From: Pseudomonas sp. MM223
Lineage (GTDB): Bacteria; Pseudomonadota; Gammaproteobacteria; Pseudomonadales; Pseudomonadaceae
Direction: 5' to 3'
Assembly: GCA_947090765.1 (NCBI GenBank)
Contig: OX352322.1
Coordinates: forward strand, 229,501-293,500
DNA length: 64,000 bases
Part shown: piece by piece, positions 1 to 64,000 of the stretch
How positions within the stretch are numbered: position 1 is the stretch's first letter
Layout: the number at the start of each line of letters is the position of its first letter
Notes under the pieces: generated by a model
What the model was told of the DNA's origin: nothing
What the model saw: the letters and a program-made list of their open reading frames with translations, nothing else
Database searches by the model: none
Made by a program: the position numbers and the translations under genes

Positions 1-39
1 TTTCACACCACGATATCTTCCCCGGGACTTTAACCGCCC

Positions 40-546
40 ATGCTTCCGGCCCGTTTGCGCACCTTTTTCCTCCCTGCCTGCCTGGCCGCATTGGCGGTGC
101 TGGTTGCGTCATTCCACCTGGAAAACACACTGGGGCTGGTGCCGTGCCCCTTGTGCTTCAGCCAGCGGCTGTTGTTAGCGGTGTACGCACTGCTAAGCCT
201 GGCAGCGGTGCTACAGGCGCCGGGCACGCAGGGCATCCGCCATTACGCCCGGGCGACGCTGGGCTGCTCGCTGGCGGGCGCGTTGCTGGCGGCACGGCAT
301 GTCTGGTTGCAGGGCAGCAGCGGTGCTATCCCTGTATGCCCGGTCCCGCTCGGGCATGTGTTCGAGCAATCCTGGCGCGAGGCGGCGCGGCAATTGCTGC
401 TCGGCGGCCCGGAATGCAGCTCGCTGACCTGGAGCTTTCTCGACCTGACGCTACCTGAGTGGAGCCTGCTGGCCTTCCTGTTGCTGGCCCTGCTGCCCCT
501 GAGTTGCCTGCTGGCGTATCGTTTCCGCACCCTGGCAAGAAGTTGA
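40..546 (+). CDS. dsbB: Disulfide bond formation protein DsbB
   Basis: Inner-membrane quinone reductase that reoxidises periplasmic DsbA. The 168-residue product has four hydrophobic spans, the first periplasmic cysteine pair as CPLC at residues 36-39 followed by the conserved Q-R, and a second periplasmic loop with two further cysteines (VCPV and PEC). The length is normal for the family. The ATG lies 39 bases from the window edge, so the promoter is outside the window. It is followed by a 231-base gap before rsd. It may matter for the cysteine-containing periplasmic proteins encoded in the srf operon downstream, although that link is inference. Confidence 0.95.
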   Translation: MLPARLRTFFLPACLAALAVLVASFHLENTLGLVPCPLCFSQRLLLAVYALLSLAAVLQAPGTQGIRHYARATLGCSLAGALLAARHVWLQGSSGAIPVCPVPLGHVFEQSWREAARQLLLGGPECSSLTWSFLDLTLPEWSLLAFLLLALLPLSCLLAYRFRTLARS

Positions 547-777
547 CCTGGAACAAGGCTGGGCCACTAGCGCGACCAATGGCGTATTAACAGGGTATTA
601 AACACTTGTATGAACTTTGTCCGCTGCGTACCTTGATGGGCAGCACGCGCGGGAATAATCTCCCAGCACGCATACCGAAAACACAACTGCTCGATGCCGT
701 CCTGCTGATGTCACCTTTGTGCTGCGCGGTCGTGGTGCGAGGTGCAGCGGCATCTACCCAGAAGGGAAGAGATTGCC

Positions 778-1247
778 ATGCTCGATAGTTGTCAGAATGC
801 CCAGGAACGCTGGGGTGGGGTTCACAAGCTGATCGACCGTTGGCTGGAGGAGCGCCAGGAACTGGTGCAGGCTTTCCGCGCGTTGCGCGATGTGAAGCCG
901 GCCTTCGCCGACAAGGATACGCACGGGGACTTCTGTGCTCTTCTTGTTGACTACGTTTCGGCGTGGCACTTCGAGGTCAGCGAACAATTGGTCAGTGAAG
1001 CCAAGGCATTTGGTGACACGCGCGGTCTGGGCTGGCCACGCAGATCAATCCTCGTATCGATGACAGTACCCAGATTGCTCTGGCCTTCAACGACCATTGT
1101 GCAAAAGGTGAGTGCTCGGACCCGGCTCGTTTTGCCGAGAAGCTGACCAAGCTGGGTGCCCTGCTGCACGAGCGCTTCGAACTCGAAGATTGCCTGATCG
1201 AAGTGCTGCACAACGCGCACAAGGAAGAGGGCACAGTCGAAGCCTGA
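778..1247 (+). pseudogene. rsd: Anti-sigma-70 factor Rsd/AlgQ, frameshifted
   Basis: Rsd/AlgQ binds sigma-70 and favours alternative sigma factors; in Pseudomonas it influences alginate genes. The N-terminal 80 or so residues (start [14 protein letters not shown]) and the C-terminal part in another frame (LLHERFELEDCLIEVLHNAHKEEG) both match the family. The total of 470 nt is one short of a codon multiple. The break is near base 1030, where CTGGGCTGGCC stands in place of an expected CTGGAGCTGGCC, so one A appears lost. The ATG at 778 is preceded by GAAGGGAAGAG. It converges on the FKBP gene with 9 bases between the stops. Either a sequencing error or a real null; the other intact-looking genes with similar lesions favour error. 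Confidence 0.85.
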
Positions 1248-1256
1248 AGGTTGGCG

Positions 1257-1895
1257 TCAGTCGCCAACCGACAGCAGTTCGATTTCGAACACCAAGGGTG
1301 TATAGGGCGCGATCAGGTCACCCGCGCCTTCGGCGCCATAGGCTTGCGCCGACGGAATCACCAGGCGCCACTTGGCACCGGCGTGCATCCTTGGCAAGGC
1401 CACCTGCCACCCTTCGATTACCGAACCCAGGCTGAACCACTGGGGTGCCTGGTTCTGGTCGAACACCGAGCCATCCGGCAGCCTGCCCACATAGCGCACC
1501 TGCACTTTGCCGCCTGCTTTGGGCTGGGCGCCAGTGCCGGGCTGCAATTCGCTGTAGAGCACACCTTCCGGTAATTCGTGTACCCCATAACGCCCACGCT
1601 CGTTGGCCATGAAGCGTGTTTCGGCAGCCTGCAACTTCTGCGTGGCGGCGTCACCTTCCTGCGCTTCGTGCTGCTGGAGCACGGCTTGCATGCGTGCCTT
1701 GTCGAGCTTCAGGGGTTGCCCTTGATAGGACTGCTTCAGGCCTTCGACCAGTGCATCCAGTTGCAGGCCTGGCATTTCCTGGCGCAGCCGCTCACCCAGG
1801 CTGGCGCCAAGGCTGTAGGCGAGGTCCTGGTCGTTGCTGTCGGCCATTGCAACTGGCGTCAGCAGGCATAAACCTAAAACAAGATATCGAAACAT
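1257..1895 (-). CDS. FKBP-type peptidyl-prolyl cis-trans isomerase
   Basis: Periplasmic folding enzyme that isomerises X-Pro bonds. The 212-residue product has a cleavable signal peptide (MFRYLVLGLCLLTPVAMA), a helical N-terminal dimerisation domain (residues 20-110) and a C-terminal FKBP domain with VQVRYVGRLPDG.VFD and the terminal PLVFEIELLSV strand. This is the FkpA/FklB layout. The ATG at 1895 was chosen over an upstream extension to 2159, because the extension translates a REP sequence and the signal peptide begins exactly at 1895. It converges with rsd. In P. putida and P. aeruginosa the same gene sits between rsd/algQ and algP. Confidence 0.92.
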   Translation of the reverse strand: MFRYLVLGLCLLTPVAMADSNDQDLAYSLGASLGERLRQEMPGLQLDALVEGLKQSYQGQPLKLDKARMQAVLQQHEAQEGDAATQKLQAAETRFMANERGRYGVHELPEGVLYSELQPGTGAQPKAGGKVQVRYVGRLPDGSVFDQNQAPQWFSLGSVIEGWQVALPRMHAGAKWRLVIPSAQAYGAEGAGDLIAPYTPLVFEIELLSVGD

Positions 1896-1962
1896 GGTCA
1901 GTTCCTGCGCCAATGAGCGTGGAAGTATGCCAGCGTTCGCTTTTCTGTTGTGTGCTCGCGAT

Positions 1963-2085
1963 CCCTGTAGGAGCGGCCTTGTGTCGCGACAGGGCCGCAA
2001 CGCGGCCCCGGCAATATCGGCGTGATGCACAAATCCTGGGGGCGCTACGCACCCCGATCGCGACACAAGGCCGCTCCTACAGGGG
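1963..2085. repeat. REP inverted repeat pair
   Basis: Left arm TGTAGGAGCGGCCTTGTGTC and its reverse complement near 2060-2085 flank about 60 bases. Each arm is followed by a GCGGCC-type tail. This is the common P. putida 35-bp extragenic palindromic element in opposed orientation. Together with AT-rich DNA at 2100-2250 it fills the 381-base gap upstream of algP. No coding sequence was seen in the gap. Confidence 0.85.
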
Positions 2086-2276
2086 CTGCGCTGCAAGTCA
2101 GATAATTGGCAAATATCAGCAATGATTAATTCAGCAACTACACTTTCACGCAGCTGCAAGATAACAACTTTGCCCAGGCATGCAACGCGGCGTAAATATT
2201 ACTGTCAACATGCCCTAGCGGCGGTAGCAGCAGAAGCATAGTATGAGCCGCAATCTCGTCAGCCAGGAGGTAAACC

Positions 2277-3410
2277 ATGTCGGCCAAAAAGAAGCCAGTA
2301 AGTACGCCGTTACACCTGCTCCAGCAACTTTCGGGCAGCCTGCTCGAACACTTGGAAGATGCCTGCTCGCAAGCGCTGGCTGATGCGGAAAAACTGCTGG
2401 CCAAACTGGAAAAGCAGCGTGGCAAAGCCCAGGAAAAACTGCACAACGGTCGCCTGAAATTGCAGGATGCCGCCAAGGCAGGTAAAGCCAAGGCGCAGAC
2501 CAAAGCGCAAAAAGCCATTGGCGAACTCGAAGGGCTGCTCGATGCCCTCAAGGAACGTCAAACCCAGACCCGAACTTATATCCAGCAACTCAAGCGCGAC
2601 GCTCAGGACAGCCTCAAGCTGGCCCAGGGTGTAGGCAAGGTTCGCGAAGCAGCCGCCAAGGCCCTGGACCAGCGCGCCGCCAAAACAACCAAGCCTGCCG
2701 CGAAGCCAGTTGCCAAAACCGCTGCTGCTGCCAAGCCTGCCGCCAAGCCAGCTGCCAAAGCCGCTGCTGCTGCCAGGCCTGCCGCCAAGCCAGCTGCCAA
2801 AGCCGCTGCTGCTGCCAGGCCTGCCGCTAAGCCAGCTGCCAAAACCACTGCTGCTGCCAAGCCTGCCGCTAAGCCAGCTGCCAAAACCGCTGCTGCTGCC
2901 AAGCCTGCCGCTAAGCCAGCTGCCAAAGCCGCTGCTGCTGCCAGGCCTGCCGCTAAGCCAGCTGCCAAAACCGCTGCTGCTGCCAAGCCTGTCGCTAAGC
3001 CAGCTGCCAAAGCCGCTGCTGCTGCCAAGCCTGCCGCTAAGCCAGCTGTCAAAGCCGCTGCTGCCGCCAAGCCTGCCGCGAAGCCAGCTGCCAAAGCGAC
3101 TGCTGCTGCCAAACCTGCAGCCAAGCCAGCGGCCAAAGCCACTGCTGCTGCCAAACCTGCAGCCAAGCCAGCACCTGCCAAAGCCGCTGCCGCGAAACCA
3201 GCGGCAAAACCTGCTGCCGCCAAGCCTGCACGTTCGGCCGCCAAGCCAGCTGCCGCCAAGCCTGTTGCCAGCAAGCCAGCCGAAGCCAAACCGGCTACGC
3301 CAGCCGCCAGCACCCCGGCCGGCGCAACCAACTCGGCCACCCCGGCTGCTTCAGCAGCACCGTCGGCACCCGCCAGCACCCCGGCTCAGGCACCGTCTTC
3401 GGCGTCCTGA
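2277..3410 (+). CDS. algP: Histone H1-like alginate regulatory protein AlgP
   Basis: Nucleoid-associated-type protein related to AlgP (AlgR3), which affects algD transcription in P. aeruginosa. Residues 1-135 form a charged helical domain. Residues 140-300 are about eleven 14-residue KPAAKPAAK(A/T)AAAA units, and the tail is richer in Ser/Thr/Pro. The lysine/alanine/proline composition gives a highly basic, disordered tail for DNA binding. Start chosen at the ATG preceded by AGGAGG (2266-2271). The last 25 bases overlap the convergent TIGR02444 gene. Copy number of the repeat varies among strains, so length comparison is uninformative. Confidence 0.93.
   Translation: MSAKKKPVSTPLHLLQQLSGSLLEHLEDACSQALADAEKLLAKLEKQRGKAQEKLHNGRLKLQDAAKAGKAKAQTKAQKAIGELEGLLDALKERQTQTRTYIQQLKRDAQDSLKLAQGVGKVREAAAKALDQRAAKTTKPAAKPVAKTAAAAKPAAKPAAKAAAAARPAAKPAAKAAAAARPAAKPAAKTTAAAKPAAKPAAKTAAAAKPAAKPAAKAAAAARPAAKPAAKTAAAAKPVAKPAAKAAAAAKPAAKPAVKAAAAAKPAAKPAAKATAAAKPAAKPAAKATAAAKPAAKPAPAKAAAAKPAAKPAAAKPARSAAKPAAAKPVASKPAEAKPATPAASTPAGATNSATPAASAAPSAPASTPAQAPSSAS
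2704..3193 (+). repeat. 42-bp tandem repeat inside algP
   Basis: About eleven near-identical 42-bp units with the core AAGCCTGCCGCTAAGCC followed by AGCTGCCAAAGCCGCTGCTGC. Synonymous and single-residue changes (A/T, K/R, P-A/P-V) distinguish units. The repeat keeps frame, so expansion or contraction would change tail length by 14 residues per unit. Confidence 0.9.
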
Positions 3411-3868
3411 AGCGTAGCCGCTGCGGCGCGCAACTGCTCCAGCGCGTCGTGGTGCAGGGCAAGGCCCGGCGCCAGCCGGGCCAGCCAGTCGTCCGTGGGC
3501 TCATGTGAGTCCGCGGGCCACTGTTGCGAGCGTTCCTGCATACGCTCCAGCAAGGTTTTTTCTGCCTGCAACTCCAGCCCCTTCACCTGTTCACGCAACG
3601 CCGCCAGGTGCATATCACTCGACGCTGACGCTCGCCATTGCTGGCGCAGGCTGCGTAATGGGGCGACCACTTCTCGCTGCCAGGGCTCGGCTATGTCGTG
3701 CAGCGCTTGCGCGCGCGCGTCCAGCACGGCCACGCCCCGGGCTTGCAGCCAGGTTGCGCACAGCAGCAGGCAGACATTGCCGCCCTGCGCCTGGAGTTCA
3801 AGGCAGGCCGCTTCCACGCCGGGCCTGGCATACAGGGCCAGGGCGTAATTCCACAGGTCGGTGTGCAT
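3386..3868 (-). CDS. TIGR02444 family protein (DUF2390)
   Basis: A 160-residue soluble helical protein of unknown function. The N-terminal LWNYALALYARPGVEAACLELQ and the following CLLLCATWLQ are the family signature; the rest is predicted helices with charged faces. The family is found in gammaproteobacteria, usually beside algP and the ABC-F gene as here. It reads toward algP and overlaps its last codons by 25 bases. The gene starts 50 bases from the divergent ABC-F start, so both promoters share a very short region. Confidence 0.85.
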   Translation of the reverse strand: MHTDLWNYALALYARPGVEAACLELQAQGGNVCLLLCATWLQARGVAVLDARAQALHDIAEPWQREVVAPLRSLRQQWRASASSDMHLAALREQVKGLELQAEKTLLERMQERSQQWPADSHEPTDDWLARLAPGLALHHDALEQLRAAAATLQDAEDGA

Positions 3869-3918
3869 GGTTCCACTCGCGCTATGGGCCGAGGAAGCTG
3901 GTAGACTCCGCGACCATC

Positions 3919-5829
3919 ATGATCAGACTATCCAACCTCACTTTACAGCGTGGTCCGCAGCGCTTGCTAGACGGCGCCGACATGACCCTGCACGCCGGTC
4001 ACAAGGCCGGCCTGATCGGCGCCAACGGCGCCGGGAAATCCAGCCTGTTCGCCTTGCTGCGCGGTGAGCTGTCGCCCGATGGTGGCGATTGCCTGCTGCC
4101 CGGCGACTGGCGCATCGCCCACATGCGCCAGGAGGTCGACACCCTCGACCGCCTGGCCGTGGACTATGTGCTTGACGGCGATGCGCGCCTGCGCAAAGTC
4201 CAGGCCGAACTGGCCGCGGCCGAGCACGCCCACGATGGCACCGCCCTGGCGCGCCTGCACAGTGAGCTGGAAGGCGCCGACGGCTATACCGCCGACGCCC
4301 GCGCGCGCAAATTGCTGGCCGGCCTGGGCTTCACCAACGAGCAGATGGACCGCCGCGTCGGCGACTTCTCCGGTGGCTGGCGGATGCGCCTGAACCTGGC
4401 CCAGGCACTGATGTGCCCGTCCGACCTGCTGCTGCTCGACGAACCCACCAACCACCTCGACCTCGACGCCATCCTGTGGCTGGAAGACTGGCTCAAGGGC
4501 TACCCAGGCACACTGTTGCTGATCTCCCACGACCGTGATTTCCTCGACGCCGTGGTCGACCATGTGCTGCACGTCGAGCAGCGCAAGCTGAACCTGTACA
4601 AGGGCGGCTACACCGCCTTCGAGCGCACCCGTGCCGAACGCCTGGCGCAGCAGCAGCAGGCCTACGAGAAGCAGCAGGCGCAGCGCGCGCACATGGAAAA
4701 GTACATCGCCCGCTTCAAGGCCCAGGCCACCAAGGCCCGCCAGGCACAAAGCCGGATCAAGGCCCTGGAGCGCATGGAGGAACTGTCTGCGGCGCATGTC
4801 GACTCGCCGTTCGACTTCGTCTTCCGCGAGTCGCAGAAAATCTCCAGCCCGTTGCTGAGCCTGTCCGAAGGCCGCCTGGGCTATGGCGATAAGGCCATCC
4901 TCGACAAGGTCAAGTTGCAGCTCACCCCGGGTGCGCGCATTGGCCTCCTAGGGCCCAACGGCGCTGGCAAGTCGACCCTGATCAAAAACCTTGCGGGTGA
5001 GCTGGAGCCGTTGTCGGGCCGCCTGGTCCGTGGCGAGAACCTGGCGGTTGGCTACTTTGCCCAGCATCAGCTGGACTCGCTGGACGACAAGGCCAGCCCG
5101 CTGCTGCACCTGCAGCGTATTGCCCCCACCGAGCGCGAGCAGACCCTGCGCGACTTCCTCGGCGGCTTCGACTTCCATGGCGCCCGCACTGACGAGCCGG
5201 TGGTGAATTTCTCCGGTGGCGAAAAGGCCCGCCTGGCGCTGGCGCTGATTGCCTGGGAACGGCCGAACCTGCTGCTGCTCGACGAACCGACCAACCACCT
5301 CGACCTGGAAATGCGCTTGGCGCTGACCATGGCGTTGCAGGAATTTGCCGGTGCCGTGGTGGTGGTGTCTCACGACCGTCACCTGCTCAAGAGCACGACC
5401 GACGACTTCCTGCTGGTGGCCGACGGCAAGGTCGAAACCTTCGACGGAGACCTGGACGACTACAGCCGCTGGCTGGTCGAGTACCGCCAGCGCAGCGCGC
5501 CGGCCAGTACGGCCCCGGTCAACCCGGACAAGACCGACAAGAAAGCCCAGCGTCAGGCTGCCGCAGCCTTGCGCCAGCAACTGGCACCGCACAAAAAGGC
5601 TGCCGACAAACTGGAAACCGAGCTCAACCAGGTGCACGTGCAATTGGCCGAGATCGAGACCGCGCTGGGTGACGGTGGCCTCTACGAAGCGGCGCGCAAG
5701 GACGAGTTGCGCGACCTGCTGGCGCGCCAGACCAAGCTCAAGCAACGCGAAGGTGAGCTTGAAGAAGCCTGGATGGAGGCGCTGGAAACCCTCGAAAGCA
5801 TGCAGGCCGAGCTTGAGGCGCTGTCCTGA
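3919..5829 (+). CDS. ABC-F family ATPase, YheS-like
   Basis: Soluble ribosome-associated ATPase with two ABC domains and no membrane domain. Visible motifs are Walker A GANGAGKSS (near residue 35) and GPNGAGKST (near 345), signatures SGGWRM and SGGEKAR, and Walker B LLLLDEPTNHLDL twice. Between the domains lies a basic coiled linker (about 230-300, rich in Gln/Arg), and the C-terminal 90 residues form a coiled coil. The 636-residue length matches YheS. The ATG at 3919 gives MIRLSNLTLQRG, aligning with the family start; the longer reading from 3505 is antisense to the neighbour. Its stop overlaps the mscS start as TGATG, so the two are probably translationally coupled. Confidence 0.92.
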   Translation: MIRLSNLTLQRGPQRLLDGADMTLHAGHKAGLIGANGAGKSSLFALLRGELSPDGGDCLLPGDWRIAHMRQEVDTLDRLAVDYVLDGDARLRKVQAELAAAEHAHDGTALARLHSELEGADGYTADARARKLLAGLGFTNEQMDRRVGDFSGGWRMRLNLAQALMCPSDLLLLDEPTNHLDLDAILWLEDWLKGYPGTLLLISHDRDFLDAVVDHVLHVEQRKLNLYKGGYTAFERTRAERLAQQQQAYEKQQAQRAHMEKYIARFKAQATKARQAQSRIKALERMEELSAAHVDSPFDFVFRESQKISSPLLSLSEGRLGYGDKAILDKVKLQLTPGARIGLLGPNGAGKSTLIKNLAGELEPLSGRLVRGENLAVGYFAQHQLDSLDDKASPLLHLQRIAPTEREQTLRDFLGGFDFHGARTDEPVVNFSGGEKARLALALIAWERPNLLLLDEPTNHLDLEMRLALTMALQEFAGAVVVVSHDRHLLKSTTDDFLLVADGKVETFDGDLDDYSRWLVEYRQRSAPASTAPVNPDKTDKKAQRQAAAALRQQLAPHKKAADKLETELNQVHVQLAEIETALGDGGLYEAARKDELRDLLARQTKLKQREGELEEAWMEALETLESMQAELEALS

Positions 5830-6416
5830 TGGAGGAACTGCGGTCGCTGCTGCCAGGGCAATGGATGGACACTTTCTGGCTGGGCTTGCAGATTCTGTTG
5901 ATCCTAGTGGCGGCCTTTGTCCTGCAGCGTATCGTTGCTCGCGGGTTAAGCCGCCTGGGCCAGCGTTACCCGCTGCCACCAGAGCTGCTGGTACCGGTAC
6001 GTGGCGGCCTGCGCTGGCTGATCATGGGCAGCGCACTGCTGTTCGTGCTGGAGCGCCTGGGCGTTTCGGCGACCGTGCTGTGGACGGCGTTGTCCGGCTT
6101 TGTCGCGGTGGCGGCGGTGGCCTTCTTCGCCATGTGGAGCGTGCTGTCCAACCTGCTGTGCGCAGTGCTGATCTTCACGGTCGGGCCGTTTCGCATCGGT
6201 GATGTGGTGGAGCTGGTCGACACCCTGGACAAGCCGGGCGTGAAGGGCCGGGTGATCGCGATCAACCTGCTGTTTACCACCCTGCTGGAAATGCCCGAAG
6301 CGGGCGGGGCATTGGTGCAGGTGCCCAATAGCCAGTTCTTCCAGAAGTCAGTACGGCGCTGGCGCGGGGCTGAGGTGCAGGCCCTGCACAAAGAGGCGCC
6401 CGTCGAGGCTGACTGA
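5829..6416 (+). CDS. Small mechanosensitive channel, MscS family
   Basis: Inner-membrane tension-gated channel subunit. The 195 residues hold three transmembrane segments (about 18-38, 60-80 and 85-115), with the Gly/Ala-rich pore helix VAAVAFFAMWSVLSNLLCAVL, then the beta domain starting GPFRIGDVVEL. It stops shortly after VPNSQFFQ, so it lacks the large cytoplasmic alpha-beta domain of E. coli MscS (286 residues). Such short forms are common in pseudomonads. Coupled to the ABC-F gene by TGATG. Confidence 0.88.
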   Translation: MEELRSLLPGQWMDTFWLGLQILLILVAAFVLQRIVARGLSRLGQRYPLPPELLVPVRGGLRWLIMGSALLFVLERLGVSATVLWTALSGFVAVAAVAFFAMWSVLSNLLCAVLIFTVGPFRIGDVVELVDTLDKPGVKGRVIAINLLFTTLLEMPEAGGALVQVPNSQFFQKSVRRWRGAEVQALHKEAPVEAD

Positions 6417-6429
6417 TTCAACCTGTACC

Positions 6430-6506
6430 GGCCTCTTCGCAGCACAAGGCTGCTCCTACAGTGATCGCGTACTCGTGTAGGAGCAGCCTTGTGCTGCGAA
6501 GAGGCC
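6430..6506. repeat. REP inverted repeat pair (GCAGCACAAGGC type)
   Basis: Arms GGCCTCTTCGCAGCACAAGG... and its reverse complement separated by about 16 bases, immediately after mscS. The long hairpin could also act as a transcript 3' stabiliser. Confidence 0.85.
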
Positions 6507-6602
6507 AGGTCAGGCGCTACAAATCTCTCAGAAATCGCTGGTTATTTTTTCACCAAAACCTTAGCTTAACGTTTTGCAACAAATGTTCGAGCGAGGTGTG
6601 TG

Positions 6603-7235
6603 ATGTCGATGGAAGTATGGTTGGGCTTCTTTGCTGCCTGTTGGGTGATCAGCCTTTCACCCGGTGCCGGGGCGATTGCCTCGATGTCCAGCGGCCTGCA
6701 GTACGGCTTCTGGCGTGGTTACTGGAACGCCCTGGGCCTGCAACTGGGCCTGATTGTGCAAATCGCCATCATTGCCGCCGGTGTCGGTGCCATCCTGGCC
6801 GCCTCGGCCACAGCCTTCCAGGTCATCAAATGGTTCGGCGTCGCCTACCTCGTCTACCTGGCCTACAAGCAATGGCGTGCCTTGCCGATGGACATGTCCG
6901 AAGAGTCTGGCGTGCGCCCGATCGGCAAACCGCTGAGCCTGGTGTTCCGCGGGTTCCTGGTCAACGTCAGCAACCCCAAGGCGCTGGTGTTCATGCTGGC
7001 GGTGCTGCCGCAGTTCATCAACCCGCATGCACCGCTGCTGCCGCAGTATGTGGCAATCACCGTGACCATGATCACCGTGGACATGCTGGTGATGGCGGGG
7101 TACACCGGGTTGGCTTCGCGGGTGTTGCGCTTGCTGCGTACGCCTAAGCAGCAGAAGCGCCTGAACCGTACCTTTGCCGGGTTGTTCATTGGGGCCGCGA
7201 CCTTCCTCGCTACCCTACGCCGCGCGCCTCTCTGA
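6603..7235 (+). CDS. LysE/RhtB family amino-acid exporter
   Basis: Six-span inner-membrane exporter of the LysE superfamily, 210 residues, typical length. The signature SPGAGAIASMSSGLQYGFWRG near residue 20 and VNVSNPKALVFMLAVLPQF near 120 are the two conserved family blocks. Substrate (homoserine, threonine, basic amino acid or other) cannot be read from sequence. ATG at 6603 was preferred over the GTG one codon upstream. The 5' region is AT-rich (6540-6600). Flanked on both sides by REP pairs, so it is probably monocistronic. Confidence 0.88.
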   Translation: MSMEVWLGFFAACWVISLSPGAGAIASMSSGLQYGFWRGYWNALGLQLGLIVQIAIIAAGVGAILAASATAFQVIKWFGVAYLVYLAYKQWRALPMDMSEESGVRPIGKPLSLVFRGFLVNVSNPKALVFMLAVLPQFINPHAPLLPQYVAITVTMITVDMLVMAGYTGLASRVLRLLRTPKQQKRLNRTFAGLFIGAATFLATLRRAPL

Positions 7236-7262
7236 TCGGGCCACGGGGACGCAAACACAGAC

Positions 7263-7361
7263 CCTGTAGGAGCAGCCTTGTGCTGCGAAGAGGCCGGTAA
7301 GGCTAAAGATTATCTTCGGCTGCAATGGCCTCTTCGCAGCACAAGGCTGCTCCTACAGGGA
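7263..7361. repeat. REP inverted repeat pair, near-copy of the 38.1 kb element
   Basis: TGTAGGAGCAGCCTTGTGCTGCGAAGAGGCC, a 35-base spacer containing TAAGGCTAAAGATTATCTTC, and the inverse arm. The spacer too is nearly identical to the pair at 38068-38160, differing at about two positions. It lies between the convergent lysE and slipin genes. Confidence 0.88.
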
Positions 7362-7378
7362 TTGCGTAGCGGCCTTTG

Positions 7379-8131
7379 CTATTTCTGCTTGTCTACCAGC
7401 CCCGTCAGCAAGTCCATCGGCATCGGGAAGACAATGGTCGAGGTCCTGTCGCCCGCAATCGCCCCCAGCGTCTGCATATAGCGCAACTGCATCGCCCCCG
7501 GTTCCTTGCCCAGCATTTGCGCAGCCTGCATCAGCTTCTCCGACGCCTGCAATTCCCCCTCGGCATGAATCACCTTGGCCCGCCGTTCGCGTTCGGCCTC
7601 GGCCTGCCGGGCGATGGCGCGTACCATCGATTCGTTGAGGTCGACATGCTTGATCTCGACGTTGGCCACCTTGATGCCCCAGGCATCGGTTTGTGCGTCC
7701 AGCACCTGGCGAATGTCCGCGTTCAGTTGCTCACGTTCGGCCAGCAGCTCATCCAGTTCGTGCTTGCCCAGCACCGCACGCAGGGTGGTCTGGGCCAACT
7801 GGCTGGTCGCTACCAGAAAGTCCTCGACCTGGATAATCGCCTTTTGCGGGTCGAGCACGCGGAAGTAGAGCACCGCGTTGACCTTGACCGACACGTTGTC
7901 GCGGGTGATTACATCCTGTGGTGGCACATCCAGCACCACGGTGCGCAGGTCGACCCGCACCATTTGCTGGATCACCGGGATCAACAGGATCAGCCCCGGC
8001 CCCTTCACCTGCCAGAAGCGCCCCAGCTGGAACACCACGCCGCGCTCGTATTCGCGCAGGATGCGAAATGCCGACAGCAACAGCATCGCCAACACGATCA
8101 GCACGGCGGCGAAACCCACTTGCATGAACAT
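7379..8131 (-). CDS. Slipin / SPFH (band 7) membrane protein
   Basis: Membrane-anchored scaffolding protein of the stomatin/prohibitin superfamily. The 250-residue product has one N-terminal transmembrane segment (about 3-23), the SPFH core starting [15 protein letters not shown], and a C-terminal helical region [17 protein letters not shown] typical of slipins. It partners NfeD proteins in membrane quality control or microdomain function. ATG at 8131 is about 8 bases from AAGGAGA; an ATG at 8137 overlapping the nfeD stop as ATGA is the alternative. It is the downstream gene of the nfeD-slipin pair. Confidence 0.9.
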
Positions 8132-8133
8132 GG

Positions 8134-9480
8134 TCATTCTCCTTGCGCCGCAGGCGCGGCGGCGCTCACGTCCAGCATCACGCCATGGCGCGCGGCCACC
8201 CGCACGTACTGGCCCGCTTGTAGCGGCGTTGCACACTGCACTTGCCATTCCTCGCCCTGGGCCAGTACCACGCCACGAAACGGGTTGCCTGCCATCACTT
8301 GGGTGACGGTGACCAGGCTGCCGACCAGGCCGGCGTCACCGCTTACCAACGCCCGTTGGCGTGCCTTGAGGGCCATGCCCAGCACGCCACCGATCAGCAG
8401 CGCTGACAGCACTGCCAGGGTACCGATCAAGGCCAGCGGGATGCCGAAGCCGGGGGCATCGGTGTCAATCAGGATCAGCGCGCCGACCACAAAAGCAACG
8501 ATGCCGCCAAAACCGACCACGCCGAAACTGGGCAGGAAGGCTTCGGCGATCATGAAGGTGATGCCCAGCAAGATCAGCGCCACCCCGGCGAAGCTCACCG
8601 GTAACAGCTGCAGGGCATACAGCGCCAGTAGCAGGCAGATGCCGCCGACCACACCGCCCACCGCAGAGCCGGGGCTCATGAACTCGAACAGCAGGCCATA
8701 CACGCCGACCATGATCAGGATGAGCGCCACACTGGGGTTGGTGATAACCGCCAGTACCCGTGTGCGCCAGTCCGGCAGGTGCTCCACCAGGCTGGCGCCG
8801 GCGGTCTGCAACTGGCGTGGCTGGCCAGCAACCTCCAGCGTTTTGCCATCGAGCTTGCGCAGCAGGGCGGGCAGGTCATCGGCTACCTGGTCGATCACAT
8901 TCAGCCGCAAGGCCTCGCTGGCAGGCAGGCTGACGGCTTCGCGCACGGCCTTCTCGGCCCAATCGGCATTGCGCCCGCGCAGCTGCGCCAGGCCGCGGAT
9001 GTACGCCGCGGCGTCGTTGACCTGCTTGCGTGCCAGGGTTTCATCATCGCCGCCCTTGGCTTTTTCGTCTTTGGGCTTACCCGGGAGGCCACCGATCTGC
9101 ACGGGCGTGGCAGCACCCAGGTTGGTCCCGGGGGCCATCGCGGCAACATGGCTGGCGTAGAGAATATAGGTGCCGGCACTGGCAGCGCGGGCACCGCTGG
9201 GGGCTACATAGGTGGCAACCGGCACGGGGCTGGCGAGAATCGCCTTGATCATCTGGCGCATGGCGCTGTCCAGGCCACCGGGGGTGTCCATGCGGATCAC
9301 CACCAACTGCGCGCCCTGCGCCTGGGCCTGGTCGAGGCTGCGTACCAGGTAGTCGGCGCTGGCCGGGCCAATGGCATCATCGATGCCCAGCACCCACACC
9401 GCACCGGGCGCTGCCTGGCCACCTGGCGTGATGCCAAGCAGCAACAGCAGCAACAGCCAGCGCCAGCAGCGGGCGATCAC
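8134..9480 (-). CDS. NfeD family membrane-bound serine protease (ClpP class)
   Basis: A 448-residue protein with signal peptide (residues 1-23), a ClpP/SppA-like protease domain (about 28-210) with MDTPGGL and the SAGTYI serine block plus a downstream lysine, four to five transmembrane helices (about 235-370), and a C-terminal NfeD OB-fold domain (about 390-448). Long NfeD forms cleave stomatin-like partners, and the partner is encoded immediately downstream with overlapping stop/start. The Lys/Glu-rich insert [14 protein letters not shown] near residue 135 is likely a flexible loop. Confidence 0.92.
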
Positions 9481-9578
9481 CTGTCGTCACCTCGTTTGCC
9501 CGTATTACACAAGTTTAGCCCTGCCTGCCGCTACCCGGCCTAAAATTGAAGATTGGGGGGCGAAACCGGAGGTGCACC

Positions 9579-10037
9579 ATGCGTATGGCAAAGACCCTGC
9601 AGGCCCGCCTGGACAAGGCCAACTGCGATTACGACATCATTCCCCATCCACACTCGGCCACCAGCCTGGAGTCGGCCCGTACGGCCGGCGTGCCCGCCGA
9701 GCGGGTCGCCAAGTCGGTGATGCTCGATGACCGGCATGGCAACTACATCATGGCCGTGCTGCCGGCCAACCGGCATCTGGACATGACCAAGGTGCGTATG
9801 TCCGGGGCCTGGCAACTGACCCGTGAAAGCGGCCTGCCGAGCCTGTTCGGCGACTGCGAGCGCGGCGCTGTGCCGGCCCTTGGCGATGCTTATCAGATAA
9901 AAATGCTGCTCGACCCGAGCCTTACCCGCCAGGGCGATGTCTACCTGGAGGCGGGTGACCACGATCACTTGATCCACATGAGCATGGAGCAGTACATGAA
10001 GCTGGTGCCGCACGCCGAAGTGCGCGAGCTTTGCTGA
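9579..10037 (+). CDS. YbaK/EbsC-type aminoacyl-tRNA deacylase
   Basis: Cytoplasmic editing-domain protein of the INS superfamily (152 residues) that probably hydrolyses misacylated tRNA. Blocks typical of the family are HSATSLESARTAGV, AERVAKSVMLDD (conserved lysine) and MLLDPSL. The start MRMAKTL has a strong GGAGGTG 7 bases upstream; the reading from 9546 has no such signal. Which aminoacyl-tRNA it edits is not readable. Divergent from nfeD. Confidence 0.87.
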   Translation: MRMAKTLQARLDKANCDYDIIPHPHSATSLESARTAGVPAERVAKSVMLDDRHGNYIMAVLPANRHLDMTKVRMSGAWQLTRESGLPSLFGDCERGAVPALGDAYQIKMLLDPSLTRQGDVYLEAGDHDHLIHMSMEQYMKLVPHAEVRELC

Positions 10038-10098
10038 TGTTTTCACACCAATGCCAGACGGGCGTCGTGGACGGCCTGCCTGGCGCTCAGGAGGAACC

Positions 10099-10341
10099 AT
10101 GGAAGCGCCGATCCATCCCTTTGCCGACCTGTTCAAGCAGTTGGGTTTGCCCGAAGACCCCCAGAGTATCGATCAGTTCATCACCAGCCATTCCCCGCTG
10201 AAGAACGAAATCAAGCTGGTGGATGCGCCGTTCTGGACCGAATCCCAGCGTGCTTTTCTCAAAGACAGCATCATTGAGGATGCTGATTGGGCGGAGCCGT
10301 TCGATCAACTTAACGAAGCCTTGCGCCGCCCCCGAAAATAA
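10099..10341 (+). CDS. DUF2789 family protein
   Basis: An 80-residue acidic soluble protein of unknown function. The motif HPFADLFKQLGLPEDPQSIDQFI..H and WTESQRAFLKDSI.EDADWAEPFDQLNEALR match the DUF2789 family, which is restricted to gammaproteobacteria. Start chosen at the ATG after AGGAGGAACC. It may be cotranscribed with the YbaK gene 61 bases upstream. Confidence 0.85.
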   Translation: MEAPIHPFADLFKQLGLPEDPQSIDQFITSHSPLKNEIKLVDAPFWTESQRAFLKDSIIEDADWAEPFDQLNEALRRPRK

Positions 10342-10410
10342 AGCGCCGAGCGGCACCTGACGAGTGATTGGCCGTTGCTATGCTCAGGAAAACAATAAGG
10401 GGATAGCGCG

Positions 10411-11124
10411 ATGAAAGATCCCTACGCACCAGGTTTCTGGTGTTCCGTGACGATCCTGGGCACCCTGACGGCCAGTTACTTCTATGGCATCAGGCAGACG
10501 CAACAGATGAACCAGGCGGTGCATTTCCTGTATGCCGCTGCGGCTGTCACTGTGGCGGTTGTACTGGTGGCGCTGACATGGATTGCCTGGCAACAGTTGC
10601 ACCTGAACAAGCGCGAAGTGATTCAGGGGCGAACGTTACTCACCATCTGGAACACCAAGGTGGCGCTACGCCGCGTCGAAACGGTATTCGACCGCTATTT
10701 CTGGGGCAGCTACTGGCATTCGGGGCGCACATTCGAAGAAGTCATGGGCGAGCTCAAGGGCACGCCGCTGGAGCAGAGCCTGGATGCCCTGAAGCGCCAG
10801 TGCCGGGTACTCGACCGTGAAATCCATGACCACCACCACCACTGGCTGGCCAATGCCCGCGACCTGTCCAGCGTGGCTCAGGCCATGGCCCGTGAACGCT
10901 ACCAGCTGGACCTGGGCGAGCCCACTTGCAGTGGTCATGGCAATACCGCCGTGCTCAACCGTGACCTGGAGGTGCTGGTGTACACCTGGTCGGCGCGCCT
11001 GCGCAGCTTTGACCATCAGCTGGACGAGCCTGGAGCGCACCTACCATTGAGGGGCTTTACCCGCCGCGGATGTACTCTTCCAGTTGCTGAATCAGGCTGG
11101 CCTGTTCAGCGATGGTCTCCTTGA
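10411..11124 (+). CDS. Membrane protein of unknown function
   Basis: Unrecognised 237-residue protein. Two transmembrane helices occupy about residues 9-27 and 38-60. The remainder is a cytoplasmic helical domain with a histidine run (DREIHDHHHHWL) near residue 140. RBS AAGGGG lies 10 bases before the ATG. The last 68 bases overlap the convergent CBS gene, and the final 30 residues look non-natural. In the +1 frame the chain would instead end with SLERTYH and a stop at 11048-11050, leaving a 6-base gap to the CBS gene. A frameshift near 11027 is therefore possible but less certain than those in the six other genes. Confidence 0.6.
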   Translation: MKDPYAPGFWCSVTILGTLTASYFYGIRQTQQMNQAVHFLYAAAAVTVAVVLVALTWIAWQQLHLNKREVIQGRTLLTIWNTKVALRRVETVFDRYFWGSYWHSGRTFEEVMGELKGTPLEQSLDALKRQCRVLDREIHDHHHHWLANARDLSSVAQAMARERYQLDLGEPTCSGHGNTAVLNRDLEVLVYTWSARLRSFDHQLDEPGAHLPLRGFTRRGCTLPVAESGWPVQRWSP

Positions 11125-11495
11125 CCAGGTCACCAATCGACAGCAGGCCAAGCAGCTTCTCCGTTGTTGACCACCGGCAGGTGGCGCAGGTGACGGTCGG
11201 TCATCAGGTTCATGCAGAAATCGAGCTTCTGCTTCGGTTCTACGGTGACCACGGGTGCACTCATGATTTCGCGCACCGGCGTGGCGGCGGAAGAGCGGCC
11301 CTTGAGTACCAGTTTGCGCGCATAGTCCCGTTCACTGACGATACCCACCACCTGGTTGTCCTCGACCACGGGCAACGCGCCGACGTTTTTCTCCGCCAGC
11401 ATTTTCAGGGCGTCGAGCACCGAGTCATCCGGGCCGATGGTGTAAACGGTCTGGTGCTGGGACTTGGTCTTGAGGATTTGTTCGACGGTCTTCAT
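11057..11495 (-). pseudogene. Tandem CBS-domain protein, frameshifted
   Basis: A small stand-alone CBS-pair protein, which usually senses adenine nucleotides. The first CBS motif (GIVSERDYARKLVL) and the start of the second (HLRHLPVVNN) are intact. The frame is then lost near 11156; in the shifted frame the expected LLGLLSIGDLVKETIAEQASL follows, ending at TAA (11057-11059). The total of 439 nt is one over a codon multiple. The pattern G-x-L-x-G-x-x-S of CBS domains is restored by removing one G. ATG at 11495 gives MKTVEQILK. Probably a sequencing error. It lies downstream of the srf operon on the same strand. Confidence 0.82.
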
Positions 11496-11620
11496 ACGGG
11501 CCTCTGCGGGTGAAAAAAGCGCTGTCTCGGAGTAACTAAAGCATCCGGCACGGCGCTCTGCACGGCAATGCAGGAAACGGCATGGAGTCGATTGAAAAAC
11601 GTCATCAGCCGTCATTGCGC

Positions 11621-12916
11621 CTACGGGCAACCGGTCGCGGCCACCTCCTGGCTTGCTTCTTTCAGTGCCGACGCCACGGCGGCGGCGTCATTGGCGGTAT
11701 ACACCCGCCCGCCCGTGTTGCTGGCTGCGCAGTTGGAGCCGGTGCTGGCGCTGATGTTGACCACGTTGATCCGCAGCCGTGGCTGGTTTTTGGCGATCTG
11801 TTCCGACACGCTGCACACGCTGGTGCCGCAACTGTCCCGGCCATCCACGAACATCACGATCACACCATCCCGATCACGGCCGTTCATCTTGCTGGCGGCT
11901 GCTTGCAGGCTGATACCCAGCCCCGTCCCGCCACGTGCGTTCAGGTCGGCCACACGCTTGACCAGGTCTGCGCGCTGGCCTTGGCCGAAAACGCCGTGGT
12001 CCACCGGGCTGCGGCAGCCGTCGAAGGTGACCAGGCGCATGTCCACGCCCTTGTCCAGGTCGCCGATCACTGCGGTCAGCGAGCTTTTTGCCACGTCCAT
12101 GCGGGTGAGCCGTTGCGGCTGGTTGTTGGCCAGCAGTTCATCGACGAAAGGAATGCGGGCCAGCAAGCCGATGTACCAAGGGTCATCTTCCTTTTTCACC
12201 CTGATGCGCTGGTCCATGGAGCCCGAGGTATCCAGCACCACCGCAAATTCCGACGCCTGGAAGCCGCCCCCCGGGGTACAGATTGCGGCCTGCGTATAGC
12301 CCTGCCAGCGCTGGTACAGCACAGACCAGCTGCTGTACAGCCAGTAGAGCAGTAGCAGCAACAGGCCAAACAGCAGCCAGGGCCACAGGCGCAGGCGGCG
12401 GCGTTCGGCCATTACCACGGTGCGTGTCTGGGCGGGTTTTGGTGGTGGAGCGGGTTTTGGCGTGGCCGGCGCTGGCTGTCGCGGTGTCGGAGGAGGTGGC
12501 GACACCACAGGCGGCGCAGTGACAGGTGCCGGCTGCCCCCAGCGAATCACCAGGGGTTCGTCGTTGATGCTGTACAGGTTGGCCAGGTCCGGTTGGCCGA
12601 CCAGCGTGCGCAACGCTTCGGCTGCGGGCGCCTGGCCGCGCCGTTGCAGCTCATCGGCCAACTGGCTGACGGCAGCCTGGCGCTCTGCATAGCGCTTGAG
12701 CAAGGCCGCCTGCTGCTCGCGGCCGAGGGTGGCATACAGATGCGGTTGCCCCTCCAGTTCAGACCACCATTCCAGCACACCGTCGCGGCCCTGCCGGGGT
12801 ATTGCGTACAGGTGAGCGATGCCCGGCGGAAAGTGCTGACGGATCAGCGCCACCCTGAGTTCGAGCGCGCTGGCAGCATCCTGGCTGGCGTGGGTGTCGC
12901 GGTTTACCCTTTGCAT
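11621..12916 (-). CDS. Membrane-anchored vWA protein, copy 1 (srf operon)
   Basis: A 431-residue protein in four parts. Residues 1-128 are a cytoplasmic domain, 130-168 a Pro-rich linker, 178-197 a transmembrane helix preceded by ERRRLRL (N-in), and 222-431 a periplasmic von Willebrand A domain with the metal-binding motif VLDTSGSMD. Six cysteines lie in the periplasmic part (ICT, DGCR, DSCG, VCSV, NCAA, terminal GCP) and are conserved in copy 2. The cytoplasmic domain resembles that of SrfA (see findings). Last gene of the operon, 8 bases after copy 2. The function is unknown; metal-dependent protein-protein binding in the periplasm is inferred. Confidence 0.85.
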   Translation of the reverse strand: MQRVNRDTHASQDAASALELRVALIRQHFPPGIAHLYAIPRQGRDGVLEWWSELEGQPHLYATLGREQQAALLKRYAERQAAVSQLADELQRRGQAPAAEALRTLVGQPDLANLYSINDEPLVIRWGQPAPVTAPPVVSPPPPTPRQPAPATPKPAPPPKPAQTRTVVMAERRRLRLWPWLLFGLLLLLLYWLYSSWSVLYQRWQGYTQAAICTPGGGFQASEFAVVLDTSGSMDQRIRVKKEDDPWYIGLLARIPFVDELLANNQPQRLTRMDVAKSSLTAVIGDLDKGVDMRLVTFDGCRSPVDHGVFGQGQRADLVKRVADLNARGGTGLGISLQAAASKMNGRDRDGVIVMFVDGRDSCGTSVCSVSEQIAKNQPRLRINVVNISASTGSNCAASNTGGRVYTANDAAAVASALKEASQEVAATGCP

Positions 12917-12924
12917 GGTTTGTC

Positions 12925-14160
12925 CTAGTCGCAATCGGCTGTGCTGGAGACTTCCTGGCTGGCAAGCTTGATGGCAGCGGCAACCTGCCCGGCATCGTTG
13001 GCGGAATAGATGCTCCCACCGGTACTCTCGGCGACACAGCTGGCCAGGTTGCTGTTGCTGATATCGACCAGGTTGACGCGCAATCGCGGCTGCTCGCGGG
13101 CAATCCGCTGCGCCACTGCACACACGTCCTGGTCACAGCCGTCGGCACCGTCGATGAACATCAGGATCACCCCATCGCGGTCGCGACCGTTCATGGCCCT
13201 GGCCGCCACATCAAGGCTGGCTGCCAGGGCAGTGCCATCATTGGGTACCAGTGCCTGGATACTTTTGATCAATGCCGGGCGCTGAGCGAGCGAGAACACG
13301 CCATGGTCCAACGGCGCACGGCAGCCATCGAAGGTCACCACGCGCATGTCTACGGCCGGGTGCAGGTCGTTGATCAGGTGGGTGAGGCTGCTCTTGGCCA
13401 CGTCCATGCGTACGGGGGCCTGGGTAAGTTGCGCAACACGCTGCTGATCGATATTCGGATCGTCATTGATGTGCTGGAAGAACCATTGTTCGTCTTCAAG
13501 GGTGGTGGCGACGTTGAGCTGCATCGAGCCCGAGGTGTCGAGCACCACGGAAAACTCGGGCGGCTGTATGCGGGTGTCTTTCACGCAGGCGAAAGGCGTG
13601 GCGGGGCGGTTGCCAAGCCAATGCTGCAGGTAGGGCCAGCCGAACCACAGGGCCAGGGCTAGCAACAGCAGGCCGAGCAGCGGCAGCAAGAACCACGGCA
13701 GCCATACCCAGCGCCGACGTACCACGGGCGCGGGGCGCGGAGGTACCGGGGCGGGCGATGGCTTGACCGGGGCAGGTTCGGCCCAGCGCACGACCAGCGG
13801 TTGGCCATTGATGCTGTACAGGTTGTTCAGGTCGGCAGGCCCGATGAGTTTGCGCAACAGCGCGGCATCGTTGGCCTGGCCCAGGCTTTCCAGTTTGCTT
13901 ACCAACTGGCGTACGGCTTCCTGGCGCTCGTCGTACAGGCGCAGCAAGGCGGCCTGTTGCTCGGCGCCAAGGTCATGGTATCGGTGCGGTTGGCCTTGCA
14001 GTTCCGACCACCATTCGCGCAAGCCGTCCTTGCCGTTGCGTGGGGTGGCAAACAGATGAGCGATGCTCGGGGGAAAATGCCTGACGATGATCGCCATGGC
14101 CTGTTCGAGCACCCGCAGGTCGTCCTTGGCGGGGCTGGTGTCGCGGGTAACCCGCTGCAT
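12925..14160 (-). CDS. Membrane-anchored vWA protein, copy 2 (srf operon)
   Basis: A 411-residue tandem paralogue of the next gene, with the same start (MQRV.RDT), the same domain order and the same six periplasmic cysteines. Residues 1-128 form the cytoplasmic domain (FPPSIAHLFATP; NLYSINGQPLVVRW), followed by a Pro linker, a transmembrane helix at 151-172 after VRRRW, and a vWA domain with VLDTSGSMQ. It differs mainly in the metal-motif loop and linker length. The pair presumably arose by local duplication and may form hetero-oligomers, which is inference. Confidence 0.85.
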   Translation of the reverse strand: MQRVTRDTSPAKDDLRVLEQAMAIIVRHFPPSIAHLFATPRNGKDGLREWWSELQGQPHRYHDLGAEQQAALLRLYDERQEAVRQLVSKLESLGQANDAALLRKLIGPADLNNLYSINGQPLVVRWAEPAPVKPSPAPVPPRPAPVVRRRWVWLPWFLLPLLGLLLLALALWFGWPYLQHWLGNRPATPFACVKDTRIQPPEFSVVLDTSGSMQLNVATTLEDEQWFFQHINDDPNIDQQRVAQLTQAPVRMDVAKSSLTHLINDLHPAVDMRVVTFDGCRAPLDHGVFSLAQRPALIKSIQALVPNDGTALAASLDVAARAMNGRDRDGVILMFIDGADGCDQDVCAVAQRIAREQPRLRVNLVDISNSNLASCVAESTGGSIYSANDAGQVAAAIKLASQEVSSTADCD

Positions 14161-14206
14161 GTGGATATCCTGAAAAGATACGGCAGCCGAAGCTGCCGAT
14201 GAGGTT

Positions 14207-14710
14207 TTACTCGTAACCCAGGCTCAGCTGGAGGCGGCTGACCTGTTGTTGAAGGGCTGCGAGCTTCTGCTTGCGGGCTTCGATCTGGGCGCTACTGGCA
14301 TTTTGCGTGGGTGCGGCCTGGTTAGCCTTGAGCTGTTGCTCCAGGCCGGCGATCTGCTTTTGCACATCGTTTTTGTTGCCATGGCGTGCCTTGAGCGTGC
14401 CCAGCAGGTCGTTCAACGATTTTTCCAGGCTGGCCTGCTGACGCTGCTGGCTTTGCAGGTCCTGGCGAGTCGAGGCCTGCAGCGCACTCAACTGTGCGTA
14501 CACTTCGTTGAACTGGCGGTTCTGTTCCTTGGCGCTGAGCAGTTCCTGCTCACTGTTGCGCACACCTTCGGCATAACCCCCGCCGTAGTCGCAGTTGAGC
14601 TTGCCGATCAAGCTGGCGCTGCTGTCGGAGGCATTGCACTGGGAGGCCGTGGTCGCACATCCGGCAAGGCTGGCCAGCAGTGCCAGGCACAGGCAGTTAC
14701 GTAGAAACAT
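14207..14710 (-). CDS. Lipoprotein with coiled coil (srf operon)
   Basis: A 167-residue predicted lipoprotein. Lipobox LAGC at residues 15-18 (Ala before and after the cysteine; no Asp at +2, so outer-membrane sorting is expected). The body, from about residue 45, is a long Gln/Leu-rich coiled coil. ATG at 14710 follows AAGGAG at 9 bases; a GTG three codons upstream is the alternative. No family recognised. Its position beside the larger lipoprotein and the FGE-like gene parallels TagQ in type VI regulation, by position only. Confidence 0.75.
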   Translation of the reverse strand: MFLRNCLCLALLASLAGCATTASQCNASDSSASLIGKLNCDYGGGYAEGVRNSEQELLSAKEQNRQFNEVYAQLSALQASTRQDLQSQQRQQASLEKSLNDLLGTLKARHGNKNDVQKQIAGLEQQLKANQAAPTQNASSAQIEARKQKLAALQQQVSRLQLSLGYE

Positions 14711-14723
14711 GGCGTTCACTCCT

Positions 14724-15458
14724 TCAGCCCAGGGTGATTGCCGAACGCTGGCTGTAGAGGCCGTCGACCTCCTGCTGCAGCGAGGCGACCTTGGTGTTCA
14801 TCTTGGCGATCTCGGCTTCGACCTTTTGCACTTCGGCCTGGCTGGCGCCGCCGTCACGTTCAAGCTTGGCCACTTGCTGGTACTCGTTGACGCGGGTTTT
14901 CATGTTGTTCAGGTCTTTGCGCATCAACCCGATGTTCTGGTCGATGTTGGCGATGTCTTGCTGGGCCTTGGCCTTGTCCAGGGTCTTGGCTTTCATGCTC
15001 TGCTGGATGCTGGCAATTTGTTGCTTGTCGTCATTGATGACGCGTTGCAGCGTATCGGTACGTTGCGCGACCTTGGCGGTTTCACCCTGCACTTCGGTGG
15101 TCATCGCATTCAGGCGCTCGGTGGTATTGGCATATTTCGCCCGGCGCTGATCGAGGTAGTAGTTGGCGCCCATGGCAACGCCGCACGCGCCGACACCGGC
15201 GATGATCGAACAGGCTGCCTTGTTGCCGGAGTTGGACAGCATGCAGGCAAGAATGCCGGCGCTGGCCGCGATGGCACAGGCCTGGAAGCCAGAAGTTGTG
15301 AAGAATTTGGCATCGTTGCCGCTGGTCAGGCGCGGGTCGACCGTGCCTTGGCCACCGGTCATCGAGCTGCCGGTATTGGCACAACCGGTAACGGCCAGGC
15401 AAGCAGCCATCAGCAGACCCAACCAAGGGTTGATACGGGTGGATGTAGGGAAGTTCAT
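14724..15458 (-). CDS. Lipoprotein with Ala/Gly hydrophobic segment and coiled coil (srf operon)
   Basis: A 244-residue predicted lipoprotein, lipobox VTGC near residue 26 with Ala at +2. It has a cysteine-containing hydrophobic stretch at about 55-100 (ACAIAASAGILACML, ACSIIAGVGACGVAMG), a glycine-zipper-like segment that could insert in a membrane, followed by about 120 residues of coiled coil. No family recognised. Organisation (glycine zipper plus coiled coil) suggests an outer-membrane-linked structural or signalling part. Separated by 25 bases from the upstream FGE-like gene. Confidence 0.75.
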   Translation of the reverse strand: MNFPTSTRINPWLGLLMAACLAVTGCANTGSSMTGGQGTVDPRLTSGNDAKFFTTSGFQACAIAASAGILACMLSNSGNKAACSIIAGVGACGVAMGANYYLDQRRAKYANTTERLNAMTTEVQGETAKVAQRTDTLQRVINDDKQQIASIQQSMKAKTLDKAKAQQDIANIDQNIGLMRKDLNNMKTRVNEYQQVAKLERDGGASQAEVQKVEAEIAKMNTKVASLQQEVDGLYSQRSAITLG

Positions 15459-15483
15459 GGTGTGGCTCCTGGATGTCCTTGGG

Positions 15484-17034
15484 TCAGTGTGCGACGGTCT
15501 TGCAGCTGTTCAGCCATGCGTTGGCATCAATCTTTTGGGTCTTGAGGAACGACATCTGGTTGGCCCAGTGGGTACGCAAGTAGGGCGACAGGTCCTTGAG
15601 GTTCTTGTTGGCCTTGAATGAGCCGTCCAGTACCGGAACCTGGGCTTCGAGCAAGTCCTTGCCGTACAGCGACCCCGACTCCACCAGCGAGCTGGCGTAG
15701 TAGCGGCTGAGCTTGTGCAGGCGCTCCTGCTGTTCATCGAGCTTGACCTTGCGCACGCCGCAGGTCGGGTCTTCTTCGCCGGCCTTGCAGTTGCTGGCGT
15801 AGTTTTTCTGCAAAAAGTCCAGGTACTGGCCGTCATCGAGCATCTTGGTGCAGAGGAAGGCGCCAAGGTTGAGGCTGGCGCGAATCGCCTGGTCACGGGC
15901 TTCCTGCTGCTGCTGGTTGCTGGCGCGCAGCTGGTTCTCGACGGTCTTGAGCTGGTTTTTGAGGGCTTCGTCTTCCACGTTGGAGGCCAGTTCTTCCAGC
16001 GCCTTGACGGTGCCTTTCTGCTTGCTTTCGGCAGCCGGTTGATCGCTGCCCAGGTTGCTCCAGCTCTTTTCGATGGTTTTTACCCGGTCGCGCGAGGTCA
16101 GGGTCGGGGAGACCATGGCCAGGCGCAGGCCGTTGGTCTTCTTGGCCACTGCACCCTCGGCGTTGTAGTACGGCTCTTCCTGGCGCAGCGAGGTGCGCAG
16201 GTCGCCTTCGCTGGTCAGGTAGTTGCCACCGCGCACCACATAGCCACCGGCCTGGCCGTGCTGGCGGTCAAGCTTGTTCAGGCGGAACGGCTCGAACATC
16301 ATCTCGCTGGCATTGCCCAGCATGTCATGCAAGCCCAGCGGGTTAGGCTTGAGCAGCCCGCTCAGCTGCAACTGGCCGTTGGCAGACTGCGCGCCGGCGA
16401 ACCATTCGTAGGCATTCAGGCCTTCGGGCATGGGGTAGCGGCCATCGCGGAACTCGGCCGTACTGACTTGCAAGCCGCCACGCGCGGCGAACTCCCACTC
16501 CACTTCGGTTGGCAGGCGCAAAAAGCCTTGGGCGCCATCTTCCCGCGGCAGCTTGTCGGGTGCATTGGCACGCAACCAGCGGTTGTACTTGTCGGCAGCC
16601 TGCAGGGCGTCCAGCCACGACACCGATACAATCGGCAGGCGCTGCTTGTTGGAAGCGGTCGGGCAGGTTTCGTCCATCAACGCCTTGTACTGCAGCTGGC
16701 TCATCTCGTATTTGGCGAGCAGGTAATAGCGCGATTTTTCGCCCTTGGCGCTGGTGAAGCTGCCCGCAATGAAGGCCGGGCGGGTCTGCTCGACATAGCC
16801 CCACTCGGCGCTGTCCTGGCCGATGTTGATGGGGTAGTCGTCCAGTGGGCCGGCCACCGGGATCATCACCTTGCGAAACACCATGGCGCCGTCACAAGGC
16901 ATGGGCAGTACCACGTCATCGGCATCGGCCATCGGGTTGTAGTATTTTTCTTCCCAGGTTGCCGCTGTTGCTTGCAGCGCAAAGCCGAGAGCAAGTGGCG
17001 CCAGAAGCAGGCGGCTGTAGGCTTTAGAGTTCAC
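15484..17034 (-). CDS. Periplasmic SUMF1/FGE-like protein, TagR-like
   Basis: A 516-residue protein with signal peptide (cleaved after about residue 24, QATA-ATW). A sulfatase-modifying-factor fold spans residues 45-315 with YEMS..QY.ALM, P.V.VSWLDAL..A..YN.W, LRLPTEVEWEFAARGG, NPLGLHDMLGNASEMM, VVRGGNY and NGLRLAMV. The C-terminal 200 residues are helical, partly coiled coil. The two catalytic cysteines of formylglycine-generating enzymes are absent from the RGG region, so enzyme activity is unlikely. TagR of the type VI PpkA pathway has the same fold in the periplasm. Its 3' neighbours are the lipoproteins, and the permease gene upstream overlaps its start by 11 bases. Confidence 0.82.
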   Translation of the reverse strand: MNSKAYSRLLLAPLALGFALQATAATWEEKYYNPMADADDVVLPMPCDGAMVFRKVMIPVAGPLDDYPINIGQDSAEWGYVEQTRPAFIAGSFTSAKGEKSRYYLLAKYEMSQLQYKALMDETCPTASNKQRLPIVSVSWLDALQAADKYNRWLRANAPDKLPREDGAQGFLRLPTEVEWEFAARGGLQVSTAEFRDGRYPMPEGLNAYEWFAGAQSANGQLQLSGLLKPNPLGLHDMLGNASEMMFEPFRLNKLDRQHGQAGGYVVRGGNYLTSEGDLRTSLRQEEPYYNAEGAVAKKTNGLRLAMVSPTLTSRDRVKTIEKSWSNLGSDQPAAESKQKGTVKALEELASNVEDEALKNQLKTVENQLRASNQQQQEARDQAIRASLNLGAFLCTKMLDDGQYLDFLQKNYASNCKAGEEDPTCGVRKVKLDEQQERLHKLSRYYASSLVESGSLYGKDLLEAQVPVLDGSFKANKNLKDLSPYLRTHWANQMSFLKTQKIDANAWLNSCKTVAH

Positions 17035-18247
17035 GCAGGCTCTCCGCAGGTTGTATGCGTATGGCGCGCAAGGCGCCGATCAGGGCGACCAGGCCGGCGA
17101 CCAGGAAGGCCAGCAGCAGGGCGACCAAGCCATGCCATACGGTGATGTGGCAAATGAAGGCGCCGGTTGCCTGGCTGCTGACCAGCAACCGGTCGAACAG
17201 CAGGCTGCCGAGGTAGTAGCTGCCGAGGCCGCCCAGGTAGCCCACCAGGCTCAGCACGAGTGCCTGAAGCACCACGTAGGCCGATACCGCGGGGCTGCTG
17301 AAGCCCAGCAGGCGCAGCACGGCCAGGTGGCGGCGCTTGCGATCGATGTTGGCCAGGAAGGCGCCGACCAGCGAGGCGATGCAGCCGATCAGGGCGGCCC
17401 CGGCAATTACGCCGAAAATCAGCCCAAGCACGTGGTTGATCGCCTTGACGCTGTTGATTTCTGCCAGGCGGCTGGCGGTTTCGATGCGCTGTTCGTTCAG
17501 CCAGCGCTCCAGCGGCGCTACGCTGTCGATGTCCCGCGCATACACCCGGGCCCGGGCGTAGCCGACGTTCAGGGCATCAAGGGCCTGGCCACTGCTTGCC
17601 CCGAGGCTGGCGACCAGATAACCGTCGCGATAATATTCCAGCTCCATCAAAAGTTCGGGGCTGACGAAGGCTGCAGGGCGGGCGAAGCGCACCGAGCTGA
17701 CGATGGCACGCACTTGCAACGTGCGCTCGCCACGCTCGTTGACTTCGTTCAGGCGCCGGGCAACGCGCAAGCGCAGGGTGTCGCCGACCTTGGCTTCGAG
17801 GCGTTGAGCGGCTCGTTCGCTGAGAATCACCTGCTCGGGCGCCAGCTCGCTCAGGTCTGTTGCCAATAAAGGATCGCCGGCCCGGGTAGGAATGACCTCG
17901 ACGTTATCGGCGAAGCGGCCATGTGCGCCCAACAGGTCGGCCTGGGTGTTCAGCGAGCGGGTCTGGCCGATGGCGAAGCCCACCTCCGGGCGTGCCTGCA
18001 ACCGTTGCAACCAGGCTTGGTCGAAATGCCCGCTGCTGAGCATCTTGACCTCAAGGTTTCGCGGGTCGCTGAGCAGTTCCTGTTGCAATTGGCTGACCAC
18101 CCCGTGCTTCAGGCCGAACAGCAACAACAGGGGGGCAATGACGGCAACCAGCGAGGCGGCCATGCACAAGGAAACGTTACGGTCGTGCCAGAGATCGGCC
18201 AGGGATAGTCGGGCCAGCAGCGCCAGGCGTTTATGCCACGGGTTCAA
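17024..18247 (-). CDS. ABC transporter permease, MacB/LolC fold (TagS-like)
   Basis: A 407-residue inner-membrane protein with the four-helix MacB/FtsX layout: one transmembrane helix near 28-50, a periplasmic domain of about 230 residues, then three helices at about 280-305, 325-350 and 365-390. The FtsX-like core contains LIGCIASLVGAFLANIDRKRRHLAVLRLLGF. This fold performs mechanotransmission or lipoprotein handling rather than import. Together with the overlapping ATPase gene and the FGE-like and lipoprotein genes it matches the TagS/TagT arrangement. The substrate or signal is unknown. Confidence 0.85.
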   Translation of the reverse strand: MNPWHKRLALLARLSLADLWHDRNVSLCMAASLVAVIAPLLLLFGLKHGVVSQLQQELLSDPRNLEVKMLSSGHFDQAWLQRLQARPEVGFAIGQTRSLNTQADLLGAHGRFADNVEVIPTRAGDPLLATDLSELAPEQVILSERAAQRLEAKVGDTLRLRVARRLNEVNERGERTLQVRAIVSSVRFARPAAFVSPELLMELEYYRDGYLVASLGASSGQALDALNVGYARARVYARDIDSVAPLERWLNEQRIETASRLAEINSVKAINHVLGLIFGVIAGAALIGCIASLVGAFLANIDRKRRHLAVLRLLGFSSPAVSAYVVLQALVLSLVGYLGGLGSYYLGSLLFDRLLVSSQATGAFICHITVWHGLVALLLAFLVAGLVALIGALRAIRIQPAESLREL

Positions 18248-18929
18248 AGCGTGTTTCCCCTTGACCGTTGATGGCAGCCAGGCGTGGCAGGCCGAAGTGT
18301 TCGACCAGTGCCCAGTCGTGGGACACGATCAAGGCGCTCAGCCCTAGCTCAGCCACCAGTTGCAGCAGTAGTTCGAACAGCCGCTCTGCATTGTGCGGGT
18401 CGAGTGCGGCGGTGGGTTCGTCGGCCAACAGCACCCTGGGTTCATGGGCGATGGCACGCACGCAGGCCACCCGCTGGCGCTCGCCGATGGACAGCGCCTG
18501 GGGCAGCTTGCCCAGCAGTGGTGCCAGGCGCAGTGCTTCGATGGCTGTGTCCACCGCCGTGCTGGCAGGTGGCAGGCCGAGCAGGCGGCGTGGCAGCAGG
18601 ATGTTGTCGCGCACACTGAGAAAAGGCAGCAGCCCGCCGTTCTGCAGCACAAAGCCAAGCTCGCGCGAACGCAATGCTGCCAACGCCGGCTGTTGGTCAC
18701 TGGCCAGCAGGCTGGCCACATCCTGGCGTTGTGGGCCAAGCCTGTAGTGCGTCAGTTGCTCAGGCTTGAGCAGCAGGCCAATGGCCTCCAGCAGCGTGCT
18801 CTTGCCGCAGCCGCTCTCGCCTGTGATGGCACGCACTTCGCCGGGTTGCAGGCACAGTGCGTCCAGCCGTACCCGGTGAGCCTGCGATCCTTCGCCTCGA
18901 ACGACTTGTAGTCCCTTGATATCGAGCAT
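18231..18929 (-). CDS. ABC transporter ATP-binding protein (LolD/TagT-like)
   Basis: A 232-residue cytoplasmic ATPase. Walker A is GESGCGKST near residue 38, Q-loop VLQNGGLLPFLSVRDN, signature variant LSIGERQRVA, Walker B VLLADEPTAALD, and switch histidine SHDWALV. The signature reads SIGER rather than SGGQ, a tolerated change. The stop overlaps the permease start by 17 bases, so the two form one transporter. Starts 6 bases after the stop of the upstream vWA gene. Confidence 0.9.
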   Translation of the reverse strand: MLDIKGLQVVRGEGSQAHRVRLDALCLQPGEVRAITGESGCGKSTLLEAIGLLLKPEQLTHYRLGPQRQDVASLLASDQQPALAALRSRELGFVLQNGGLLPFLSVRDNILLPRRLLGLPPASTAVDTAIEALRLAPLLGKLPQALSIGERQRVACVRAIAHEPRVLLADEPTAALDPHNAERLFELLLQLVAELGLSALIVSHDWALVEHFGLPRLAAINGQGETRFEPVA

Positions 18930-18935
18930 ATGGGG

Positions 18936-20888
18936 TCAGGGCATCATTTCCAGCGGTACCGGGTAGACGTTGTCGCGGCTGTCACTGCCTGGCGCCAGGG
19001 CAACCCAGCGATCGACATCGGCGTTGTAACGTTGGTAATGGCGCAGCTTGGTGCTGAGGCTGCGGATGAATTTCTCCTGGGCCAGGCCATCCCAGCCCTT
19101 CCAGGTTTCTTCGTCCAGGTTCAGCACTTCGCTCTGGTAGGGCAGGTCTTGCAGGTACTCGCCAAGCACGCCCAGGTCTGCCACGCGGGTGGTCGAGCCC
19201 TGTTTCAGCTGGTTGGGGTCGGCACCCATGGTTGCCGCAACCGAACGCAGGCGGGTGAACATCTCGTCTGGCGAAATCATGCCTTCGTTGGCGGCATCCA
19301 GAATCTGCTTGAGTACATCGCTCAGGTCGCTGAGTTGGGCCTTGGTCAGCAGCACGCGCACATCGGTGGTCGGTACATTCTGTTTGACCAGGTCGCGGTC
19401 GCTGATCCAGGCCTGGAACACTGGCGGCGCCTGGGTTCCGTTGGCCTTGCCGAGGTAGGCCAGCTGCATGGCATGGCCAATCAGGGCGGCATCCTCGAGC
19501 ATTTTCTTCTCGGCAGGGTCGGCCTTGGCATTGGTTGCGCTGCCGATGGCCGCCTCGCCCATGTAGGCAGCCCGCACTTGTTGGGTGATGGCGGCAGCCA
19601 GGCCGTCGACCTTGCGGCCAAAGGCCTCTACATCGCCGGCATTGACCGGGTAGTACAGCGAGGTGTTGGTGCCCGGGTAATTCGACAGGGTGCGGTACTG
19701 CGCTTCGGCGGCGCTGTGGTTCTTGGCGCCGCTCGGGGTTTTCAGGTGCAGGGTGTACAGGGCTACGCCAGGGTTGCTGGCCTCGATCTTGACCTGTTCG
19801 GCGCCAAGGCCGGTGCTCGACAGCTTGTCCCCCCCGTCGATGGCGCCGGCATCGGTGATCAGCACTACATAGCGTGCGCCAAACTGGCTCCAGTCGATCT
19901 GGTCGACGGCAGACATCACACCAGCGTAGGCATCTTCGTTGAACTCGCTGCTGGACACCTTGGCCTGCTTCAGGTCCGCGACCTTGGCCATGAAGTCGGC
20001 ACCGTCCTTCACCGCGTTGGGGTCGGCGTACATCTTGCTGACGTATTCCAGGCCCGGCACGGCCTTGGTGCTGGAACGGTAGGCGACCAGGCCGAACTTG
20101 ACCTGCTTGCCGAGGTTTTCCTTTTCGATCTGCCCGTACACGCGCTTGATCGCTTCACGGGTGCGATCGATGTACGGGTCCATCGAAATGGTCGAGTCGA
20201 TGACGAACACCACGGCTGCACTGAACGCCTTCAACTGTTGGTTGGCAGCGGCCTGGCCAGGCGCAGGTGTTGCGGCTGCGGCACTGTCGGCCTTGCTGAC
20301 CGATGCCACATTGAGAATGCGCGTGCGGAAGCCTTCTTCGGTCATCACTTCTTCGCCGCTGAGCACGGGCAGCAGGTAGAAGTTTTTCTGCAGGTCGACG
20401 AAGTATTCGGGCTCTTCGGCCAACACGCCGGGCGCCTCGGTACCGTGCTTGAGCTTGGCACGTAGCGGGGCCACATGGCTGACAGGGTCGGGGGCGTTGA
20501 GAATGCCTTCGAGCTGGTTGCGCTCCTTGAAGAACATCAGCCGGTCACGGTTGGCGGGGTTGGTAAACGCCAGGGTCAGCTGCATCTTCCATTCGACGGT
20601 GCAATCGGCAGGCAACCAGCCGATGCTCTTGCCCTGGGTGTCAGGCCCAACCCGCAGCCACTCGCGGGCGTCGGCCTGGGCGCGTTCATACACGTAGAAG
20701 CGGCTGAAGGTCGGTTGTGCGGCGCCAGGTGCAGCCCCGGCGTTATCGCTCAGCTTGCAGCCTGGCGTGGTCAACACGCGCTGAAACAGGGTTTTCTTGC
20801 CGTCCTGCAGCAGGGGTTTGTCGGCAGCCTGCAGGGCAGGGCTGAGCGACAAGGCCAGCAGCGCGGCGCCAATGCTACGCATCTTCAT
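18936..20888 (-). CDS. Periplasmic vWA protein, PpkA C-terminal-like
   Basis: A 650-residue protein with signal peptide (ALQA-ADK near residue 20). An N-terminal region includes LFQRVLTTPGCKL, FYVYERA, W..VG and WKMQLTLAFTNPANRDR, then at about 220-430 a vWA domain with VFVIDSTISMD (metal motif D-S-T-I-S) and VVLITDAGAIDGG, then a helical C-terminal region. The order LFQRVLT / FYVY / FTNP / vWA recalls the periplasmic half of the type VI kinase PpkA as I remember it, but there is no kinase domain and no transmembrane anchor. Fourth gene of the srf operon after srfC. A periplasmic sensor or assembly role is inferred. Confidence 0.8.
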   Translation of the reverse strand: MKMRSIGAALLALSLSPALQAADKPLLQDGKKTLFQRVLTTPGCKLSDNAGAAPGAAQPTFSRFYVYERAQADAREWLRVGPDTQGKSIGWLPADCTVEWKMQLTLAFTNPANRDRLMFFKERNQLEGILNAPDPVSHVAPLRAKLKHGTEAPGVLAEEPEYFVDLQKNFYLLPVLSGEEVMTEEGFRTRILNVASVSKADSAAAATPAPGQAAANQQLKAFSAAVVFVIDSTISMDPYIDRTREAIKRVYGQIEKENLGKQVKFGLVAYRSSTKAVPGLEYVSKMYADPNAVKDGADFMAKVADLKQAKVSSSEFNEDAYAGVMSAVDQIDWSQFGARYVVLITDAGAIDGGDKLSSTGLGAEQVKIEASNPGVALYTLHLKTPSGAKNHSAAEAQYRTLSNYPGTNTSLYYPVNAGDVEAFGRKVDGLAAAITQQVRAAYMGEAAIGSATNAKADPAEKKMLEDAALIGHAMQLAYLGKANGTQAPPVFQAWISDRDLVKQNVPTTDVRVLLTKAQLSDLSDVLKQILDAANEGMISPDEMFTRLRSVAATMGADPNQLKQGSTTRVADLGVLGEYLQDLPYQSEVLNLDEETWKGWDGLAQEKFIRSLSTKLRHYQRYNADVDRWVALAPGSDSRDNVYPVPLEMMP

Positions 20889-21937
20889 GGCTTGAGCTCC
20901 TCGTAGCGCTGCTTGGCTTCGGCGTTGTTTTCATCGAAGCCGAGGATGGTCTCGTACCAGGAGGCTGCCGTGGCGGCTTCCGGTGCCTTGAAGCAGTTGC
21001 TTGGCTGGTGGTACTTGGGGTCGTACTCGTGGGCGTAGGCCGTGGCGATCTGGATGTCACCGGTATTGGCGCGGTTGGCATACAGGCGCTGGGCCACGTC
21101 GCACTGGTCATTGGCCTTGGCCACGCTGATCACTTCAAGCAGTGCGGCGCTGTCCGGCTTGCTCTGGATGCACGACTGCAGGAACGCCAGCGAGGTCTGG
21201 CTTTTCATGCTTTCCAGCGAGCAAGGTTTGGCCCCGTCGACCTGTGTGGCGGGCTTGTCTTCAGGCGGCACCGGTGCCGGTGCCGGCGCTTCGGCCGCGC
21301 TGCGGTTGAACCACCACCAGCCGCCCCCGGCAGCCAGTGCCAGCACAATCAGGATCAACAGGGGCAGCAGCCATTTGTTGCCTTGCTTGGCTGCCACTGT
21401 CGGTGCCGCAGCCGCAGCCGCAGCCGCTGGCTTTGGCTCGGGTTCAGGTTCAGGTTCCGGCGCTGCAGCCACTGCCGGAGCAGGCTCAGGAGTGGGCGCC
21501 GCAGGTGGTTCGACAATCACCGTCGCGCTGGGCAACGGTGCCGGGGGCGGGGATTTCTCCAGCGCTGGCCCAGACTCGACAGAGGCCATGACGGCGCTGT
21601 TGATACGCACCATGCCAAGGTCGCTGCGCCCGGTCTGCGGGTTGCTGACCTCGATACGGAAGGTGGCGGTGCCGCTGGCCTGCAGCAACGGGTTGATCAG
21701 GTTGGGGCCGATCCGCGTCTCGATGGCCGGTGAGCCGGCAACGGCACTCAGGTTATCCAGGCGGAACCAGTGGGCGACGTTGCCCCAGTGCCCGCCTTCA
21801 TGCAGGAACTCATGGGACTGGCTGCTCTGCAGGGAGCATTGCAGCCCTTCACTGGCGCCCTCCCAGCCGGTGATCCGCAGCAGGCCCTGGCCCGGCGTGT
21901 TCACATCCAGTGGCAGCACATCAACTCTGATACCCAT
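20885..21937 (-). CDS. Membrane-anchored protein of unknown function (srf operon)
   Basis: Unrecognised 350-residue protein. Residues 1-120 are a beta-rich cytoplasmic domain (GIRVDVLPLDVNTPGQG; FRLDNLSAVAGSPAIETRIGPNLINP). Residues 125-190 are a Pro/Ala/Glu linker with a PEPEPEPEPKP run, 195-215 a transmembrane helix ending in GGGWWWF, and the C-terminal 120 residues a periplasmic helical, TPR/Sel1-like domain with four cysteines. It shares the cytoplasmic domain - linker - helix - periplasmic domain plan with SrfA and the tandem vWA proteins, though not their N-terminal sequence. ATG at 21937; it lies between srfC and the vWA gene, overlapping the latter by 4 bases. Confidence 0.75.
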   Translation of the reverse strand: MGIRVDVLPLDVNTPGQGLLRITGWEGASEGLQCSLQSSQSHEFLHEGGHWGNVAHWFRLDNLSAVAGSPAIETRIGPNLINPLLQASGTATFRIEVSNPQTGRSDLGMVRINSAVMASVESGPALEKSPPPAPLPSATVIVEPPAAPTPEPAPAVAAAPEPEPEPEPKPAAAAAAAAPTVAAKQGNKWLLPLLILIVLALAAGGGWWWFNRSAAEAPAPAPVPPEDKPATQVDGAKPCSLESMKSQTSLAFLQSCIQSKPDSAALLEVISVAKANDQCDVAQRLYANRANTGDIQIATAYAHEYDPKYHQPSNCFKAPEAATAASWYETILGFDENNAEAKQRYEELKP

Positions 21938-21942
21938 TGCAA

Positions 21943-24652
21943 TCAACTCGCTTGAAAGGTGTTCAGCAACACCGCCAACTGGCGTCGCTGCTCGGTGGTA
22001 ATTTCCGGGTCGGCGCCGCTCTTGGCGTTTTCCTGGGTCAGCCAGGCGAGGCCCGACAGCCAGTCAACCAGGAAGCGCTGTTCATGGTGCGGAGGCTGCT
22101 CTGGCAGCATCGGCAGCTCGCCCACCGGCACGCTCTGGTAGAAGTCGAACACCGGCTCGCGCGACCCCAGCAGGCTGTTCGGGCGTTCTGCGGCGGGTTT
22201 GTCCAGCAAGCCGAACCAGGACAGGAAGTCGCGCATGGCCAGCTGCACCGTCAGCACCTGGCGCTGGACCATCTGGTCACGGCGCATGCCGTTCAGCACC
22301 CGGCGCATGACGGCGCTGTCCAGCTGCTCGATGAACAGCGGGCGGCGCACCGCGCTGACCAACTCTTCGACCAAGGCCTCGACCACTTCACGGCTGATGC
22401 GCAGGCTGCGAAGGCGCATGGGTTGTGTGCCCAGGTCGCGCATGTGCTTGATCCACGCCTTCAGCGCCGCGCGGACAAAGCGCTGCTCAGAGGTAAGGCG
22501 TTTGGCCAGCGGCTTGGCAGCAGGCGCTGGTGCTGCGGCAGGGCTATTGGCGAACAGGTTGCCGAAGCTGATGGCCGGGGCCTTGTTGGCCGGAGCCTGT
22601 GGCGGCTTGTTCAGGCGCTTCAGCGGTGTCGCCGTCAATGCCGTCGATGTCGTACACGCCGCCCAGGTAAAGGTCGCGCAGCTGTTCGACAGGCACCTGC
22701 AAGGCATGGATCAGTTCGCTGATCGCGTCCGGGTCGGCGCCCAGGTTGTCGAGCAAGTACTGGGTTTTTTCCCGCTTCTTGTTCAGCAGCTGTTCGAAAT
22801 CTTCTTCGCGCCAGGTGTTCAGGCCGTGTTCCAGCAGGTCGGTGCGGCACTGCTCCAGCTGTTCTTCGATACGGGTGAGCTTGAAGTCGATGTTGCTGAT
22901 GCCCCGGAAGCTGCCACTGAAGCGGCTGATACCGCCGTCATTGAGTTCGAGCATCGCGGCCCAGGCGTCAGCCGGGTCCTTGATGTGCCGCAGCACCGAC
23001 GGGCTTTGCGCAAAGCATTGCTGCAACTGTACAAGGCGAGGGGCATGGCGCTCGTTCAGGCAGGTTTCTTCGCCGTTGCCGATATCGCGCTCGATGAACG
23101 CGGTATCCAGGCGCGGCTTGCGCACCAGGTAAGTGTTGTTGAACGGTACGCCGGACCAGTCCTTCATCCACTCCTGGCTGCCGAAGCGCTCGATCATGGT
23201 GAGTTTCATCATGTTCTCGCAGCCTTCGGGCAATTGCCCCTCGCTCAGGGCGAGCGTGTTGCCGATGAAACCATCGAGCATGGTCAGCGCCCAGATCAGG
23301 CCGGGGGTGCGCTGGCTGCGTTCTTTGGGCGTGGCGCCTTGTGTCTTGTGGATCCAGCGGGTCAGCACTGGGCCGACGCTGACCACTTCGCTTTGCTTGA
23401 ACGAACTGGTGCACAGCACCAGGCCGTTCATCTGCTGGGCGTCGGTATAGCGCTCGAACAAATAGGCAACCTTGCCACGCAGGATCAGGCTGGCGGCCGG
23501 GTTGACCTCTTCGACCACATCAGGGCTTGCCGCATCTTCGATACGCAGCAGCTTCTGGCGCGTGCGGTAACCGGGGAAGTCGAGCAGGTCGACTTCCTCT
23601 ACTACCGGGTCCTTGGGGCTGTTGGTCAGGCGGAAAGTCATCTCGGCAGTCAGTGCCGCCAGTTGCGCAACCGACAGTGATACGCTGCCCTGCACCTTGT
23701 CACCCAGCAGCGGCAGTACGTTTACGGGCAGGTCGCGGCCAGTGCCGAGGCGGCCGAGAATATCGACGTTCATGATGCTGTTGGCCTGGGTGTAAGCGCC
23801 GTTTTCTTCCTTCACCAGCACGCTCAGGGGGGCGTAGACGGTGTCGGGGAAACCCAGCTTCTGCAGGCCGCCAACCAGCAGTTCATAAATTTCGGTGAGG
23901 GCGTCCTGTTCACCCCACAGGACCGAAAACAGCTTGGCACGCTGACGCGGGTTCAGGCGCGGTGCCAGCTTGATCACCCGTGGCCAGTAAAGCTCGTTGA
24001 GCTTGCGCACCGACTTTTCGTAGTTACCTTTGAGGTAGTCCCACAGGGCGACTACGTCATCACCGTTCACGCCCGGTTGCAGGCCCTCGTTTTCGCGGCC
24101 CTCGAAGCCGGCCAGCAGGGCCTGGATACGTTCGTCGGTGTAGGTGTAATCCAGCTTTTCCTGGTCGAAATCTTCGAACCAGGCATTGGACAGGATCTTG
24201 GCCACTTCGATTTCGCTGAACAGCTTCAGCTCGACCGGGTGGTTGGCATCCGGGCTGGGCTTGGCACGCCGGCTGAAACGGGTGACCAGGCCGGTGGCTT
24301 CCTTACCCAGGCCGGTCGGGTTCACATGTTCGATGAAGTCCAGGGTGCGGCCACCGAAATCGGTTTCCAGGCGGCCGCTGCGGTCAGCGGCCAATGCCGA
24401 GATCAGGTACGACTTGCCCGCCTGGGACAGGCCGAAGAAGCCGATCACCATGGGGGTGGAAGCGGCACGCTGCAGGTCCTTGGCGCGGTTGCGGGCCTGG
24501 CGCAGGCGCAGGTTGAGGCCATCGGCCTCGGCCTCGACGCTGGCAGCATTGCCACGCACCTGCTCGATCCAGTCCAGGGCCTCGCCGGCGCCTTTGTGAA
24601 TGGCGCCCCAGGCACCCATCAACTGCTGTTGCTTTGGCGTAAGGTCGCTCAT
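21943..24652 (-). pseudogene. srfC: SrfC, dynamin-like P-loop GTPase, frameshifted
   Basis: Member of the SrfC / Virul_Fac family, named from Salmonella SsrB-regulated srfABC. Walker A GLSQAGKS is at residues 74-81, and a G3-type DFPG lies in the block DLLDFPGYRTR. Long helical regions follow, as in dynamin superfamily proteins. The first frame runs 24652 to about 22630 and the second to 21943; removing one base near GGCGACACC (about 22630) joins GVYDIDGIDG to TPLKRLNKPP. The total of 2710 nt is one over a codon multiple, giving about 903 residues when repaired. The start overlaps the srfB stop as ATGA. I read it as one gene with an error rather than two genes, because the second part has no start of its own. 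Confidence 0.82.
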
Positions 24653-27600
24653 TTTCCTTTGACGTTCCCGCTGTCGAGCCAATAGTCGCTGTCACTCAAG
24701 CTCATGGTCGGCATGGTGTTGAGTGAGAGTTCAAGATCCCGGTCGAAATCGAAGTCGGCATCCTGGATGTTCGATTCCAGCTTCTGGATGACCAGCTTGT
24801 CGCTGATCAGCCCCTGGTCACGTTCTTCCTGGTCGAACTGCTCGATTTCCAGGCGAATGCGCAGCACTGGAGCCGCGCCGTCCTTGCCCACCGCGTGGGA
24901 AAACTTTGCGCTGCCCGAGGACGTGAAACGCAGGGTGTACAGCGGTGAGGCAGACCAGCGTTCGGCGGCCAGTTGGCGGTAGCCCAGGTGCATGTCGCCG
25001 CGCATTTCCAGCCACGGCGTACCGCGTTCCTCGCCTTCGCCAACGATAGGCAGCTCGATCAGCCCCTTGTCGGACTTGAGGTCGTGGTAGAGCACGTCGG
25101 CACGTTTGATAGTGCCGGCGTTGTCGATTTGGCCAAAGTGCTTGATGACCGAGTACGGCTTGAGCGCGGCAGTGCGGAAATAGAAGTTCGGCACGCTGTG
25201 CTTGGAGCAAAGCAGGCAGATCATCGCGCCCACCGAGGCGGTGCTTTTCGGGTCGTCGATCAGGCCATTGCGGTGGAACGGGTACCAGCCACCGGTGCGG
25301 TAGTTCTGCATCGGCAGGATGCGCCCTGGCGGCAGTGGCAGGCGCTGGCGAATGAACGCCTGGATACCGGGCAGGCGCGAAGGGCGGCCGGTCAGCAGGA
25401 GCATGTCGCAGGGGTAGTTGAACACCACCTCGCACAATTCGCCGAGCACCTTGGTGATGTTGATCTGGCCACCCATGAAGGCAGCGTGGACACGCTCCAG
25501 ATCGAACACAATCGGTGTCTGCAGCAGGTCCAGAGCGCCGTCGCGGCCGACTTCGCGGCGTACGGCGGCATTGACGAACGCCAGTACGCTGTCATTGATC
25601 TGCGCCTCGCCCAACACCTGCTGCCAGGTCTGCTCTACGGCAGCCTGCGGTTGTGCCGGGTCAAACTGCTCATAGGCCTTGAGCAGGGCCAGGCCCAGCG
25701 GTACGAACACTTGCAGGTTCAATTGCTGGCGCAGCAAGCGTTCCTGGGCCGTGGCATCGCCATTGCCGCACAGGCGCGACATCAGTGCATCGGGTGCCGG
25801 AACACCCGCCGTGCGCAGTGCATTGGCGAAGGACGGCAGGATGAACTCCTGGATCACGTCCAGCAGGATGTCATCACCGGCAATCTTGAAACCGTCACGG
25901 AAGCGCTGGGTCGGCACGATGTGCACGTTGGCACCAGCACCGCCACCCGCGCCACGGTCCAGGCGGTAATCGGTGATCACCAGGTCGGTGGTACCGCCGC
26001 CGATGTCGATGGTCGCCAGGGTGATCTGTTCGTGCTCTTGCTTGTCCGGGCGGGCCAGCGTGGCAAAGAACTCCTCCGGGTGGCCGGCAAAGTTTTCGTT
26101 GACTTCGTTGTACAGGTAAACCAACTGGCCGCAGCTGGCCTCGTCCCACTCCACGCGCACGCTGGGGAACGGGGTACGGGTCTTGACGTCCTTGCCCTTG
26201 AACGGGTTGCTCTCGTCCTGGTGCCAGCCGAGGCTCTTCCAGACCAGCCCGATGGCTTCGTACAGGCGGTTGCTGAGCAGGCTGCGTTCAGCCTGGGGCA
26301 TGCCAGGCGGCACGGTCAGGGTAATGCTGTTGAGCTCGACGCGGCACTCGCGCATGGCCTTGGCGCGAACGCTGGGCCGGGCTGTTGATCTGGCTCAGCG
26401 CCTGGGTCACCACTTCGGCCAACATGAAGGTCATCAGGTTGCTGCGCGAATAGCGCGGGTTGAAGACCGGCATGTCGAAGGGCTTGAGGTACAGCGGCTG
26501 GCCACGGTCGTTGATCAGGTTGGCGAATGGCGCGGCAACGGCCATTGGCTCCTTGTCGGTCTTGACGTAGGCGGTGTTGAAACGCCAGCCATGGCCGTAG
26601 GCCTTTTCATCCCACAGGTAGCGTTTGGGGCTGGAGAGGCCGGTCGAACCTTCGGTGCCGCGGTTGCGGCTGGCCAGGCGGCTGGCTTCTCCACCGACAC
26701 GGGCGATGGTTGGCCACTGGAAGGCGTTGTGGCGGCCGCTCTTGATCGACAGGTGGTCTTTGCCGAAGGCGGCGTGGGTGAACTCGACCCGGCTTTCGAA
26801 GGCCTGGTTGTAGACCTTTTCCGGCTCGCTCAGGTCGCGCAGCGCCAGTACGTAGTTGTGGCGCATGCCCGAACCCGCCTGGCCATGGTCCTCGATGAGG
26901 ATGCCGCAGGTGCGCGAGTTGCCAACGTCCAGCACCAGGTCCACCGGGATCGGCTTGACGACGCCATTGGCCTCGTTGGCGATCACCTTGATTTCCGGTA
27001 TCTCGACCTTCGGCTTTTCGCTGCTCTGCTCGGCCGGCACCGGGCGGCGCAACAGGCTTAGCAGGTTCAGATAGTGGCCAAGGTGGCGGTTGCCCTGCAG
27101 GTCACGATCCAGGCGCTCGCGCGTCCACTCTGCGCGGGCCTCGGTGTACACCTCGGTCAGCCAGTCGCGGATCCAGGTGTGGGTCAGGAACCAGCCATAT
27201 TCACGGGCACTGCACGCCAGCTTGAACGCCACGCCGGAGCGCACGTCGTCTTCGTTGGGCGCCAGGTACGGTGCGCCGGTAACCACTGGCATGGTGCGGC
27301 TGTCGAAGCCGAGGGTGAGGCGATGGGTGTTGCCGTCGACATCGGGCTCTGCGAGCTTGACCAGGCGCATGCGCGCCCAGTTGTTCGGGCCTTCGTCAAA
27401 GCGATAAGGCGGTGTGAAACGCAGGACAGGGATCGGTAACCAGATCCCGTCCAGCAGCTTCAGGCTGTCTTCCATGGGCAGGCGGAAGTGGCTCTCATCG
27501 CTGGTGTCGAACTCCACCTGCACCACTTTGTCTGGCTCAGGCTCATAGAAGTCCTTGTACTCCTTGGACCACAGCAGGCGTGTCGGCACCATGCCATTGT

Positions 27601-27727
27601 TGAGCTGGACGAATTTGCCGGTCTGCTCGCCATCCGGGCCGAGACGCAGGGCGAAATCCATGAATTGAATTCCGGTATCGCTGACCAGCGTGACCGTTTC
27701 TTCGAACTGGGTGATTTCGGGCAACAT
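24649..27727 (-). pseudogene. srfB: SrfB, actin/Hsp70-fold ATPase, frameshifted
   Basis: SrfB family protein (Pfam SrfB), about 1025 residues when repaired. The N-terminal frame (MLPEITQFEETVTLVSDTG) includes the phosphate-1-like DLVLDVGNSRTCG. The C-terminal frame contains the phosphate-2-like ATIDIGGGTTDLVITDY and the ribose-binding-like LLLTGRPSRLPG, all hallmarks of the actin/Hsp70 ATPase superfamily. The frame breaks near 26366, where QINSPAQRS should continue as AKAMRECRVELNS. The total of 3079 nt is one over a codon multiple. Follows srfA by 20 bases and overlaps srfC by 4 bases. Confidence 0.85.
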
Positions 27728-27747
27728 CTTCTGCGTTTCTCGTGTGA

Positions 27748-29265
27748 TTAGCCGGCTTTTTTCATTTGAATGTCGAAGCCTTTGGCACCGTAGTTGGCGT
27801 TGCAATCGGCAGCGCCGTTGGCTTTGGCTTTGCAACCCACTTGCGGCAAGTCATAGCTGCTGCCGTCGGCACAAGAGGCCTGGCCAGCGCTGTTGATCGA
27901 CAACAGGCCGCCTTGCATGGCCGCGCCAACCGGCGCGTGGCACTGCACGTTGTCCGGGCGGGTGACCGTGGCCTGGCCCTTGCCGTTCTGGAAGTCGTAC
28001 TTCAGGCGCAGGGGCTTGCCAGTGCCGGCTTCTTGAATGCCTGCACCCGCCCATTTGCCATTGAGGAAGTCCGCGTTACCGTCGGCCGCATCTGGCGGAA
28101 TGCTCAAGTCATCAGGTTGCGGCGGCTGAGCGCTGGTTTGCCCTTGCTCATCGGCCAGCTGTGGTGGCGCAGGCGGCGTGTTCCCTGGCGTCGAGGCTTC
28201 GGGCTCGCCTGGCGGTGGCGTGTCGGCTGCTTGCTCTGGCGCTGGCGGCTGCTCTGGCGCTGGCTGTGTTTCTGGCGTGTCTTGCGCAGGGGTGTCGGCA
28301 TTATCCGCCGGCGCTTGGCTATCGCCTTGTGGCGCGGCACCGCCGGCATCGGCTGAGCCGCTCGGCAGGCTAGCCGCGTTGCCGGTCTGCTCAGCCGCCA
28401 CGTCCGGGGCAGCTACACCCGTTGCACCGTTCGCAGCGCCAACCCTGCCCGACGATTGTGTTGGCACTTGAGCTTGGTAGTTGTTTGACCCAGAGGTATC
28501 GCGGCCAAGGTCCGGGATGCCTGGGGCGGAAAGGTTGACCCCAGGGATGCAGCCGCGCAGCCCGAACAGCAGCAGGAGCAGCAGCGGCAACAGCAGCAAC
28601 AACGGCAATAGCCAGCGCCAGTTGCGCCACCACGGCAGGCGTGCGACGGCAGCGGCTGGCGCAACCGCTGCTGCTGCCGGAGCAATGGGCGCGGCTGGGG
28701 GAACCGGCGGCGCGGCCACGGGTTCGGCGATGGGGGCGGTACGCGGATACAGGCAGTGCAGGGGCTGCCTGCTGCGCTCGGCACCGGCATGGATGAAGCC
28801 CCAGAAGGTCAGCACAGGGCGGCCATCGACCAGGTAGACGAAGTTTTCGTCAGGGAAGGGCACCACACAGGTCAGCAGCTTGCCGAACACGGCGTTGTCA
28901 CCTTCGGCGGCCTTTCTGGCCGTTGCCGAGGGCTGGCCGTTGGCGTCCAGGCCAAGCAAGGTGTTGCTCAGGGCGTTGATCTTGCTTTGCAACACCTCGA
29001 GCTGCGCACGTGCTGGCGCGCGTTCTTCTTCGGTGGCGCTGCTCCAGGGGATTACATCGCCTGGGCGGTCGCTGTACCAATCGATGGTACGGCCCTGCTC
29101 ATCGCTCTGCGGGATGGCCAGGTGCTCGATCAGCTCCGGGTGCTCCGGGTACTTGCGGCGAATCGCTTCGCGAATCTGCAAAGCAGCGCGATAGACGGGC
29201 TGGCCAGTCTCGCCCAATGCGGTGAAGTGTTCACTTCTACCGCTGCGTAGTAATACTCCGCGCAT
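27748..29265 (-). CDS. srfA: SrfA family protein, first gene of the srf operon
   Basis: A 505-residue protein. Residues 12-170 form a cytoplasmic domain (FTALGETGQPVYRAALQIREAI; TIDWYS; NFVYLVDGRPVLTFWG). Residues 172-210 are Pro/Ala-rich, 218-236 a transmembrane helix after WWRNWRW, 240-410 a long Pro/Ala/Gln/Asp-rich linker, and the C-terminal 110 residues a small periplasmic domain with four cysteines (QCHAP, SCADG, GCKA, DCNA). The phrase GETGQPVY..ALQ is the SrfA family signature. ATG at 29265 was chosen because the upstream extension is AT-rich intergenic DNA. Its promoter must lie in 29266-29475. Salmonella srfA was described as SsrB-regulated; biochemical role unknown. Confidence 0.85.
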   Translation of the reverse strand: MRGVLLRSGRSEHFTALGETGQPVYRAALQIREAIRRKYPEHPELIEHLAIPQSDEQGRTIDWYSDRPGDVIPWSSATEEERAPARAQLEVLQSKINALSNTLLGLDANGQPSATARKAAEGDNAVFGKLLTCVVPFPDENFVYLVDGRPVLTFWGFIHAGAERSRQPLHCLYPRTAPIAEPVAAPPVPPAAPIAPAAAAVAPAAAVARLPWWRNWRWLLPLLLLLPLLLLLLFGLRGCIPGVNLSAPGIPDLGRDTSGSNNYQAQVPTQSSGRVGAANGATGVAAPDVAAEQTGNAASLPSGSADAGGAAPQGDSQAPADNADTPAQDTPETQPAPEQPPAPEQAADTPPPGEPEASTPGNTPPAPPQLADEQGQTSAQPPQPDDLSIPPDAADGNADFLNGKWAGAGIQEAGTGKPLRLKYDFQNGKGQATVTRPDNVQCHAPVGAAMQGGLLSINSAGQASCADGSSYDLPQVGCKAKANGAADCNANYGAKGFDIQMKKAG

Positions 29266-29300
29266 CCTTGTAGACCTACCTAGTCTATTAGCCGAATCCA

Positions 29301-29326
29301 TTCGGTATCCATTAAACAATACCGAA
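29301..29326. promoter_or_regulatory. Inverted repeat TTCGGTAT-N10-ATACCGAA upstream of srfA
   Basis: Perfect 8-bp arms (29301-29308 and 29319-29326), 36 bases before the srfA ATG. A second perfect palindrome CCGAAT-CC-ATTCGG (29292-29305) overlaps its left arm. The region is AT-rich against a GC-rich background, and the spacing fits an operator for a dimeric regulator or overlapping promoter elements. The regulator is unknown. Confidence 0.5.
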
Positions 29327-29475
29327 AAACCGAGCCACACTAATGGCAAAGTGCTTTTTTCGTCAATTCATATGGATGGCTTTTTGACGTCAAAGGGGTT
29401 TTTATCCGGTTACACTCCCCCTGGTCCGATCAACGGCATCGGCAACTCATCATCGACGAATGGAGCACGAAGAGC

Positions 29476-30381
29476 ATGAGCCTTTGGGATGACCTGAAGA
29501 AAAAGGCCTACGATGCCAACCCGGAGCTGGCCGCCAAGGCCGCCCAGGCGTTGGAAAAGGCCCGGGACCTGGCGGTGGAGGCAGGGCAGAAAGCCGCGCC
29601 CATCATCAAGGAAGCCAGTGACAAGGCAGCGGGCTATGCCCAGGAAAAGACCCCCTTGCTCAAGGCCCAGGCCCTGAAGGCGATTGACGATGCCAAGCAG
29701 CGTCGTGCCCAGTTGCAAGAGCAGGCCAAGCGCGACAAAGCCGCGCGGGCGGAGATGATCCGCACCATGTATGACATCACCCTAACGCCGGACGACGTCA
29801 ATTTCGTTGAAGAACCGTTCAACCATTTTGAGCGGCAGCTGATGTTTTTTGTGCGTAACGGCGAGGTGCTGGAAAGCGAAAAGCGCAACCAGACGCACCT
29901 GGACGCCTACCATTCGCACCGCACTACCGGTGGCCACATGTGGCAGGGCACCGGCCATACCGGTAGCGGCTCATCGACCATGCAGGTCACTGCGCGCAAT
30001 GTTCAGGAACACGAGTTCTGGGTGCGCCTGGAGAATGGCACCGAGGCGTGTTTCCAGCTGAACAACAATGGTGTGCGCCTGCGCCCTGGGCAGTATGTGA
30101 GCATGGCGTTTGTGCGCAACGCCAACCAGGACATGGGTCAGATGGTGGCGCTGTACAACCACAACGCAGGGCAGAACTTCGTGACCCTCTCGCCGAGGGA
30201 GATCAACCAGCAGTTTCAGCTGTACCTGAAAGAGCCCGGCATTTTCAACGCCAACGAAGTGAACGGCACGCGCGACAGGCTGCTGCAAGCGCTGGACAAG
30301 CGTCTGGGCGAACTGGCCCGGTACATGGCGCTGCACGGTGACCGGCGTGCCGGCCAGCTGATAGAAGCGCAGGCGGAATAA
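29476..30381 (+). CDS. Protein of unknown function, divergent from srfA
   Basis: Unrecognised 301-residue soluble protein. Residues 1-95 are Lys/Ala/Glu-rich amphipathic helices (DDLKKKAYDANPELAAKAAQALEKARDL) that look phasin-like. Residues 100-300 form a separate domain including MYDITLTPDDVNFVEEPFNHFERQLMFFV, TTGGHMWQGTGHTGSGSST and FNANEVNGTRDRLLQALDKRL. No signal peptide, no membrane segment. It is preceded by 210 bases shared with the srf operon and followed by a terminator. Divergent placement suggests coregulation with srf genes, an inference. Confidence 0.75.
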   Translation: MSLWDDLKKKAYDANPELAAKAAQALEKARDLAVEAGQKAAPIIKEASDKAAGYAQEKTPLLKAQALKAIDDAKQRRAQLQEQAKRDKAARAEMIRTMYDITLTPDDVNFVEEPFNHFERQLMFFVRNGEVLESEKRNQTHLDAYHSHRTTGGHMWQGTGHTGSGSSTMQVTARNVQEHEFWVRLENGTEACFQLNNNGVRLRPGQYVSMAFVRNANQDMGQMVALYNHNAGQNFVTLSPREINQQFQLYLKEPGIFNANEVNGTRDRLLQALDKRLGELARYMALHGDRRAGQLIEAQAE

Positions 30382-30388
30382 ACGAAAA

Positions 30389-30417
30389 AGCCCCGGGAGA
30401 TCTCCCAGGGCTTTTTT
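30389..30417 (+). terminator. Rho-independent terminator
   Basis: AGCCC-C-GGGAGA / TCTCCC-A-GGGCT hairpin followed by seven T, 8 bases after the stop of the 301-residue gene. An A-run on the other side means it may also work for the minus-strand tRNA gene. Confidence 0.85.
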
Positions 30418-30421
30418 GATA

Positions 30422-30498
30422 TGGCGCACTCGGCGGGATTCGAACCCACGACCCCTGCCTTCGGAGGGCAGTACTCTATCCAGCTGAGCTACGAGTGC
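30422..30498 (-). tRNA. tRNA-Arg (anticodon CCG)
   Basis: The reverse complement reads GCACTCGTAGCTCAGCTGG... to ...CCGAGTGCGCCA, 77 nt. Acceptor arms GCACTCG/CGAGTGC pair perfectly. The D-arm (AGCTCAGCTGGATAG), anticodon stem CTGCC/GGCAG with loop CTCCGAA, and T-arm GTGGGTTCGAATCCC are all normal. Encoded 3' CCA is present. It reads codon CGG. No integrase or repeated tRNA fragment was seen beside it. Confidence 0.96.
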
Positions 30499-30674
30499 AA
30501 CGCGCACGCATGATACCCATCTGTGTCGTTGACGTCCATCGCCTTGATCTGTGGCCTTTTTCCTCTTCTGCGGGACGCGGCTTTTGCGGGCATCTGCCCT
30601 GCGCAAAACCATCTATCCATATGCAATATCAATATTTCCCTCTGCCTTCTTATGCCCTCTATCCTCTGGTCACA

Positions 30675-30690
30675 ACTTGTTATAACAAGT
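30675..30690. promoter_or_regulatory. 16-bp palindrome ACTTGTTATAACAAGT, likely GntR operator
   Basis: A perfect palindrome 22 bases before the ATG of the GntR/HutC regulator. HutC-subfamily regulators bind palindromes of the TTGTnnACAA / GTMTAKAC type near their own promoters, so autoregulation and control of the downstream operon is likely. Confidence 0.65.
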
Positions 30691-30712
30691 CATCGATCAG
30701 CGAAGAGACCCC

Positions 30713-31463
30713 ATGGCCGAACTGCTCCCCCTCTCCCCGGTACCGCTCTATACCCAGGCTCAAGGAACTGCTGCGCGAGCGCATCCTCGACGGCACTTAT
30801 CCACCGCATAGCCGCATGCCCTCGGAAAGCGAACTGGGCAAGGCCTTCGACGTCAGCCGCATCACCGTGCGCCAGGCGCTGGGCGACCTGCAGAAGGAAG
30901 GGCTGATCTTCAAGATCCACGGCAAAGGCACTTTCGTCGCCAAGCCCAAGGCGTTTCAGAACGTCAGTACCTTGCAGGGCCTGGGCGAGTCGATGACGCA
31001 GATGGGCTACGAAGTGATCAACCGCCTGCGCAGCTTTCGCCATGTGCCGGCCAACGCATTGGTGGCCGCCCGGCTGCAGGTCGAGGAGGGCAGCCTGGTC
31101 ACCGAAATCCGTCGGGTGCGGCTGATCAACCGCGAGCCGGTATCGCTGGAATTGACCTGGTTGCCCAAGGCCGTTGGCGAAAAACTGGAAAAGGCCGACC
31201 TGGTCACCCGCGACATCTTCCTGCTGCTGGAAAACGACTGCGGCATCGCCCTTGGCCACGCCGACCTGGCCATCGACGCGGTACTGGCCGACAGCGACCT
31301 GACCCAGGCCCTGGATGTTGAAGAAGGCTCGCCGATCATGCGCATCGAGCGCCTGACCCATGCTGCCGACGGCACGCCACTGGACTTCGAACACCTTTAC
31401 TACCGCGGCGATGCATTCCAGTACCGCCTGCGCATTGATCGCCAGAAAGGGGGCAAGGCATGA
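30713..31463 (+). pseudogene. GntR family regulator, HutC subfamily (UTRA), N-terminal frameshift
   Basis: Transcription regulator with winged-helix domain (PPHSRMPSESELGKAFDVSRITVRQALGDLQKEGLI..IHGKGTFV) and UTRA ligand-binding domain (residues 80-245). The ATG at 30713 reads MAELLPLSPVPLYTQ, then frame is lost near 30757, where CAGGCTCAAGG should be CAGCTCAAGG to continue LKELLRERI. The total of 751 nt is one over a codon multiple. Extra G at 30757 is likely a sequencing error. It lies 4 bases upstream of the flavoprotein gene, so it is the first gene of that operon. Confidence 0.85.
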
Positions 31464-33184
31464 GCATCCAGACCCAGGATTACGACATCATCGTCATCGG
31501 TGGTGGCACCGCCGGGCCGATGGCGGCGATCAAGGCCAAAGAGCAAGACAAAAGCCTGCGCGTGCTGCTGCTGGACAAGGCCAACGTCAAGCGCAGCGGC
31601 GCCATCAGCATGGGCATGGACGGCCTGAACAACGCCATCATCCCCGGGCACGCCACCCCCGAGCAGTACACCAAGGAAATCACCGTGGCCAATGACGGCA
31701 TCGTCAACCAGGCCACCGTGCATGCCTACGCTACCCACAGTTTTGAAACCATCGAGCAACTCGACCGCTGGGGCGTAAAGTTCGAGAAGGATGAGACTGG
31801 CGATTACGCAGTGAAGAAGGTTCATCACATGGGTGCCTACGTGCTGCCCATGCCCGAAGGCCACGACATCAAGAAGGTGTTGTACCGCCAGCTCAAGCGT
31901 GCCCGGGTCGACATCAGCAATCGCATGGTCTGCACCCGTGTGCTGCTCGATGACCAAGGCGCCGCCGCGGGCGTGCTGGGCTTCGACTGCCGCAGCGGTG
32001 AGTTTCGGGTGGTGCGGGCCAAGGCGGTGATCCTTGCCTGCGGTGCTGCCGGGCGCCTGGGCCTGCCGTCGTCGGGTTATTTGATGGGCACCTACGAGAA
32101 CCCGACCAACGCCGGTGATGGCTACGCCATGGCCTACCATGCAGGCGCCGAGCTGGCCAACCTCGAGTGCTTCCAGATCAACCCGCTTATCAAGGACTAC
32201 AACGGCCCTGCCTGTGCCTATGTCACCGGCCCGCTGGGTGGGTATACCGCCAACAGCAAAGGCGAGCGCTTTATCGAGTGCGACTACTGGAGCGGCCAGA
32301 TGATGTGGGAGTTCCACCAGGAGCTCGAAGGCGGCAATGGCCCGGTGTTCCTCAAGCTCGACCACCTGGCCGAGGAGACCATCCAGAACATCGAAGAGAT
32401 CCTGCACAGCAACGAGCGCCCCAGCCGTGGCCAGTTCCACGCCGGGCGTGGCACCGACTATCGCCAGCACATGGTCGAGATGCATATCTCCGAAATCGGC
32501 TTCTGCTCCGGGCATTCGGCGTCGGGCGTGTGGGTCAATGAAAAGGCCGAGACCAGCGTCAAAGGGCTGTATGCCGCGGGCGACATGGCTGCGGTGCCGC
32601 ACAACTACATGCTCGGCGCCTTTACCTATGGCTGGTTTGCCGGCGTGAACGCTGCGCATTACGTGGCCGGGCGCGAACTTGCCGAGGTCGATGCCGTGCA
32701 GGTCGAGCGCGAGCGCGCGCGGGTATTTGCCCCGCTGCAGCGTGAGCATGGCCTGCCGCCAGCCCAGGTCGAGTACAAACTCAGGCGCATGGTCAACGAC
32801 TACCTGCAGCCGCCGAAGGTGACCAAGAAGATGGAAATCGGCCTGGCGCGCTTTGCCGAGATCGAGCGCGACCTTGGGCAGATGAAGGCCAGCAACCCTC
32901 ATGAACTGATGCGTGCGATGGAAGTGTCGGTGATTCGCGATTGCGCCGAGATGGCGGCGCGGGCCTCGCTGTTCCGCGAGGAAAGCCGCTGGGGGCTGTA
33001 CCACCACCGGGTGGACTTCCCGGAGCGCAACGATGGCGAGTGGTTTTGCCATTGCCACCTGAAAAAGGGCGAGAACGGCGAAATGACCAGCTTCAAGAAG
33101 GCCGTCGAACCCTACCTGATCGCCCTGGATGCAGAAGAGCAGACCGCCTATGACCGGTTGCGGGTCAAAGCCGATGCCGCCTAG
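31460..33184 (+). CDS. AprA/fumarate-reductase-type flavoprotein
   Basis: A 574-residue FAD-dependent oxidoreductase. The dinucleotide-binding motif DIIVIGGGTAGPMAA is at residues 9-25. The second FAD block AVILACGAAGRLGLPSSGY and the C-terminal VKGLYAAGDMAAVPHNYMLGAF match adenylylsulfate reductase alpha and succinate dehydrogenase flavoproteins. The C-terminal helical domain has RWGLYHHRVDFPERND. Followed by a two-cluster ferredoxin like AprB, so the pair resembles an adenylylsulfate reductase. No dissimilatory sulfate reduction is expected in Pseudomonas, so the true substrate is probably an organosulfur or related compound brought in by the operon's importer. No signal peptide, cytoplasmic. 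Confidence 0.85.
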   Translation: MSIQTQDYDIIVIGGGTAGPMAAIKAKEQDKSLRVLLLDKANVKRSGAISMGMDGLNNAIIPGHATPEQYTKEITVANDGIVNQATVHAYATHSFETIEQLDRWGVKFEKDETGDYAVKKVHHMGAYVLPMPEGHDIKKVLYRQLKRARVDISNRMVCTRVLLDDQGAAAGVLGFDCRSGEFRVVRAKAVILACGAAGRLGLPSSGYLMGTYENPTNAGDGYAMAYHAGAELANLECFQINPLIKDYNGPACAYVTGPLGGYTANSKGERFIECDYWSGQMMWEFHQELEGGNGPVFLKLDHLAEETIQNIEEILHSNERPSRGQFHAGRGTDYRQHMVEMHISEIGFCSGHSASGVWVNEKAETSVKGLYAAGDMAAVPHNYMLGAFTYGWFAGVNAAHYVAGRELAEVDAVQVERERARVFAPLQREHGLPPAQVEYKLRRMVNDYLQPPKVTKKMEIGLARFAEIERDLGQMKASNPHELMRAMEVSVIRDCAEMAARASLFREESRWGLYHHRVDFPERNDGEWFCHCHLKKGENGEMTSFKKAVEPYLIALDAEEQTAYDRLRVKADAA

Positions 33185-33201
33185 GCGACTTGCACCGCAT
33201 G

Positions 33202-33318
33202 TGTAGGAGCGGCCTTGTGTCGCGATAGGGCTGCGCAGCAGCCCCAGCTGTTTGTGCACCGTTGCTGAAATCCTGGGGCCGCTCTGCGGCCCTATCGCGA
33301 CACAAGGCCGCTCCTACA
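33202..33318. repeat. REP inverted repeat pair inside the operon
   Basis: TGTAGGAGCGGCCTTGTGTC GCGATAGGG arm and its inverse, separated by about 55 bases, between the flavoprotein and ferredoxin genes. In mid-operon such a hairpin could set different mRNA stability on its two sides. Confidence 0.85.
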
Positions 33319-33374
33319 AAAAGCAGCGATTTGCCGAATAGAACGAGGGCCAAAGGCCCCAAGGACTCCGTGAA

Positions 33375-33620
33375 ATGGCCTATCAGCCGCAAGAAATCTT
33401 CTTCCGCAGCAGCGCCCCGGTCACCATCGACGCAGACAAATGTATCGCCGAAAAAGGCTGCACCGTGTGCGTCGAGGTCTGCCCCATGGACCTGCTGGCG
33501 ATCAACCCGGCCACGCAAAAAGCCTACATGGCCTTCGACGAATGCTGGTACTGCATGCCCTGCGAGAAGGACTGCCCCACCGGCGCGGTGAAGGTCGACA
33601 TCCCGTACCTGCTGCGCTGA
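33375..33620 (+). CDS. 4Fe-4S ferredoxin, AprB-like
   Basis: An 81-residue protein with two cluster motifs, CIAEKGCTVCVEVCP and CWYCMPCEKDCP. The first has the CxxxxCxxCxxxCP spacing seen in AprB, the second CxxCxxxxCP. Likely electron donor or acceptor of the flavoprotein 190 bases upstream. ATG at 33375 gives MAYQPQEIFFRSSAPVTIDADKC. Confidence 0.9.
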   Translation: MAYQPQEIFFRSSAPVTIDADKCIAEKGCTVCVEVCPMDLLAINPATQKAYMAFDECWYCMPCEKDCPTGAVKVDIPYLLR

Positions 33621-33739
33621 TTCACCCTGCCATCCGGCGAACCACCGGACGCCCACCTGCTGTGCCCCTCGTTTCCCACCACCCAAGCCGGGCGGCGGAG
33701 ACGACGCCAACTCTTATAACGATTCGAGGGGAAACACCC

Positions 33740-35146
33740 ATGCGCCTTGTTGCAACCGTGGCCGGCCTCGCGCTGGCGCTCACTGGCCTGAATGCCAGCG
33801 CCGAAACCATCCGCATCGCCATCGGCACCCAGGACACCACCATCAACTGCGCCACCGGCGGCCTGCTGATACGTGAGCTGGGCTTGCTGGACAAGTACCT
33901 GCCGCACGACGGCAAGTACAAGGACGCCACCTATCAGGTCGAGTGGAAGAACTTCACCAGCGGTGCGCCGCTGACCAACGAAATGGTCGCCGGCAAACTC
34001 GACTTCGGCGCCATGGCCGACTTCCCGGGCTCGTTCAACGGCGTTGCGCACCTGGATGCCGGCAAGCGCAGCCTGTTCATCAGTGTGCTGTCCGGTAGCG
34101 TGCATGGCAGCGGCAACGGCATCGTCGTGCCCGCCGCGTCCAGCGTGCAGTCGCTGGCTGAGCTCAAGGGCAAGACCATTTCCGTGCCGTTCGCCTCCAC
34201 TGCCCACGGCATGCTGTTGCGCGCCGTCGCCGCCCAGGGCTGGGACCCGCAGAGGGATGTGCGCATCATCGCCCAAGCGCCCGAAATCGCCGGTTCCGCC
34301 CTGCGCAGCAACCGCATCGAAGCCCACGCTGACTTCGTGCCGTTCGCCGAGCTGTTCCCCAACCGTGGCTTCGCCCGCAAGATCTATGACGGCGCCCAGG
34401 CCAACGCACCGACCTTCCATGGTGCCCTGGTCGATGCCGCGTATGCGAAGAAGTACCCTGAAGTGGTCACCGCCTACCTGCGTGCCAGCCTTGAAGCCGA
34501 CCGCCTGATCGCTGCACAGCCTGAAAAGTACAGCGAGTTGATCGAGAAGGTCACGGGTATCGAAGCCGAGGTCAATTACCTGTTCCACGGCCCGCTCGGC
34601 CTGCAGACCCGCGACCTGACCTGGAAGCCTGAATACCGCCAGGCAGTGGCTACATCCATCGATACGCTCAAGCTGCTGAAAAAGACCGACCGTGGCCTGG
34701 ACACCGACAAGTTCATCGACGACCAGTACATCCGTGCCGCCTTCAAAGAGGCTGGCCTGGACTACGACAAGGCGCTGAAAGACTACGAGCCGCTGCCACT
34801 CAAGGCCAATGACGCGCTGACCGGCAAACCGATCACCGACTTCAGCCGGCTGGCGCAGATCTGGGTGCGCGGTGAGGACAAGGTCCGCCACTACGCTTCG
34901 CCGGAAGCGGCCCTTGGTGCGCTGGCCCAGCTGGAGCAGGAGGGCAAGGACATCCGCGCCATCTACGCCCAGGCCGCCGACAGCGGCATCAAGTTGCTGG
35001 CCAACCAGGCCTGGTTCGTGCGCAACGCCAACGGCGAGCTGGCGGCGTTCCTGCTCAAGGACCAGGCCGAGCAATATGCCAAGGCCCATGGTGGCGAGGC
35101 GCTGGATTTTGTCAGTGCCAACCAGAAGCTGGTCGCCCAGCGCTGA
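33740..35146 (+). CDS. ABC transporter substrate-binding protein, SsuA/TauA/NrtA-like
   Basis: A 468-residue periplasmic binding protein. Signal peptide MRLVATVAGLALALTGLNASA. The core includes GTQDTTINCATGGLLIRELGLLDKYLP, MVAGKLDFGAMADFPGSFNG and a mature length well above the usual 310-330, with an extra C-terminal 120 residues. This long form differs from ordinary sulfonate or taurine binding proteins. RBS GAGGGGAA upstream of the ATG. The ligand is unknown. Only three Met and one Cys occur after the initiator. Confidence 0.85.
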   Translation: MRLVATVAGLALALTGLNASAETIRIAIGTQDTTINCATGGLLIRELGLLDKYLPHDGKYKDATYQVEWKNFTSGAPLTNEMVAGKLDFGAMADFPGSFNGVAHLDAGKRSLFISVLSGSVHGSGNGIVVPAASSVQSLAELKGKTISVPFASTAHGMLLRAVAAQGWDPQRDVRIIAQAPEIAGSALRSNRIEAHADFVPFAELFPNRGFARKIYDGAQANAPTFHGALVDAAYAKKYPEVVTAYLRASLEADRLIAAQPEKYSELIEKVTGIEAEVNYLFHGPLGLQTRDLTWKPEYRQAVATSIDTLKLLKKTDRGLDTDKFIDDQYIRAAFKEAGLDYDKALKDYEPLPLKANDALTGKPITDFSRLAQIWVRGEDKVRHYASPEAALGALAQLEQEGKDIRAIYAQAADSGIKLLANQAWFVRNANGELAAFLLKDQAEQYAKAHGGEALDFVSANQKLVAQR

Positions 35147-35161
35147 CCGGGAGGCATCGAC

Positions 35162-35944
35162 ATGACCCGCAACCTCAAGCGCTGGCCGGTGCGCCTGGCG
35201 TCGCTGCTGGCCTGCCTGCTGTTCTGGCAGGTGGCAGCGAGCGTGAAACTGGACCTCGGCCTGCTGACGTTCACCTATGTCCCCACACCCAAGGCGGTGC
35301 TGGACGCGGCCTGGCAGTTGCTGGCCTCCAGCACGCTGCTGGCGCACCTGGGCAGCAGCCTGTCGCGGGTGTTTGCCGGTTATGCCACTGCGGCGCTGGT
35401 TGGCGTGGCCCTGGGGTTGCTGATCGGCCGCTCGAAATGGGCTGAAGACACCCTGCTACCGCCGCTGGAAGTGCTGCGGCCGATTCCGGCGGTGGCGTGG
35501 ATCCCGCTGGCGATCCTGATGTTCCCGTCGTCGGAACTGTCGATGGTGTTCATCACCTTCACAGGCGCGTTGTTCCCCATCCTGCTCAACACCGTGCACG
35601 GCGTCGAGGCCGTCGACCCACGCCTGGTGGCATCAGCGCGCAGCCTCGGTGCCGGGCGCCGGGCGATCCTGCGTGAAGTGGTATTGCCTGGAGCGTTGCC
35701 GAGCATCGTCACCGGCCTGGCCATCGGCATGGGTACCTCATGGTTCTGCCTGGTCACCGCCGAGATGATTTCCGGGCAGTTCGGCATCGGTTACTACACC
35801 TGGGAGTCGTACACCTTGCAAAACTACCCGGACATCATTGTCGGCATGTTGCTGATCGGCGTGCTGGGCATGGGCAGCAGCGCCCTGGTCAAGCGCCTGG
35901 GGGCGCTGGCCACGCCGTGGTACCGCACGCGGAGGGCCAGTTGA
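35162..35944 (+). CDS. ABC transporter permease, SsuC/TauC-like
   Basis: A 260-residue inner-membrane permease with about six helices and the EAA-loop region VDPRLVASARSLGAGRRAILREVVLPGALPSIVTG. Typical of the nitrate/sulfonate/taurine family. Starts 15 bases after the binding-protein stop and overlaps the ATPase start as TGATG. Confidence 0.92.
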   Translation: MTRNLKRWPVRLASLLACLLFWQVAASVKLDLGLLTFTYVPTPKAVLDAAWQLLASSTLLAHLGSSLSRVFAGYATAALVGVALGLLIGRSKWAEDTLLPPLEVLRPIPAVAWIPLAILMFPSSELSMVFITFTGALFPILLNTVHGVEAVDPRLVASARSLGAGRRAILREVVLPGALPSIVTGLAIGMGTSWFCLVTAEMISGQFGIGYYTWESYTLQNYPDIIVGMLLIGVLGMGSSALVKRLGALATPWYRTRRAS

Positions 35945-36795
35945 TGAACAGTTATCAACAGGCACCGGGGCGTATCGTTGGTCGTGGCCTGTCGATTTGC
36001 CTGGGGCACGGTAGCGAAGCGTTCGAGGCGGTACAGCGCCTGGACTTTACCGTGGCGCCTGGCGAGTTCGTCTGCATCCTTGGCCCTTCAGGTTGTGGCA
36101 AGTCGACGTTGCTCGGCGCCCTGGCCGGGCACCTGGTGCTCAGCAGCGGCCAGCTGAACGTGGACGGCCAGCCCGTTGCCGGGCCGTCACCGCAGCGTGG
36201 CATGGTGTTTCAGCACCACACCTTGCTGCCTTGGCGTAGTGTGCTCGACAACGTGGCCTTTGGCCTGAAGATGCAGGGCCTCGGCCGCGCCGAACGTCGC
36301 CGGCAGGCTGGCGAAATGTTGCAACTGGTGGGGCTGGCCGACTTTGCCGGGCGCTGGCCCAGCCAGCTGTCCGGCGGTATGCAGCAACGTGCCGAAATCG
36401 CCCGGGTGCTGATCAACCGCCCACGGCTGTTGCTGATGGACGAACCTTTCGGTGCCCTGGATGCGCAGACCCGTGCACGCATGCAGGAGCTGTTGCTGGA
36501 CATCTGGGCAAGCATCCGCACCACCGTGGTGTTTGTCACCCACGATATCGATGAAGCGCTGTTCCTGGCCGACCGCATTCTGGTGATGAGCCCGCGCCCC
36601 GGTCGCTTCATCGAGGACCTGCGCCTGGACTTTGCGCGACCCCGCCGCGCCAGCCTGCTGACCAGCCCTGAATTCACTCACCTCAAGCGTCATTGCCTGG
36701 CATTGCTGCGCCACGAGGAAGGCCGCGAACTGCCGCGCCTGACCCCGCTGGGCCTGCCGGACACTGACCATCCACCGCTACGGATCGCGCTATGA
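35944..36795 (+). CDS. ABC transporter ATP-binding protein, SsuB/TauB-like
   Basis: A 283-residue ATPase. Walker A GPSGCGKST, Q-loop VFQHHTLLPWRSVLDN, signature LSGGMQQRAEIARVL, Walker B LLLMDEPFGALD and THDIDEA. Importer ATPase for the preceding permease. ATG at 35944 shares one base with the permease stop. The 3' end overlaps the HEAT gene by 4 bases. Confidence 0.93.
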   Translation: MNSYQQAPGRIVGRGLSICLGHGSEAFEAVQRLDFTVAPGEFVCILGPSGCGKSTLLGALAGHLVLSSGQLNVDGQPVAGPSPQRGMVFQHHTLLPWRSVLDNVAFGLKMQGLGRAERRRQAGEMLQLVGLADFAGRWPSQLSGGMQQRAEIARVLINRPRLLLMDEPFGALDAQTRARMQELLLDIWASIRTTVVFVTHDIDEALFLADRILVMSPRPGRFIEDLRLDFARPRRASLLTSPEFTHLKRHCLALLRHEEGRELPRLTPLGLPDTDHPPLRIAL

Positions 36796-37757
36796 CTGAC
36801 CAAACGACCGACAACCCCGACATCCTTGCCCTGTTGCCTCGCCTTGATGCCCGCGACGCTGGCGTGCGCCGCATCGCCCTGATCGAGTTGGCCGACCTGG
36901 AAGACCCGGATGGCTTGCCATGGCTCACCGATGCACTGCTGGTGGACACCGACGAGGATGTGCGTGCCGAGGCCGCACGCCTGCTCGAGGCCTGGGAGGA
37001 ACCCGAAGTAGTGCAGGCCCTGTGTGCTGCGCTGGCCGATGCCGCCGAGCCGGTACGGCTGGCAGCTGCGCAGAGCCTCAGCGAACTCAAGAGCCTTGAA
37101 GCCGGGCAGCTGATCCTGCCGTGGGTCAAACACGCCGATGCCTTCGTCCGTGCCAGCGCCCTGCGTGCGTTGCGCGAGTTGCGCCTGGAGGATGCTGCCG
37201 AGCCTGCGCTGCTGGCGCTGGCCGATAGCGATGCTGCCGTGCGGCGCGAGGCAGTGGGCATTCTTGGCTGGCTCAAGCACCAGCCGGCGTTACTGGCACT
37301 GGCAACGCTCGCCGAAGCCGAGCCTGACACTGAAGTACGTCGCGCAGCCATCGGCGCGCTGGGCCTTGCCCGGGACAACTCGGTGTTGCCTGCGTTGGTG
37401 GCGGCATTGGCTGACCAGGCCTGGCAAGTGCGTGAGGAAGCCGCCACCACGTTAGGCAAGGTAGGTCAGGTACAAGCAGGCCCGGCGCTGGTGGATGCCC
37501 TTGCCGATGACTTCTGGCAGGTACGCCTGCGGGCCGCGCGTTCTCTGGGGCGGCTGCGGTATGCCGCTGCACTGGACGCGCTTGGTGTGTTGCTTGGCCA
37601 TGGCATTGCCAACCTGCGCAAGGAAGCGGCGCTGGCCCTGGGCGAGCTGGGCCAGGCGCGTGCCTTGCCGGTGCTGCAGGCTGCCGAGGCCGACAGCGAC
37701 CCAGAGGTGCGCAAGGCTGTGCGGATTGCCCTGGCGCAACTGCGCGGGGCAGCCTGA
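36792..37757 (+). CDS. HEAT-repeat protein, PBS-lyase/CpcE-like
   Basis: A 321-residue protein made almost wholly of about ten 30-residue alpha-alpha repeats with D...VR..A..ALG.L cores (for example DSDAAVRREAVGILGWLKH, DDFWQVRLRAARSLGRLRY, DSDPEVRKAVRIALAQL). It has no catalytic residues I recognise. The family serves as scaffold or chromophore/cofactor-handling lyase. Here it is translationally coupled (ATGA) to an importer ATPase and followed by a DUF971 gene, so a chaperone or assembly role for the flavoprotein-ferredoxin pair is plausible. Only one sulfur residue (Cys) after the initiator Met. Confidence 0.85.
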   Translation: MTDQTTDNPDILALLPRLDARDAGVRRIALIELADLEDPDGLPWLTDALLVDTDEDVRAEAARLLEAWEEPEVVQALCAALADAAEPVRLAAAQSLSELKSLEAGQLILPWVKHADAFVRASALRALRELRLEDAAEPALLALADSDAAVRREAVGILGWLKHQPALLALATLAEAEPDTEVRRAAIGALGLARDNSVLPALVAALADQAWQVREEAATTLGKVGQVQAGPALVDALADDFWQVRLRAARSLGRLRYAAALDALGVLLGHGIANLRKEAALALGELGQARALPVLQAAEADSDPEVRKAVRIALAQLRGAA

Positions 37758-38038
37758 TGAAAGCCCCGCAAGCCATTCGCAACCTGCGCGGGCCAGGGCA
37801 GTTGGTACTGCAATGGGAAGACGGCGAGCACAGCGTCAACCATACCCGTTTGCGCGGAGCCTGCCCTTGTTCACAATGCCGTGCGGCGCGGCTGTCGGGC
37901 GCGATCAGCCTGGTGCGTGACGATGTGCGCGTGGTGCAGATCGAGTCGCAAGGGTATGGCGTGCAACTGGTGTTCAGCGATGGGCATGAGCGCGGGATCT
38001 ACCCTTGGGCTTACCTGCGTGACCTGGTCAGCAAGTGA
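37757..38038 (+). CDS. DUF971 (GBBH-like N-terminal domain) protein
   Basis: A 93-residue protein with the DUF971 fold: LVLQWEDGEHSVNHTRLRGACPCSQCRAAR, then GVQLVFSDGHERGIYPWAYLR. The same domain forms the N-terminus of gamma-butyrobetaine hydroxylase, where it binds zinc through Cys/His. Stand-alone copies often sit beside iron-sulfur or molybdenum-related genes. Start overlaps the HEAT stop by one base (TGATG); last gene of the operon before a REP pair. Confidence 0.88.
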   Translation: MKAPQAIRNLRGPGQLVLQWEDGEHSVNHTRLRGACPCSQCRAARLSGAISLVRDDVRVVQIESQGYGVQLVFSDGHERGIYPWAYLRDLVSK

Positions 38039-38067
38039 AGCTGATCCCTCAGGCTACCGCATCCCCC

Positions 38068-38160
38068 TGTAGGAGCAGCCTTGTGCTGCGAAGAGGCCGG
38101 TAAGGCTAAAGATTATCTTCAACTGCAATGGCCTCTTCGCAGCACAAGGCTGCTCCTACA
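38068..38160. repeat. REP inverted repeat pair, near-copy of the 7.3 kb element
   Basis: Same arms and same spacer (TAAGGCTAAAGATTATCTTC) as the pair at 7263-7361. It separates the convergent DUF971 and atsC genes and probably forms a bidirectional stem-loop in the transcripts. Confidence 0.88.
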
Positions 38161-38195
38161 TGGCTTGTGTCTGCCCTGAAATTGTCGCCGGTCAT

Positions 38196-39059
38196 TCAAA
38201 GTGCAATCAGCTCCGGCCGTAGCCCCTCGACCCGTCGCACCGGCGGTGGCAGGTAGCCGCCATCCCCGGTGATCTGGTGCAGCACCTTTTCGCGCAGCCC
38301 ATGCAGTGCAACGCCGGTGCGCAACCGTGGGTGCGGCAGGTCGATCTCGACCACCGACTTGATCCTGCCCGGGCGTGGCTCCAGCACCACTACCCGATCA
38401 GCCAGGTACGTCGCCTCCTCGGCATCGTGGGTCACCAGCAAGGTGGTGATGCCTGCACGCTCGCGAATGGCCAGCAGCTCGTCCTGCAGTTGCTGGCGGG
38501 TCAGCGCATCGAGCGCACCAAACGGTTCGTCCAGCAGCAGAATCCGCGGGCTTGCCACCAACCCGCGGGCAATCGCCACGCGTTGGGCCATGCCGCCGGA
38601 AAGCTGGTGCGGGTACGCTGTCTCGAAGCCGGCCAGCCCCACCAGCAACACGAACTCATGCACACGGCGGGCACGCTCCCCTTGGGTCAGTGGCTCGTTT
38701 ACCAGGCCCAGGGCGATGTTCTGCTCCACGGTCAGCCAAGGGAACAGCCGATGCTCCTGGAACACGATGCCGCGCTCGCCACCGATGCCGCTGACGGTGT
38801 GCCCATCGACGCGGATGCTGCCGCTGTAGTCGGTGTCCAGGCCCACCAGCAAACGCAGCAAGGTAGATTTGCCACATCCGGACGCACCGACAATGGCAAT
38901 GAACTCGCCTTCGTTGATCGACAGGTTGAAGTTGCGGATGGCCTCGAATGGTTGGCCGTCCACCGTGAACACCTTGCCGACCCCCTCGAAGCTGACCAGC
39001 GGTGGGGTGGTGTCGGGCTGGTTGGCCGCCTGCAGGTGCGAAGTGTTGAATGCGTTCAT
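38196..39059 (-). CDS. atsC: ABC transporter ATP-binding protein AtsC-type
   Basis: A 287-residue importer ATPase. Walker A GASGCGKST, Q-loop VFQEHRLFPWLTVEQN, signature LSGGMAQRVAIARGL, Walker B LLLDEPFGALD and THDAEEA. It overlaps the permease gene by 4 bases (ATGA). Assignment to the sulfate-ester (ats) importer rests on the adjacent atsK and sftR-sftP-astA genes, as in P. putida S-313; by itself the sequence fits any SsuB/TauB ATPase. Confidence 0.82.
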   Translation of the reverse strand: MNAFNTSHLQAANQPDTTPPLVSFEGVGKVFTVDGQPFEAIRNFNLSINEGEFIAIVGASGCGKSTLLRLLVGLDTDYSGSIRVDGHTVSGIGGERGIVFQEHRLFPWLTVEQNIALGLVNEPLTQGERARRVHEFVLLVGLAGFETAYPHQLSGGMAQRVAIARGLVASPRILLLDEPFGALDALTRQQLQDELLAIRERAGITTLLVTHDAEEATYLADRVVVLEPRPGRIKSVVEIDLPHPRLRTGVALHGLREKVLHQITGDGGYLPPPVRRVEGLRPELIAL

Positions 39060-40657
39060 GCGGTTCTCCAGCGCGTAGCGCGCGATTCGAGGCGTTGTCC
39101 AAGGGTGCCGAGCAGGGCGCCGACCAGGCCGATCAGGACCATGGCGGCCATCACCTGGTCCATGCGGAACAGTTGCTGGGCGCCGATCATCAGGCTGGCG
39201 ATGCCACCGTCCGAGGGCATGAAGTACTCGGCGCCGATGGTGCCCAGCCAGGCGTAGATCAGCGACAGGCGCAGGCCGGCGAAAATCGCCGGGGCTGCGC
39301 CGGGTAGCACCAGCAGGCGCAGGCGTTGCCACAGGTTCAGGCGCAGGGTGCGCGCCGCTTCGCCCAGCTGTGGCGAGAGGCTGGCGATACCGCGCTGGGT
39401 AGCGATCAGCAGCGGGAAGAAGGCGGCCAGGCCAACGAACACAAGTTTGGCGCCTTCACCCAGGCCGAACCACGCAGTGAGCAGTGGCACCCAGGCGAAC
39501 AGTGCCACCTGGCGCAAGGCTGACAGGCTCGGCCCGAACAGGCGTTCGGCCGCGCTGGAAAGCCCCAGCAGCAACCCGGCCAGCAAGCCTGCGGTGCCGC
39601 CCAGCAACAGGCCGCTCAGGGTGCGTTGCAGGCTTAGCAACAAGGCTTGTGGCAGCGACCCATCGGCCAGGCCGACCAGCAGCGTGCGCAACACCTCAAG
39701 TGGCGAGGTGAGGATGTTCGGGTCAACCCAGCCAAAGCTGTTGCTGGCCTGCCACAGCGCCAATAGCGCCAGGGGCAGCAGCAGGCTTTGCCAGCCGCGT
39801 GGCACAGGCCCGCGCTGCTGCTCGCCAGTGGCTGGTTGCGGCCAATACAGCAGGCGCTTTTCCAGGGCAGAGAAGCTGCGCTCCAGCACGGCGCCGACCA
39901 GGCCGATCACCAGAATGCACAGCATCACCAGGTCGAGCATGAACAGTTGCCGCCCCCACACCATCAGGTACCCGATCCCTTCGCTGGAGGCCAGCAACTC
40001 GACCGCCAACAGCGAGGTCCAGCCGGTGGCCAGCGCCAGGCGCACACCAGTGAGGAAGGCGGGCAGGGCGGCCGGCAGTAACAAGCGCAGGAACAGTAGG
40101 TGCCGGGGCAGGCGCAGCGCCGCAGCGGCCTCACGCAATTTTGGCTGGGCATCGCGCACCCCCACCAACGTGTGCAAGGTAACGGGGACTACCACGGCTT
40201 TCACCAGCACCACCAGCTTGAGCAACTCGCCGATGCCGAAGAACAGCATGAACAACGGAATCCAGGCCAGGGTAGGGATTTGGGCCAGCGCCACGAAGGT
40301 TGGCAGCACCAGCGTCTGCGCCCGCCGCGAAGCCCCCAGCCACACACCCAGCAGCAATCCGCTGGCAATGCCCGCCGCCAGCCCCCAGAACAGCCGTTGC
40401 AGGCTTATCCACAAGTGCCCCCACAGCTCGCCCGAGCCAAACTCCAGCGCGCTTTGCCACACCAGCGCCGGTGCCGGCAGGATCTGCTCGCTCATCCAGT
40501 GCTGCCGGCTTGCCACTACCCACAGCAGCGCAATCAACACAGGCAGCAACCAAGGCAAAAAGCGGTCACGGCCATTGTGGGAGCGGCCTTGTGTCGCGAT
40601 AGGGCCGCGCAGCGGCCCCCGAAGCCACCTCCGATTCCTGTTCAGAACTCCATTCAT
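39056..40657 (-). CDS. atsB: ABC transporter permease with two fused permease domains, AtsB-type
   Basis: A 533-residue inner-membrane protein carrying two BPD permease domains in one chain. Domain 1 (about 35-270) has an EAA loop at QPKLREAAAALRLPRHLLFLRLLLPAALPAFLTG. Domain 2 (about 290-530) has SPQLGEAARTLRLNLWQRLRLLVLPGAAPAIFAG. One polypeptide would therefore supply both halves of the channel. The first 33 residues read through a REP element (RGPLRGPIATQGRSHN), and an alternative ATG at 40665 is out of frame and closes early. No better in-frame ATG exists before residue 54. The true N-terminus is uncertain. Confidence 0.8.
   Translation of the reverse strand: MNGVLNRNRRWLRGPLRGPIATQGRSHNGRDRFLPWLLPVLIALLWVVASRQHWMSEQILPAPALVWQSALEFGSGELWGHLWISLQRLFWGLAAGIASGLLLGVWLGASRRAQTLVLPTFVALAQIPTLAWIPLFMLFFGIGELLKLVVLVKAVVVPVTLHTLVGVRDAQPKLREAAAALRLPRHLLFLRLLLPAALPAFLTGVRLALATGWTSLLAVELLASSEGIGYLMVWGRQLFMLDLVMLCILVIGLVGAVLERSFSALEKRLLYWPQPATGEQQRGPVPRGWQSLLLPLALLALWQASNSFGWVDPNILTSPLEVLRTLLVGLADGSLPQALLLSLQRTLSGLLLGGTAGLLAGLLLGLSSAAERLFGPSLSALRQVALFAWVPLLTAWFGLGEGAKLVFVGLAAFFPLLIATQRGIASLSPQLGEAARTLRLNLWQRLRLLVLPGAAPAIFAGLRLSLIYAWLGTIGAEYFMPSDGGIASLMIGAQQLFRMDQVMAAMVLIGLVGALLGTLGQRLESRATRWRTA
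40576..40620. repeat. Single REP unit overlapping the 5' end of atsB
   Basis: TGTGGGAGCGGCCTTGTGTC GCGATAGGGCCGCGCAGCGGCC is one REP unit without its inverted partner. It lies within the open reading frame of atsB, encoding the peptide RGPLRGPIATQGRSH in the reverse direction. Confidence 0.8.
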
Positions 40658-40954
40658 CGGCCATCTCTCGAAGCGTTGTTAGGTTATTCACTTATGGAAT
40701 TAAAAAAATCATAAAGTGACTTTCAAGAGATAAGAGCATGCGTTCCCTGCATACGGAAGCCCCCTGCCGTTGCGTTTTCCTCATATTTTCCATGCGTTTT
40801 CCGCAAGCTGCCCGCAGGCCCGCATGCCGCCTGATTTATGCCTTTCAGTTACTAAAAGATGAAGTTTTGGTCTTTGTAGGTTCTAACAAGACCTGCCTAG
40901 CTTCTGGCCAAAGCGCCGGCCATCGCCGGTGGCAGCCTGCCAAGGAGCCTTGCC
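40658..40954. promoter_or_regulatory. Divergent control region atsB / atsR
   Basis: A 297-base intergenic region with an AT-rich stretch (40680-40735, TTATTCACTTATGGAATTAAAAAAATC) in a GC-rich setting. It must hold promoters for the leftward atsB-atsC and rightward atsR-atsK units. No clear palindrome was seen. In P. putida S-313 such genes respond to sulfur limitation. Confidence 0.5.
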
Positions 40955-41992
40955 ATGAAAACCCCGTTGCGCCACTTGATTACCGCCCTTGGGCTGGCCT
41001 TCACCCTCAGTGCCCACGCCGCTGAACCTGCCAAGCCAGAAAGCATTCGCATCGCCGTGCCCGACCTTAGCGCCGGCAGCAAGCCCAGCGCCGGTGGCGT
41101 GGTCGATGTATTGCGTGACCAGCAACTGCTGGAGAAGGCATTCGCCAAGGACGGCATCCGTATCGACTGGCACTTCTTCAAGGGCGCCGGGCCCGTGGTG
41201 AACGAGGCGCTGGCCAACGGCCAGGCCGACTTCGCCTATCTGGGCGACCTGGCTGCGATCGTCGGCAAGGCCAATGGCCTGGACACCCGCGTGCTGTCGG
41301 CGGGGGTGCGTGGGGTCAAGAGCTACCTGGGCGTGGTGCCCGGCTCTGGCATCAAGACCCTGCATGACCTCAAGGGCAAGCGCGTGGCGGTGTTCCGCGG
41401 CACAGCCAACCAGCTGTCGTTCGCCAGCGCCCTGGCCAGCCAAGGGCTGAGCGAGCGCGAACTGAAAGTCATCAACCTGGACTTCAACGCCGCCAACGCC
41501 GCACTGGCCGCCAAGCAGATTGACGCCACCTGGGGCCTGTCCAACCTGCTGTCGCTGCGTGAGCGCGGTTTGGTCGAACTGCCGGTCAACTCGCGGGACC
41601 TCGAAGGTGCCGGTAGCACCCAGGCGGTACTGCTGGGCACTGGCGATTTCATCCGCAAGTACCCCGAACTGGTCCAGCGCCTGGTCAACGCCCAGGAGCA
41701 GGCCAGCACCTGGCTGCGCGATGAGCACAACCGCCAGGCCTACATCGATCTGGTCGCCAGCAACGCCAACTGGCCGCGCAGCATCCTCAGCGATGACCTG
41801 GCCAAGGAAGACCTCGCCCACTACTTCGATCCACGCCTGGACGCTGACTTCCTCGGCCAGCTGCAGCAGGGCGTTGACCTGGCGGCCAAGGAACGCTTGA
41901 TCCGCCGTGGCTTCCAGGTAGCCGACTGGGTCGAACCGCGTTTCCTCGATGCTGCGCTGAAACAGGAACAGGCTGCGCAGGCCGCCCGCTGA
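40955..41992 (+). CDS. atsR: Sulfate-ester / sulfonate ABC substrate-binding protein AtsR-type
   Basis: A 345-residue periplasmic binding protein with signal peptide (LTLSAHA-AEP). SsuA-type fold: IRIAVPDLSAGSKPSAGGVVDVL, EALANGQADFAYLGDLAAI, GIKTLHDLKGKRVAVFRGTANQLSFASAL. After the initiator it contains no Met and no Cys, typical of proteins made under sulfur starvation. Followed 40 bases later by atsK in the same direction. The ATG is preceded by CAAGGAG. Confidence 0.87.
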   Translation: MKTPLRHLITALGLAFTLSAHAAEPAKPESIRIAVPDLSAGSKPSAGGVVDVLRDQQLLEKAFAKDGIRIDWHFFKGAGPVVNEALANGQADFAYLGDLAAIVGKANGLDTRVLSAGVRGVKSYLGVVPGSGIKTLHDLKGKRVAVFRGTANQLSFASALASQGLSERELKVINLDFNAANAALAAKQIDATWGLSNLLSLRERGLVELPVNSRDLEGAGSTQAVLLGTGDFIRKYPELVQRLVNAQEQASTWLRDEHNRQAYIDLVASNANWPRSILSDDLAKEDLAHYFDPRLDADFLGQLQQGVDLAAKERLIRRGFQVADWVEPRFLDAALKQEQAAQAAR

Positions 41993-42032
41993 ACCTTCAA
42001 AAACCCCGACAATGACTGCAAGGACCACGACC

Positions 42033-42938
42033 ATGAGCAATGCCGCCCTGGCCACCGCGCCACAAACCCTCGAACTCGACATTCACCCGGTTGCCGGCCG
42101 TATCGGCGCCGAAATCCGCGGTGTGCAACTGTCCGCCGACCTCGATGCCGCCACAATCGAGGCTATCCAGGCGGCACTGGTACAGCACAAGGTGATCTTC
42201 TTCCGCGATCAGACTCACCTGGATGACCAGAGCCAGGAAGGGTTTGCCAAACTGCTCGGCGAGCCGGTCGCCCACCCCACCGTGCCGGTGGTGGATGGCA
42301 CCAGCTACCTGCTGCAACTCGATGGCGCCGAAGGCCAGCGGGCCAATTCCTGGCACACCGACGTGACGTTCGTCGACGCGTACCCCAAGGCCTCGATCCT
42401 GCGCAGCGTGGTAGCACCGGCATCGGGCGGCGATACCGTTTGGGCCAACACGGCTGCGGCCTACCAGGAACTGCCCGAGCCGCTGCGCGAACTGGCCGAC
42501 AAGTTGTGGGCGGTGCACAGCAACGAATATGACTACGCCAGCATCAAGCCCGACGTTGACCCAGCCAAGCTGGAGCGTTACCGCAAGGTGTTCACATCGA
42601 CCGTTTACGAGACCGAGCACCCGGTAGTGCGTGTGCACCCGGTCAGTGGCGAGCGGGCGCTGCAATTGGGGCATTTCGTGAAACGCATCAAGGGCTACTC
42701 GTTGGCGGATTCGCAGCACCTGTTCGCTGTGCTGCAAGGGCATGTGACGCGCCTGGAAAACACCGTGCGCTGGCGCTGGCAGGCGGGGGACGTGGCGATC
42801 TGGGATAACCGCGCGACGCAGCATTATGCGGTGGATGATTATGGCACCCAGCCGCGGGTGGTGCGCCGGGTGACCTTGGCGGGAGAGGTGCCGGTCGGGG
42901 TGGATGGGCAATTGAGCCGGACAACCCGCAAGGGCTGA
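42033..42938 (+). CDS. atsK: Alpha-ketoglutarate-dependent alkylsulfatase AtsK
   Basis: Non-heme Fe(II)/2-oxoglutarate dioxygenase of the TauD family that oxygenatively cleaves alkyl sulfate esters to aldehyde and sulfate. The 301-residue product has iron ligands H108 and D110 in SWHTDV and a distal His in NRATQHYAV, with Arg residues for 2-oxoglutarate in RVVRRVTL. These positions match the AtsK numbering from P. putida S-313. No Cys and no Met beyond the initiator. Start chosen at MSNAALATAP to match AtsK, not the longer reading from 42012. Confidence 0.92.
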   Translation: MSNAALATAPQTLELDIHPVAGRIGAEIRGVQLSADLDAATIEAIQAALVQHKVIFFRDQTHLDDQSQEGFAKLLGEPVAHPTVPVVDGTSYLLQLDGAEGQRANSWHTDVTFVDAYPKASILRSVVAPASGGDTVWANTAAAYQELPEPLRELADKLWAVHSNEYDYASIKPDVDPAKLERYRKVFTSTVYETEHPVVRVHPVSGERALQLGHFVKRIKGYSLADSQHLFAVLQGHVTRLENTVRWRWQAGDVAIWDNRATQHYAVDDYGTQPRVVRRVTLAGEVPVGVDGQLSRTTRKG

Positions 42939-42955
42939 GCCCAGTAGAGAACCTG

Positions 42956-43051
42956 TGTAGGAGCAGCCTTGTGCTGCGAAGAGGCCGGTGCTGACACCAT
43001 CAATCTGCGATGTCTGCACCGGCCTCTTCGCAGCACAAGGCTGCGCCTACA
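42956..43051. repeat. REP inverted repeat pair between atsK and sftR
   Basis: TGTAGGAGCAGCCTTGTGCTGCGAAGAGGCC and its inverse, separated by about 35 bases, between the convergent atsK and sftR genes. It is well placed as a bidirectional 3' hairpin. Confidence 0.85.
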
Positions 43052-43068
43052 CCAGACTGCACAAACCT

Positions 43069-43983
43069 TCAGGTTTCGGTATCACAGGCAATCAACTGCC
43101 TGACCAGCCCCTGCGCCAACGGCGACAAGCCATACCCCACCCGGCTCACCACCCCATAGCGGGTATGGCACGCCTCTTCCTGCTCGGGCGTCAGGTCTGC
43201 CAGTTTCAACTTCACCAGCCCGCCCTCGCGTTGATACGGCCGCAAGTTGGCATTGCAGGCAATGCCGATGGTGTCCGAGTGCATCACCACATTCAGCAAC
43301 GCATACCCGTGCTCGCACTCCACCGCTGGCAGGAAGTCCTGCCGCCCGCTGAGATCGCTGAGGATCTTGCGGATGTTCGGCGGGCGGAAGGTGGTGGCCA
43401 TCGGGTAGTCGAACAGGTCTCGCGCCTGCACCGCTTCCTGCTCGGTCAGCGGGTGCCCGGCGCGGCAGCAGAAGTGCCAGCGCTGTGGCGTCAGCTTGTG
43501 CACCTGGTAATCCGGGTCGGACTCGAACTGGCGGGTGTCAGCGACAAAGAATTCGATCTCTTCGGCCACCAGCTTGCGGTTCAACGCCTGCCAGTTGTCC
43601 ACCTGGAAGCAGGTGCGCGCCGCCGGGTACTCGGCCACGAAGCGCGCCACTGCGCGCGGCACCAGGCCACCGGCTGGCGCAGGGCCGGAGCCGAAGCGCA
43701 CCACCCCGGTGGTAGCGCCGTTGAACTGGTGGATTTCGTTGACCAGGTTGTGCGCCCCGTGCACCAGGCGCCGCGAATGCTCCAGCACCAGCAAGCCCTG
43801 GCGGGTTGGCGCCAGCTCCTTGCTGGCGCGGTCCACCAGGCGGCAGCCGACGTTGTGCTCCAGGGTCTGGATGCTGCGGCTGAAGGCCGATTGCGACAGG
43901 TTCACGGCCGCCGCAGCGGCCACGAAACTGCGGTGCTCGACAAGGGCGATGTAGTGGCGCAGCTGACGCAGATCGATATGCAT
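43069..43983 (-). CDS. sftR: LysR-type regulator SftR
   Basis: A 304-residue LysR-family regulator. N-terminal helix-turn-helix MHIDLRQLRHYIALVEHRSFVAAAAAVNLSQSAFSRSIQTLE, then an effector domain. It is divergent from sftP across a 192-base region. In P. putida S-313 SftR activates sulfate-ester genes (sftP, astA, ats). Gene order and the arylsulfotransferase neighbour support the name; similarity was judged by eye only. Confidence 0.85.
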   Translation of the reverse strand: MHIDLRQLRHYIALVEHRSFVAAAAAVNLSQSAFSRSIQTLEHNVGCRLVDRASKELAPTRQGLLVLEHSRRLVHGAHNLVNEIHQFNGATTGVVRFGSGPAPAGGLVPRAVARFVAEYPAARTCFQVDNWQALNRKLVAEEIEFFVADTRQFESDPDYQVHKLTPQRWHFCCRAGHPLTEQEAVQARDLFDYPMATTFRPPNIRKILSDLSGRQDFLPAVECEHGYALLNVVMHSDTIGIACNANLRPYQREGGLVKLKLADLTPEQEEACHTRYGVVSRVGYGLSPLAQGLVRQLIACDTET

Positions 43984-44175
43984 TTTCTACATTAAAACCT
44001 TCGGTCAAATGCAATTGCTGACAAGGGTGAGTCCCCTTATAAAGGGTGTTACTTATTCCACTAAATATGAATTACAAATATTTATATCACTTAAAAGAAT
44101 ATAAGCCCGACTGACCGCGATTCGGTTCCGCCAACGGAAATGCTCGCCAGGGCCCACGCCTCAAGGAGCATTTGC
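43984..44175. promoter_or_regulatory. Divergent control region sftR / sftP
   Basis: A 192-base region, strongly AT-rich at 44040-44110 (ATATGAATTACAAATATTTATAT). A CCCTT-ATA-AAGGG palindrome (44034-44046) lies near the centre, and T-N11-A-type LysR boxes can be picked out in the ATATTTGTAATTCAT part. This is the likely SftR binding region. Confidence 0.55.
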
Positions 44176-46512
44176 ATGTCCGGACTTTCCCGTTGGCCTG
44201 CGCGCGCGTCGCGTTTTACCTTGCAACCCTTGGCCGCTGGCGTGCTGCTGGCGGCGTCCTCTGGCAGCTTCGCCGAAGAGCCGGTCAGCGCCACCCCGGC
44301 GGTAGAGCAGGAAGCCAAGCTCGGCACCGTCACGGTCAATGCCCGCCGCCGTGAAGAAACCGCGCAAAGCGTGCCCACGCCGATCAGCGTGCTCGACAGC
44401 GAAATCCTGGAAACCCAGCGCATCTACCGCGTGCAGGATTTGCAACAGCTGGTGCCAAGCACCAACGTCGCTTACGTGCATGCCCGCCAGTCGAGCATCT
44501 CGATCCGTGGCCTGGGCAACAACCCGGCCAGCGATGGCCTGGAAGGCAGCGTTGGCATCTACCTGGACAACGTCTACCTCGGCCGCCCGGGCATGGCGGT
44601 ATTTGACCTGCTGGATGTGGAGCAACTGGAGGTGCTGCGCGGCCCGCAGGGTACGCTGTTCGGCAAGAACACCACGGCCGGCGTGCTCAATATCACCACG
44701 CGCAAGCCCACCTTCCACCGCGAAGGCAGCATCCAGCAGTCGATTGGCGAAGACGGTTACCTGCAAACCCAGGGCAGTTTCTCGGGGCCGATCAGCGAGA
44801 CCCTGGCCGGGCGCATCAGCGCTTACCGCACTGAAGACGACGGTTATGTAAAGAACATCCACAACGGTGACGACCTTAACGGCGGCAAGCGCCAGGGCTT
44901 TCGCACCCAGTTGCTGTTCAAGCCCAGCGACACCTTCAACCTGCGCTGGATTGGCGAGTACAACGAAGAGGACTCCAACAACGGCATCCTCAGCCTGTAC
45001 AGCACCGGCCCCACCATCAATGGCGTCAACCGCTACGAGAGCCTGGCCGCCCAGGCGGGTGCGACCCTGGTGTCGGGCAAGGACCGCAAGGTCAATTTCG
45101 ACGCCGACCAGCAGGTGACGGTGTTCCAGGGCGGCACTTCGGTGGAGGCCAACTGGACCTTGCCCAACGACTTCACCCTGACCTCGATCACTGCCTACCG
45201 CTGGTGGGACTTCACCCCGCGCAATGACGATGGCCTGAACGTGCCGGTGTTCTACAGTGCCGGGGTATCGGTGCGCGACAAGCAGTACTCCCAGGAAATC
45301 CGCCTGGCTTCGCCTACCGGTGGCGCCTTCGACTACGTGCTGGGTGCCTATTACTTCAAGCAGGACCTGGACAACAAATCCTTCACTTACTACGGGCCGC
45401 AGGCAGATGTCTGGAACCTCACACCGGCCGGTGCACTGAACAACGTCAACACCATTGGTGACGGGCACATCGATACCGACAGCTATGCGTTGTTCGCCCA
45501 AGGCACCTGGCATGTCACCGACCGCCTGGATTTCACCGCCGGCATTCGCGGTACCTATGAAGAAAAGAGCGCGTGGGTGACCCGCGATGCGCCTGAAGGA
45601 GGTGCTGCCGTAACCGGGGCCGCTGCCACTGCACGCCAGGCCCGGATAGGTGCCTACGATTCGGGCGACCTCAACCAGTACAGCTTCAGCCCTTCCGGCC
45701 TGTTGGGCCTGAGCTATCGCTTCAACGAACAACTGCTGGGCTACGCCACCCTGACCCACGGTGAGAAGTCGGGTGGCGTCAACCTTACCGTCGGCGCTGC
45801 ACCACGGCTGGGTACCGATTCGCTGCTGGTGGGCACCGAGCGAGTCAACAACGCCGAACTGGGCCTGAAAAGCACGCTGTTGGACGGCCGCCTGCAACTC
45901 AACAGCAACCTGTTCTGGGCCGAAGTGCATGGCTACCAGGCCAACGTCTACGACCAGATCAACCGCGTGCAGTACCTGGCCAACGCCGGCCGCGTGCGCT
46001 CGCGTGGCCTGGAGTTCGAAGCCACGGCGCTGCCGATTCGAGGCCTTACGGTCAACTTCAACGGCTCGTGGAACGACGTGCGCTACACCGAGTACAAGGA
46101 TGCCCCATGCCCGCCGGAGGTGAGCCTGGCCAATGCCACCGCCACCTGCGACCTGTCCGGGCACCAGGTGGTCGGCGCCTCCAAGTACATCGCCAACCTC
46201 AATACCCAGTACAAGTGGCAGGCCACCCAGCACGTCGAGCCCTACGTCACCGCCAGCTACGCCTTCCGCTCGAAGGCCGTGGGCACCATCGACGATTCCG
46301 ATTTCGGCCAGATCCCCAGCTACGCGCTGGTCAACCTTTCCGCCGGTGTACGCCTGGACCAGGGCGATGGCGTGGTCGACCTGTCGCTGTGGGTGAAAAA
46401 CGCCGGCGACAAAACCTACTTCACCAGCCTGTGGAACTCCGCCAACGGTGGTTATGCCGGCGTGCTCGGTACCCCGCGCACTTTCGGCGCCACTGCCCGT
46501 TACGACTTCTGA
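44176..46512 (+). CDS. sftP: TonB-dependent outer-membrane receptor SftP
   Basis: A 778-residue outer-membrane receptor. Signal peptide to about residue 35 (SSGSFAEEP), TonB-box-like LGTVTVNARRREE, plug domain (SVLDSEILETQRIYRVQDLQQLVPS; QLEVLRGPQGTLFGKNTTAGVLNITT), then a 22-strand barrel ending with the terminal aromatic ATARYDF. SftP in P. putida S-313 is the receptor of the sulfate-ester system, presumably taking up aryl sulfates. Divergent from sftR, 17 bases before astA. Confidence 0.9.
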   Translation: MSGLSRWPARASRFTLQPLAAGVLLAASSGSFAEEPVSATPAVEQEAKLGTVTVNARRREETAQSVPTPISVLDSEILETQRIYRVQDLQQLVPSTNVAYVHARQSSISIRGLGNNPASDGLEGSVGIYLDNVYLGRPGMAVFDLLDVEQLEVLRGPQGTLFGKNTTAGVLNITTRKPTFHREGSIQQSIGEDGYLQTQGSFSGPISETLAGRISAYRTEDDGYVKNIHNGDDLNGGKRQGFRTQLLFKPSDTFNLRWIGEYNEEDSNNGILSLYSTGPTINGVNRYESLAAQAGATLVSGKDRKVNFDADQQVTVFQGGTSVEANWTLPNDFTLTSITAYRWWDFTPRNDDGLNVPVFYSAGVSVRDKQYSQEIRLASPTGGAFDYVLGAYYFKQDLDNKSFTYYGPQADVWNLTPAGALNNVNTIGDGHIDTDSYALFAQGTWHVTDRLDFTAGIRGTYEEKSAWVTRDAPEGGAAVTGAAATARQARIGAYDSGDLNQYSFSPSGLLGLSYRFNEQLLGYATLTHGEKSGGVNLTVGAAPRLGTDSLLVGTERVNNAELGLKSTLLDGRLQLNSNLFWAEVHGYQANVYDQINRVQYLANAGRVRSRGLEFEATALPIRGLTVNFNGSWNDVRYTEYKDAPCPPEVSLANATATCDLSGHQVVGASKYIANLNTQYKWQATQHVEPYVTASYAFRSKAVGTIDDSDFGQIPSYALVNLSAGVRLDQGDGVVDLSLWVKNAGDKTYFTSLWNSANGGYAGVLGTPRTFGATARYDF

Positions 46513-46529
46513 GCACAAGGAGCTTTGCC

Positions 46530-48206
46530 ATGAATGCCAAGACCGAAACCCCTGCACTGCCTGAAGGCGCCTGCCTGACCGCGAAAGTCCCGGAGCGCGA
46601 CCAAGCGCTGCTCGGCGATGTGGTGGTCAACCCGTACCGCCTGGCGCCGCTGACCGCGATCATCCGCGACGGTGGGCGCAGCCTGAGTGATGCGCATGTG
46701 CGTGTGCTGGGGCGTGGCGAGCGCGGTGTGGACATTATCTATGACGTATCCGACCGTTCGCTGTGGACCTATGGCGGTATCCCGGTATTCGGCCTGTACC
46801 CGGACCACGTCAACCAGGTGGAAGTGACCTACAAGCTCGACGGCGAGCGCATTCGCGAGCAGTACCAGATCTACGCCCCGGCCGTGCGCCTGCCGGTGGT
46901 GGCCAGGCAGACCGCCGCGTTGCCGGAGGTTGAACCGGTCAAGGTGGCGCCAGGCTTTGAAAAGCGCCTGTACCTGTTCAACCATCTGCAGGGTGACATT
47001 CCGGGTGGCCGCGCCTTCAAGTGGAATGCCCTGGGTGGTGCGGCCGAATGGGACCAGGTGGGCAACAACTGGATCGCCGACAGCAATGGCGATGTGCGCT
47101 GGTATCTGGATATCGAGCAAATCCATGACTCAAACCGCCGCGATAGCCTGGGTGGCACCATGGGCTTCCAGCAGACCCGCGACGGCAAGCTGATCTGGGG
47201 CCAGGGCCAGACCTACTCCAAGTACGACCTGTTGGGCCGGCGTATCTGGCAGCGCAGCCTGCCCGACAAGTTTGCCGACTTCTCCCACGAAATCCGCGAA
47301 ACCGCCAACGGCACCTACCTGCTGCGGGTGGGTACCAGCGACTACCGCCGCCCCGACGGCAAGCGCGTGCGGTCGATCCGTGACCATATCATCGAGGTCA
47401 GCGAAGCCGGGGATGTGCTGGACTTCTGGGACCTCAACCAAATCCTTGACCCGTACCGTGGCGACTTGCTGGAAACCCTCGGCAAGGCAGCGATCCAGTT
47501 ACCGGAAGGCGTGCAGAAGCAGGACGACCGCCTGGCCAACGAACTGGCCGAGGGTGACCTGCCCTTTGGCGACACGCCGGGAGTGGGCACCGGGCGCAAC
47601 TGGGCGCACGTCAATGCCATCGATTACGACGCCGATGACGACAGCATCATCGTTTCAGCACGGCATCAAGGGGTGGTGAAGATTGGCCGCGACAAGCAGG
47701 TGAAGTGGATTCTTGCCTCGCCCCAAGGCTGGCCGCAGCACCTGCGTGAGAAGGTACTGAAACCGATTGAAAGTGAAAGCTTCGATTGGTCCTGGACCCA
47801 GCACACCGCCTGGCTGACCGGCAAAGGCACGCTGACCGTGTTCGATAACGGCTGGGGGCGCGACTTTGCGCCAACCAAGCTTGCCGGCAACTACAGCCGG
47901 GCGGTGGAGTACCGCATCGACGAAGCCAAGGGCTCGGTCGAGCAGGTGTGGGAGTACGGCAAGGCGCGCGGCGACGAGTGGTACAGCCCGGTTACTTCGG
48001 TGGTGGCCTACCGCCCTGAGACCGACACGCAGTTCATCTATTCGGCTTCGGTGAACTTCCTCACCCCCGAGAAACTGACCACTACCGTGCTCAACGAGGT
48101 GCGGCGCGGGACCCAGGAGGTGCTGGTGGAGCTGAAGGTGCACAGCCGGCAGCCGGGCAGTGTCGGCTACCGGGCACTGGTGATCGACCTGGCCAAGGCG
48201 TTCTGA
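46530..48206 (+). CDS. astA: Arylsulfotransferase AstA (ASST family)
   Basis: PAPS-independent aryl sulfotransferase that moves a sulfuryl group between phenols. The 558-residue product has the ASST blocks GGIPVFGLYPDHVNQVEV, the catalytic histidine block DDDSIIVSARHQGVVKI and WTQHTAWL. E. coli AssT is periplasmic and has a disulfide; this protein shows no signal peptide and only one Cys (residue 16), so it should be cytoplasmic. ATG at 46530 with AAGGAG 8 bases upstream. Cotranscribed with sftP. Confidence 0.88.
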   Translation: MNAKTETPALPEGACLTAKVPERDQALLGDVVVNPYRLAPLTAIIRDGGRSLSDAHVRVLGRGERGVDIIYDVSDRSLWTYGGIPVFGLYPDHVNQVEVTYKLDGERIREQYQIYAPAVRLPVVARQTAALPEVEPVKVAPGFEKRLYLFNHLQGDIPGGRAFKWNALGGAAEWDQVGNNWIADSNGDVRWYLDIEQIHDSNRRDSLGGTMGFQQTRDGKLIWGQGQTYSKYDLLGRRIWQRSLPDKFADFSHEIRETANGTYLLRVGTSDYRRPDGKRVRSIRDHIIEVSEAGDVLDFWDLNQILDPYRGDLLETLGKAAIQLPEGVQKQDDRLANELAEGDLPFGDTPGVGTGRNWAHVNAIDYDADDDSIIVSARHQGVVKIGRDKQVKWILASPQGWPQHLREKVLKPIESESFDWSWTQHTAWLTGKGTLTVFDNGWGRDFAPTKLAGNYSRAVEYRIDEAKGSVEQVWEYGKARGDEWYSPVTSVVAYRPETDTQFIYSASVNFLTPEKLTTTVLNEVRRGTQEVLVELKVHSRQPGSVGYRALVIDLAKAF

Positions 48207-48276
48207 TTCATCCCTGCCGGGAGGGCCGTCGGTCCTCCCTTCACATTTCTTTCAGTTCATTCGTCTAACCTGTACC

Positions 48277-48370
48277 GGCCCTATCGCCGGCAAGCCAGCT
48301 CCCACAGGGACCCCACAAAATTCAGCACCTGTGCAGTCCCTGTGGGAGCTGGCTTGCCGGCGATAGGGCC
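48277..48370. repeat. REP-like inverted repeat (CCGGCAAGCCAGCTCCCA type)
   Basis: A second repeat family: GGCCCTATCGCCGGCAAGCCAGCTCCCACAGG and inverse around a 30-base spacer. It lies 70 bases after astA and forms a hairpin of more than 30 bp. With the palindromes at 48385-48492 it accounts for the 339-base gap before gabD; no coding sequence was seen there. Confidence 0.85.
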
Positions 48371-48384
48371 AGTTGCCACAGCAC

Positions 48385-48441
48385 AAAATTGTGAATTTTC
48401 CGCCGGGCTGTTCAACCATTCGTTCTTTTTTTCGAACAGCC
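48385..48441. promoter_or_regulatory. Palindromes AAAATT-GTG-AATTTT and GGCTGTTC-N20-GAACAGCC upstream of gabD
   Basis: Two perfect inverted repeats (48385-48399 and 48406-48441) immediately follow the REP-like hairpin. The second, with T-run inside the loop, could be an operator pair or cruciform. They are 105-160 bases before the gabD ATG. Confidence 0.4.
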
Positions 48442-48474
48442 TATTGTCCAACACCCCAGCAGCCGCTTAGCATT

Positions 48475-48492
48475 CGTTTGAGATTTCAAACG
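48475..48492. promoter_or_regulatory. Palindrome CGTTTGA-GATT-TCAAACG upstream of gabD
   Basis: Perfect 7-bp arms with a 4-base spacer, 53 bases before the gabD ATG, within the likely promoter. Candidate operator for the regulator of GABA genes. The regulator is not in this window. Confidence 0.5.
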
Positions 48493-48545
48493 CTCGATGC
48501 CCTGCCTTGGGCGCTTTTCAACAATCAACAATTCGGGAAGCCGAC

Positions 48546-49987
48546 ATGCAGCTCAAAGACGCTCAGTTGTTCCGCCAGCAAGCCTATATCAATGGTGAGT
48601 GGCTGGATGCGGACAACGGCCAGACCATCAAGGTGACCAACCCGGCCACCGGTGAAGTCATCGGTACCGTGCCGAAGATGGGCACCGCGGAAACCCGCCG
48701 CGCCATCGAAGCCGCCGACAAGGCCCTGCCGGCCTGGCGTGCACTGACCGCCAAAGAGCGTTCGGCCAAGCTGCGTCGCTGGTTCGAACTGATGATCGAG
48801 AACCAGGATGACCTGGCTCGCCTGATGACCACCGAGCAGGGCAAGCCACTGGCCGAAGCCAAGGGCGAAATCGCCTACGCCGCCTCGTTCATCGAGTGGT
48901 TCGCCGAAGAAGCCAAGCGCGTCTACGGTGACACCATCCCAGGCCACCAGCCAGACAAGCGCCTGATCGTCATCAAGCAGCCAATCGGCGTTACCGCGGC
49001 CATCACCCCGTGGAACTTCCCGGCCGCCATGATCACCCGTAAAGCCGGCCCGGCCCTGGCCGCTGGCTGCACCATGGTGCTCAAGCCTGCTTCGCAGACC
49101 CCTTACTCCGCCCTGGCCCTGGTCGAGCTGGCACACCGTGCCGGTATCCCGGCTGGCGTGCTGAGCGTCGTTACCGGCAGCGCTGGCGAAGTTGGCGGCG
49201 AACTGACCGGCAACTCCCTGGTACGCAAGCTGTCCTTCACCGGCTCGACCGAAATCGGTCGTCAGCTGATGCAGGAATGCGCCAAGGACATCAAAAAGGT
49301 TTCCCTGGGCTGGGTGGCAACGCCCCGTTCATCGTGTTCGACGACGCCGACCTGGACAAGGCGGTCGAGGGCGCGATCATCTCCAAGTACCGTAACAACG
49401 GCCAGACCTGCGTCTGCGCCAACCGTATCTACGTGCAGGACGGCGTTTACGACGCGTTCGCCCAGAAGCTGGCCGCTGCTGTTGCCAAGCTGAAGATCGG
49501 TAACGGCCTGGAAGACGGCACCACCACTGGCCCGCTGATCGACGGTAAAGCTGTCGCCAAGGTTCAGGAACACATCGAAGACGCCGTCTCCAAAGGCGCC
49601 AAGGTGCTGTCCGGTGGCAAGCTGATCGAAGGCAACTTCTTCGAGCCGACCATCCTGGTTGACGTACCGAAGACTGCTGCTGTGGCCAAGGAAGAAACCT
49701 TCGGCCCACTGGCACCGCTGTTCCGCTTCAAAGACGAAGCCGAAGTCATCGCCATGTCCAACGACACCGAGTTCGGCCTGGCTTCGTACTTCTACGCCCG
49801 CGACATGAGCCGTGTGTTCCGTGTTGCCGAAGCGCTGGAATACGGCATGGTGGGTATCAACACCGGCCTGATTTCCAACGAAGTGGCACCGTTCGGTGGT
49901 ATCAAGGCTTCTGGCCTGGGCCGCGAAGGTTCCAAGTACGGTATCGAGGACTACCTCGAAATCAAATACCTGTGCATCAGCGTCTGA
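48546..49987 (+). pseudogene. gabD: Succinate-semialdehyde dehydrogenase GabD, frameshifted
   Basis: NADP-dependent oxidation of succinate semialdehyde to succinate, the second step of GABA use. The start MQLKDAQLFRQQAYINGEW matches GabD. Motifs are ITPWNFPAAMITRK, FTGSTEIGRQLM in frame 1, then GGNAPFIVFDDADLD and the catalytic cysteine block NNGQTCVCANR in frame 2. The break is near 49308, where CTGGGCTGGGTGG should be CTGGAGCTGGGTGG (SLELGGNAP). The total of 1442 nt is one short; repaired it is the standard 480 residues. Same lesion type as rsd. Probably a sequencing error. Confidence 0.9.
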
Positions 49988-50011
49988 TAGCACGGTAAAG
50001 GCTTTACCTCT

Positions 50012-50051
50012 GCCAGCGGGGCGCGAGAGCGACGTCTCGCTGGCCTTTTTT
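50012..50051 (+). terminator. Hairpin with T-run between gabD and gabT
   Basis: GCCAGCG...GCGAGA / TCTCGCTGGC stem followed by CCTTTTTTA. An imperfect intrinsic terminator or attenuator within the gabD-gabT gap (181 bases), suggesting that gabT has its own promoter or reduced readthrough. Confidence 0.6.
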
Positions 50052-50168
50052 ACACGCAGTACCTGGTGGCCAGGGCGTTTGCGGCAGTCGATCAACGAAT
50101 ACTGTTCGCGAGCACTCCCAGTCACCCCCGAATAAAAGCGCCATTCCTGTCGGCGCAATGAGGGCATT

Positions 50169-51446
50169 ATGAGCAAGACCAACGAATCCTTGATGCAACG
50201 TCGTGTAGCTGCCGTCCCACGTGGCGTTGGCCAGATCCACCCGATCTTCGTCGACACCGCGAAGAACTCGACCGTGATCGACGTTGAAGGCCGCGAACTG
50301 ATCGACTTCGCTGGCGGCATCGCAGTACTGAACACCGGCCACCTGCACCCTAAAGTGGTTGCAGCCGTGCAAGAGCAGCTGACCAAAGTCAGCCACACCT
50401 GCTTCCAGGTGCTGGCCTACGAACCCTACGTAGAGCTGTGCGAGAAGATCAACAAGCTGGTACCAGGCGACTTCGACAAGAAGACCCTGCTGGTCACCAC
50501 CGGCTCCGAAGCCGTTGAAAACGCCGTCAAGATCGCCCGTGCTGCCACTGGCCGTGCTGGCGTCATCGCCTTCACCGGCGGCTACCACGGCCGTACCATG
50601 ATGACCCTGGGCCTGACCGGCAAGGTCGTGCCGTACTCCGCTGGCATGGGCCTGATGCCAGGCGGCATTTTCCGCGCCCTGTTCCCGAGCGAACTGCACG
50701 GTATCAGCGTTGACGACGCCATCGCCTCGGTCGAGCGCATCTTCAAGAACGACGCCGAGCCGCGTGACATCGCTGCGATCATCCTCGAGCCAGTACAAGG
50801 CGAAGGCGGCTTCCTGCCAGCGCCGAAAGAGCTGATGAAGCGCCTGCGCGAGCTGTGCGACAAGCACGGTATCCTGCTGATCGCCGACGAAGTACAGACC
50901 GGCGCTGGCCGTACTGGCACCTTCTTCGCCATGGAACAGATGGGCGTTGCGCCTGACCTGACCACCTTCGCCAAATCCATCGCTGGCGGCTTCCCGCTGG
51001 CCGGTGTGTGCGGCAAGGCCGAGTACATGGACGCCATCGCGCCGGGCGGCCTGGGCGGCACCTACGCGGGTTCGCCGATCGCTTGCGCCGCGGCCCTGGC
51101 CGTGATCGAAGTGTTCGAAGAAGAAAAACTGCTGGACCGCAGCAAGGCTGTGGGTGAGCGCCTGACCACCGGCCTGCGCGAAATCCAGAAGAAGTTCCCG
51201 ATCATCGGCGACGTCCGTGGTCTGGGCTCGATGATTGCTGTTGAAGTGTTCGAGAAAGGCACTCACACCCCGAATGCTGCTGCCGTTGGCCAGGTTGTTG
51301 CCAAGGCACGCGACAAGGGTCTGATCCTGCTGTCCTGCGGCACCTACGGCAACGTCCTGCGTATCCTGGTACCGCTGACTGCCGAAGACGCACTGCTGGA
51401 CAAAGGCCTGGCCATCATCGAAGAGTGCTTCGCTGAACTCGCTTGA
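50169..51446 (+). CDS. gabT: 4-aminobutyrate aminotransferase GabT
   Basis: PLP-dependent transaminase converting GABA and 2-oxoglutarate to succinate semialdehyde and glutamate. The 425-residue product (standard length) has class-III aminotransferase motifs: TGSEAVENAVKIARAATGR, GGYHGRT, LIADEVQTGAGRTGTFFAMEQMGVAPDL and the PLP lysine in FAKSIAGGFPLAG. The product of GabT feeds GabD. Codon use is strongly C-ending, as for highly expressed genes. Followed by a strong terminator. Confidence 0.96.
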   Translation: MSKTNESLMQRRVAAVPRGVGQIHPIFVDTAKNSTVIDVEGRELIDFAGGIAVLNTGHLHPKVVAAVQEQLTKVSHTCFQVLAYEPYVELCEKINKLVPGDFDKKTLLVTTGSEAVENAVKIARAATGRAGVIAFTGGYHGRTMMTLGLTGKVVPYSAGMGLMPGGIFRALFPSELHGISVDDAIASVERIFKNDAEPRDIAAIILEPVQGEGGFLPAPKELMKRLRELCDKHGILLIADEVQTGAGRTGTFFAMEQMGVAPDLTTFAKSIAGGFPLAGVCGKAEYMDAIAPGGLGGTYAGSPIACAAALAVIEVFEEEKLLDRSKAVGERLTTGLREIQKKFPIIGDVRGLGSMIAVEVFEKGTHTPNAAAVGQVVAKARDKGLILLSCGTYGNVLRILVPLTAEDALLDKGLAIIEECFAELA

Positions 51447-51461
51447 TGTGACACGCTTCTG

Positions 51462-51488
51462 AAAAAACCCGCTTCGGCGGGTTTTTTT
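51462..51488 (+). terminator. Rho-independent terminator after gabT
   Basis: AAAAAACCCGC-TTCG-GCGGGTTTTTTT, a perfect stem with a TTCG tetraloop, 15 bases after the gabT stop. Confidence 0.95.
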
Positions 51489-51583
51489 GTGCCCAGAAAA
51501 GCCGTGGGGCGCTATCGTTAGCGGAGGATTTGCTTTGGAAGCTGCGACGGACTGTGTGTCAGGCTAATCAGGAGCTGTTGGCG

Positions 51584-52882
51584 ATGAGCGCTGCAAACCC
51601 CACCGCACCAAACGTACTGATTGTCGAGGGTGATCCCTGGGTACGTGACATGCTCGGCGAGATGCTGCTCAGCGTACGCTGTGATGCCCGGCTGCACGTA
51701 TGCGCCGACGGCTCGCAGGCACTCAACCTGTTGGCCAACAAACCTGACCTGATCATCGCCGCCCGCGAGCTGGCCGGTGTCGATGGCCTTGACCTGCTGC
51801 GCAAGGTGCGCGCCAAAGGGCCGGGGTTGCCTTTTATCCTCATGAGCAACCGCAGCGACAGCGCCAGCGTGCGCGAAACATTGCCGCTGCACCCTACCGC
51901 CTACCTGAGCAAGCCGCTGAACCTGGATAACTTGCGCAAGCGCCTGGAAGAGCTGCTGGTGGCGGTTGGCGAGGAAATCGCCTGCCCGGTACCAGCCTTG
52001 CAGGCAGGTGCCAGCCTGCCCGCCTACCTGGAGCAGCGCCGCGCTACCGCCGATGGCGGGCCGCTGTTGGCCGATGTGCAGGTGGCGATCAAGCGGGCGC
52101 TCAACCCTCAGGGCCTGAACCTGAAGGTGCTCGAAGAGGAAGTGCGTAGCGACCCCCAGGTCACCGCCGTGCTGATTGCAGCTGCCAACAGCGCCGCGCT
52201 GCACCGCGAAGCGCCGGTGCAAACGTTGCTGCAGGCCTTGAACAAGCTTGGTAGCACCCAGAGCATGAACCTGATTCTGGGCATGACCCTCAAGCGCAGC
52301 GCACGGCTCAGTGACCCGTTGCTGGCGCAGCACGCAGCCGGTTACTGGGCCCTTTCGCTGCATACGGCCGAATATGGCCGTACCTTGGCGCGCATGCTTG
52401 AACTCGACGAAGGGCGCTGCTATTGCGCGGGCTTGCTGCATTGCCTGGGCGACCTGGCAGTGCTGCGCTGCCTGCAAGAGTGGGCACTGGCCGGGGGCGA
52501 ACTGGATGAACGCAAGGTACAGCAATCGCTGGATGAGTTCGGTGCGGCGTTCGGCTCGGCGCTACGCACCCGCTGGCGCTTGCCGCTGGCATTGCGCGAG
52601 TTGATCGCGGCCATCTACCAGCTGGGCGGTGGCGTGTATTCGCGGGAGATCCTGGCCATGAACCTGGCCGGGCAGCTAGCGCGGCTGCCGGCCGAGCAGG
52701 GGCTGGAGAAGGTGGCCAGCGGCAAGACGGCACGCTTGCTCAAGCTAGGGTTGTCAGAGCTTAACCGGCTACGCAAGGTAGAAAACCCCGAAGCGAAACC
52801 AGCGCTGTTGGCCGACGCGCCCTTGAAAGCCGACGAACCGGTGCCCCTTGGGCAGCCCGACATCACTGAGCCGCCTGCTTGA
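51584..52882 (+). CDS. Pseudo-receiver and HDOD domain protein
   Basis: A 432-residue signalling protein. Residues 8-125 form a response-regulator receiver fold; it keeps the acidic pair (VEGDPW), the Ser (LMSNRS) and the Lys (YLSKPLN), but the phosphoacceptor site reads PDLIIAARELAGVDG with Ala where Asp is expected. Residues 155-350 form an HDOD domain (LPPL-like region replaced by LEEEVRSDPQVTAVLIAAANSA; CAGLLHCLGDLAVLR). The C-terminal 70 residues are low-complexity. AGGAG lies 9 bases before the ATG at 51584; the reading from 51530 is unsupported. Sits before a set of c-di-GMP genes. Confidence 0.85.
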   Translation: MSAANPTAPNVLIVEGDPWVRDMLGEMLLSVRCDARLHVCADGSQALNLLANKPDLIIAARELAGVDGLDLLRKVRAKGPGLPFILMSNRSDSASVRETLPLHPTAYLSKPLNLDNLRKRLEELLVAVGEEIACPVPALQAGASLPAYLEQRRATADGGPLLADVQVAIKRALNPQGLNLKVLEEEVRSDPQVTAVLIAAANSAALHREAPVQTLLQALNKLGSTQSMNLILGMTLKRSARLSDPLLAQHAAGYWALSLHTAEYGRTLARMLELDEGRCYCAGLLHCLGDLAVLRCLQEWALAGGELDERKVQQSLDEFGAAFGSALRTRWRLPLALRELIAAIYQLGGGVYSREILAMNLAGQLARLPAEQGLEKVASGKTARLLKLGLSELNRLRKVENPEAKPALLADAPLKADEPVPLGQPDITEPPA

Positions 52883-52981
52883 GTGTGTTCAACGCAGACA
52901 ATAGCCGTGGAGCAACTGGTTCTGGAGCCGGATGATGTTGTTCGGAAAGTCGAAGCGGCTTATGAGGCTTTGAGGGGATGA
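52883..52981 (+). other. Possible short ORF upstream of the 134-codon gene
   Basis: A GTG-initiated 32-residue reading frame (VCSTQTIAVEQLVLEPDDVV..) ends in a TGA that overlaps the next ATG as ATGA. Its second half (VEQLVLEPDDVVRKVEAAYEALRG) has protein-like composition. Either a tiny coupled gene or the 5' part of the following gene displaced by an indel. No ribosome binding site was seen. Confidence 0.3.
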
Positions 52982-53379
52982 AAGGCTTGGCTGTCATGCA
53001 CGATGCGTTCGATTCGGGGGGCGGTTTCAGCGACGAGGTATTGGGGTTCGTCATTACCTGCCTGTTTTGCGGGGCTATCAACTGTGAAGAGTTTCAGAGT
53101 TGGAGCGCGCAGGTGTTGGCGACTGACCAGGCGCCTGCATTTATGAATGAATTGATGACATTTGACGAGCCGCTGTTCAAGGTTTTCGCCGTGATTGGGC
53201 ATGTGCCACATTGGCCGCATGTTGAAGCCGAGGAGCACGCGCTGTATGGCATTGCCGTGTGCAGAGGCATTGAGCCTTTCGACATGCCGGTGTCACCGCA
53301 GGAGGCCAGGCAGGCGCTGGTGGCAGAGCCTGGTATCGAAGCTGTGTTCCGTCAGGTATTCGACTTCATTGCCTGGTGA
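52978..53379 (+). CDS. Protein of unknown function
   Basis: Unrecognised 133-residue acidic soluble protein (DSGGGFSDEVLGFVITCLFCGAINCEEFQSW; LYGIAVCRGIEPFDM). No signal peptide or membrane segment. The ATG at 52978 has GAGGGG directly before it, too close for ideal initiation; ATG at 52996 is an alternative. It could be an immunity-like or accessory protein, but nothing decides this. Confidence 0.65.
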   Translation: MKGLAVMHDAFDSGGGFSDEVLGFVITCLFCGAINCEEFQSWSAQVLATDQAPAFMNELMTFDEPLFKVFAVIGHVPHWPHVEAEEHALYGIAVCRGIEPFDMPVSPQEARQALVAEPGIEAVFRQVFDFIAW

Positions 53380-53515
53380 GGCGGCCGCAGGTGTTGCGCA
53401 AAGCTTGAGGCCGTCACTAACCCCTGAGTGAGCAACTGTCTTGCACAAAAGCTGAAAGCGAGCGCGATCACTGTGTGTGCGGGCCTGCCCTAAAGCCTGT
53501 CAGTCAAGGTTATTG

Positions 53516-53634
53516 GGGCTGCTGCGCAGCCCATCGCCGGCAAGCCAGCTCCCACCCCGACGGCATCGTACTCAAGTCATGCGCCCTACCTGTGGGAGCC
53601 TGGCTTGCCGGCGATGGGCCGCAACGCGGCCCCT
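53516..53634. repeat. REP-like inverted repeat (CCGGCAAGCCAGCTCCCA type)
   Basis: CATCGCCGGCAAGCCAGCTCCCAC and inverse, separated by about 36 bases, with outer GGGGCTGCTGCGCAGC / GCGGCCCC tails. It occupies most of the 343-base gap (53380-53722) between two convergent genes; nothing coding was found in the rest. Confidence 0.85.
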
Positions 53635-53722
53635 ATTTGCTTAACTGATAGGCATTGGGGCTTGCCCGTGCCATCCACCGCGTAGCCCGAGTGGGCCGTG
53701 AGACTCCTCACAAGCTGGCGTA

Positions 53723-54709
53723 TCAGCCGCAGACGATCTGGTTCTTGCCCTGCCGCTTGGCCTGGTACATTGCCGCATCGGCACGTGCATACAAACTGTC
53801 CAACGTTACATCTTCATCCGTCAGCCCAGTCAGCCCCTGGCTCACTGTCACTCCGTAGTTCTGCTCGTCATGGCTGAAACTCAAACGCTGGATCGCCCGC
53901 TGCAAGCGCTCGGCAATCTGCTCAGCCGCCTGGGCATCGCAACCCGGGAACACTGCTGCGAATTCCTCACCACCAATACGCCCGAACAGGTCGCCACGCC
54001 GTAGCACGGCCTTGCCGCTGTCGGCGATGCGTTGCAGTACCTGGTCGCCCTCCTGGTGGCCGTAGCTGTCGTTGATACGCTTGAAATCATCGATATCGAG
54101 CAGCAGGAAAGCCAGCGGCGTGCCGTCTTCGCGGGCGCTGTCGAAGGCTTGCTGGGCGCATTCGAAAAAGTGCCGGCGGTTGCTGCTCTGGGTCAGCACG
54201 TCGGTGGTGGCCAGGCGTTGCAGTTCGCCTTCAAGCTGCTTCTTTTCCGTGATGTCTTCGGCAATGCCGACAATGATCACCCGGTCGCCGTCACGCTGCT
54301 GGTTGATGTAGCACTTGTCGCTCAGCCAGCGCACCTCTGCGTCGGCATTGATAATGCGGTACTCGCGGTCTTCCACCGAACCCTTGAGCAGCACCTGGGC
54401 CAGGCTGCGCTCGGCGTACTCCAGGTCGTCGGGGTAGATGCTGTCGCGCCACTCGTTGTAATCGGCAAGCACCAGGCTCACCGGGCGGCCGAAGATGCGC
54501 TCGTAGGCAGGGCTTACGTACAGCACCTGTCGGGTTTCCCAGTCGAAGGCCCAGAGTACCGCGTTGACGCTGTCGAGAAGGGGGCTGAACAACTGCTCGC
54601 GTTCGCTCAATCGGGCGACTTCGCCTTGGGCGTGGAGCAAGGCCAGCAGGGTCTGGGCGGCTTCAGGAGGCGGGGTACCGGGCAGGATCGTGGGGATGTT
54701 CTTGGCCAT
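53723..54709 (-). CDS. PAS-GGDEF diguanylate cyclase
   Basis: A 328-residue soluble c-di-GMP synthase. Residues 40-155 form a PAS domain with PAC motif (VLWAFDWETRQVLYVSPAYERIFGRP; DREYRIINADAEVRWLSDKCY). Residues 160-328 form a GGDEF domain with TTDVLTQSSNRRHF, the active-site GGEEF in RIGGEEFAAVF and YGVTVSQGLTGL. No RxxD inhibitory site precedes GGEEF at the usual distance. ATG at 54709 (no strong RBS); a GTG two codons upstream is the alternative. Confidence 0.9.
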   Translation of the reverse strand: MAKNIPTILPGTPPPEAAQTLLALLHAQGEVARLSEREQLFSPLLDSVNAVLWAFDWETRQVLYVSPAYERIFGRPVSLVLADYNEWRDSIYPDDLEYAERSLAQVLLKGSVEDREYRIINADAEVRWLSDKCYINQQRDGDRVIIVGIAEDITEKKQLEGELQRLATTDVLTQSSNRRHFFECAQQAFDSAREDGTPLAFLLLDIDDFKRINDSYGHQEGDQVLQRIADSGKAVLRRGDLFGRIGGEEFAAVFPGCDAQAAEQIAERLQRAIQRLSFSHDEQNYGVTVSQGLTGLTDEDVTLDSLYARADAAMYQAKRQGKNQIVCG

Positions 54710-54849
54710 GTGCACGAATCAGGTCTCGACTTGAAAGCGTGCGGCCAGCATCCTGCCCGCCACGCGGGCGATGTGCAGTTTTGAGTGGCGGCGTGGGGGT
54801 GAAGTTCCGGGCGGCACGCCCCGCTTGGGGGCATGCCGACTAACGGCGG

Positions 54850-56034
54850 TCAGGCGCCGGTCGGGCGCAGGGAGTAGGTCTTGAGCTGCGCCGCGAAGTC
54901 GCGCAGGGCATGGATGCCGCTGGTTTCGGCTTCGTGTATCCAGTCCTTCATGGCTGCCAGCATGTCGTGGCCGTTGGCGCTGGTACGTGCCCAGATCTGC
55001 TGCAGGGCCAGGCGCTTTTCGTAAATGGTCTTCAGCGCCTGGCTGTGGGCAAGCATGGACTCGATTCGCACATGGTGGCGGTCTTCCAGCAAGCTGGTTT
55101 CGCGCGACAGCAGGCGTTTGGCGCGGCGGAAGTGGTGGCGCACCGAGGCATCGACGCGCGCCAGTTCCTGCTTCACCAGCGGGCCGATCACCAGCTTGCG
55201 GTACTGGGCCATGATCTGGAAGCGGTTGTTGAGGATGGCCATGGCAGTGTCCATGTCCAGGCTGGCCTTGCCCGCCACCCGGTGGGCGATTGGCGCCACG
55301 CGCTGCACCTTGGCCAGGCGCAACAGGCAGAACAGGCGTATCCAGGCCCAGCCCATGTCGAACTCCCAGCGCTTGACCGACAGCTTGGCCGAGTTGGGGT
55401 AGGTGTGGTGGTTGTTGTGCAGTTCTTCGCCGCCGATGACGATGCCCCATGGCACCAGGTTGGTGGCCGCGTCGCGGCATTCGAAGTTGCGATAGCCGAG
55501 CGCGTGGCCCAGGCCATTGACCACGCCGGCAGCCCAGAACGGGATCCACATCATCTGTATCGCCCAGATGGTGATGCCGATGGTGCCGAACAGCAGCAGG
55601 TCGATCACCGCCATCAAGGCGATGCCACCCAGCTTGTAGCGCGAGTAGAGGTTGCGTTCGATCCAGTCATCCGGGCAGTTCTTGCCGTAGATGCGCAGGG
55701 TCTCGGGGTTGCGCGCCTCTTCGCGGTACAACTCGGCGCCCTTGCGCAACACGGTGCTCAGGCCCTTTTGCACCGGGCTGTGCGGGTCGTCGGGGGTTTC
55801 GCACTTGGCGTGGTGCTTGCGGTGGACGGCGGTCCATTCGCGGGTGTTCTGCGCCGTGGTCAGCCACAGCCAGAAGCGGAAGAAGTGCTTGAGCGCGCCA
55901 TTGAGCTCCAAAGCCCGGTGCGCCGAGTAGCGATGCAGGTAGACCGTGACGCTGACGATGGTCACGTGGGTCATCAACAAGGTGATGCCGACCAGTTGCC
56001 AGGCCGACAAGTCGAGCAGGCCGTAATACCACAT
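54850..56034 (-). CDS. Acyl-CoA delta-9 fatty acid desaturase (DesB-like)
   Basis: A 394-residue membrane desaturase introducing a cis double bond into saturated acyl chains. The three histidine boxes are HRYSAHRA, HRKHHAKCETPDDPHSP and HNNHHTYPNSAKLS, with two membrane-spanning hairpins (about 8-45 and 125-170). The C-terminal 120 residues are helical and outside the fold. Size and box spacing match the aerobic desaturases of Pseudomonas. No adjacent redox partner gene is present. Confidence 0.9.
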   Translation of the reverse strand: MWYYGLLDLSAWQLVGITLLMTHVTIVSVTVYLHRYSAHRALELNGALKHFFRFWLWLTTAQNTREWTAVHRKHHAKCETPDDPHSPVQKGLSTVLRKGAELYREEARNPETLRIYGKNCPDDWIERNLYSRYKLGGIALMAVIDLLLFGTIGITIWAIQMMWIPFWAAGVVNGLGHALGYRNFECRDAATNLVPWGIVIGGEELHNNHHTYPNSAKLSVKRWEFDMGWAWIRLFCLLRLAKVQRVAPIAHRVAGKASLDMDTAMAILNNRFQIMAQYRKLVIGPLVKQELARVDASVRHHFRRAKRLLSRETSLLEDRHHVRIESMLAHSQALKTIYEKRLALQQIWARTSANGHDMLAAMKDWIHEAETSGIHALRDFAAQLKTYSLRPTGA

Positions 56035-56134
56035 AGGTGTAAAAACCCTCGGAATGCAGGAGGAGGGGCTGATTATCCCTTGGCAGGGAAATAAAACCAG
56101 TCAAAGCTGACGACGCGATGTTTCATGCGATCCC

Positions 56135-56234
56135 TGTGGGAGCGGGCGTGTCGAGGCGTCGAACCGCCGCGAACACCGGCAACGCCGGTGCCATGCACCG
56201 AGTTGCCTTCTTCGCGGGCATGCCCGCCCCCACA
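56135..56234. repeat. Imperfect REP-like inverted repeat
   Basis: TGTGGGAGCGGGC...CGCGGGCATGCCCGCCCCCACA flanks a 55-base segment that itself contains an inverted GAACACCGGCAACGCCGG region. It lies between the divergent desaturase and PAS-GGDEF-EAL genes, so it is part of their promoter region. Confidence 0.55.
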
Positions 56235-56249
56235 GCGCACCAGAACCTT

Positions 56250-56255
56250 TATAAT
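56250..56255 (+). promoter_or_regulatory. Candidate -10 box TATAAT
   Basis: A consensus -10 hexamer 35 bases before the ATG of the PAS-GGDEF-EAL gene, in an otherwise GC-rich region. No good -35 hexamer is present at 17 bases, so this is a weak call. Confidence 0.35.
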
Positions 56256-56289
56256 CGCCATTCTTTTTTGATGGGCAATCCCACCCGAC

Positions 56290-58185
56290 ATGTCTGTTTC
56301 CGTTCGCGACGCCTTGCGCATGGCTGCGCTGTATGTGGTGCTCTCGATCCTCTGGCTGGCGCTCGCCGAGGTGATGCTGCACGGCATGACTGACGACCCC
56401 TTGGCACTGACCGTGGGGCGGCAGATCAATGTGGTGCTGTGGGTGTTGTTCAGTGCCGTGCTGATCTATGTTTCGCGCGTGCGGCTGCTGAACTTCATCG
56501 GTGCCGGTGCGCGCCTGCGCTGCGAGGACCGCGAACGGCTGCGCATGGCCGCAGCAGTGTTCGACAGTACCCTGGAAGGTGTACTGGTCACTGACCGCCA
56601 GGGCCTGATCGTGCACGTGAACCGCGCCTTCATGCGCATCACCGGCTACCAGCAGGACGAAGTCATAGGCCAGCGCCCGAGCAAGTTCAAATCGGGCCGC
56701 CATGGCCAGGCGTTCTACCAGCAGATATTCGCCACCCTGGCCGAACAGGGCGAGTGGAGCGGCGAAATCTGGAACCGGCGCAAAAGCGGCGAAATCTACC
56801 CGCAATGGCAGACCATCTGCGCCATACGCGATGACGACGGTGAGCTGAGCCATTACGTGGCGGTGTTCAGCGACATCAGTGCAATCAAGCATTCGGAGCA
56901 AGAACTGGCCTACCTGGCCCACCACGATCCGTTGACCGGCCTGCCCAACCGCCTGCTGTTCACCGACCGGGTCACGCAAGCCCTGGCGGCCGCCCAGGCC
57001 AACAAGCGTGGCTGTGCCCTGCTGCTGCTGGACCTGGACCACTTCCAGAGCATCAATGACGGCCTGGGCCACACCATCGGTGACCAGTTGCTGAAGCTGG
57101 TAGGCGAGCGCCTGGGCGAGGTGCTGGGCAATGGCGTGACCCTGGCACGCCTGGGTGGCGACGAGTTCGGTGTGCTGGCCGAGAACTGCCAGCAGGTCGG
57201 CCAGGCGGGCAAGCTGGCGCAGTGCATTATCGAGCGCATGCGCGAGCCGTTCCTGTTCGAGGACAATCGCCTGTTCATCAGTGCCAGCGTCGGTATCAGC
57301 CTGTTCCCCAGTGACGCCTTGAGCGCCGAGCAGTTGCTGCGTAATGCCGACGCGGCGTTGTACAAGGCCAAAAGCAACGGGCGGGCCTGCTATGCGCTGT
57401 ATACCGAAGAGCTGACCGCCCACGCCCAGCACCGCGTCGAGACCGCTGGTGAGCTGCGCCGGGCCCTGGAGCAGGATGAGCTACGTGCGTACTTCCAGCC
57501 GGTGCATGACCTGGCGACAGGCCGGCAGGTCGGGGTCGAGACATTGGTGCGCTGGCAGCACCCCCAGCGCGGCCTGGTGCCACCAGGCGAATTCATCCCG
57601 ATTGCCGAGCGCACCGGGCTGATTGCCGAAATTGACACCTGGGTGCTGCGTCAGGCCTGCCGGCAAATGGTGCAGTGGCAGGCCGAAGGCCGGCAGCTGG
57701 CGTTTGTGGCGGTGAACATTTCCAGCCGTCTGTTTGGCCAGCATGAGCTGTACCGGCAGGTGGCCGAGGTGCTGCACGAAACTGGCCTGGCCCCGGCCCT
57801 GCTTGAACTGGAAGTGACCGAAAGCGCGGTGATGGAAGACCCGGAAGTGGCGCTGGAGCAACTGCACCGTTTGCGAGAGCTGGGGGTGACCCTGGCCATC
57901 GACGATTTTGGCACCGGGTATTCGTCGTTGCTGCGGCTCAAGCGTTTGCCGGTACAGAAGCTGAAGATCGACCAGGGCTTCGTTGCCGGGCTGCCATTGG
58001 ATGAGGATGACATCGCGATCGTGCGGGTGATCATCGCCCTGGCGCGCAGCATGGGCATGCAGGTGCATGCCGAGGGCATCGAGCAGGCGGAGCAGGCCAG
58101 CTTCCTGCTGCAGGAGCAGTGTCAGTTGGGGCAAGGGTACTGGTTCGGGCGGCCGGTGCCGGCTACGGATCTTCGCTGGGAATGA
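56290..58185 (+). CDS. Membrane PAS-GGDEF-EAL c-di-GMP protein
   Basis: A 631-residue protein with two transmembrane helices (about 8-28 and 48-68), a PAS domain (80-205; VFDSTLEGVLVTDRQGLIVHVN), a GGDEF domain with intact LGGDEFGVLAENC, and an EAL domain in which the signature reads ETLVRW. Other EAL residues (ELEVTES, AIDDFGTGYSSL, KIDQGFV, AEGIEQ) are present, so phosphodiesterase activity remains possible. It is divergent from the desaturase. Confidence 0.9.
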   Translation: MSVSVRDALRMAALYVVLSILWLALAEVMLHGMTDDPLALTVGRQINVVLWVLFSAVLIYVSRVRLLNFIGAGARLRCEDRERLRMAAAVFDSTLEGVLVTDRQGLIVHVNRAFMRITGYQQDEVIGQRPSKFKSGRHGQAFYQQIFATLAEQGEWSGEIWNRRKSGEIYPQWQTICAIRDDDGELSHYVAVFSDISAIKHSEQELAYLAHHDPLTGLPNRLLFTDRVTQALAAAQANKRGCALLLLDLDHFQSINDGLGHTIGDQLLKLVGERLGEVLGNGVTLARLGGDEFGVLAENCQQVGQAGKLAQCIIERMREPFLFEDNRLFISASVGISLFPSDALSAEQLLRNADAALYKAKSNGRACYALYTEELTAHAQHRVETAGELRRALEQDELRAYFQPVHDLATGRQVGVETLVRWQHPQRGLVPPGEFIPIAERTGLIAEIDTWVLRQACRQMVQWQAEGRQLAFVAVNISSRLFGQHELYRQVAEVLHETGLAPALLELEVTESAVMEDPEVALEQLHRLRELGVTLAIDDFGTGYSSLLRLKRLPVQKLKIDQGFVAGLPLDEDDIAIVRVIIALARSMGMQVHAEGIEQAEQASFLLQEQCQLGQGYWFGRPVPATDLRWE

Positions 58186-58198
58186 GATCGCCGGGTCC

Positions 58199-58296
58199 GC
58201 TTTGCGGCCCTTTCGCGGCACAAGGCCGCTCCTACAGACGACCGCGTACCCCTGTAGGAGCGGCCTTGTGCCGCGAAAGGGCTGCAAAGCAGCCCC
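58199..58296. repeat. REP inverted repeat pair
   Basis: GCGGCCCTTTCGCGGCACAAGGCCGCTCCTACAG and inverse with a short spacer, between the convergent PAS-GGDEF-EAL and metI-like genes. The same arms recur at 63436-63540. Confidence 0.88.
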
Positions 58297-58302
58297 CGGC
58301 AT

Positions 58303-58947
58303 TCAACGCTTGTTCAAGCCCTTCGCCAGGCGGTCCCCACCCAGCTGGATCAACGCCACCAACGCCACCAGCATGGCGATCACGGTCAGCATGATCTGGC
58401 TGTCGAAGCGCTGATAGCCATACCGGTAAGCAATGTCACCCAAGCCCCCGGCACCAATCGCCCCGGCCATGGCCGAGGAGTTGATCAGGGTCACCAGGGT
58501 AATGGTGAAACCCCCGACGATGCCCGGCAGCGCCTCGGGCAACAGCACGTGCCAGACGATGTGCCAGCGCCGGCAACCCATGGCCTGTGCAGCTTCAACC
58601 AAGCCATGGTCGACTTCGCGCAGGCTGACCTCGGCAATTCGCGCAAAAAACGGCGTGGCGGCAATGGTCAGCGGCACCACCGCCGCCCACACCCCATAGG
58701 TGGTGCCTACCACCAGGCGGGTGAAGGGGATCAGCGCGACCATCAGGATCAGGAACGGGATCGAGCGGAACAGGTTGACGAAGGCGCCCAGCACCCGGTT
58801 CAGCAGCGGCGCTTCGAAGATTCCGCCCTTGTCGCTGGTAACCAGCAGTACCGCCATTGGCACCCCGACCAGCAGGGCGATCAGCGACGACACGCCGACC
58901 ATCAGCAAGGTATCGAGCAAGCCTTCCAGCAGGCGATCAAACCACAT
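58303..58947 (-). CDS. metI: ABC transporter permease, MetI family
   Basis: A 214-residue permease with five or six helices and the MetI-type EAA loop [39 protein letters not shown] at 58947 follows GGAGGT at 8 bases. Overlaps the end of the ATPase gene by 11 bases. The family imports methionine or methionine-like compounds; the downstream monooxygenases suggest an organosulfur ligand. Confidence 0.88.
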
Positions 58948-60046
58948 GGCCCAGTACCTCCACGTCCTCGGCCCAGCGGCGGGCACGCTCCAGCAGTTGA
59001 TGGGTGTCGTGTGGCGAGTGTTGCACCGACAGGATCAGTTGCCCCAAGGCATGCTCGCCAATGGTTTCCACGCCGCCCTGCAGCAGGCGCACGCGGCCGC
59101 CCAGATCGTTGAACAAGGCGGATAGTTCGGGTTCGCCGAGCAGTGTCAGCTTCAGCACCACAGCGCTGTCGCGGCTCACCGGGCTGGCCCGCAAGCTGGC
59201 TTGCAGCGCGGCAGGCAACCTGGCCTGCAACGGTGCAAGCAGGGTGCGGGTGACCTCGTGCCGTGGAGAGCCGAACACCCGCCAGACCTCGCCTTGCTCG
59301 ACCACTTCGCCACGCTCCAGTACGACCACCCGGTGGCAGATGTCGCGGATCACTGCCATTTCGTGGGTGATCAGCACGATGGTCAGGCCCAGGCGCTGGT
59401 TGATGTCGCGCAGCAGCTCAAGGATCGAGGCGGTGGTTTCCGGGTCCAGCGCCGAGGTGGCCTCGTCGCACAGCAGGATCTCGGGGTCGTGCACCAGTGC
59501 CCGGGCAATGCCCACGCGCTGCTTCTGCCCGCCGGACAGCTGCGCCGGGTACACGTGGTGCTTTTCCTGCAAACCGACCAGCTCCAGCAGCTCGCGTACC
59601 TTGCGCTGGCGCTCGGCCTTGGGCACGCCGGCCACTTTCAAGGGCAGCTCGACGTTTTGCCACACGGTCTTGGCCGACATCAGGTTGAAGTGCTGGAAGA
59701 TCATGCCGATGCGTCGGCGCAGCGCCACCAGGTGGTCCTCGTCGAAGGGCGCGATGTCCACCTGGTCGATCAGTACCCGGCCCTGGCTGGGTTGCTCCAG
59801 CCGGTTGATGGTACGCAGCAGCGAAGACTTGCCGGCGCCGCTGCGGCCGATGATGCCGAAGATCTCGCCATGGCGGATGTTCAGGTCGATGCCTTGCAAG
59901 GCCGGTTGTGCCTGGCCAGGGTAGGTCTTGCCCAGGCCAATGAAGCGCACATGGGCTTCATTGACCTCCGGGCGCAGGGCCTGCTCCTTGACCGTTGGCG
60001 GCAATGGTTGTGGTGTAGGCGCCCTGAGCGCGCTGGCCTGGCTCAT
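58937..60046 (-). CDS. metN: ABC transporter ATP-binding protein, MetN family
   Basis: A 369-residue ATPase. Walker [11 protein letters not shown]-loop [16 protein letters not shown], signature [15 protein letters not shown], Walker [13 protein letters not shown] and THEMAVI, then a C-terminal NIL regulatory domain (about 290-369; [20 protein letters not shown]). In E. coli MetN, NIL binds methionine for trans-inhibition. An N-terminal extension of about 35 residues precedes the ABC domain. One base separates it from the metQ-like gene. Confidence 0.9.
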
Positions 60047-60047
60047 G

Positions 60048-60848
60048 TCAGCCTTCCCAGCCGGCTTGGTAGAGTTTGCCGTGGGCTTTGTCCAACGCTG
60101 CACGCACCACCGGCGAGTGCTGGTAGATGTCGACGAACTTGGCCAGGCGCGGGTCGTCCTTGCTTTGCGGGCGGATGACGAACTGGATCACGTATTCCTT
60201 GTTTTCCAGGCCATCGAACAGCAACGCCGAGGTGGCATCGAAGGTGTTGGCCAGGCGGATGTAGGCTGGGTAGCCTTGCACCAGGTCGGCGTCATCGTAG
60301 GCGCGTACCAGCTGAACGGCCTCGACCTGAAGGATTTTCAGCTTTTTCGGGTTGGCGACAATATCGTCCTCGGTGGCCTTGTAGCCAACGCCTGGCTTCA
60401 GGGTAATCAGCCCGGCCTTGGCCAGCAGTTGCAGGCCACGGCCGCTGTTGATCGGGTCGTTGGCGATTGCGACGCTGGCGCCTTCAGGCAGGTCGGCGAA
60501 GCTTTTGTATTTTTTCGAGTACAGGCCAACGTTATTGATGATGCCCGACGCGTAAGGCACCAGGTTGAAGCCCGCAGCAGCCTTGGCGTTTTCCAGGAAC
60601 GGGATGTGCTGGAAGTAGTTCACGTCGATGTCGCCGCTGTTGAGGCTGACATTGGGCGCGATCCAGTCGCTGAACTCGATCAGCTTCACTTCCAGGCCTT
60701 GTTTGTGGGCTTCTTCCACGGCGGCTTCCAGCGGAATGGCAAAGGCTGATGTGGTGCCGATCTTCAGCGGTTCGGCAGCCAGGGCACTGGTGCCCAGGCC
60801 CAAGGTAAGGGCAATGGCCGCGACGGGCCGGAACAGTTTCTCAAGCAT
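60048..60848 (-). CDS. metQ: ABC substrate-binding protein, MetQ family
   Basis: A 266-residue NlpA/MetQ-type binding protein with signal peptide (TSALA-AEP) and no lipobox cysteine. Core motifs: [72 protein letters not shown]. It contains no Cys and no Met after the initiator, so it is likely made under sulfur starvation. A ligand other than methionine is plausible. Overlaps the monooxygenase gene upstream by 8 bases. Confidence 0.88.
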
Positions 60849-62232
60849 GGTGCAGGGCTCCAGTCGGGGCAGGGGTTGGGGTAAAGCGGTACGTCGAGCC
60901 CGGGTGATCGGCGGGCAGGTGCGGGTGGTCGGCCTGGAACAGCTTCTCGCGCAGGGTGCCTTCGGCGTAGGCAGTCTTGTAGCGGCCACGCTGCTGCAAC
61001 TGCGGGATGACCAGGTCGATGAAGTCCTCGAAGCTTTCCGGGGTGACGGTGCGGGTCAGGTTGAAGCCGTCCAGCCGGGTTTCGTCGATCCAGGCAATCA
61101 ACTGTTCGGCCACCTGTTCGGGAGAGCCGACCAGGGTGACGTAGCGGCCACCCAGGGCGTGCTGTTCAAGCAGGCGCCGACGGGTCCAGGCGTTGTCCTG
61201 CAACTGGCGCGTGGCGGACTGGATGGCATTGCCCTGGCTGAAGCCGATCGGCTCGTCCAGCCCGTACGCCGCAAAATCGATGCCGGTGGAGGCGGCGAAG
61301 TGCGCAACGCCGGCCTCGGGGCTTGCATGGCGCAGGTATTCGGCATACTTGGCCTGGGCCGCTTGCTCGGTGGCGGCGACGATCACCGTGATGCCCATGA
61401 ACACTTTGACCGCTTGCGGGTCGCGACCGGCAGCCTGGGCGGCTGCGCGTACCTTGTCGACCTGGGCACGGGTGGCGGCCTTGTCCTGGCCACTGATGAA
61501 CACGCATTCGGCATGGTTGCCGGCGAAGGCCAGGCCTCGCTGCGAGCTGCCGGCCTGGAACAGCACCGGGGTGCGTTGCGGCGAGGGTTCGCTCAGGTGA
61601 TAGCCCTCGACGTTGTAGAACTCGCCGTGGTGGCTGACCTTGCGCACCTTGTCGGGCTGGGCATACACGCGCTGCTTGCGGTCGGCGACCACGGCGTCAT
61701 CGGCCCAGCTGCCTTCCAGCAGCTTGTACAGCACTTGCAGGTATTCGTCGGCCTGGTCGTAGCGGCGGTCATGCTCCGGTTGCTGCGCCAGGCCCATGGC
61801 GCGGGCGGCGCTGTCGAGGTAGCCGGTGACGATGTTCCAGCCCACCCGGCCATTGCTCAGGTGGTCGAGGGTGGAAAGGCGCCGGGCGAACAGGTACGGC
61901 GCCTCGTAGGTGAGGTTGGCGGTAAGGCCGAAACCCAGGTGGCGGGTGACCGCAGCCATGGCCGAAACCAGCAACAACGGGTCGTTGACTGGCAGCTGGA
62001 TCGACTCTTTGAGGGTGACGTCCAGCGACTGGCCGTAGATGTCGTAGGTGCCGACGATGTCGGCGATAAACAGTCCGTCGAACAGGCCGCGCTCCAGCAG
62101 GCGTGCCAGGCTGGTCCAGTACTCCAGGGACTTGTACTGGGTCGAGGTGTCCCGTGGGTGGGTCCACAGGCCGTGGTTGATGTGCCCGATGCAGTTCATG
62201 TTGAAGGCATTGAGCAGAATCTGCTTGGCCAT
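60841..62232 (-). CDS. NtaA/SnaA/DszA-family FMN-dependent monooxygenase
   Basis: A 463-residue flavin-dependent monooxygenase of the bacterial luciferase-like superfamily. Blocks: LLNAFNMNCIGHINHGLWTHPRD, GLFIADIVGTYDIYG, GRVGWNIVTGYLDSAARAMG and LFQAGSSQRGLAFAG. The family uses reduced FMN from a separate reductase to oxygenate sulfones, chelators and similar compounds. Its reductase is not encoded here. TGATG overlap with the dehydrogenase-like gene upstream puts both in one operon with metQNI. Confidence 0.88.
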   Translation of the reverse strand: MAKQILLNAFNMNCIGHINHGLWTHPRDTSTQYKSLEYWTSLARLLERGLFDGLFIADIVGTYDIYGQSLDVTLKESIQLPVNDPLLLVSAMAAVTRHLGFGLTANLTYEAPYLFARRLSTLDHLSNGRVGWNIVTGYLDSAARAMGLAQQPEHDRRYDQADEYLQVLYKLLEGSWADDAVVADRKQRVYAQPDKVRKVSHHGEFYNVEGYHLSEPSPQRTPVLFQAGSSQRGLAFAGNHAECVFISGQDKAATRAQVDKVRAAAQAAGRDPQAVKVFMGITVIVAATEQAAQAKYAEYLRHASPEAGVAHFAASTGIDFAAYGLDEPIGFSQGNAIQSATRQLQDNAWTRRRLLEQHALGGRYVTLVGSPEQVAEQLIAWIDETRLDGFNLTRTVTPESFEDFIDLVIPQLQQRGRYKTAYAEGTLREKLFQADHPHLPADHPGSTYRFTPTPAPTGALHHA

Positions 62233-63413
62233 CAGATGGTCCCCCGGCGTGGCGGGTTGGCATCGTTGAGGTAGTAGTTGCCGATGGCGTGGTACTTCCA
62301 GCGCACCGGATCGTGCAGGGTGTGCACGCGGGCGTTGCGCCAGTGGCGGTCGAGGTTGTGTTCGGCCAAGGTGGCCTGGCTGCCACCCAGCTCGAACAGC
62401 GCGGTACCTGCAGCGAGCGATATCTCGGTGCTGATGGCGCGAGCCTCGGCCACGGCGATGGAGGCGGCGGCCACGTTGTCGGCGGTGCTGTCGTCGCGGG
62501 CGCGGTCGAGGTATTCGCCGGCGCGCTCCAGCAGGGCTTCGGCTGCATGCAGGCGGATCGCCAGGTGGCCGAAGCTCTTCAGCGTCAGAGGGTCATCCGT
62601 GGCCTTGTCCAGGCCGGAGTCGACCCACGGGCGACTGCGGGTGCGCACGAAGTGCAGGGCATCTTCATAGGCCGCGCGGGCGATGCCGGTGTCGATGGCG
62701 GCATGAAGTATTTGTGCCAGCGGCCCGACCGGGGTGGGGCGCTCGAAGGCGCTCTGGAACGGCACCACGTCGGCGGCACTGACATACACGTTGTCGAACA
62801 CCACCGAACCGCTGCCGGTGGTGCGCTGACCAAAGCCGCTCCAGTCGTCGATCACCTGCAAGCCCTGGCTGTCGGCCGGGACGAAGGCCAGCTGCTGTAC
62901 GCCGTGTTCGTCGACGACCGAGGTAGGAATGCGCTGGGCGTAGATGGCGCCGGTGGAATAGAACTTGCGGCCGTTGATGCGAAAGCCGTCGCCGTCACGG
63001 CTCAGGCGGGTGGTGCGTTCGTTGGCGGTCTTGGTACCCAGCTCGGCCAGGGCATTGCCGAAGCGGCGGCCGGCCAGCACTTCGGCGTACAGGCGCTGTT
63101 GCTGTTCGGGGCTGCCGTTTACCCGCAGCACTTCCAGGCCGTAGAAATGGTTTTGCGGGATCTGCCCCAGCGAACCGTCGGCTTGGGCGATACGGGCGAT
63201 GACCTTGGCCAGGGTGACGTTGGACACGCCGGCACCGCCGAAAGCCTTGGGCACGCTGATGGCCCACAGGCCGGAGCGGGTGAACAGCTCCAGTTCGGCG
63301 TGGGGCAGGCGGCGTTCGCGGTCGCGCAGGGCGCTGTCGCGGCGCAGTTGCTGGGCGATGTCTTCGGCGACGTTCAGGGCTTCGGTGTCGCTGGTGATGA
63401 TATTTGTCGTCAT
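62232..63413 (-). CDS. SfnB/DszC-family acyl-CoA dehydrogenase-like oxidoreductase
   Basis: A 393-residue flavoprotein of the SfnB/DszC branch of the acyl-CoA dehydrogenase family, linked to organosulfur use. Blocks: RLPHAELELFTRSGLWAISVPKAFGG, GSLGQIPQNHF, GRKFYSTGAIYAQ and the C-terminal HNLDRHWRNARVHTLHDPVRWKYHAIGNY. The family oxidises sulfur compounds with reduced flavin rather than acyl-CoA. No Cys, and no Met beyond the initiator. A paralogue lies immediately upstream, separated by a REP pair. Confidence 0.88.
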   Translation of the reverse strand: MTTNIITSDTEALNVAEDIAQQLRRDSALRDRERRLPHAELELFTRSGLWAISVPKAFGGAGVSNVTLAKVIARIAQADGSLGQIPQNHFYGLEVLRVNGSPEQQQRLYAEVLAGRRFGNALAELGTKTANERTTRLSRDGDGFRINGRKFYSTGAIYAQRIPTSVVDEHGVQQLAFVPADSQGLQVIDDWSGFGQRTTGSGSVVFDNVYVSAADVVPFQSAFERPTPVGPLAQILHAAIDTGIARAAYEDALHFVRTRSRPWVDSGLDKATDDPLTLKSFGHLAIRLHAAEALLERAGEYLDRARDDSTADNVAAASIAVAEARAISTEISLAAGTALFELGGSQATLAEHNLDRHWRNARVHTLHDPVRWKYHAIGNYYLNDANPPRRGTI

Positions 63414-63435
63414 GGTGTTTCTCCGGTGCCATTGG

Positions 63436-63540
63436 GGCCGCGTTGCGGCCCTTTCGCGGCACAAGGCCGCTCCTACACGGGAGCGCGCACGGTTTTGTAG
63501 GAGCGGCCTTGTGCCGCGAAAGGGCTGCAAAGCAGCCCCC
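63436..63540. repeat. REP inverted repeat pair between the two SfnB-like genes
   Basis: TGCGGCCCTTTCGCGGCACAAGGCCGCTCCTACA and inverse, spacer about 22 bases. Same arms as 58199-58296. It separates two same-strand paralogues and may limit readthrough or stabilise the upstream mRNA. Confidence 0.88.
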
Positions 63541-63552
63541 AGGGCACTCAAA

Positions 63553-64000
63553 TCAGATCCAGGAATGCCGCGCAGGCAGGGTGCCGTTGAGGTGGTACGC
63601 GCCCACCGCGTGGTACTTCCAGCGCACCGGGTCGTGCAGGGTGTGCACCCGGGCATTGCGCCAGTGGCGGTCGAGGTTGAACTCGGCAAGGGTGGCGCGG
63701 CTGCCGGCCAGCTCGAACAGCTTCTCGCTGGCTTGCAGGGAAATTTCGGTGGTCAGTACCTTGGCCTCGGCCACCGCAATCGATGCCCGTGCCGCGCTGG
63801 CTGCATCGATTGGCGCGGCATTGACCTCATCGAGCACTCGCGCAGCCTTGCGCAGCAGCGCTTCGGCAGCGTGTAGCTCAAGCTTCAGCCGGCCGATGTC
63901 GGCGATCACATAGGGATCGTCGCTGGCGCGGTCCACGTTGGCTTCGATCCACGGGCGGGACTTTTCGCGTACGAACGTGATCGCGTCATCGATTGCCGCT
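63553..64000 (-). CDS. SfnB/DszC-family oxidoreductase, second copy (partial, runs off window)
   Basis: The C-terminal 149 residues only. The end (FNLDRHWRNARVHTLHDPVRWKYHAVGAYHLN) is almost identical to the copy at 62232-63413, with lower similarity upstream. The reading frame stays open to base 63999, and the ATG lies beyond the window. No Cys or Met is seen in the visible part. Paralogues in tandem may act on different substrates. Confidence 0.85.
   Translation of the reverse strand, partial: AAIDDAITFVREKSRPWIEANVDRASDDPYVIADIGRLKLELHAAEALLRKAARVLDEVNAAPIDAASAARASIAVAEAKVLTTEISLQASEKLFELAGSRATLAEFNLDRHWRNARVHTLHDPVRWKYHAVGAYHLNGTLPARHSWI

What the first reader, a model, noticed from the sequence alone, without database searches (positions are those of the whole stretch)
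11621..29265. 18-kb srfABC operon joined to a TagQRST/PpkA-like periplasmic module without any secretion genes
Eleven same-strand genes with overlaps or short gaps: srfA, actin-like srfB, dynamin-like srfC, a membrane-anchored protein, a periplasmic vWA protein, ABC ATPase and MacB-type permease, FGE-like protein, two lipoproteins, two membrane-anchored vWA proteins. In type VI secretion the set TagT-TagS (ABC), TagR (FGE-like), TagQ (lipoprotein) and PpkA (periplasmic vWA) transmits an envelope signal to a kinase. Here the parts of that relay sit with srfABC, with no kinase, phosphatase, FHA, or Tss gene. A cytoskeletal/GTPase engine in the cytoplasm linked to periplasmic vWA sensors looks like an undescribed trans-envelope machine.
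Basis: partly seen in the sequence, partly recalled or inferred. Interest (0 to 1): 0.88.

Follow-up and report, generated by a model that had tools for sequence, protein, structure and literature searches.

The report
Kinase-less envelope sensor wired to SrfABC
A twelve-gene bacterial operon joins the parts of a known outer-membrane damage sensor, without the kinase and secretion machine it normally serves, to the poorly understood SrfABC proteins, and close relatives of the whole set move between bacteria as one unit.

Summary
Twelve same-strand genes (not eleven) lie at 29265-11621, spaced -17 to +46 bp. In this assembly srfB and srfC are each split into two frames. The ABC ATPase, permease, FGE-like protein, one lipoprotein and the 650-aa vWA protein are homologous to TagT, TagS, TagR, TagQ and the periplasmic part of the kinase PpkA, in the same order as in 10 of 11 Pseudomonas ppkA loci. 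Kinase, phosphatase, TagF and TssM were found in 0 of 108 srf loci but in 10 of 11 ppkA loci. The periplasmic vWA protein of the sampled srf loci is one clade, apart from PpkA and from a stand-alone module seen here. A bitopic protein (memD) shares its periplasmic domain with that module. SrfA and the terminal vWA proteins share an N-domain. An intact SrfC relative has a dynamin-like predicted fold. A complete 17-kb cassette occurs, 99.7-99.9% identical, on Klebsiella plasmids and in E. coli. The neighbourhood was reported in 2013 and mentioned in 2019, so it is not undescribed; I found no paper on the missing kinase, couplers, single origin or mobility. Best reading: an envelope-damage sensor rewired from kinase/T6SS to SrfABC, perhaps to remodel membrane. 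The output is untested.

The parts
27748..29265 (-). srfA: one predicted TM span, N-domain (inferred cytoplasmic) shared with the terminal vWA proteins, C-part inferred periplasmic (start at 29265 chosen by family match)
   Evidence: NF040486 SrfA_fam 2.6e-116; hydropathy and hhalign to vwaK N-domain Prob 99.6
26288..27727 (-). srfB, first piece (frame broken in this assembly)
   Evidence: PF07520 positions 1-455, 2.5e-177
24649..26355 (-). srfB, second piece
   Evidence: PF07520 positions 454-991, 3.1e-202
22544..24652 (-). srfC, first piece (GTPase part; frame broken in this assembly)
   Evidence: PF10139 positions 1-656, 9.3e-250; dynamin-like fold of the intact relative L140
21943..22707 (-). 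srfC, second piece
   Evidence: PF10139 positions 668-875, 9.2e-40
20885..21937 (-). memD (name used here): bitopic protein; N-terminal beta-sandwich (inferred cytoplasmic), Pro-rich linker, TM, C-terminal helical Sel1/TPR-like domain (inferred periplasmic) with four conserved Cys
   Evidence: alignments, model mean pLDDT 83.6, hhalign to the partner of the stand-alone module
18936..20888 (-). vwaE (name used here): secreted vWA protein (signal peptide read by eye), PpkA periplasmic part without kinase
   Evidence: 38-41% identity over about 630 aa to 17 PpkA-type proteins and 34% to one more; D-x-S/T-x-S in 75 of 75; tree
18231..18929 (-). abcF: TagT-like ABC ATPase
   Evidence: PF00005; colinear homologue in 10 of 11 ppkA loci
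17024..18247 (-). permG: TagS-like MacB/FtsX-type permease
   Evidence: PF02687, PF12704; 10 of 11 ppkA loci; tree
15484..17034 (-). fgeH: TagR-like FGE-fold protein with signal peptide (by eye); no Cys in the stretch where catalytic FGE has two (recalled motif), 0 of 97 rows
   Evidence: PF03781 2.7e-31
14724..15458 (-). lipI: TagQ-like lipoprotein
   Evidence: lipI profile hits the lipoprotein after tagR in 10 of 11 ppkA loci, E 7e-15 to 3e-5; one of these is NF041250 VI_TagQ, 523.8 bits
14207..14719 (-). lipJ: second lipoprotein, coiled coil
   Evidence: lipobox LAGC (sequence); conserved next to lipI
12925..14160 (-). vwaK: bitopic protein, SrfA-type N-domain, TM, vWA (inferred periplasmic)
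   Evidence: PF13519; NF040486 2.1e-8 on residues 31-126, below cut-off; hhalign and hydropathy
11621..12916 (-). vwaL: tandem paralogue of vwaK (TM-like stretch by eye; under the threshold of the scan)
   Evidence: PF13519; NF040486 1.9e-7, below cut-off; 46% identity to vwaK

Best explanation
The operon encodes a trans-envelope stress sensor of the TagQRST-PpkA type whose output has been changed. Shown here by homology: lipI = TagQ-like lipoprotein, fgeH = TagR-like, abcF/permG = TagT/TagS-like, vwaE = PpkA's periplasmic vWA part as a free protein with no kinase. Inferred: as in P. aeruginosa, outer-membrane damage is read by TagQ/TagR and passed to the vWA protein. Because the vWA protein is no longer fused to a kinase, the signal crosses the inner membrane through memD, a bitopic protein whose C-domain it shares with the partner of a stand-alone vWA-ABC module, and perhaps through SrfA and VwaK/L, which carry a common N-domain on different periplasmic heads. 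In the cytoplasm it acts on SrfB (probably an actin/Hsp70-type ATPase) and SrfC (dynamin-like GTPase). The most likely output is local membrane remodelling or sealing at the damaged site, rather than firing a T6SS.
Confidence: 0.5

Rival explanations
1. SrfABC is a toxin or effector that acts on other cells, and the Tag-like module is a sensor that triggers its release.
For: Published cytotoxicity of Xenorhabdus SrfABC on insect and HeLa cells (PMC6950479, abstract and introduction); the 2013 authors suggested PpkA could trigger export of SrfC (PMC3608642, passage).
Against: Nothing annotated as a secretion gene in the 12-gene run or in the 17-kb cassette. SrfA has a predicted TM span and SrfC is a large dynamin-like GTPase, unusual for secreted toxins. 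The vWA protein often named PpkA has no kinase here. The operon occurs in Azotobacter, Halomonas and Zwartia, not known to me as animal pathogens.
Confidence: 0.15
2. The module regulates a T6SS encoded elsewhere in the genome, acting in trans.
For: The module is the T6SS regulator's homologue; 10 of 16 srf genomes in the family sample, including this one, have tssC.
Against: 6 of 16 have no tssC, against 18 of 18 PpkA-type genomes with it. No kinase to phosphorylate Fha. The cassette also sits on plasmids; the 37-kb stretch of one that I looked at has no annotated T6SS gene (its gene table is incomplete).
Confidence: 0.1
3. It is an anti-phage or anti-plasmid defence unit that senses envelope breach and remodels or closes the membrane.
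For: Mobile accessory cassette; type I restriction-modification genes lie between srfB and srfC in Azomonas; B. [quoted passage not shown]
Against: No PADLOC match except of the ABC ATPase to generic ATPase models, which is inconclusive; the R-M insertion was noticed in one genome only.
Confidence: 0.15
4. The ABC permease exports or extracts an envelope component (LolCDE/MacB-like) and the rest is an envelope-maintenance machine unrelated to damage sensing.
For: abcF and permG resemble LolD and LolCE best in NCBIfam, all far below cut-off; the stand-alone module has only partner, vWA, ABC and permease in common.
Against: Matches are far below the equivalog cut-offs; TagST of the T6SS is part of a signalling module in the published model (PMC11881912, passages).
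Confidence: 0.1

Closest known systems
TagQRST-PpkA threonine-phosphorylation pathway of the H1-T6SS of Pseudomonas aeruginosa
   Same: [quoted passage not shown] compared with unnamed Pseudomonadaceae genomes, not with PAO1 itself)
   Different: No kinase domain, PP2C, TagF or TssM beside it; the vWA part is a free protein; a bitopic protein (memD) is present
srfABC-tagQRST-ppkA neighbourhood of host-associated Deltaproteobacteria (PMC3608642)
   Same: The same gene set, mostly without T6SS machinery
   Different: There the vWA gene was called ppkA and discussed as a kinase; here it has no kinase. Whether theirs has one was not tested here
SrfABC of Salmonella and Xenorhabdus
   Same: SrfA, SrfB and SrfC families
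   Different: Reported as swarming factor or toxin; whether the Salmonella locus lacks the Tag genes was not tested here
Bacterial dynamin-like proteins (SynDLP, BDLP, IniA)
   Same: Predicted fold of an intact SrfC relative
   Different: No Tag or vWA partner is mentioned in the titles and abstract starts listed. LeoA, another dynamin-like protein, is likewise called a GTPase virulence factor there (PMC4159319, abstract start)

Membership tests
TagQRST-PpkA (TPP) module | TagT/TagS ABC transporter | tested here: met
   Colinear homologues in 10 of 11 ppkA loci; permease tree
TagQRST-PpkA (TPP) module | TagR FGE-like periplasmic protein | tested here: met
   PF03781 in both; profile hit in 10 of 11 ppkA loci
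TagQRST-PpkA (TPP) module | TagQ outer-membrane lipoprotein | tested here: met
   lipI profile to TagQ, 10 of 11 loci; the L127 copy is NF041250. The window's lipI itself is not listed for NF041250
TagQRST-PpkA (TPP) module | PpkA periplasmic vWA part | tested here: met
   34-41% over about 630 aa in 18 genomes
TagQRST-PpkA (TPP) module | Ser/Thr kinase domain of PpkA, PP2C phosphatase, TagF, TssM | tested here: not met
   0 of 108 srf loci; each in 10 of 11 ppkA loci
SrfABC operon | SrfA, SrfB, SrfC families adjacent | tested here: met
   srfB and srfC each in two frames in this assembly
Dynamin superfamily (SrfC) | Dynamin-like fold with P-loop GTPase | tested here: met
   Model of the intact relative L140, not of the window's broken gene; TM-scores are low
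Dynamin superfamily (SrfC) | GTP-dependent membrane remodelling | not testable with these tools
   Needs biochemistry
Actin/Hsp70-type ATPase (SrfB) | ASKHA fold and ATPase motifs | tested here: inconclusive
   Conserved DxGNSRT, DIGGGTTD and TGRPS stretches look like ASKHA motifs from recall; no PDB sequence match; not folded
Type VI secretion system | Tss core genes in the locus | tested here: not met
   No Tss family above cut-off in the run; TssM in 0 of 108 srf loci
Known anti-phage systems | Match to PADLOC models | tested here: inconclusive
   Of 10 proteins or pieces scanned only the ABC ATPase matches, to generic ATPase models; permG, lipI, lipJ and vwaL were not scanned

The most novel reading that the evidence does not exclude
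A self-contained, mobile envelope-damage repair machine: a TagQRST-type sensor reads outer-membrane breach, a free vWA protein and bitopic couplers carry the signal across the inner membrane without phosphorylation, and an actin-like/dynamin-like pair (SrfB/SrfC) assembles at that spot to remodel or reseal the membrane. T6SS retaliation, SrfABC and a minimal stand-alone module would be three outputs of one ancient periplasmic receptor.
Probability: 0.3. Interest if true: 0.88.

Novelty: new variant of a known kind. Interest (0 to 1): 0.62.

Why it matters
SrfABC has carried the label 'virulence factor' with no agreed function (PMC3608642 calls it unclear). Placing it under a kinase-free copy of a known damage sensor gives a concrete, testable hypothesis, corrects database names that call the vWA protein a Ser/Thr kinase, and suggests that the T6SS damage sensor is one branch of a wider receptor family. 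Near-identical copies of the whole cassette on Klebsiella plasmids and in E. coli suggest that it has spread recently as a unit.
Full report
Observation. Twelve minus-strand genes run from 29265 to 11621 with spacings between -17 and +46 bp (starts chosen by me). They are srfA, srfB, srfC, memD, vwaE, abcF, permG, fgeH, lipI, lipJ, vwaK, vwaL (from memD on, the names are mine). Pfam and NCBIfam place SrfA, SrfB, SrfC, the ABC pair, the FGE-like and the vWA proteins. In this assembly srfB and srfC are each split in two overlapping frames. srfC is one open frame in the 15 other srfC genomes of the family sample, srfB in the 14 whose fetched stretch reaches it, and a near relative of SrfC is intact. 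A tssC elsewhere in the same genome is also split, so sequencing errors are likely, though not proven; a few other loci have broken srfB or srfA.

Is it TagQRST/PpkA? Yes, by homology and order. In 148 Pseudomonadaceae genomes vwaE matches 34. Strong matches (62-81% identity, apart from the window itself) lie in the genomes that have srfC, 16 of 16 (one of them only as a contig-end fragment). Eighteen genomes have a 34-41% match in frames of 1,012-1,263 aa, with one contig-cut frame of 756 aa (G400 has both forms); one genome has only a weak match. Eleven loci of the second kind were fetched. In 10 of 11, homologues of abcF, permG, fgeH and lipI follow in that order on the same strand; L133 has none of the four. 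In L127 the long protein has a protein-kinase domain and the genes before it are a PP2C phosphatase, TagF and TssM; its lipoprotein is NCBI's TagQ (523.8 bits). So abcF, permG, fgeH, lipI and vwaE correspond to TagT, TagS, TagR, TagQ and the PpkA periplasmic part.

What is missing. A kinase profile from the PpkA proteins and single PP2C, TagF and TssM queries find nothing at E 1e-5 in 108 srf loci (2.23 Mb; at least 10 of the 108 repeat another locus) or in 21 stand-alone loci; each is found in 10 of 11 ppkA loci. At least 9 of the 120 listed relatives of vwaE are named 'serine/threonine protein kinase' or PpkA by a source although they are 647-664 aa long and no kinase domain is listed for them: a carried-over name. 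tssC is present in 104 of 148 genomes, in 10 of 16 srf genomes and in 18 of 18 PpkA-type genomes (Fisher p 0.006). The srf form therefore does not need a T6SS.

How fixed is the set? A SrfB-profile scan of named genomes kept 80 loci of at least 575 relatives. Where the contig is long enough, srfC is present in 77 of 77, memD in 75 of 76, vwaE, abcF and permG in 73 of 74 each, and fgeH in 72 of 74. The misses come from two loci, L193 and L196, where extra sequence pushes the rest beyond the 10-kb flank; the other copies of these loci (L110, L114) show the missing genes. The hosts include Pseudomonas, Halomonas, Aeromonas, Pantoea, Erwinia, Rouxiella, Proteus, Gilliamella, Pasteurella, Burkholderiales and Defluviicoccus. 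In the Aeromonas, Pantoea, Erwinia, Rouxiella and Siccibacter loci the lipI-lipJ-vwaK block stands before srfA; in Proteus vwaK stands before srfA and lipI after fgeH. Reduced forms: seven loci of G136's order (L042, L235-L240) show srfABC, vwaE and the permease but no FGE or lipoproteins; my ORF picking misses memD in five and the ATPase in three of them. L121 and L241 show srfABC-memD-vwaE only. In that order SrfB is found in 14 of 201 genomes: 8 have vwaE, 3 divergent ones (L242-L244) do not in the fetched stretch, and 3 could not be judged (two contig ends, one weak match).

A wider receptor family. In the class sample vwaE matches 30 of 369 genomes: 4 with srfABC (one split over contigs), 22 without, 4 weak. 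I fetched 21 loci from 20 of the 22. Most carry a stand-alone module: a small bitopic protein, vwaE, ABC ATPase and permease. Leaving these last three out, the bitopic partner is the only neighbour shared by nearly all: 17 of the 18 loci compared, the next cluster reaching 5. The vwaE tree of 75 proteins gives one srf clade (43 rows, 98), one PpkA clade (11 rows, 99) and a stand-alone clade of 18 (100); three other rows called stand-alone fall elsewhere, two on long branches and one (L059, on a 5-kb contig) beside PpkA. The permease tree also gives one srf (41 rows) and one PpkA (10 rows) group. The join of srfABC to the sensor is thus old and single in this sample. The D-x-S/T-x-S motif of a metal-binding vWA site is kept in 75 of 75. 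None of 97 FGE-like proteins has a cysteine in the 25-residue stretch where a catalytic FGE has two (motif recalled), so fgeH/TagR is probably a binding protein.

Couplers. memD has a predicted N-terminal beta-sandwich, a Pro-rich linker, one TM and a C-terminal helical domain (mean pLDDT 83.6) with four conserved cysteines. Its C-domain is homologous to the partner protein of the stand-alone module (hhalign Prob 97.2, E 3.7e-11; N-domain controls 0.1-0.2). In PpkA the kinase and the vWA part are one chain. SrfA and the terminal vWA proteins share an N-domain (Prob 99.6, E 1.6e-23; NF040486 also hits vwaK and vwaL below its cut-off). A hydropathy scan finds one span in srfA, memD and vwaK; vwaL falls under its threshold. 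Which side faces the cytoplasm is inferred. The operon thus has three or four single-span proteins that could link periplasmic heads to the cytoplasm.

Mobility. SrfB of Siccibacter (L182) is identical to that on Klebsiella plasmids. A complete cassette with homologues of eleven of the genes (one terminal vWA) plus one further small reading frame is 99.7-99.9% identical over 17.1 kb between a K. pneumoniae plasmid, an E. coli chromosome and Siccibacter. In E. coli ET565 it lies in a tRNA-Phe island between two IS1 copies. With the cassette as query, 114 of 72,556 plasmid records and 31 of 5,426 E. coli genomes cover at least 80% of it, out of 119 and 31 with any match. A set that travels whole is likely to work as a whole.

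Mechanism. Published work shows that TagQRST-PpkA answers outer-membrane damage in P. aeruginosa (PMC11881912, passages), and a discussion proposes that TagR acts on PpkA's periplasmic domain (PMC6082577, passage). SrfA, B and C of Xenorhabdus form a complex (PMC6950479, abstract). A review says that polymyxin lowers srfABC expression through Rcs and that PmrAB activates it (PMC6543913, passage). My reading is that the same sensor here feeds a membrane-acting SrfB/SrfC pair through memD and the SrfA-type proteins. The parts list and the missing kinase are shown; the direction of signalling and the output are inferred.

Novelty. The neighbourhood is in print (PMC3608642, passages; PMC6950479, introduction). 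Searches of the held library showed, in the titles and abstract starts listed, no paper on the missing kinase, the couplers, the shared SrfA domain, the SrfC fold or the cassette; only the best 15 to 30 papers of each search were listed. PMC6344628 (passages) reports a dynamin-like protein in Pseudomonas pseudoalcaligenes needed for growth in fungal exudate; whether it is SrfC I did not check. Rickettsial 'Srf' proteins and Bacillus surfactin srfABC share only the name (recalled).

Noticed in passing
L045-L058, L060, L062, L064, L069: A stand-alone four-gene module (bitopic Sel1-like partner, vWA protein, TagT/TagS-like ABC pair) without kinase, TssM or srfABC beside it; apparently a family of its own.
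   Followed up: partly
L249 11681-30603; L248 12992-29847: A complete srf cassette between two IS1 copies in an E. coli tRNA-Phe island, and nearly identical on a Klebsiella pneumoniae plasmid.
   Followed up: yes
G000:C1:3498545-3499449: One of two tssC genes of this genome is split in two frames, as srfB and srfC are in the window; suggests assembly errors.
   Followed up: no
L114 13582-19901: In Azomonas agilis type I restriction-modification genes lie between srfB and srfC.
   Followed up: partly
L110 13515-14738 and 6574-7950: Azotobacter-group loci have extra reading frames between srfB and srfC and between vwaE and the ABC gene, with no Pfam family above cut-off.
   Followed up: partly
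L242-L245, L067: Divergent SrfB/SrfC pairs with no vWA/Tag gene found in the stretch held (L245 and L067 end at a contig end); in L244 a PAS/MCP-domain protein lies nearby.
   Followed up: partly
L246 12629-16027, L247 217-3567: A longer SrfC-like protein (about 1,120 aa) with no SrfB match beside it.
   Followed up: no
L061, L063: vWA, permease and FGE-like genes together without srfABC and without a PpkA-type kinase; long branches in the trees.
   Followed up: no
protein ids P0005, P0037, P0052 and others: Kinase-less vWA proteins named 'serine/threonine protein kinase' or PpkA in databases.
   Followed up: yes
window 30422-30498: tRNA-Arg(CCG) about 1.2 kb upstream of srfA; whether it marks an island edge was not resolved.
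   Followed up: no
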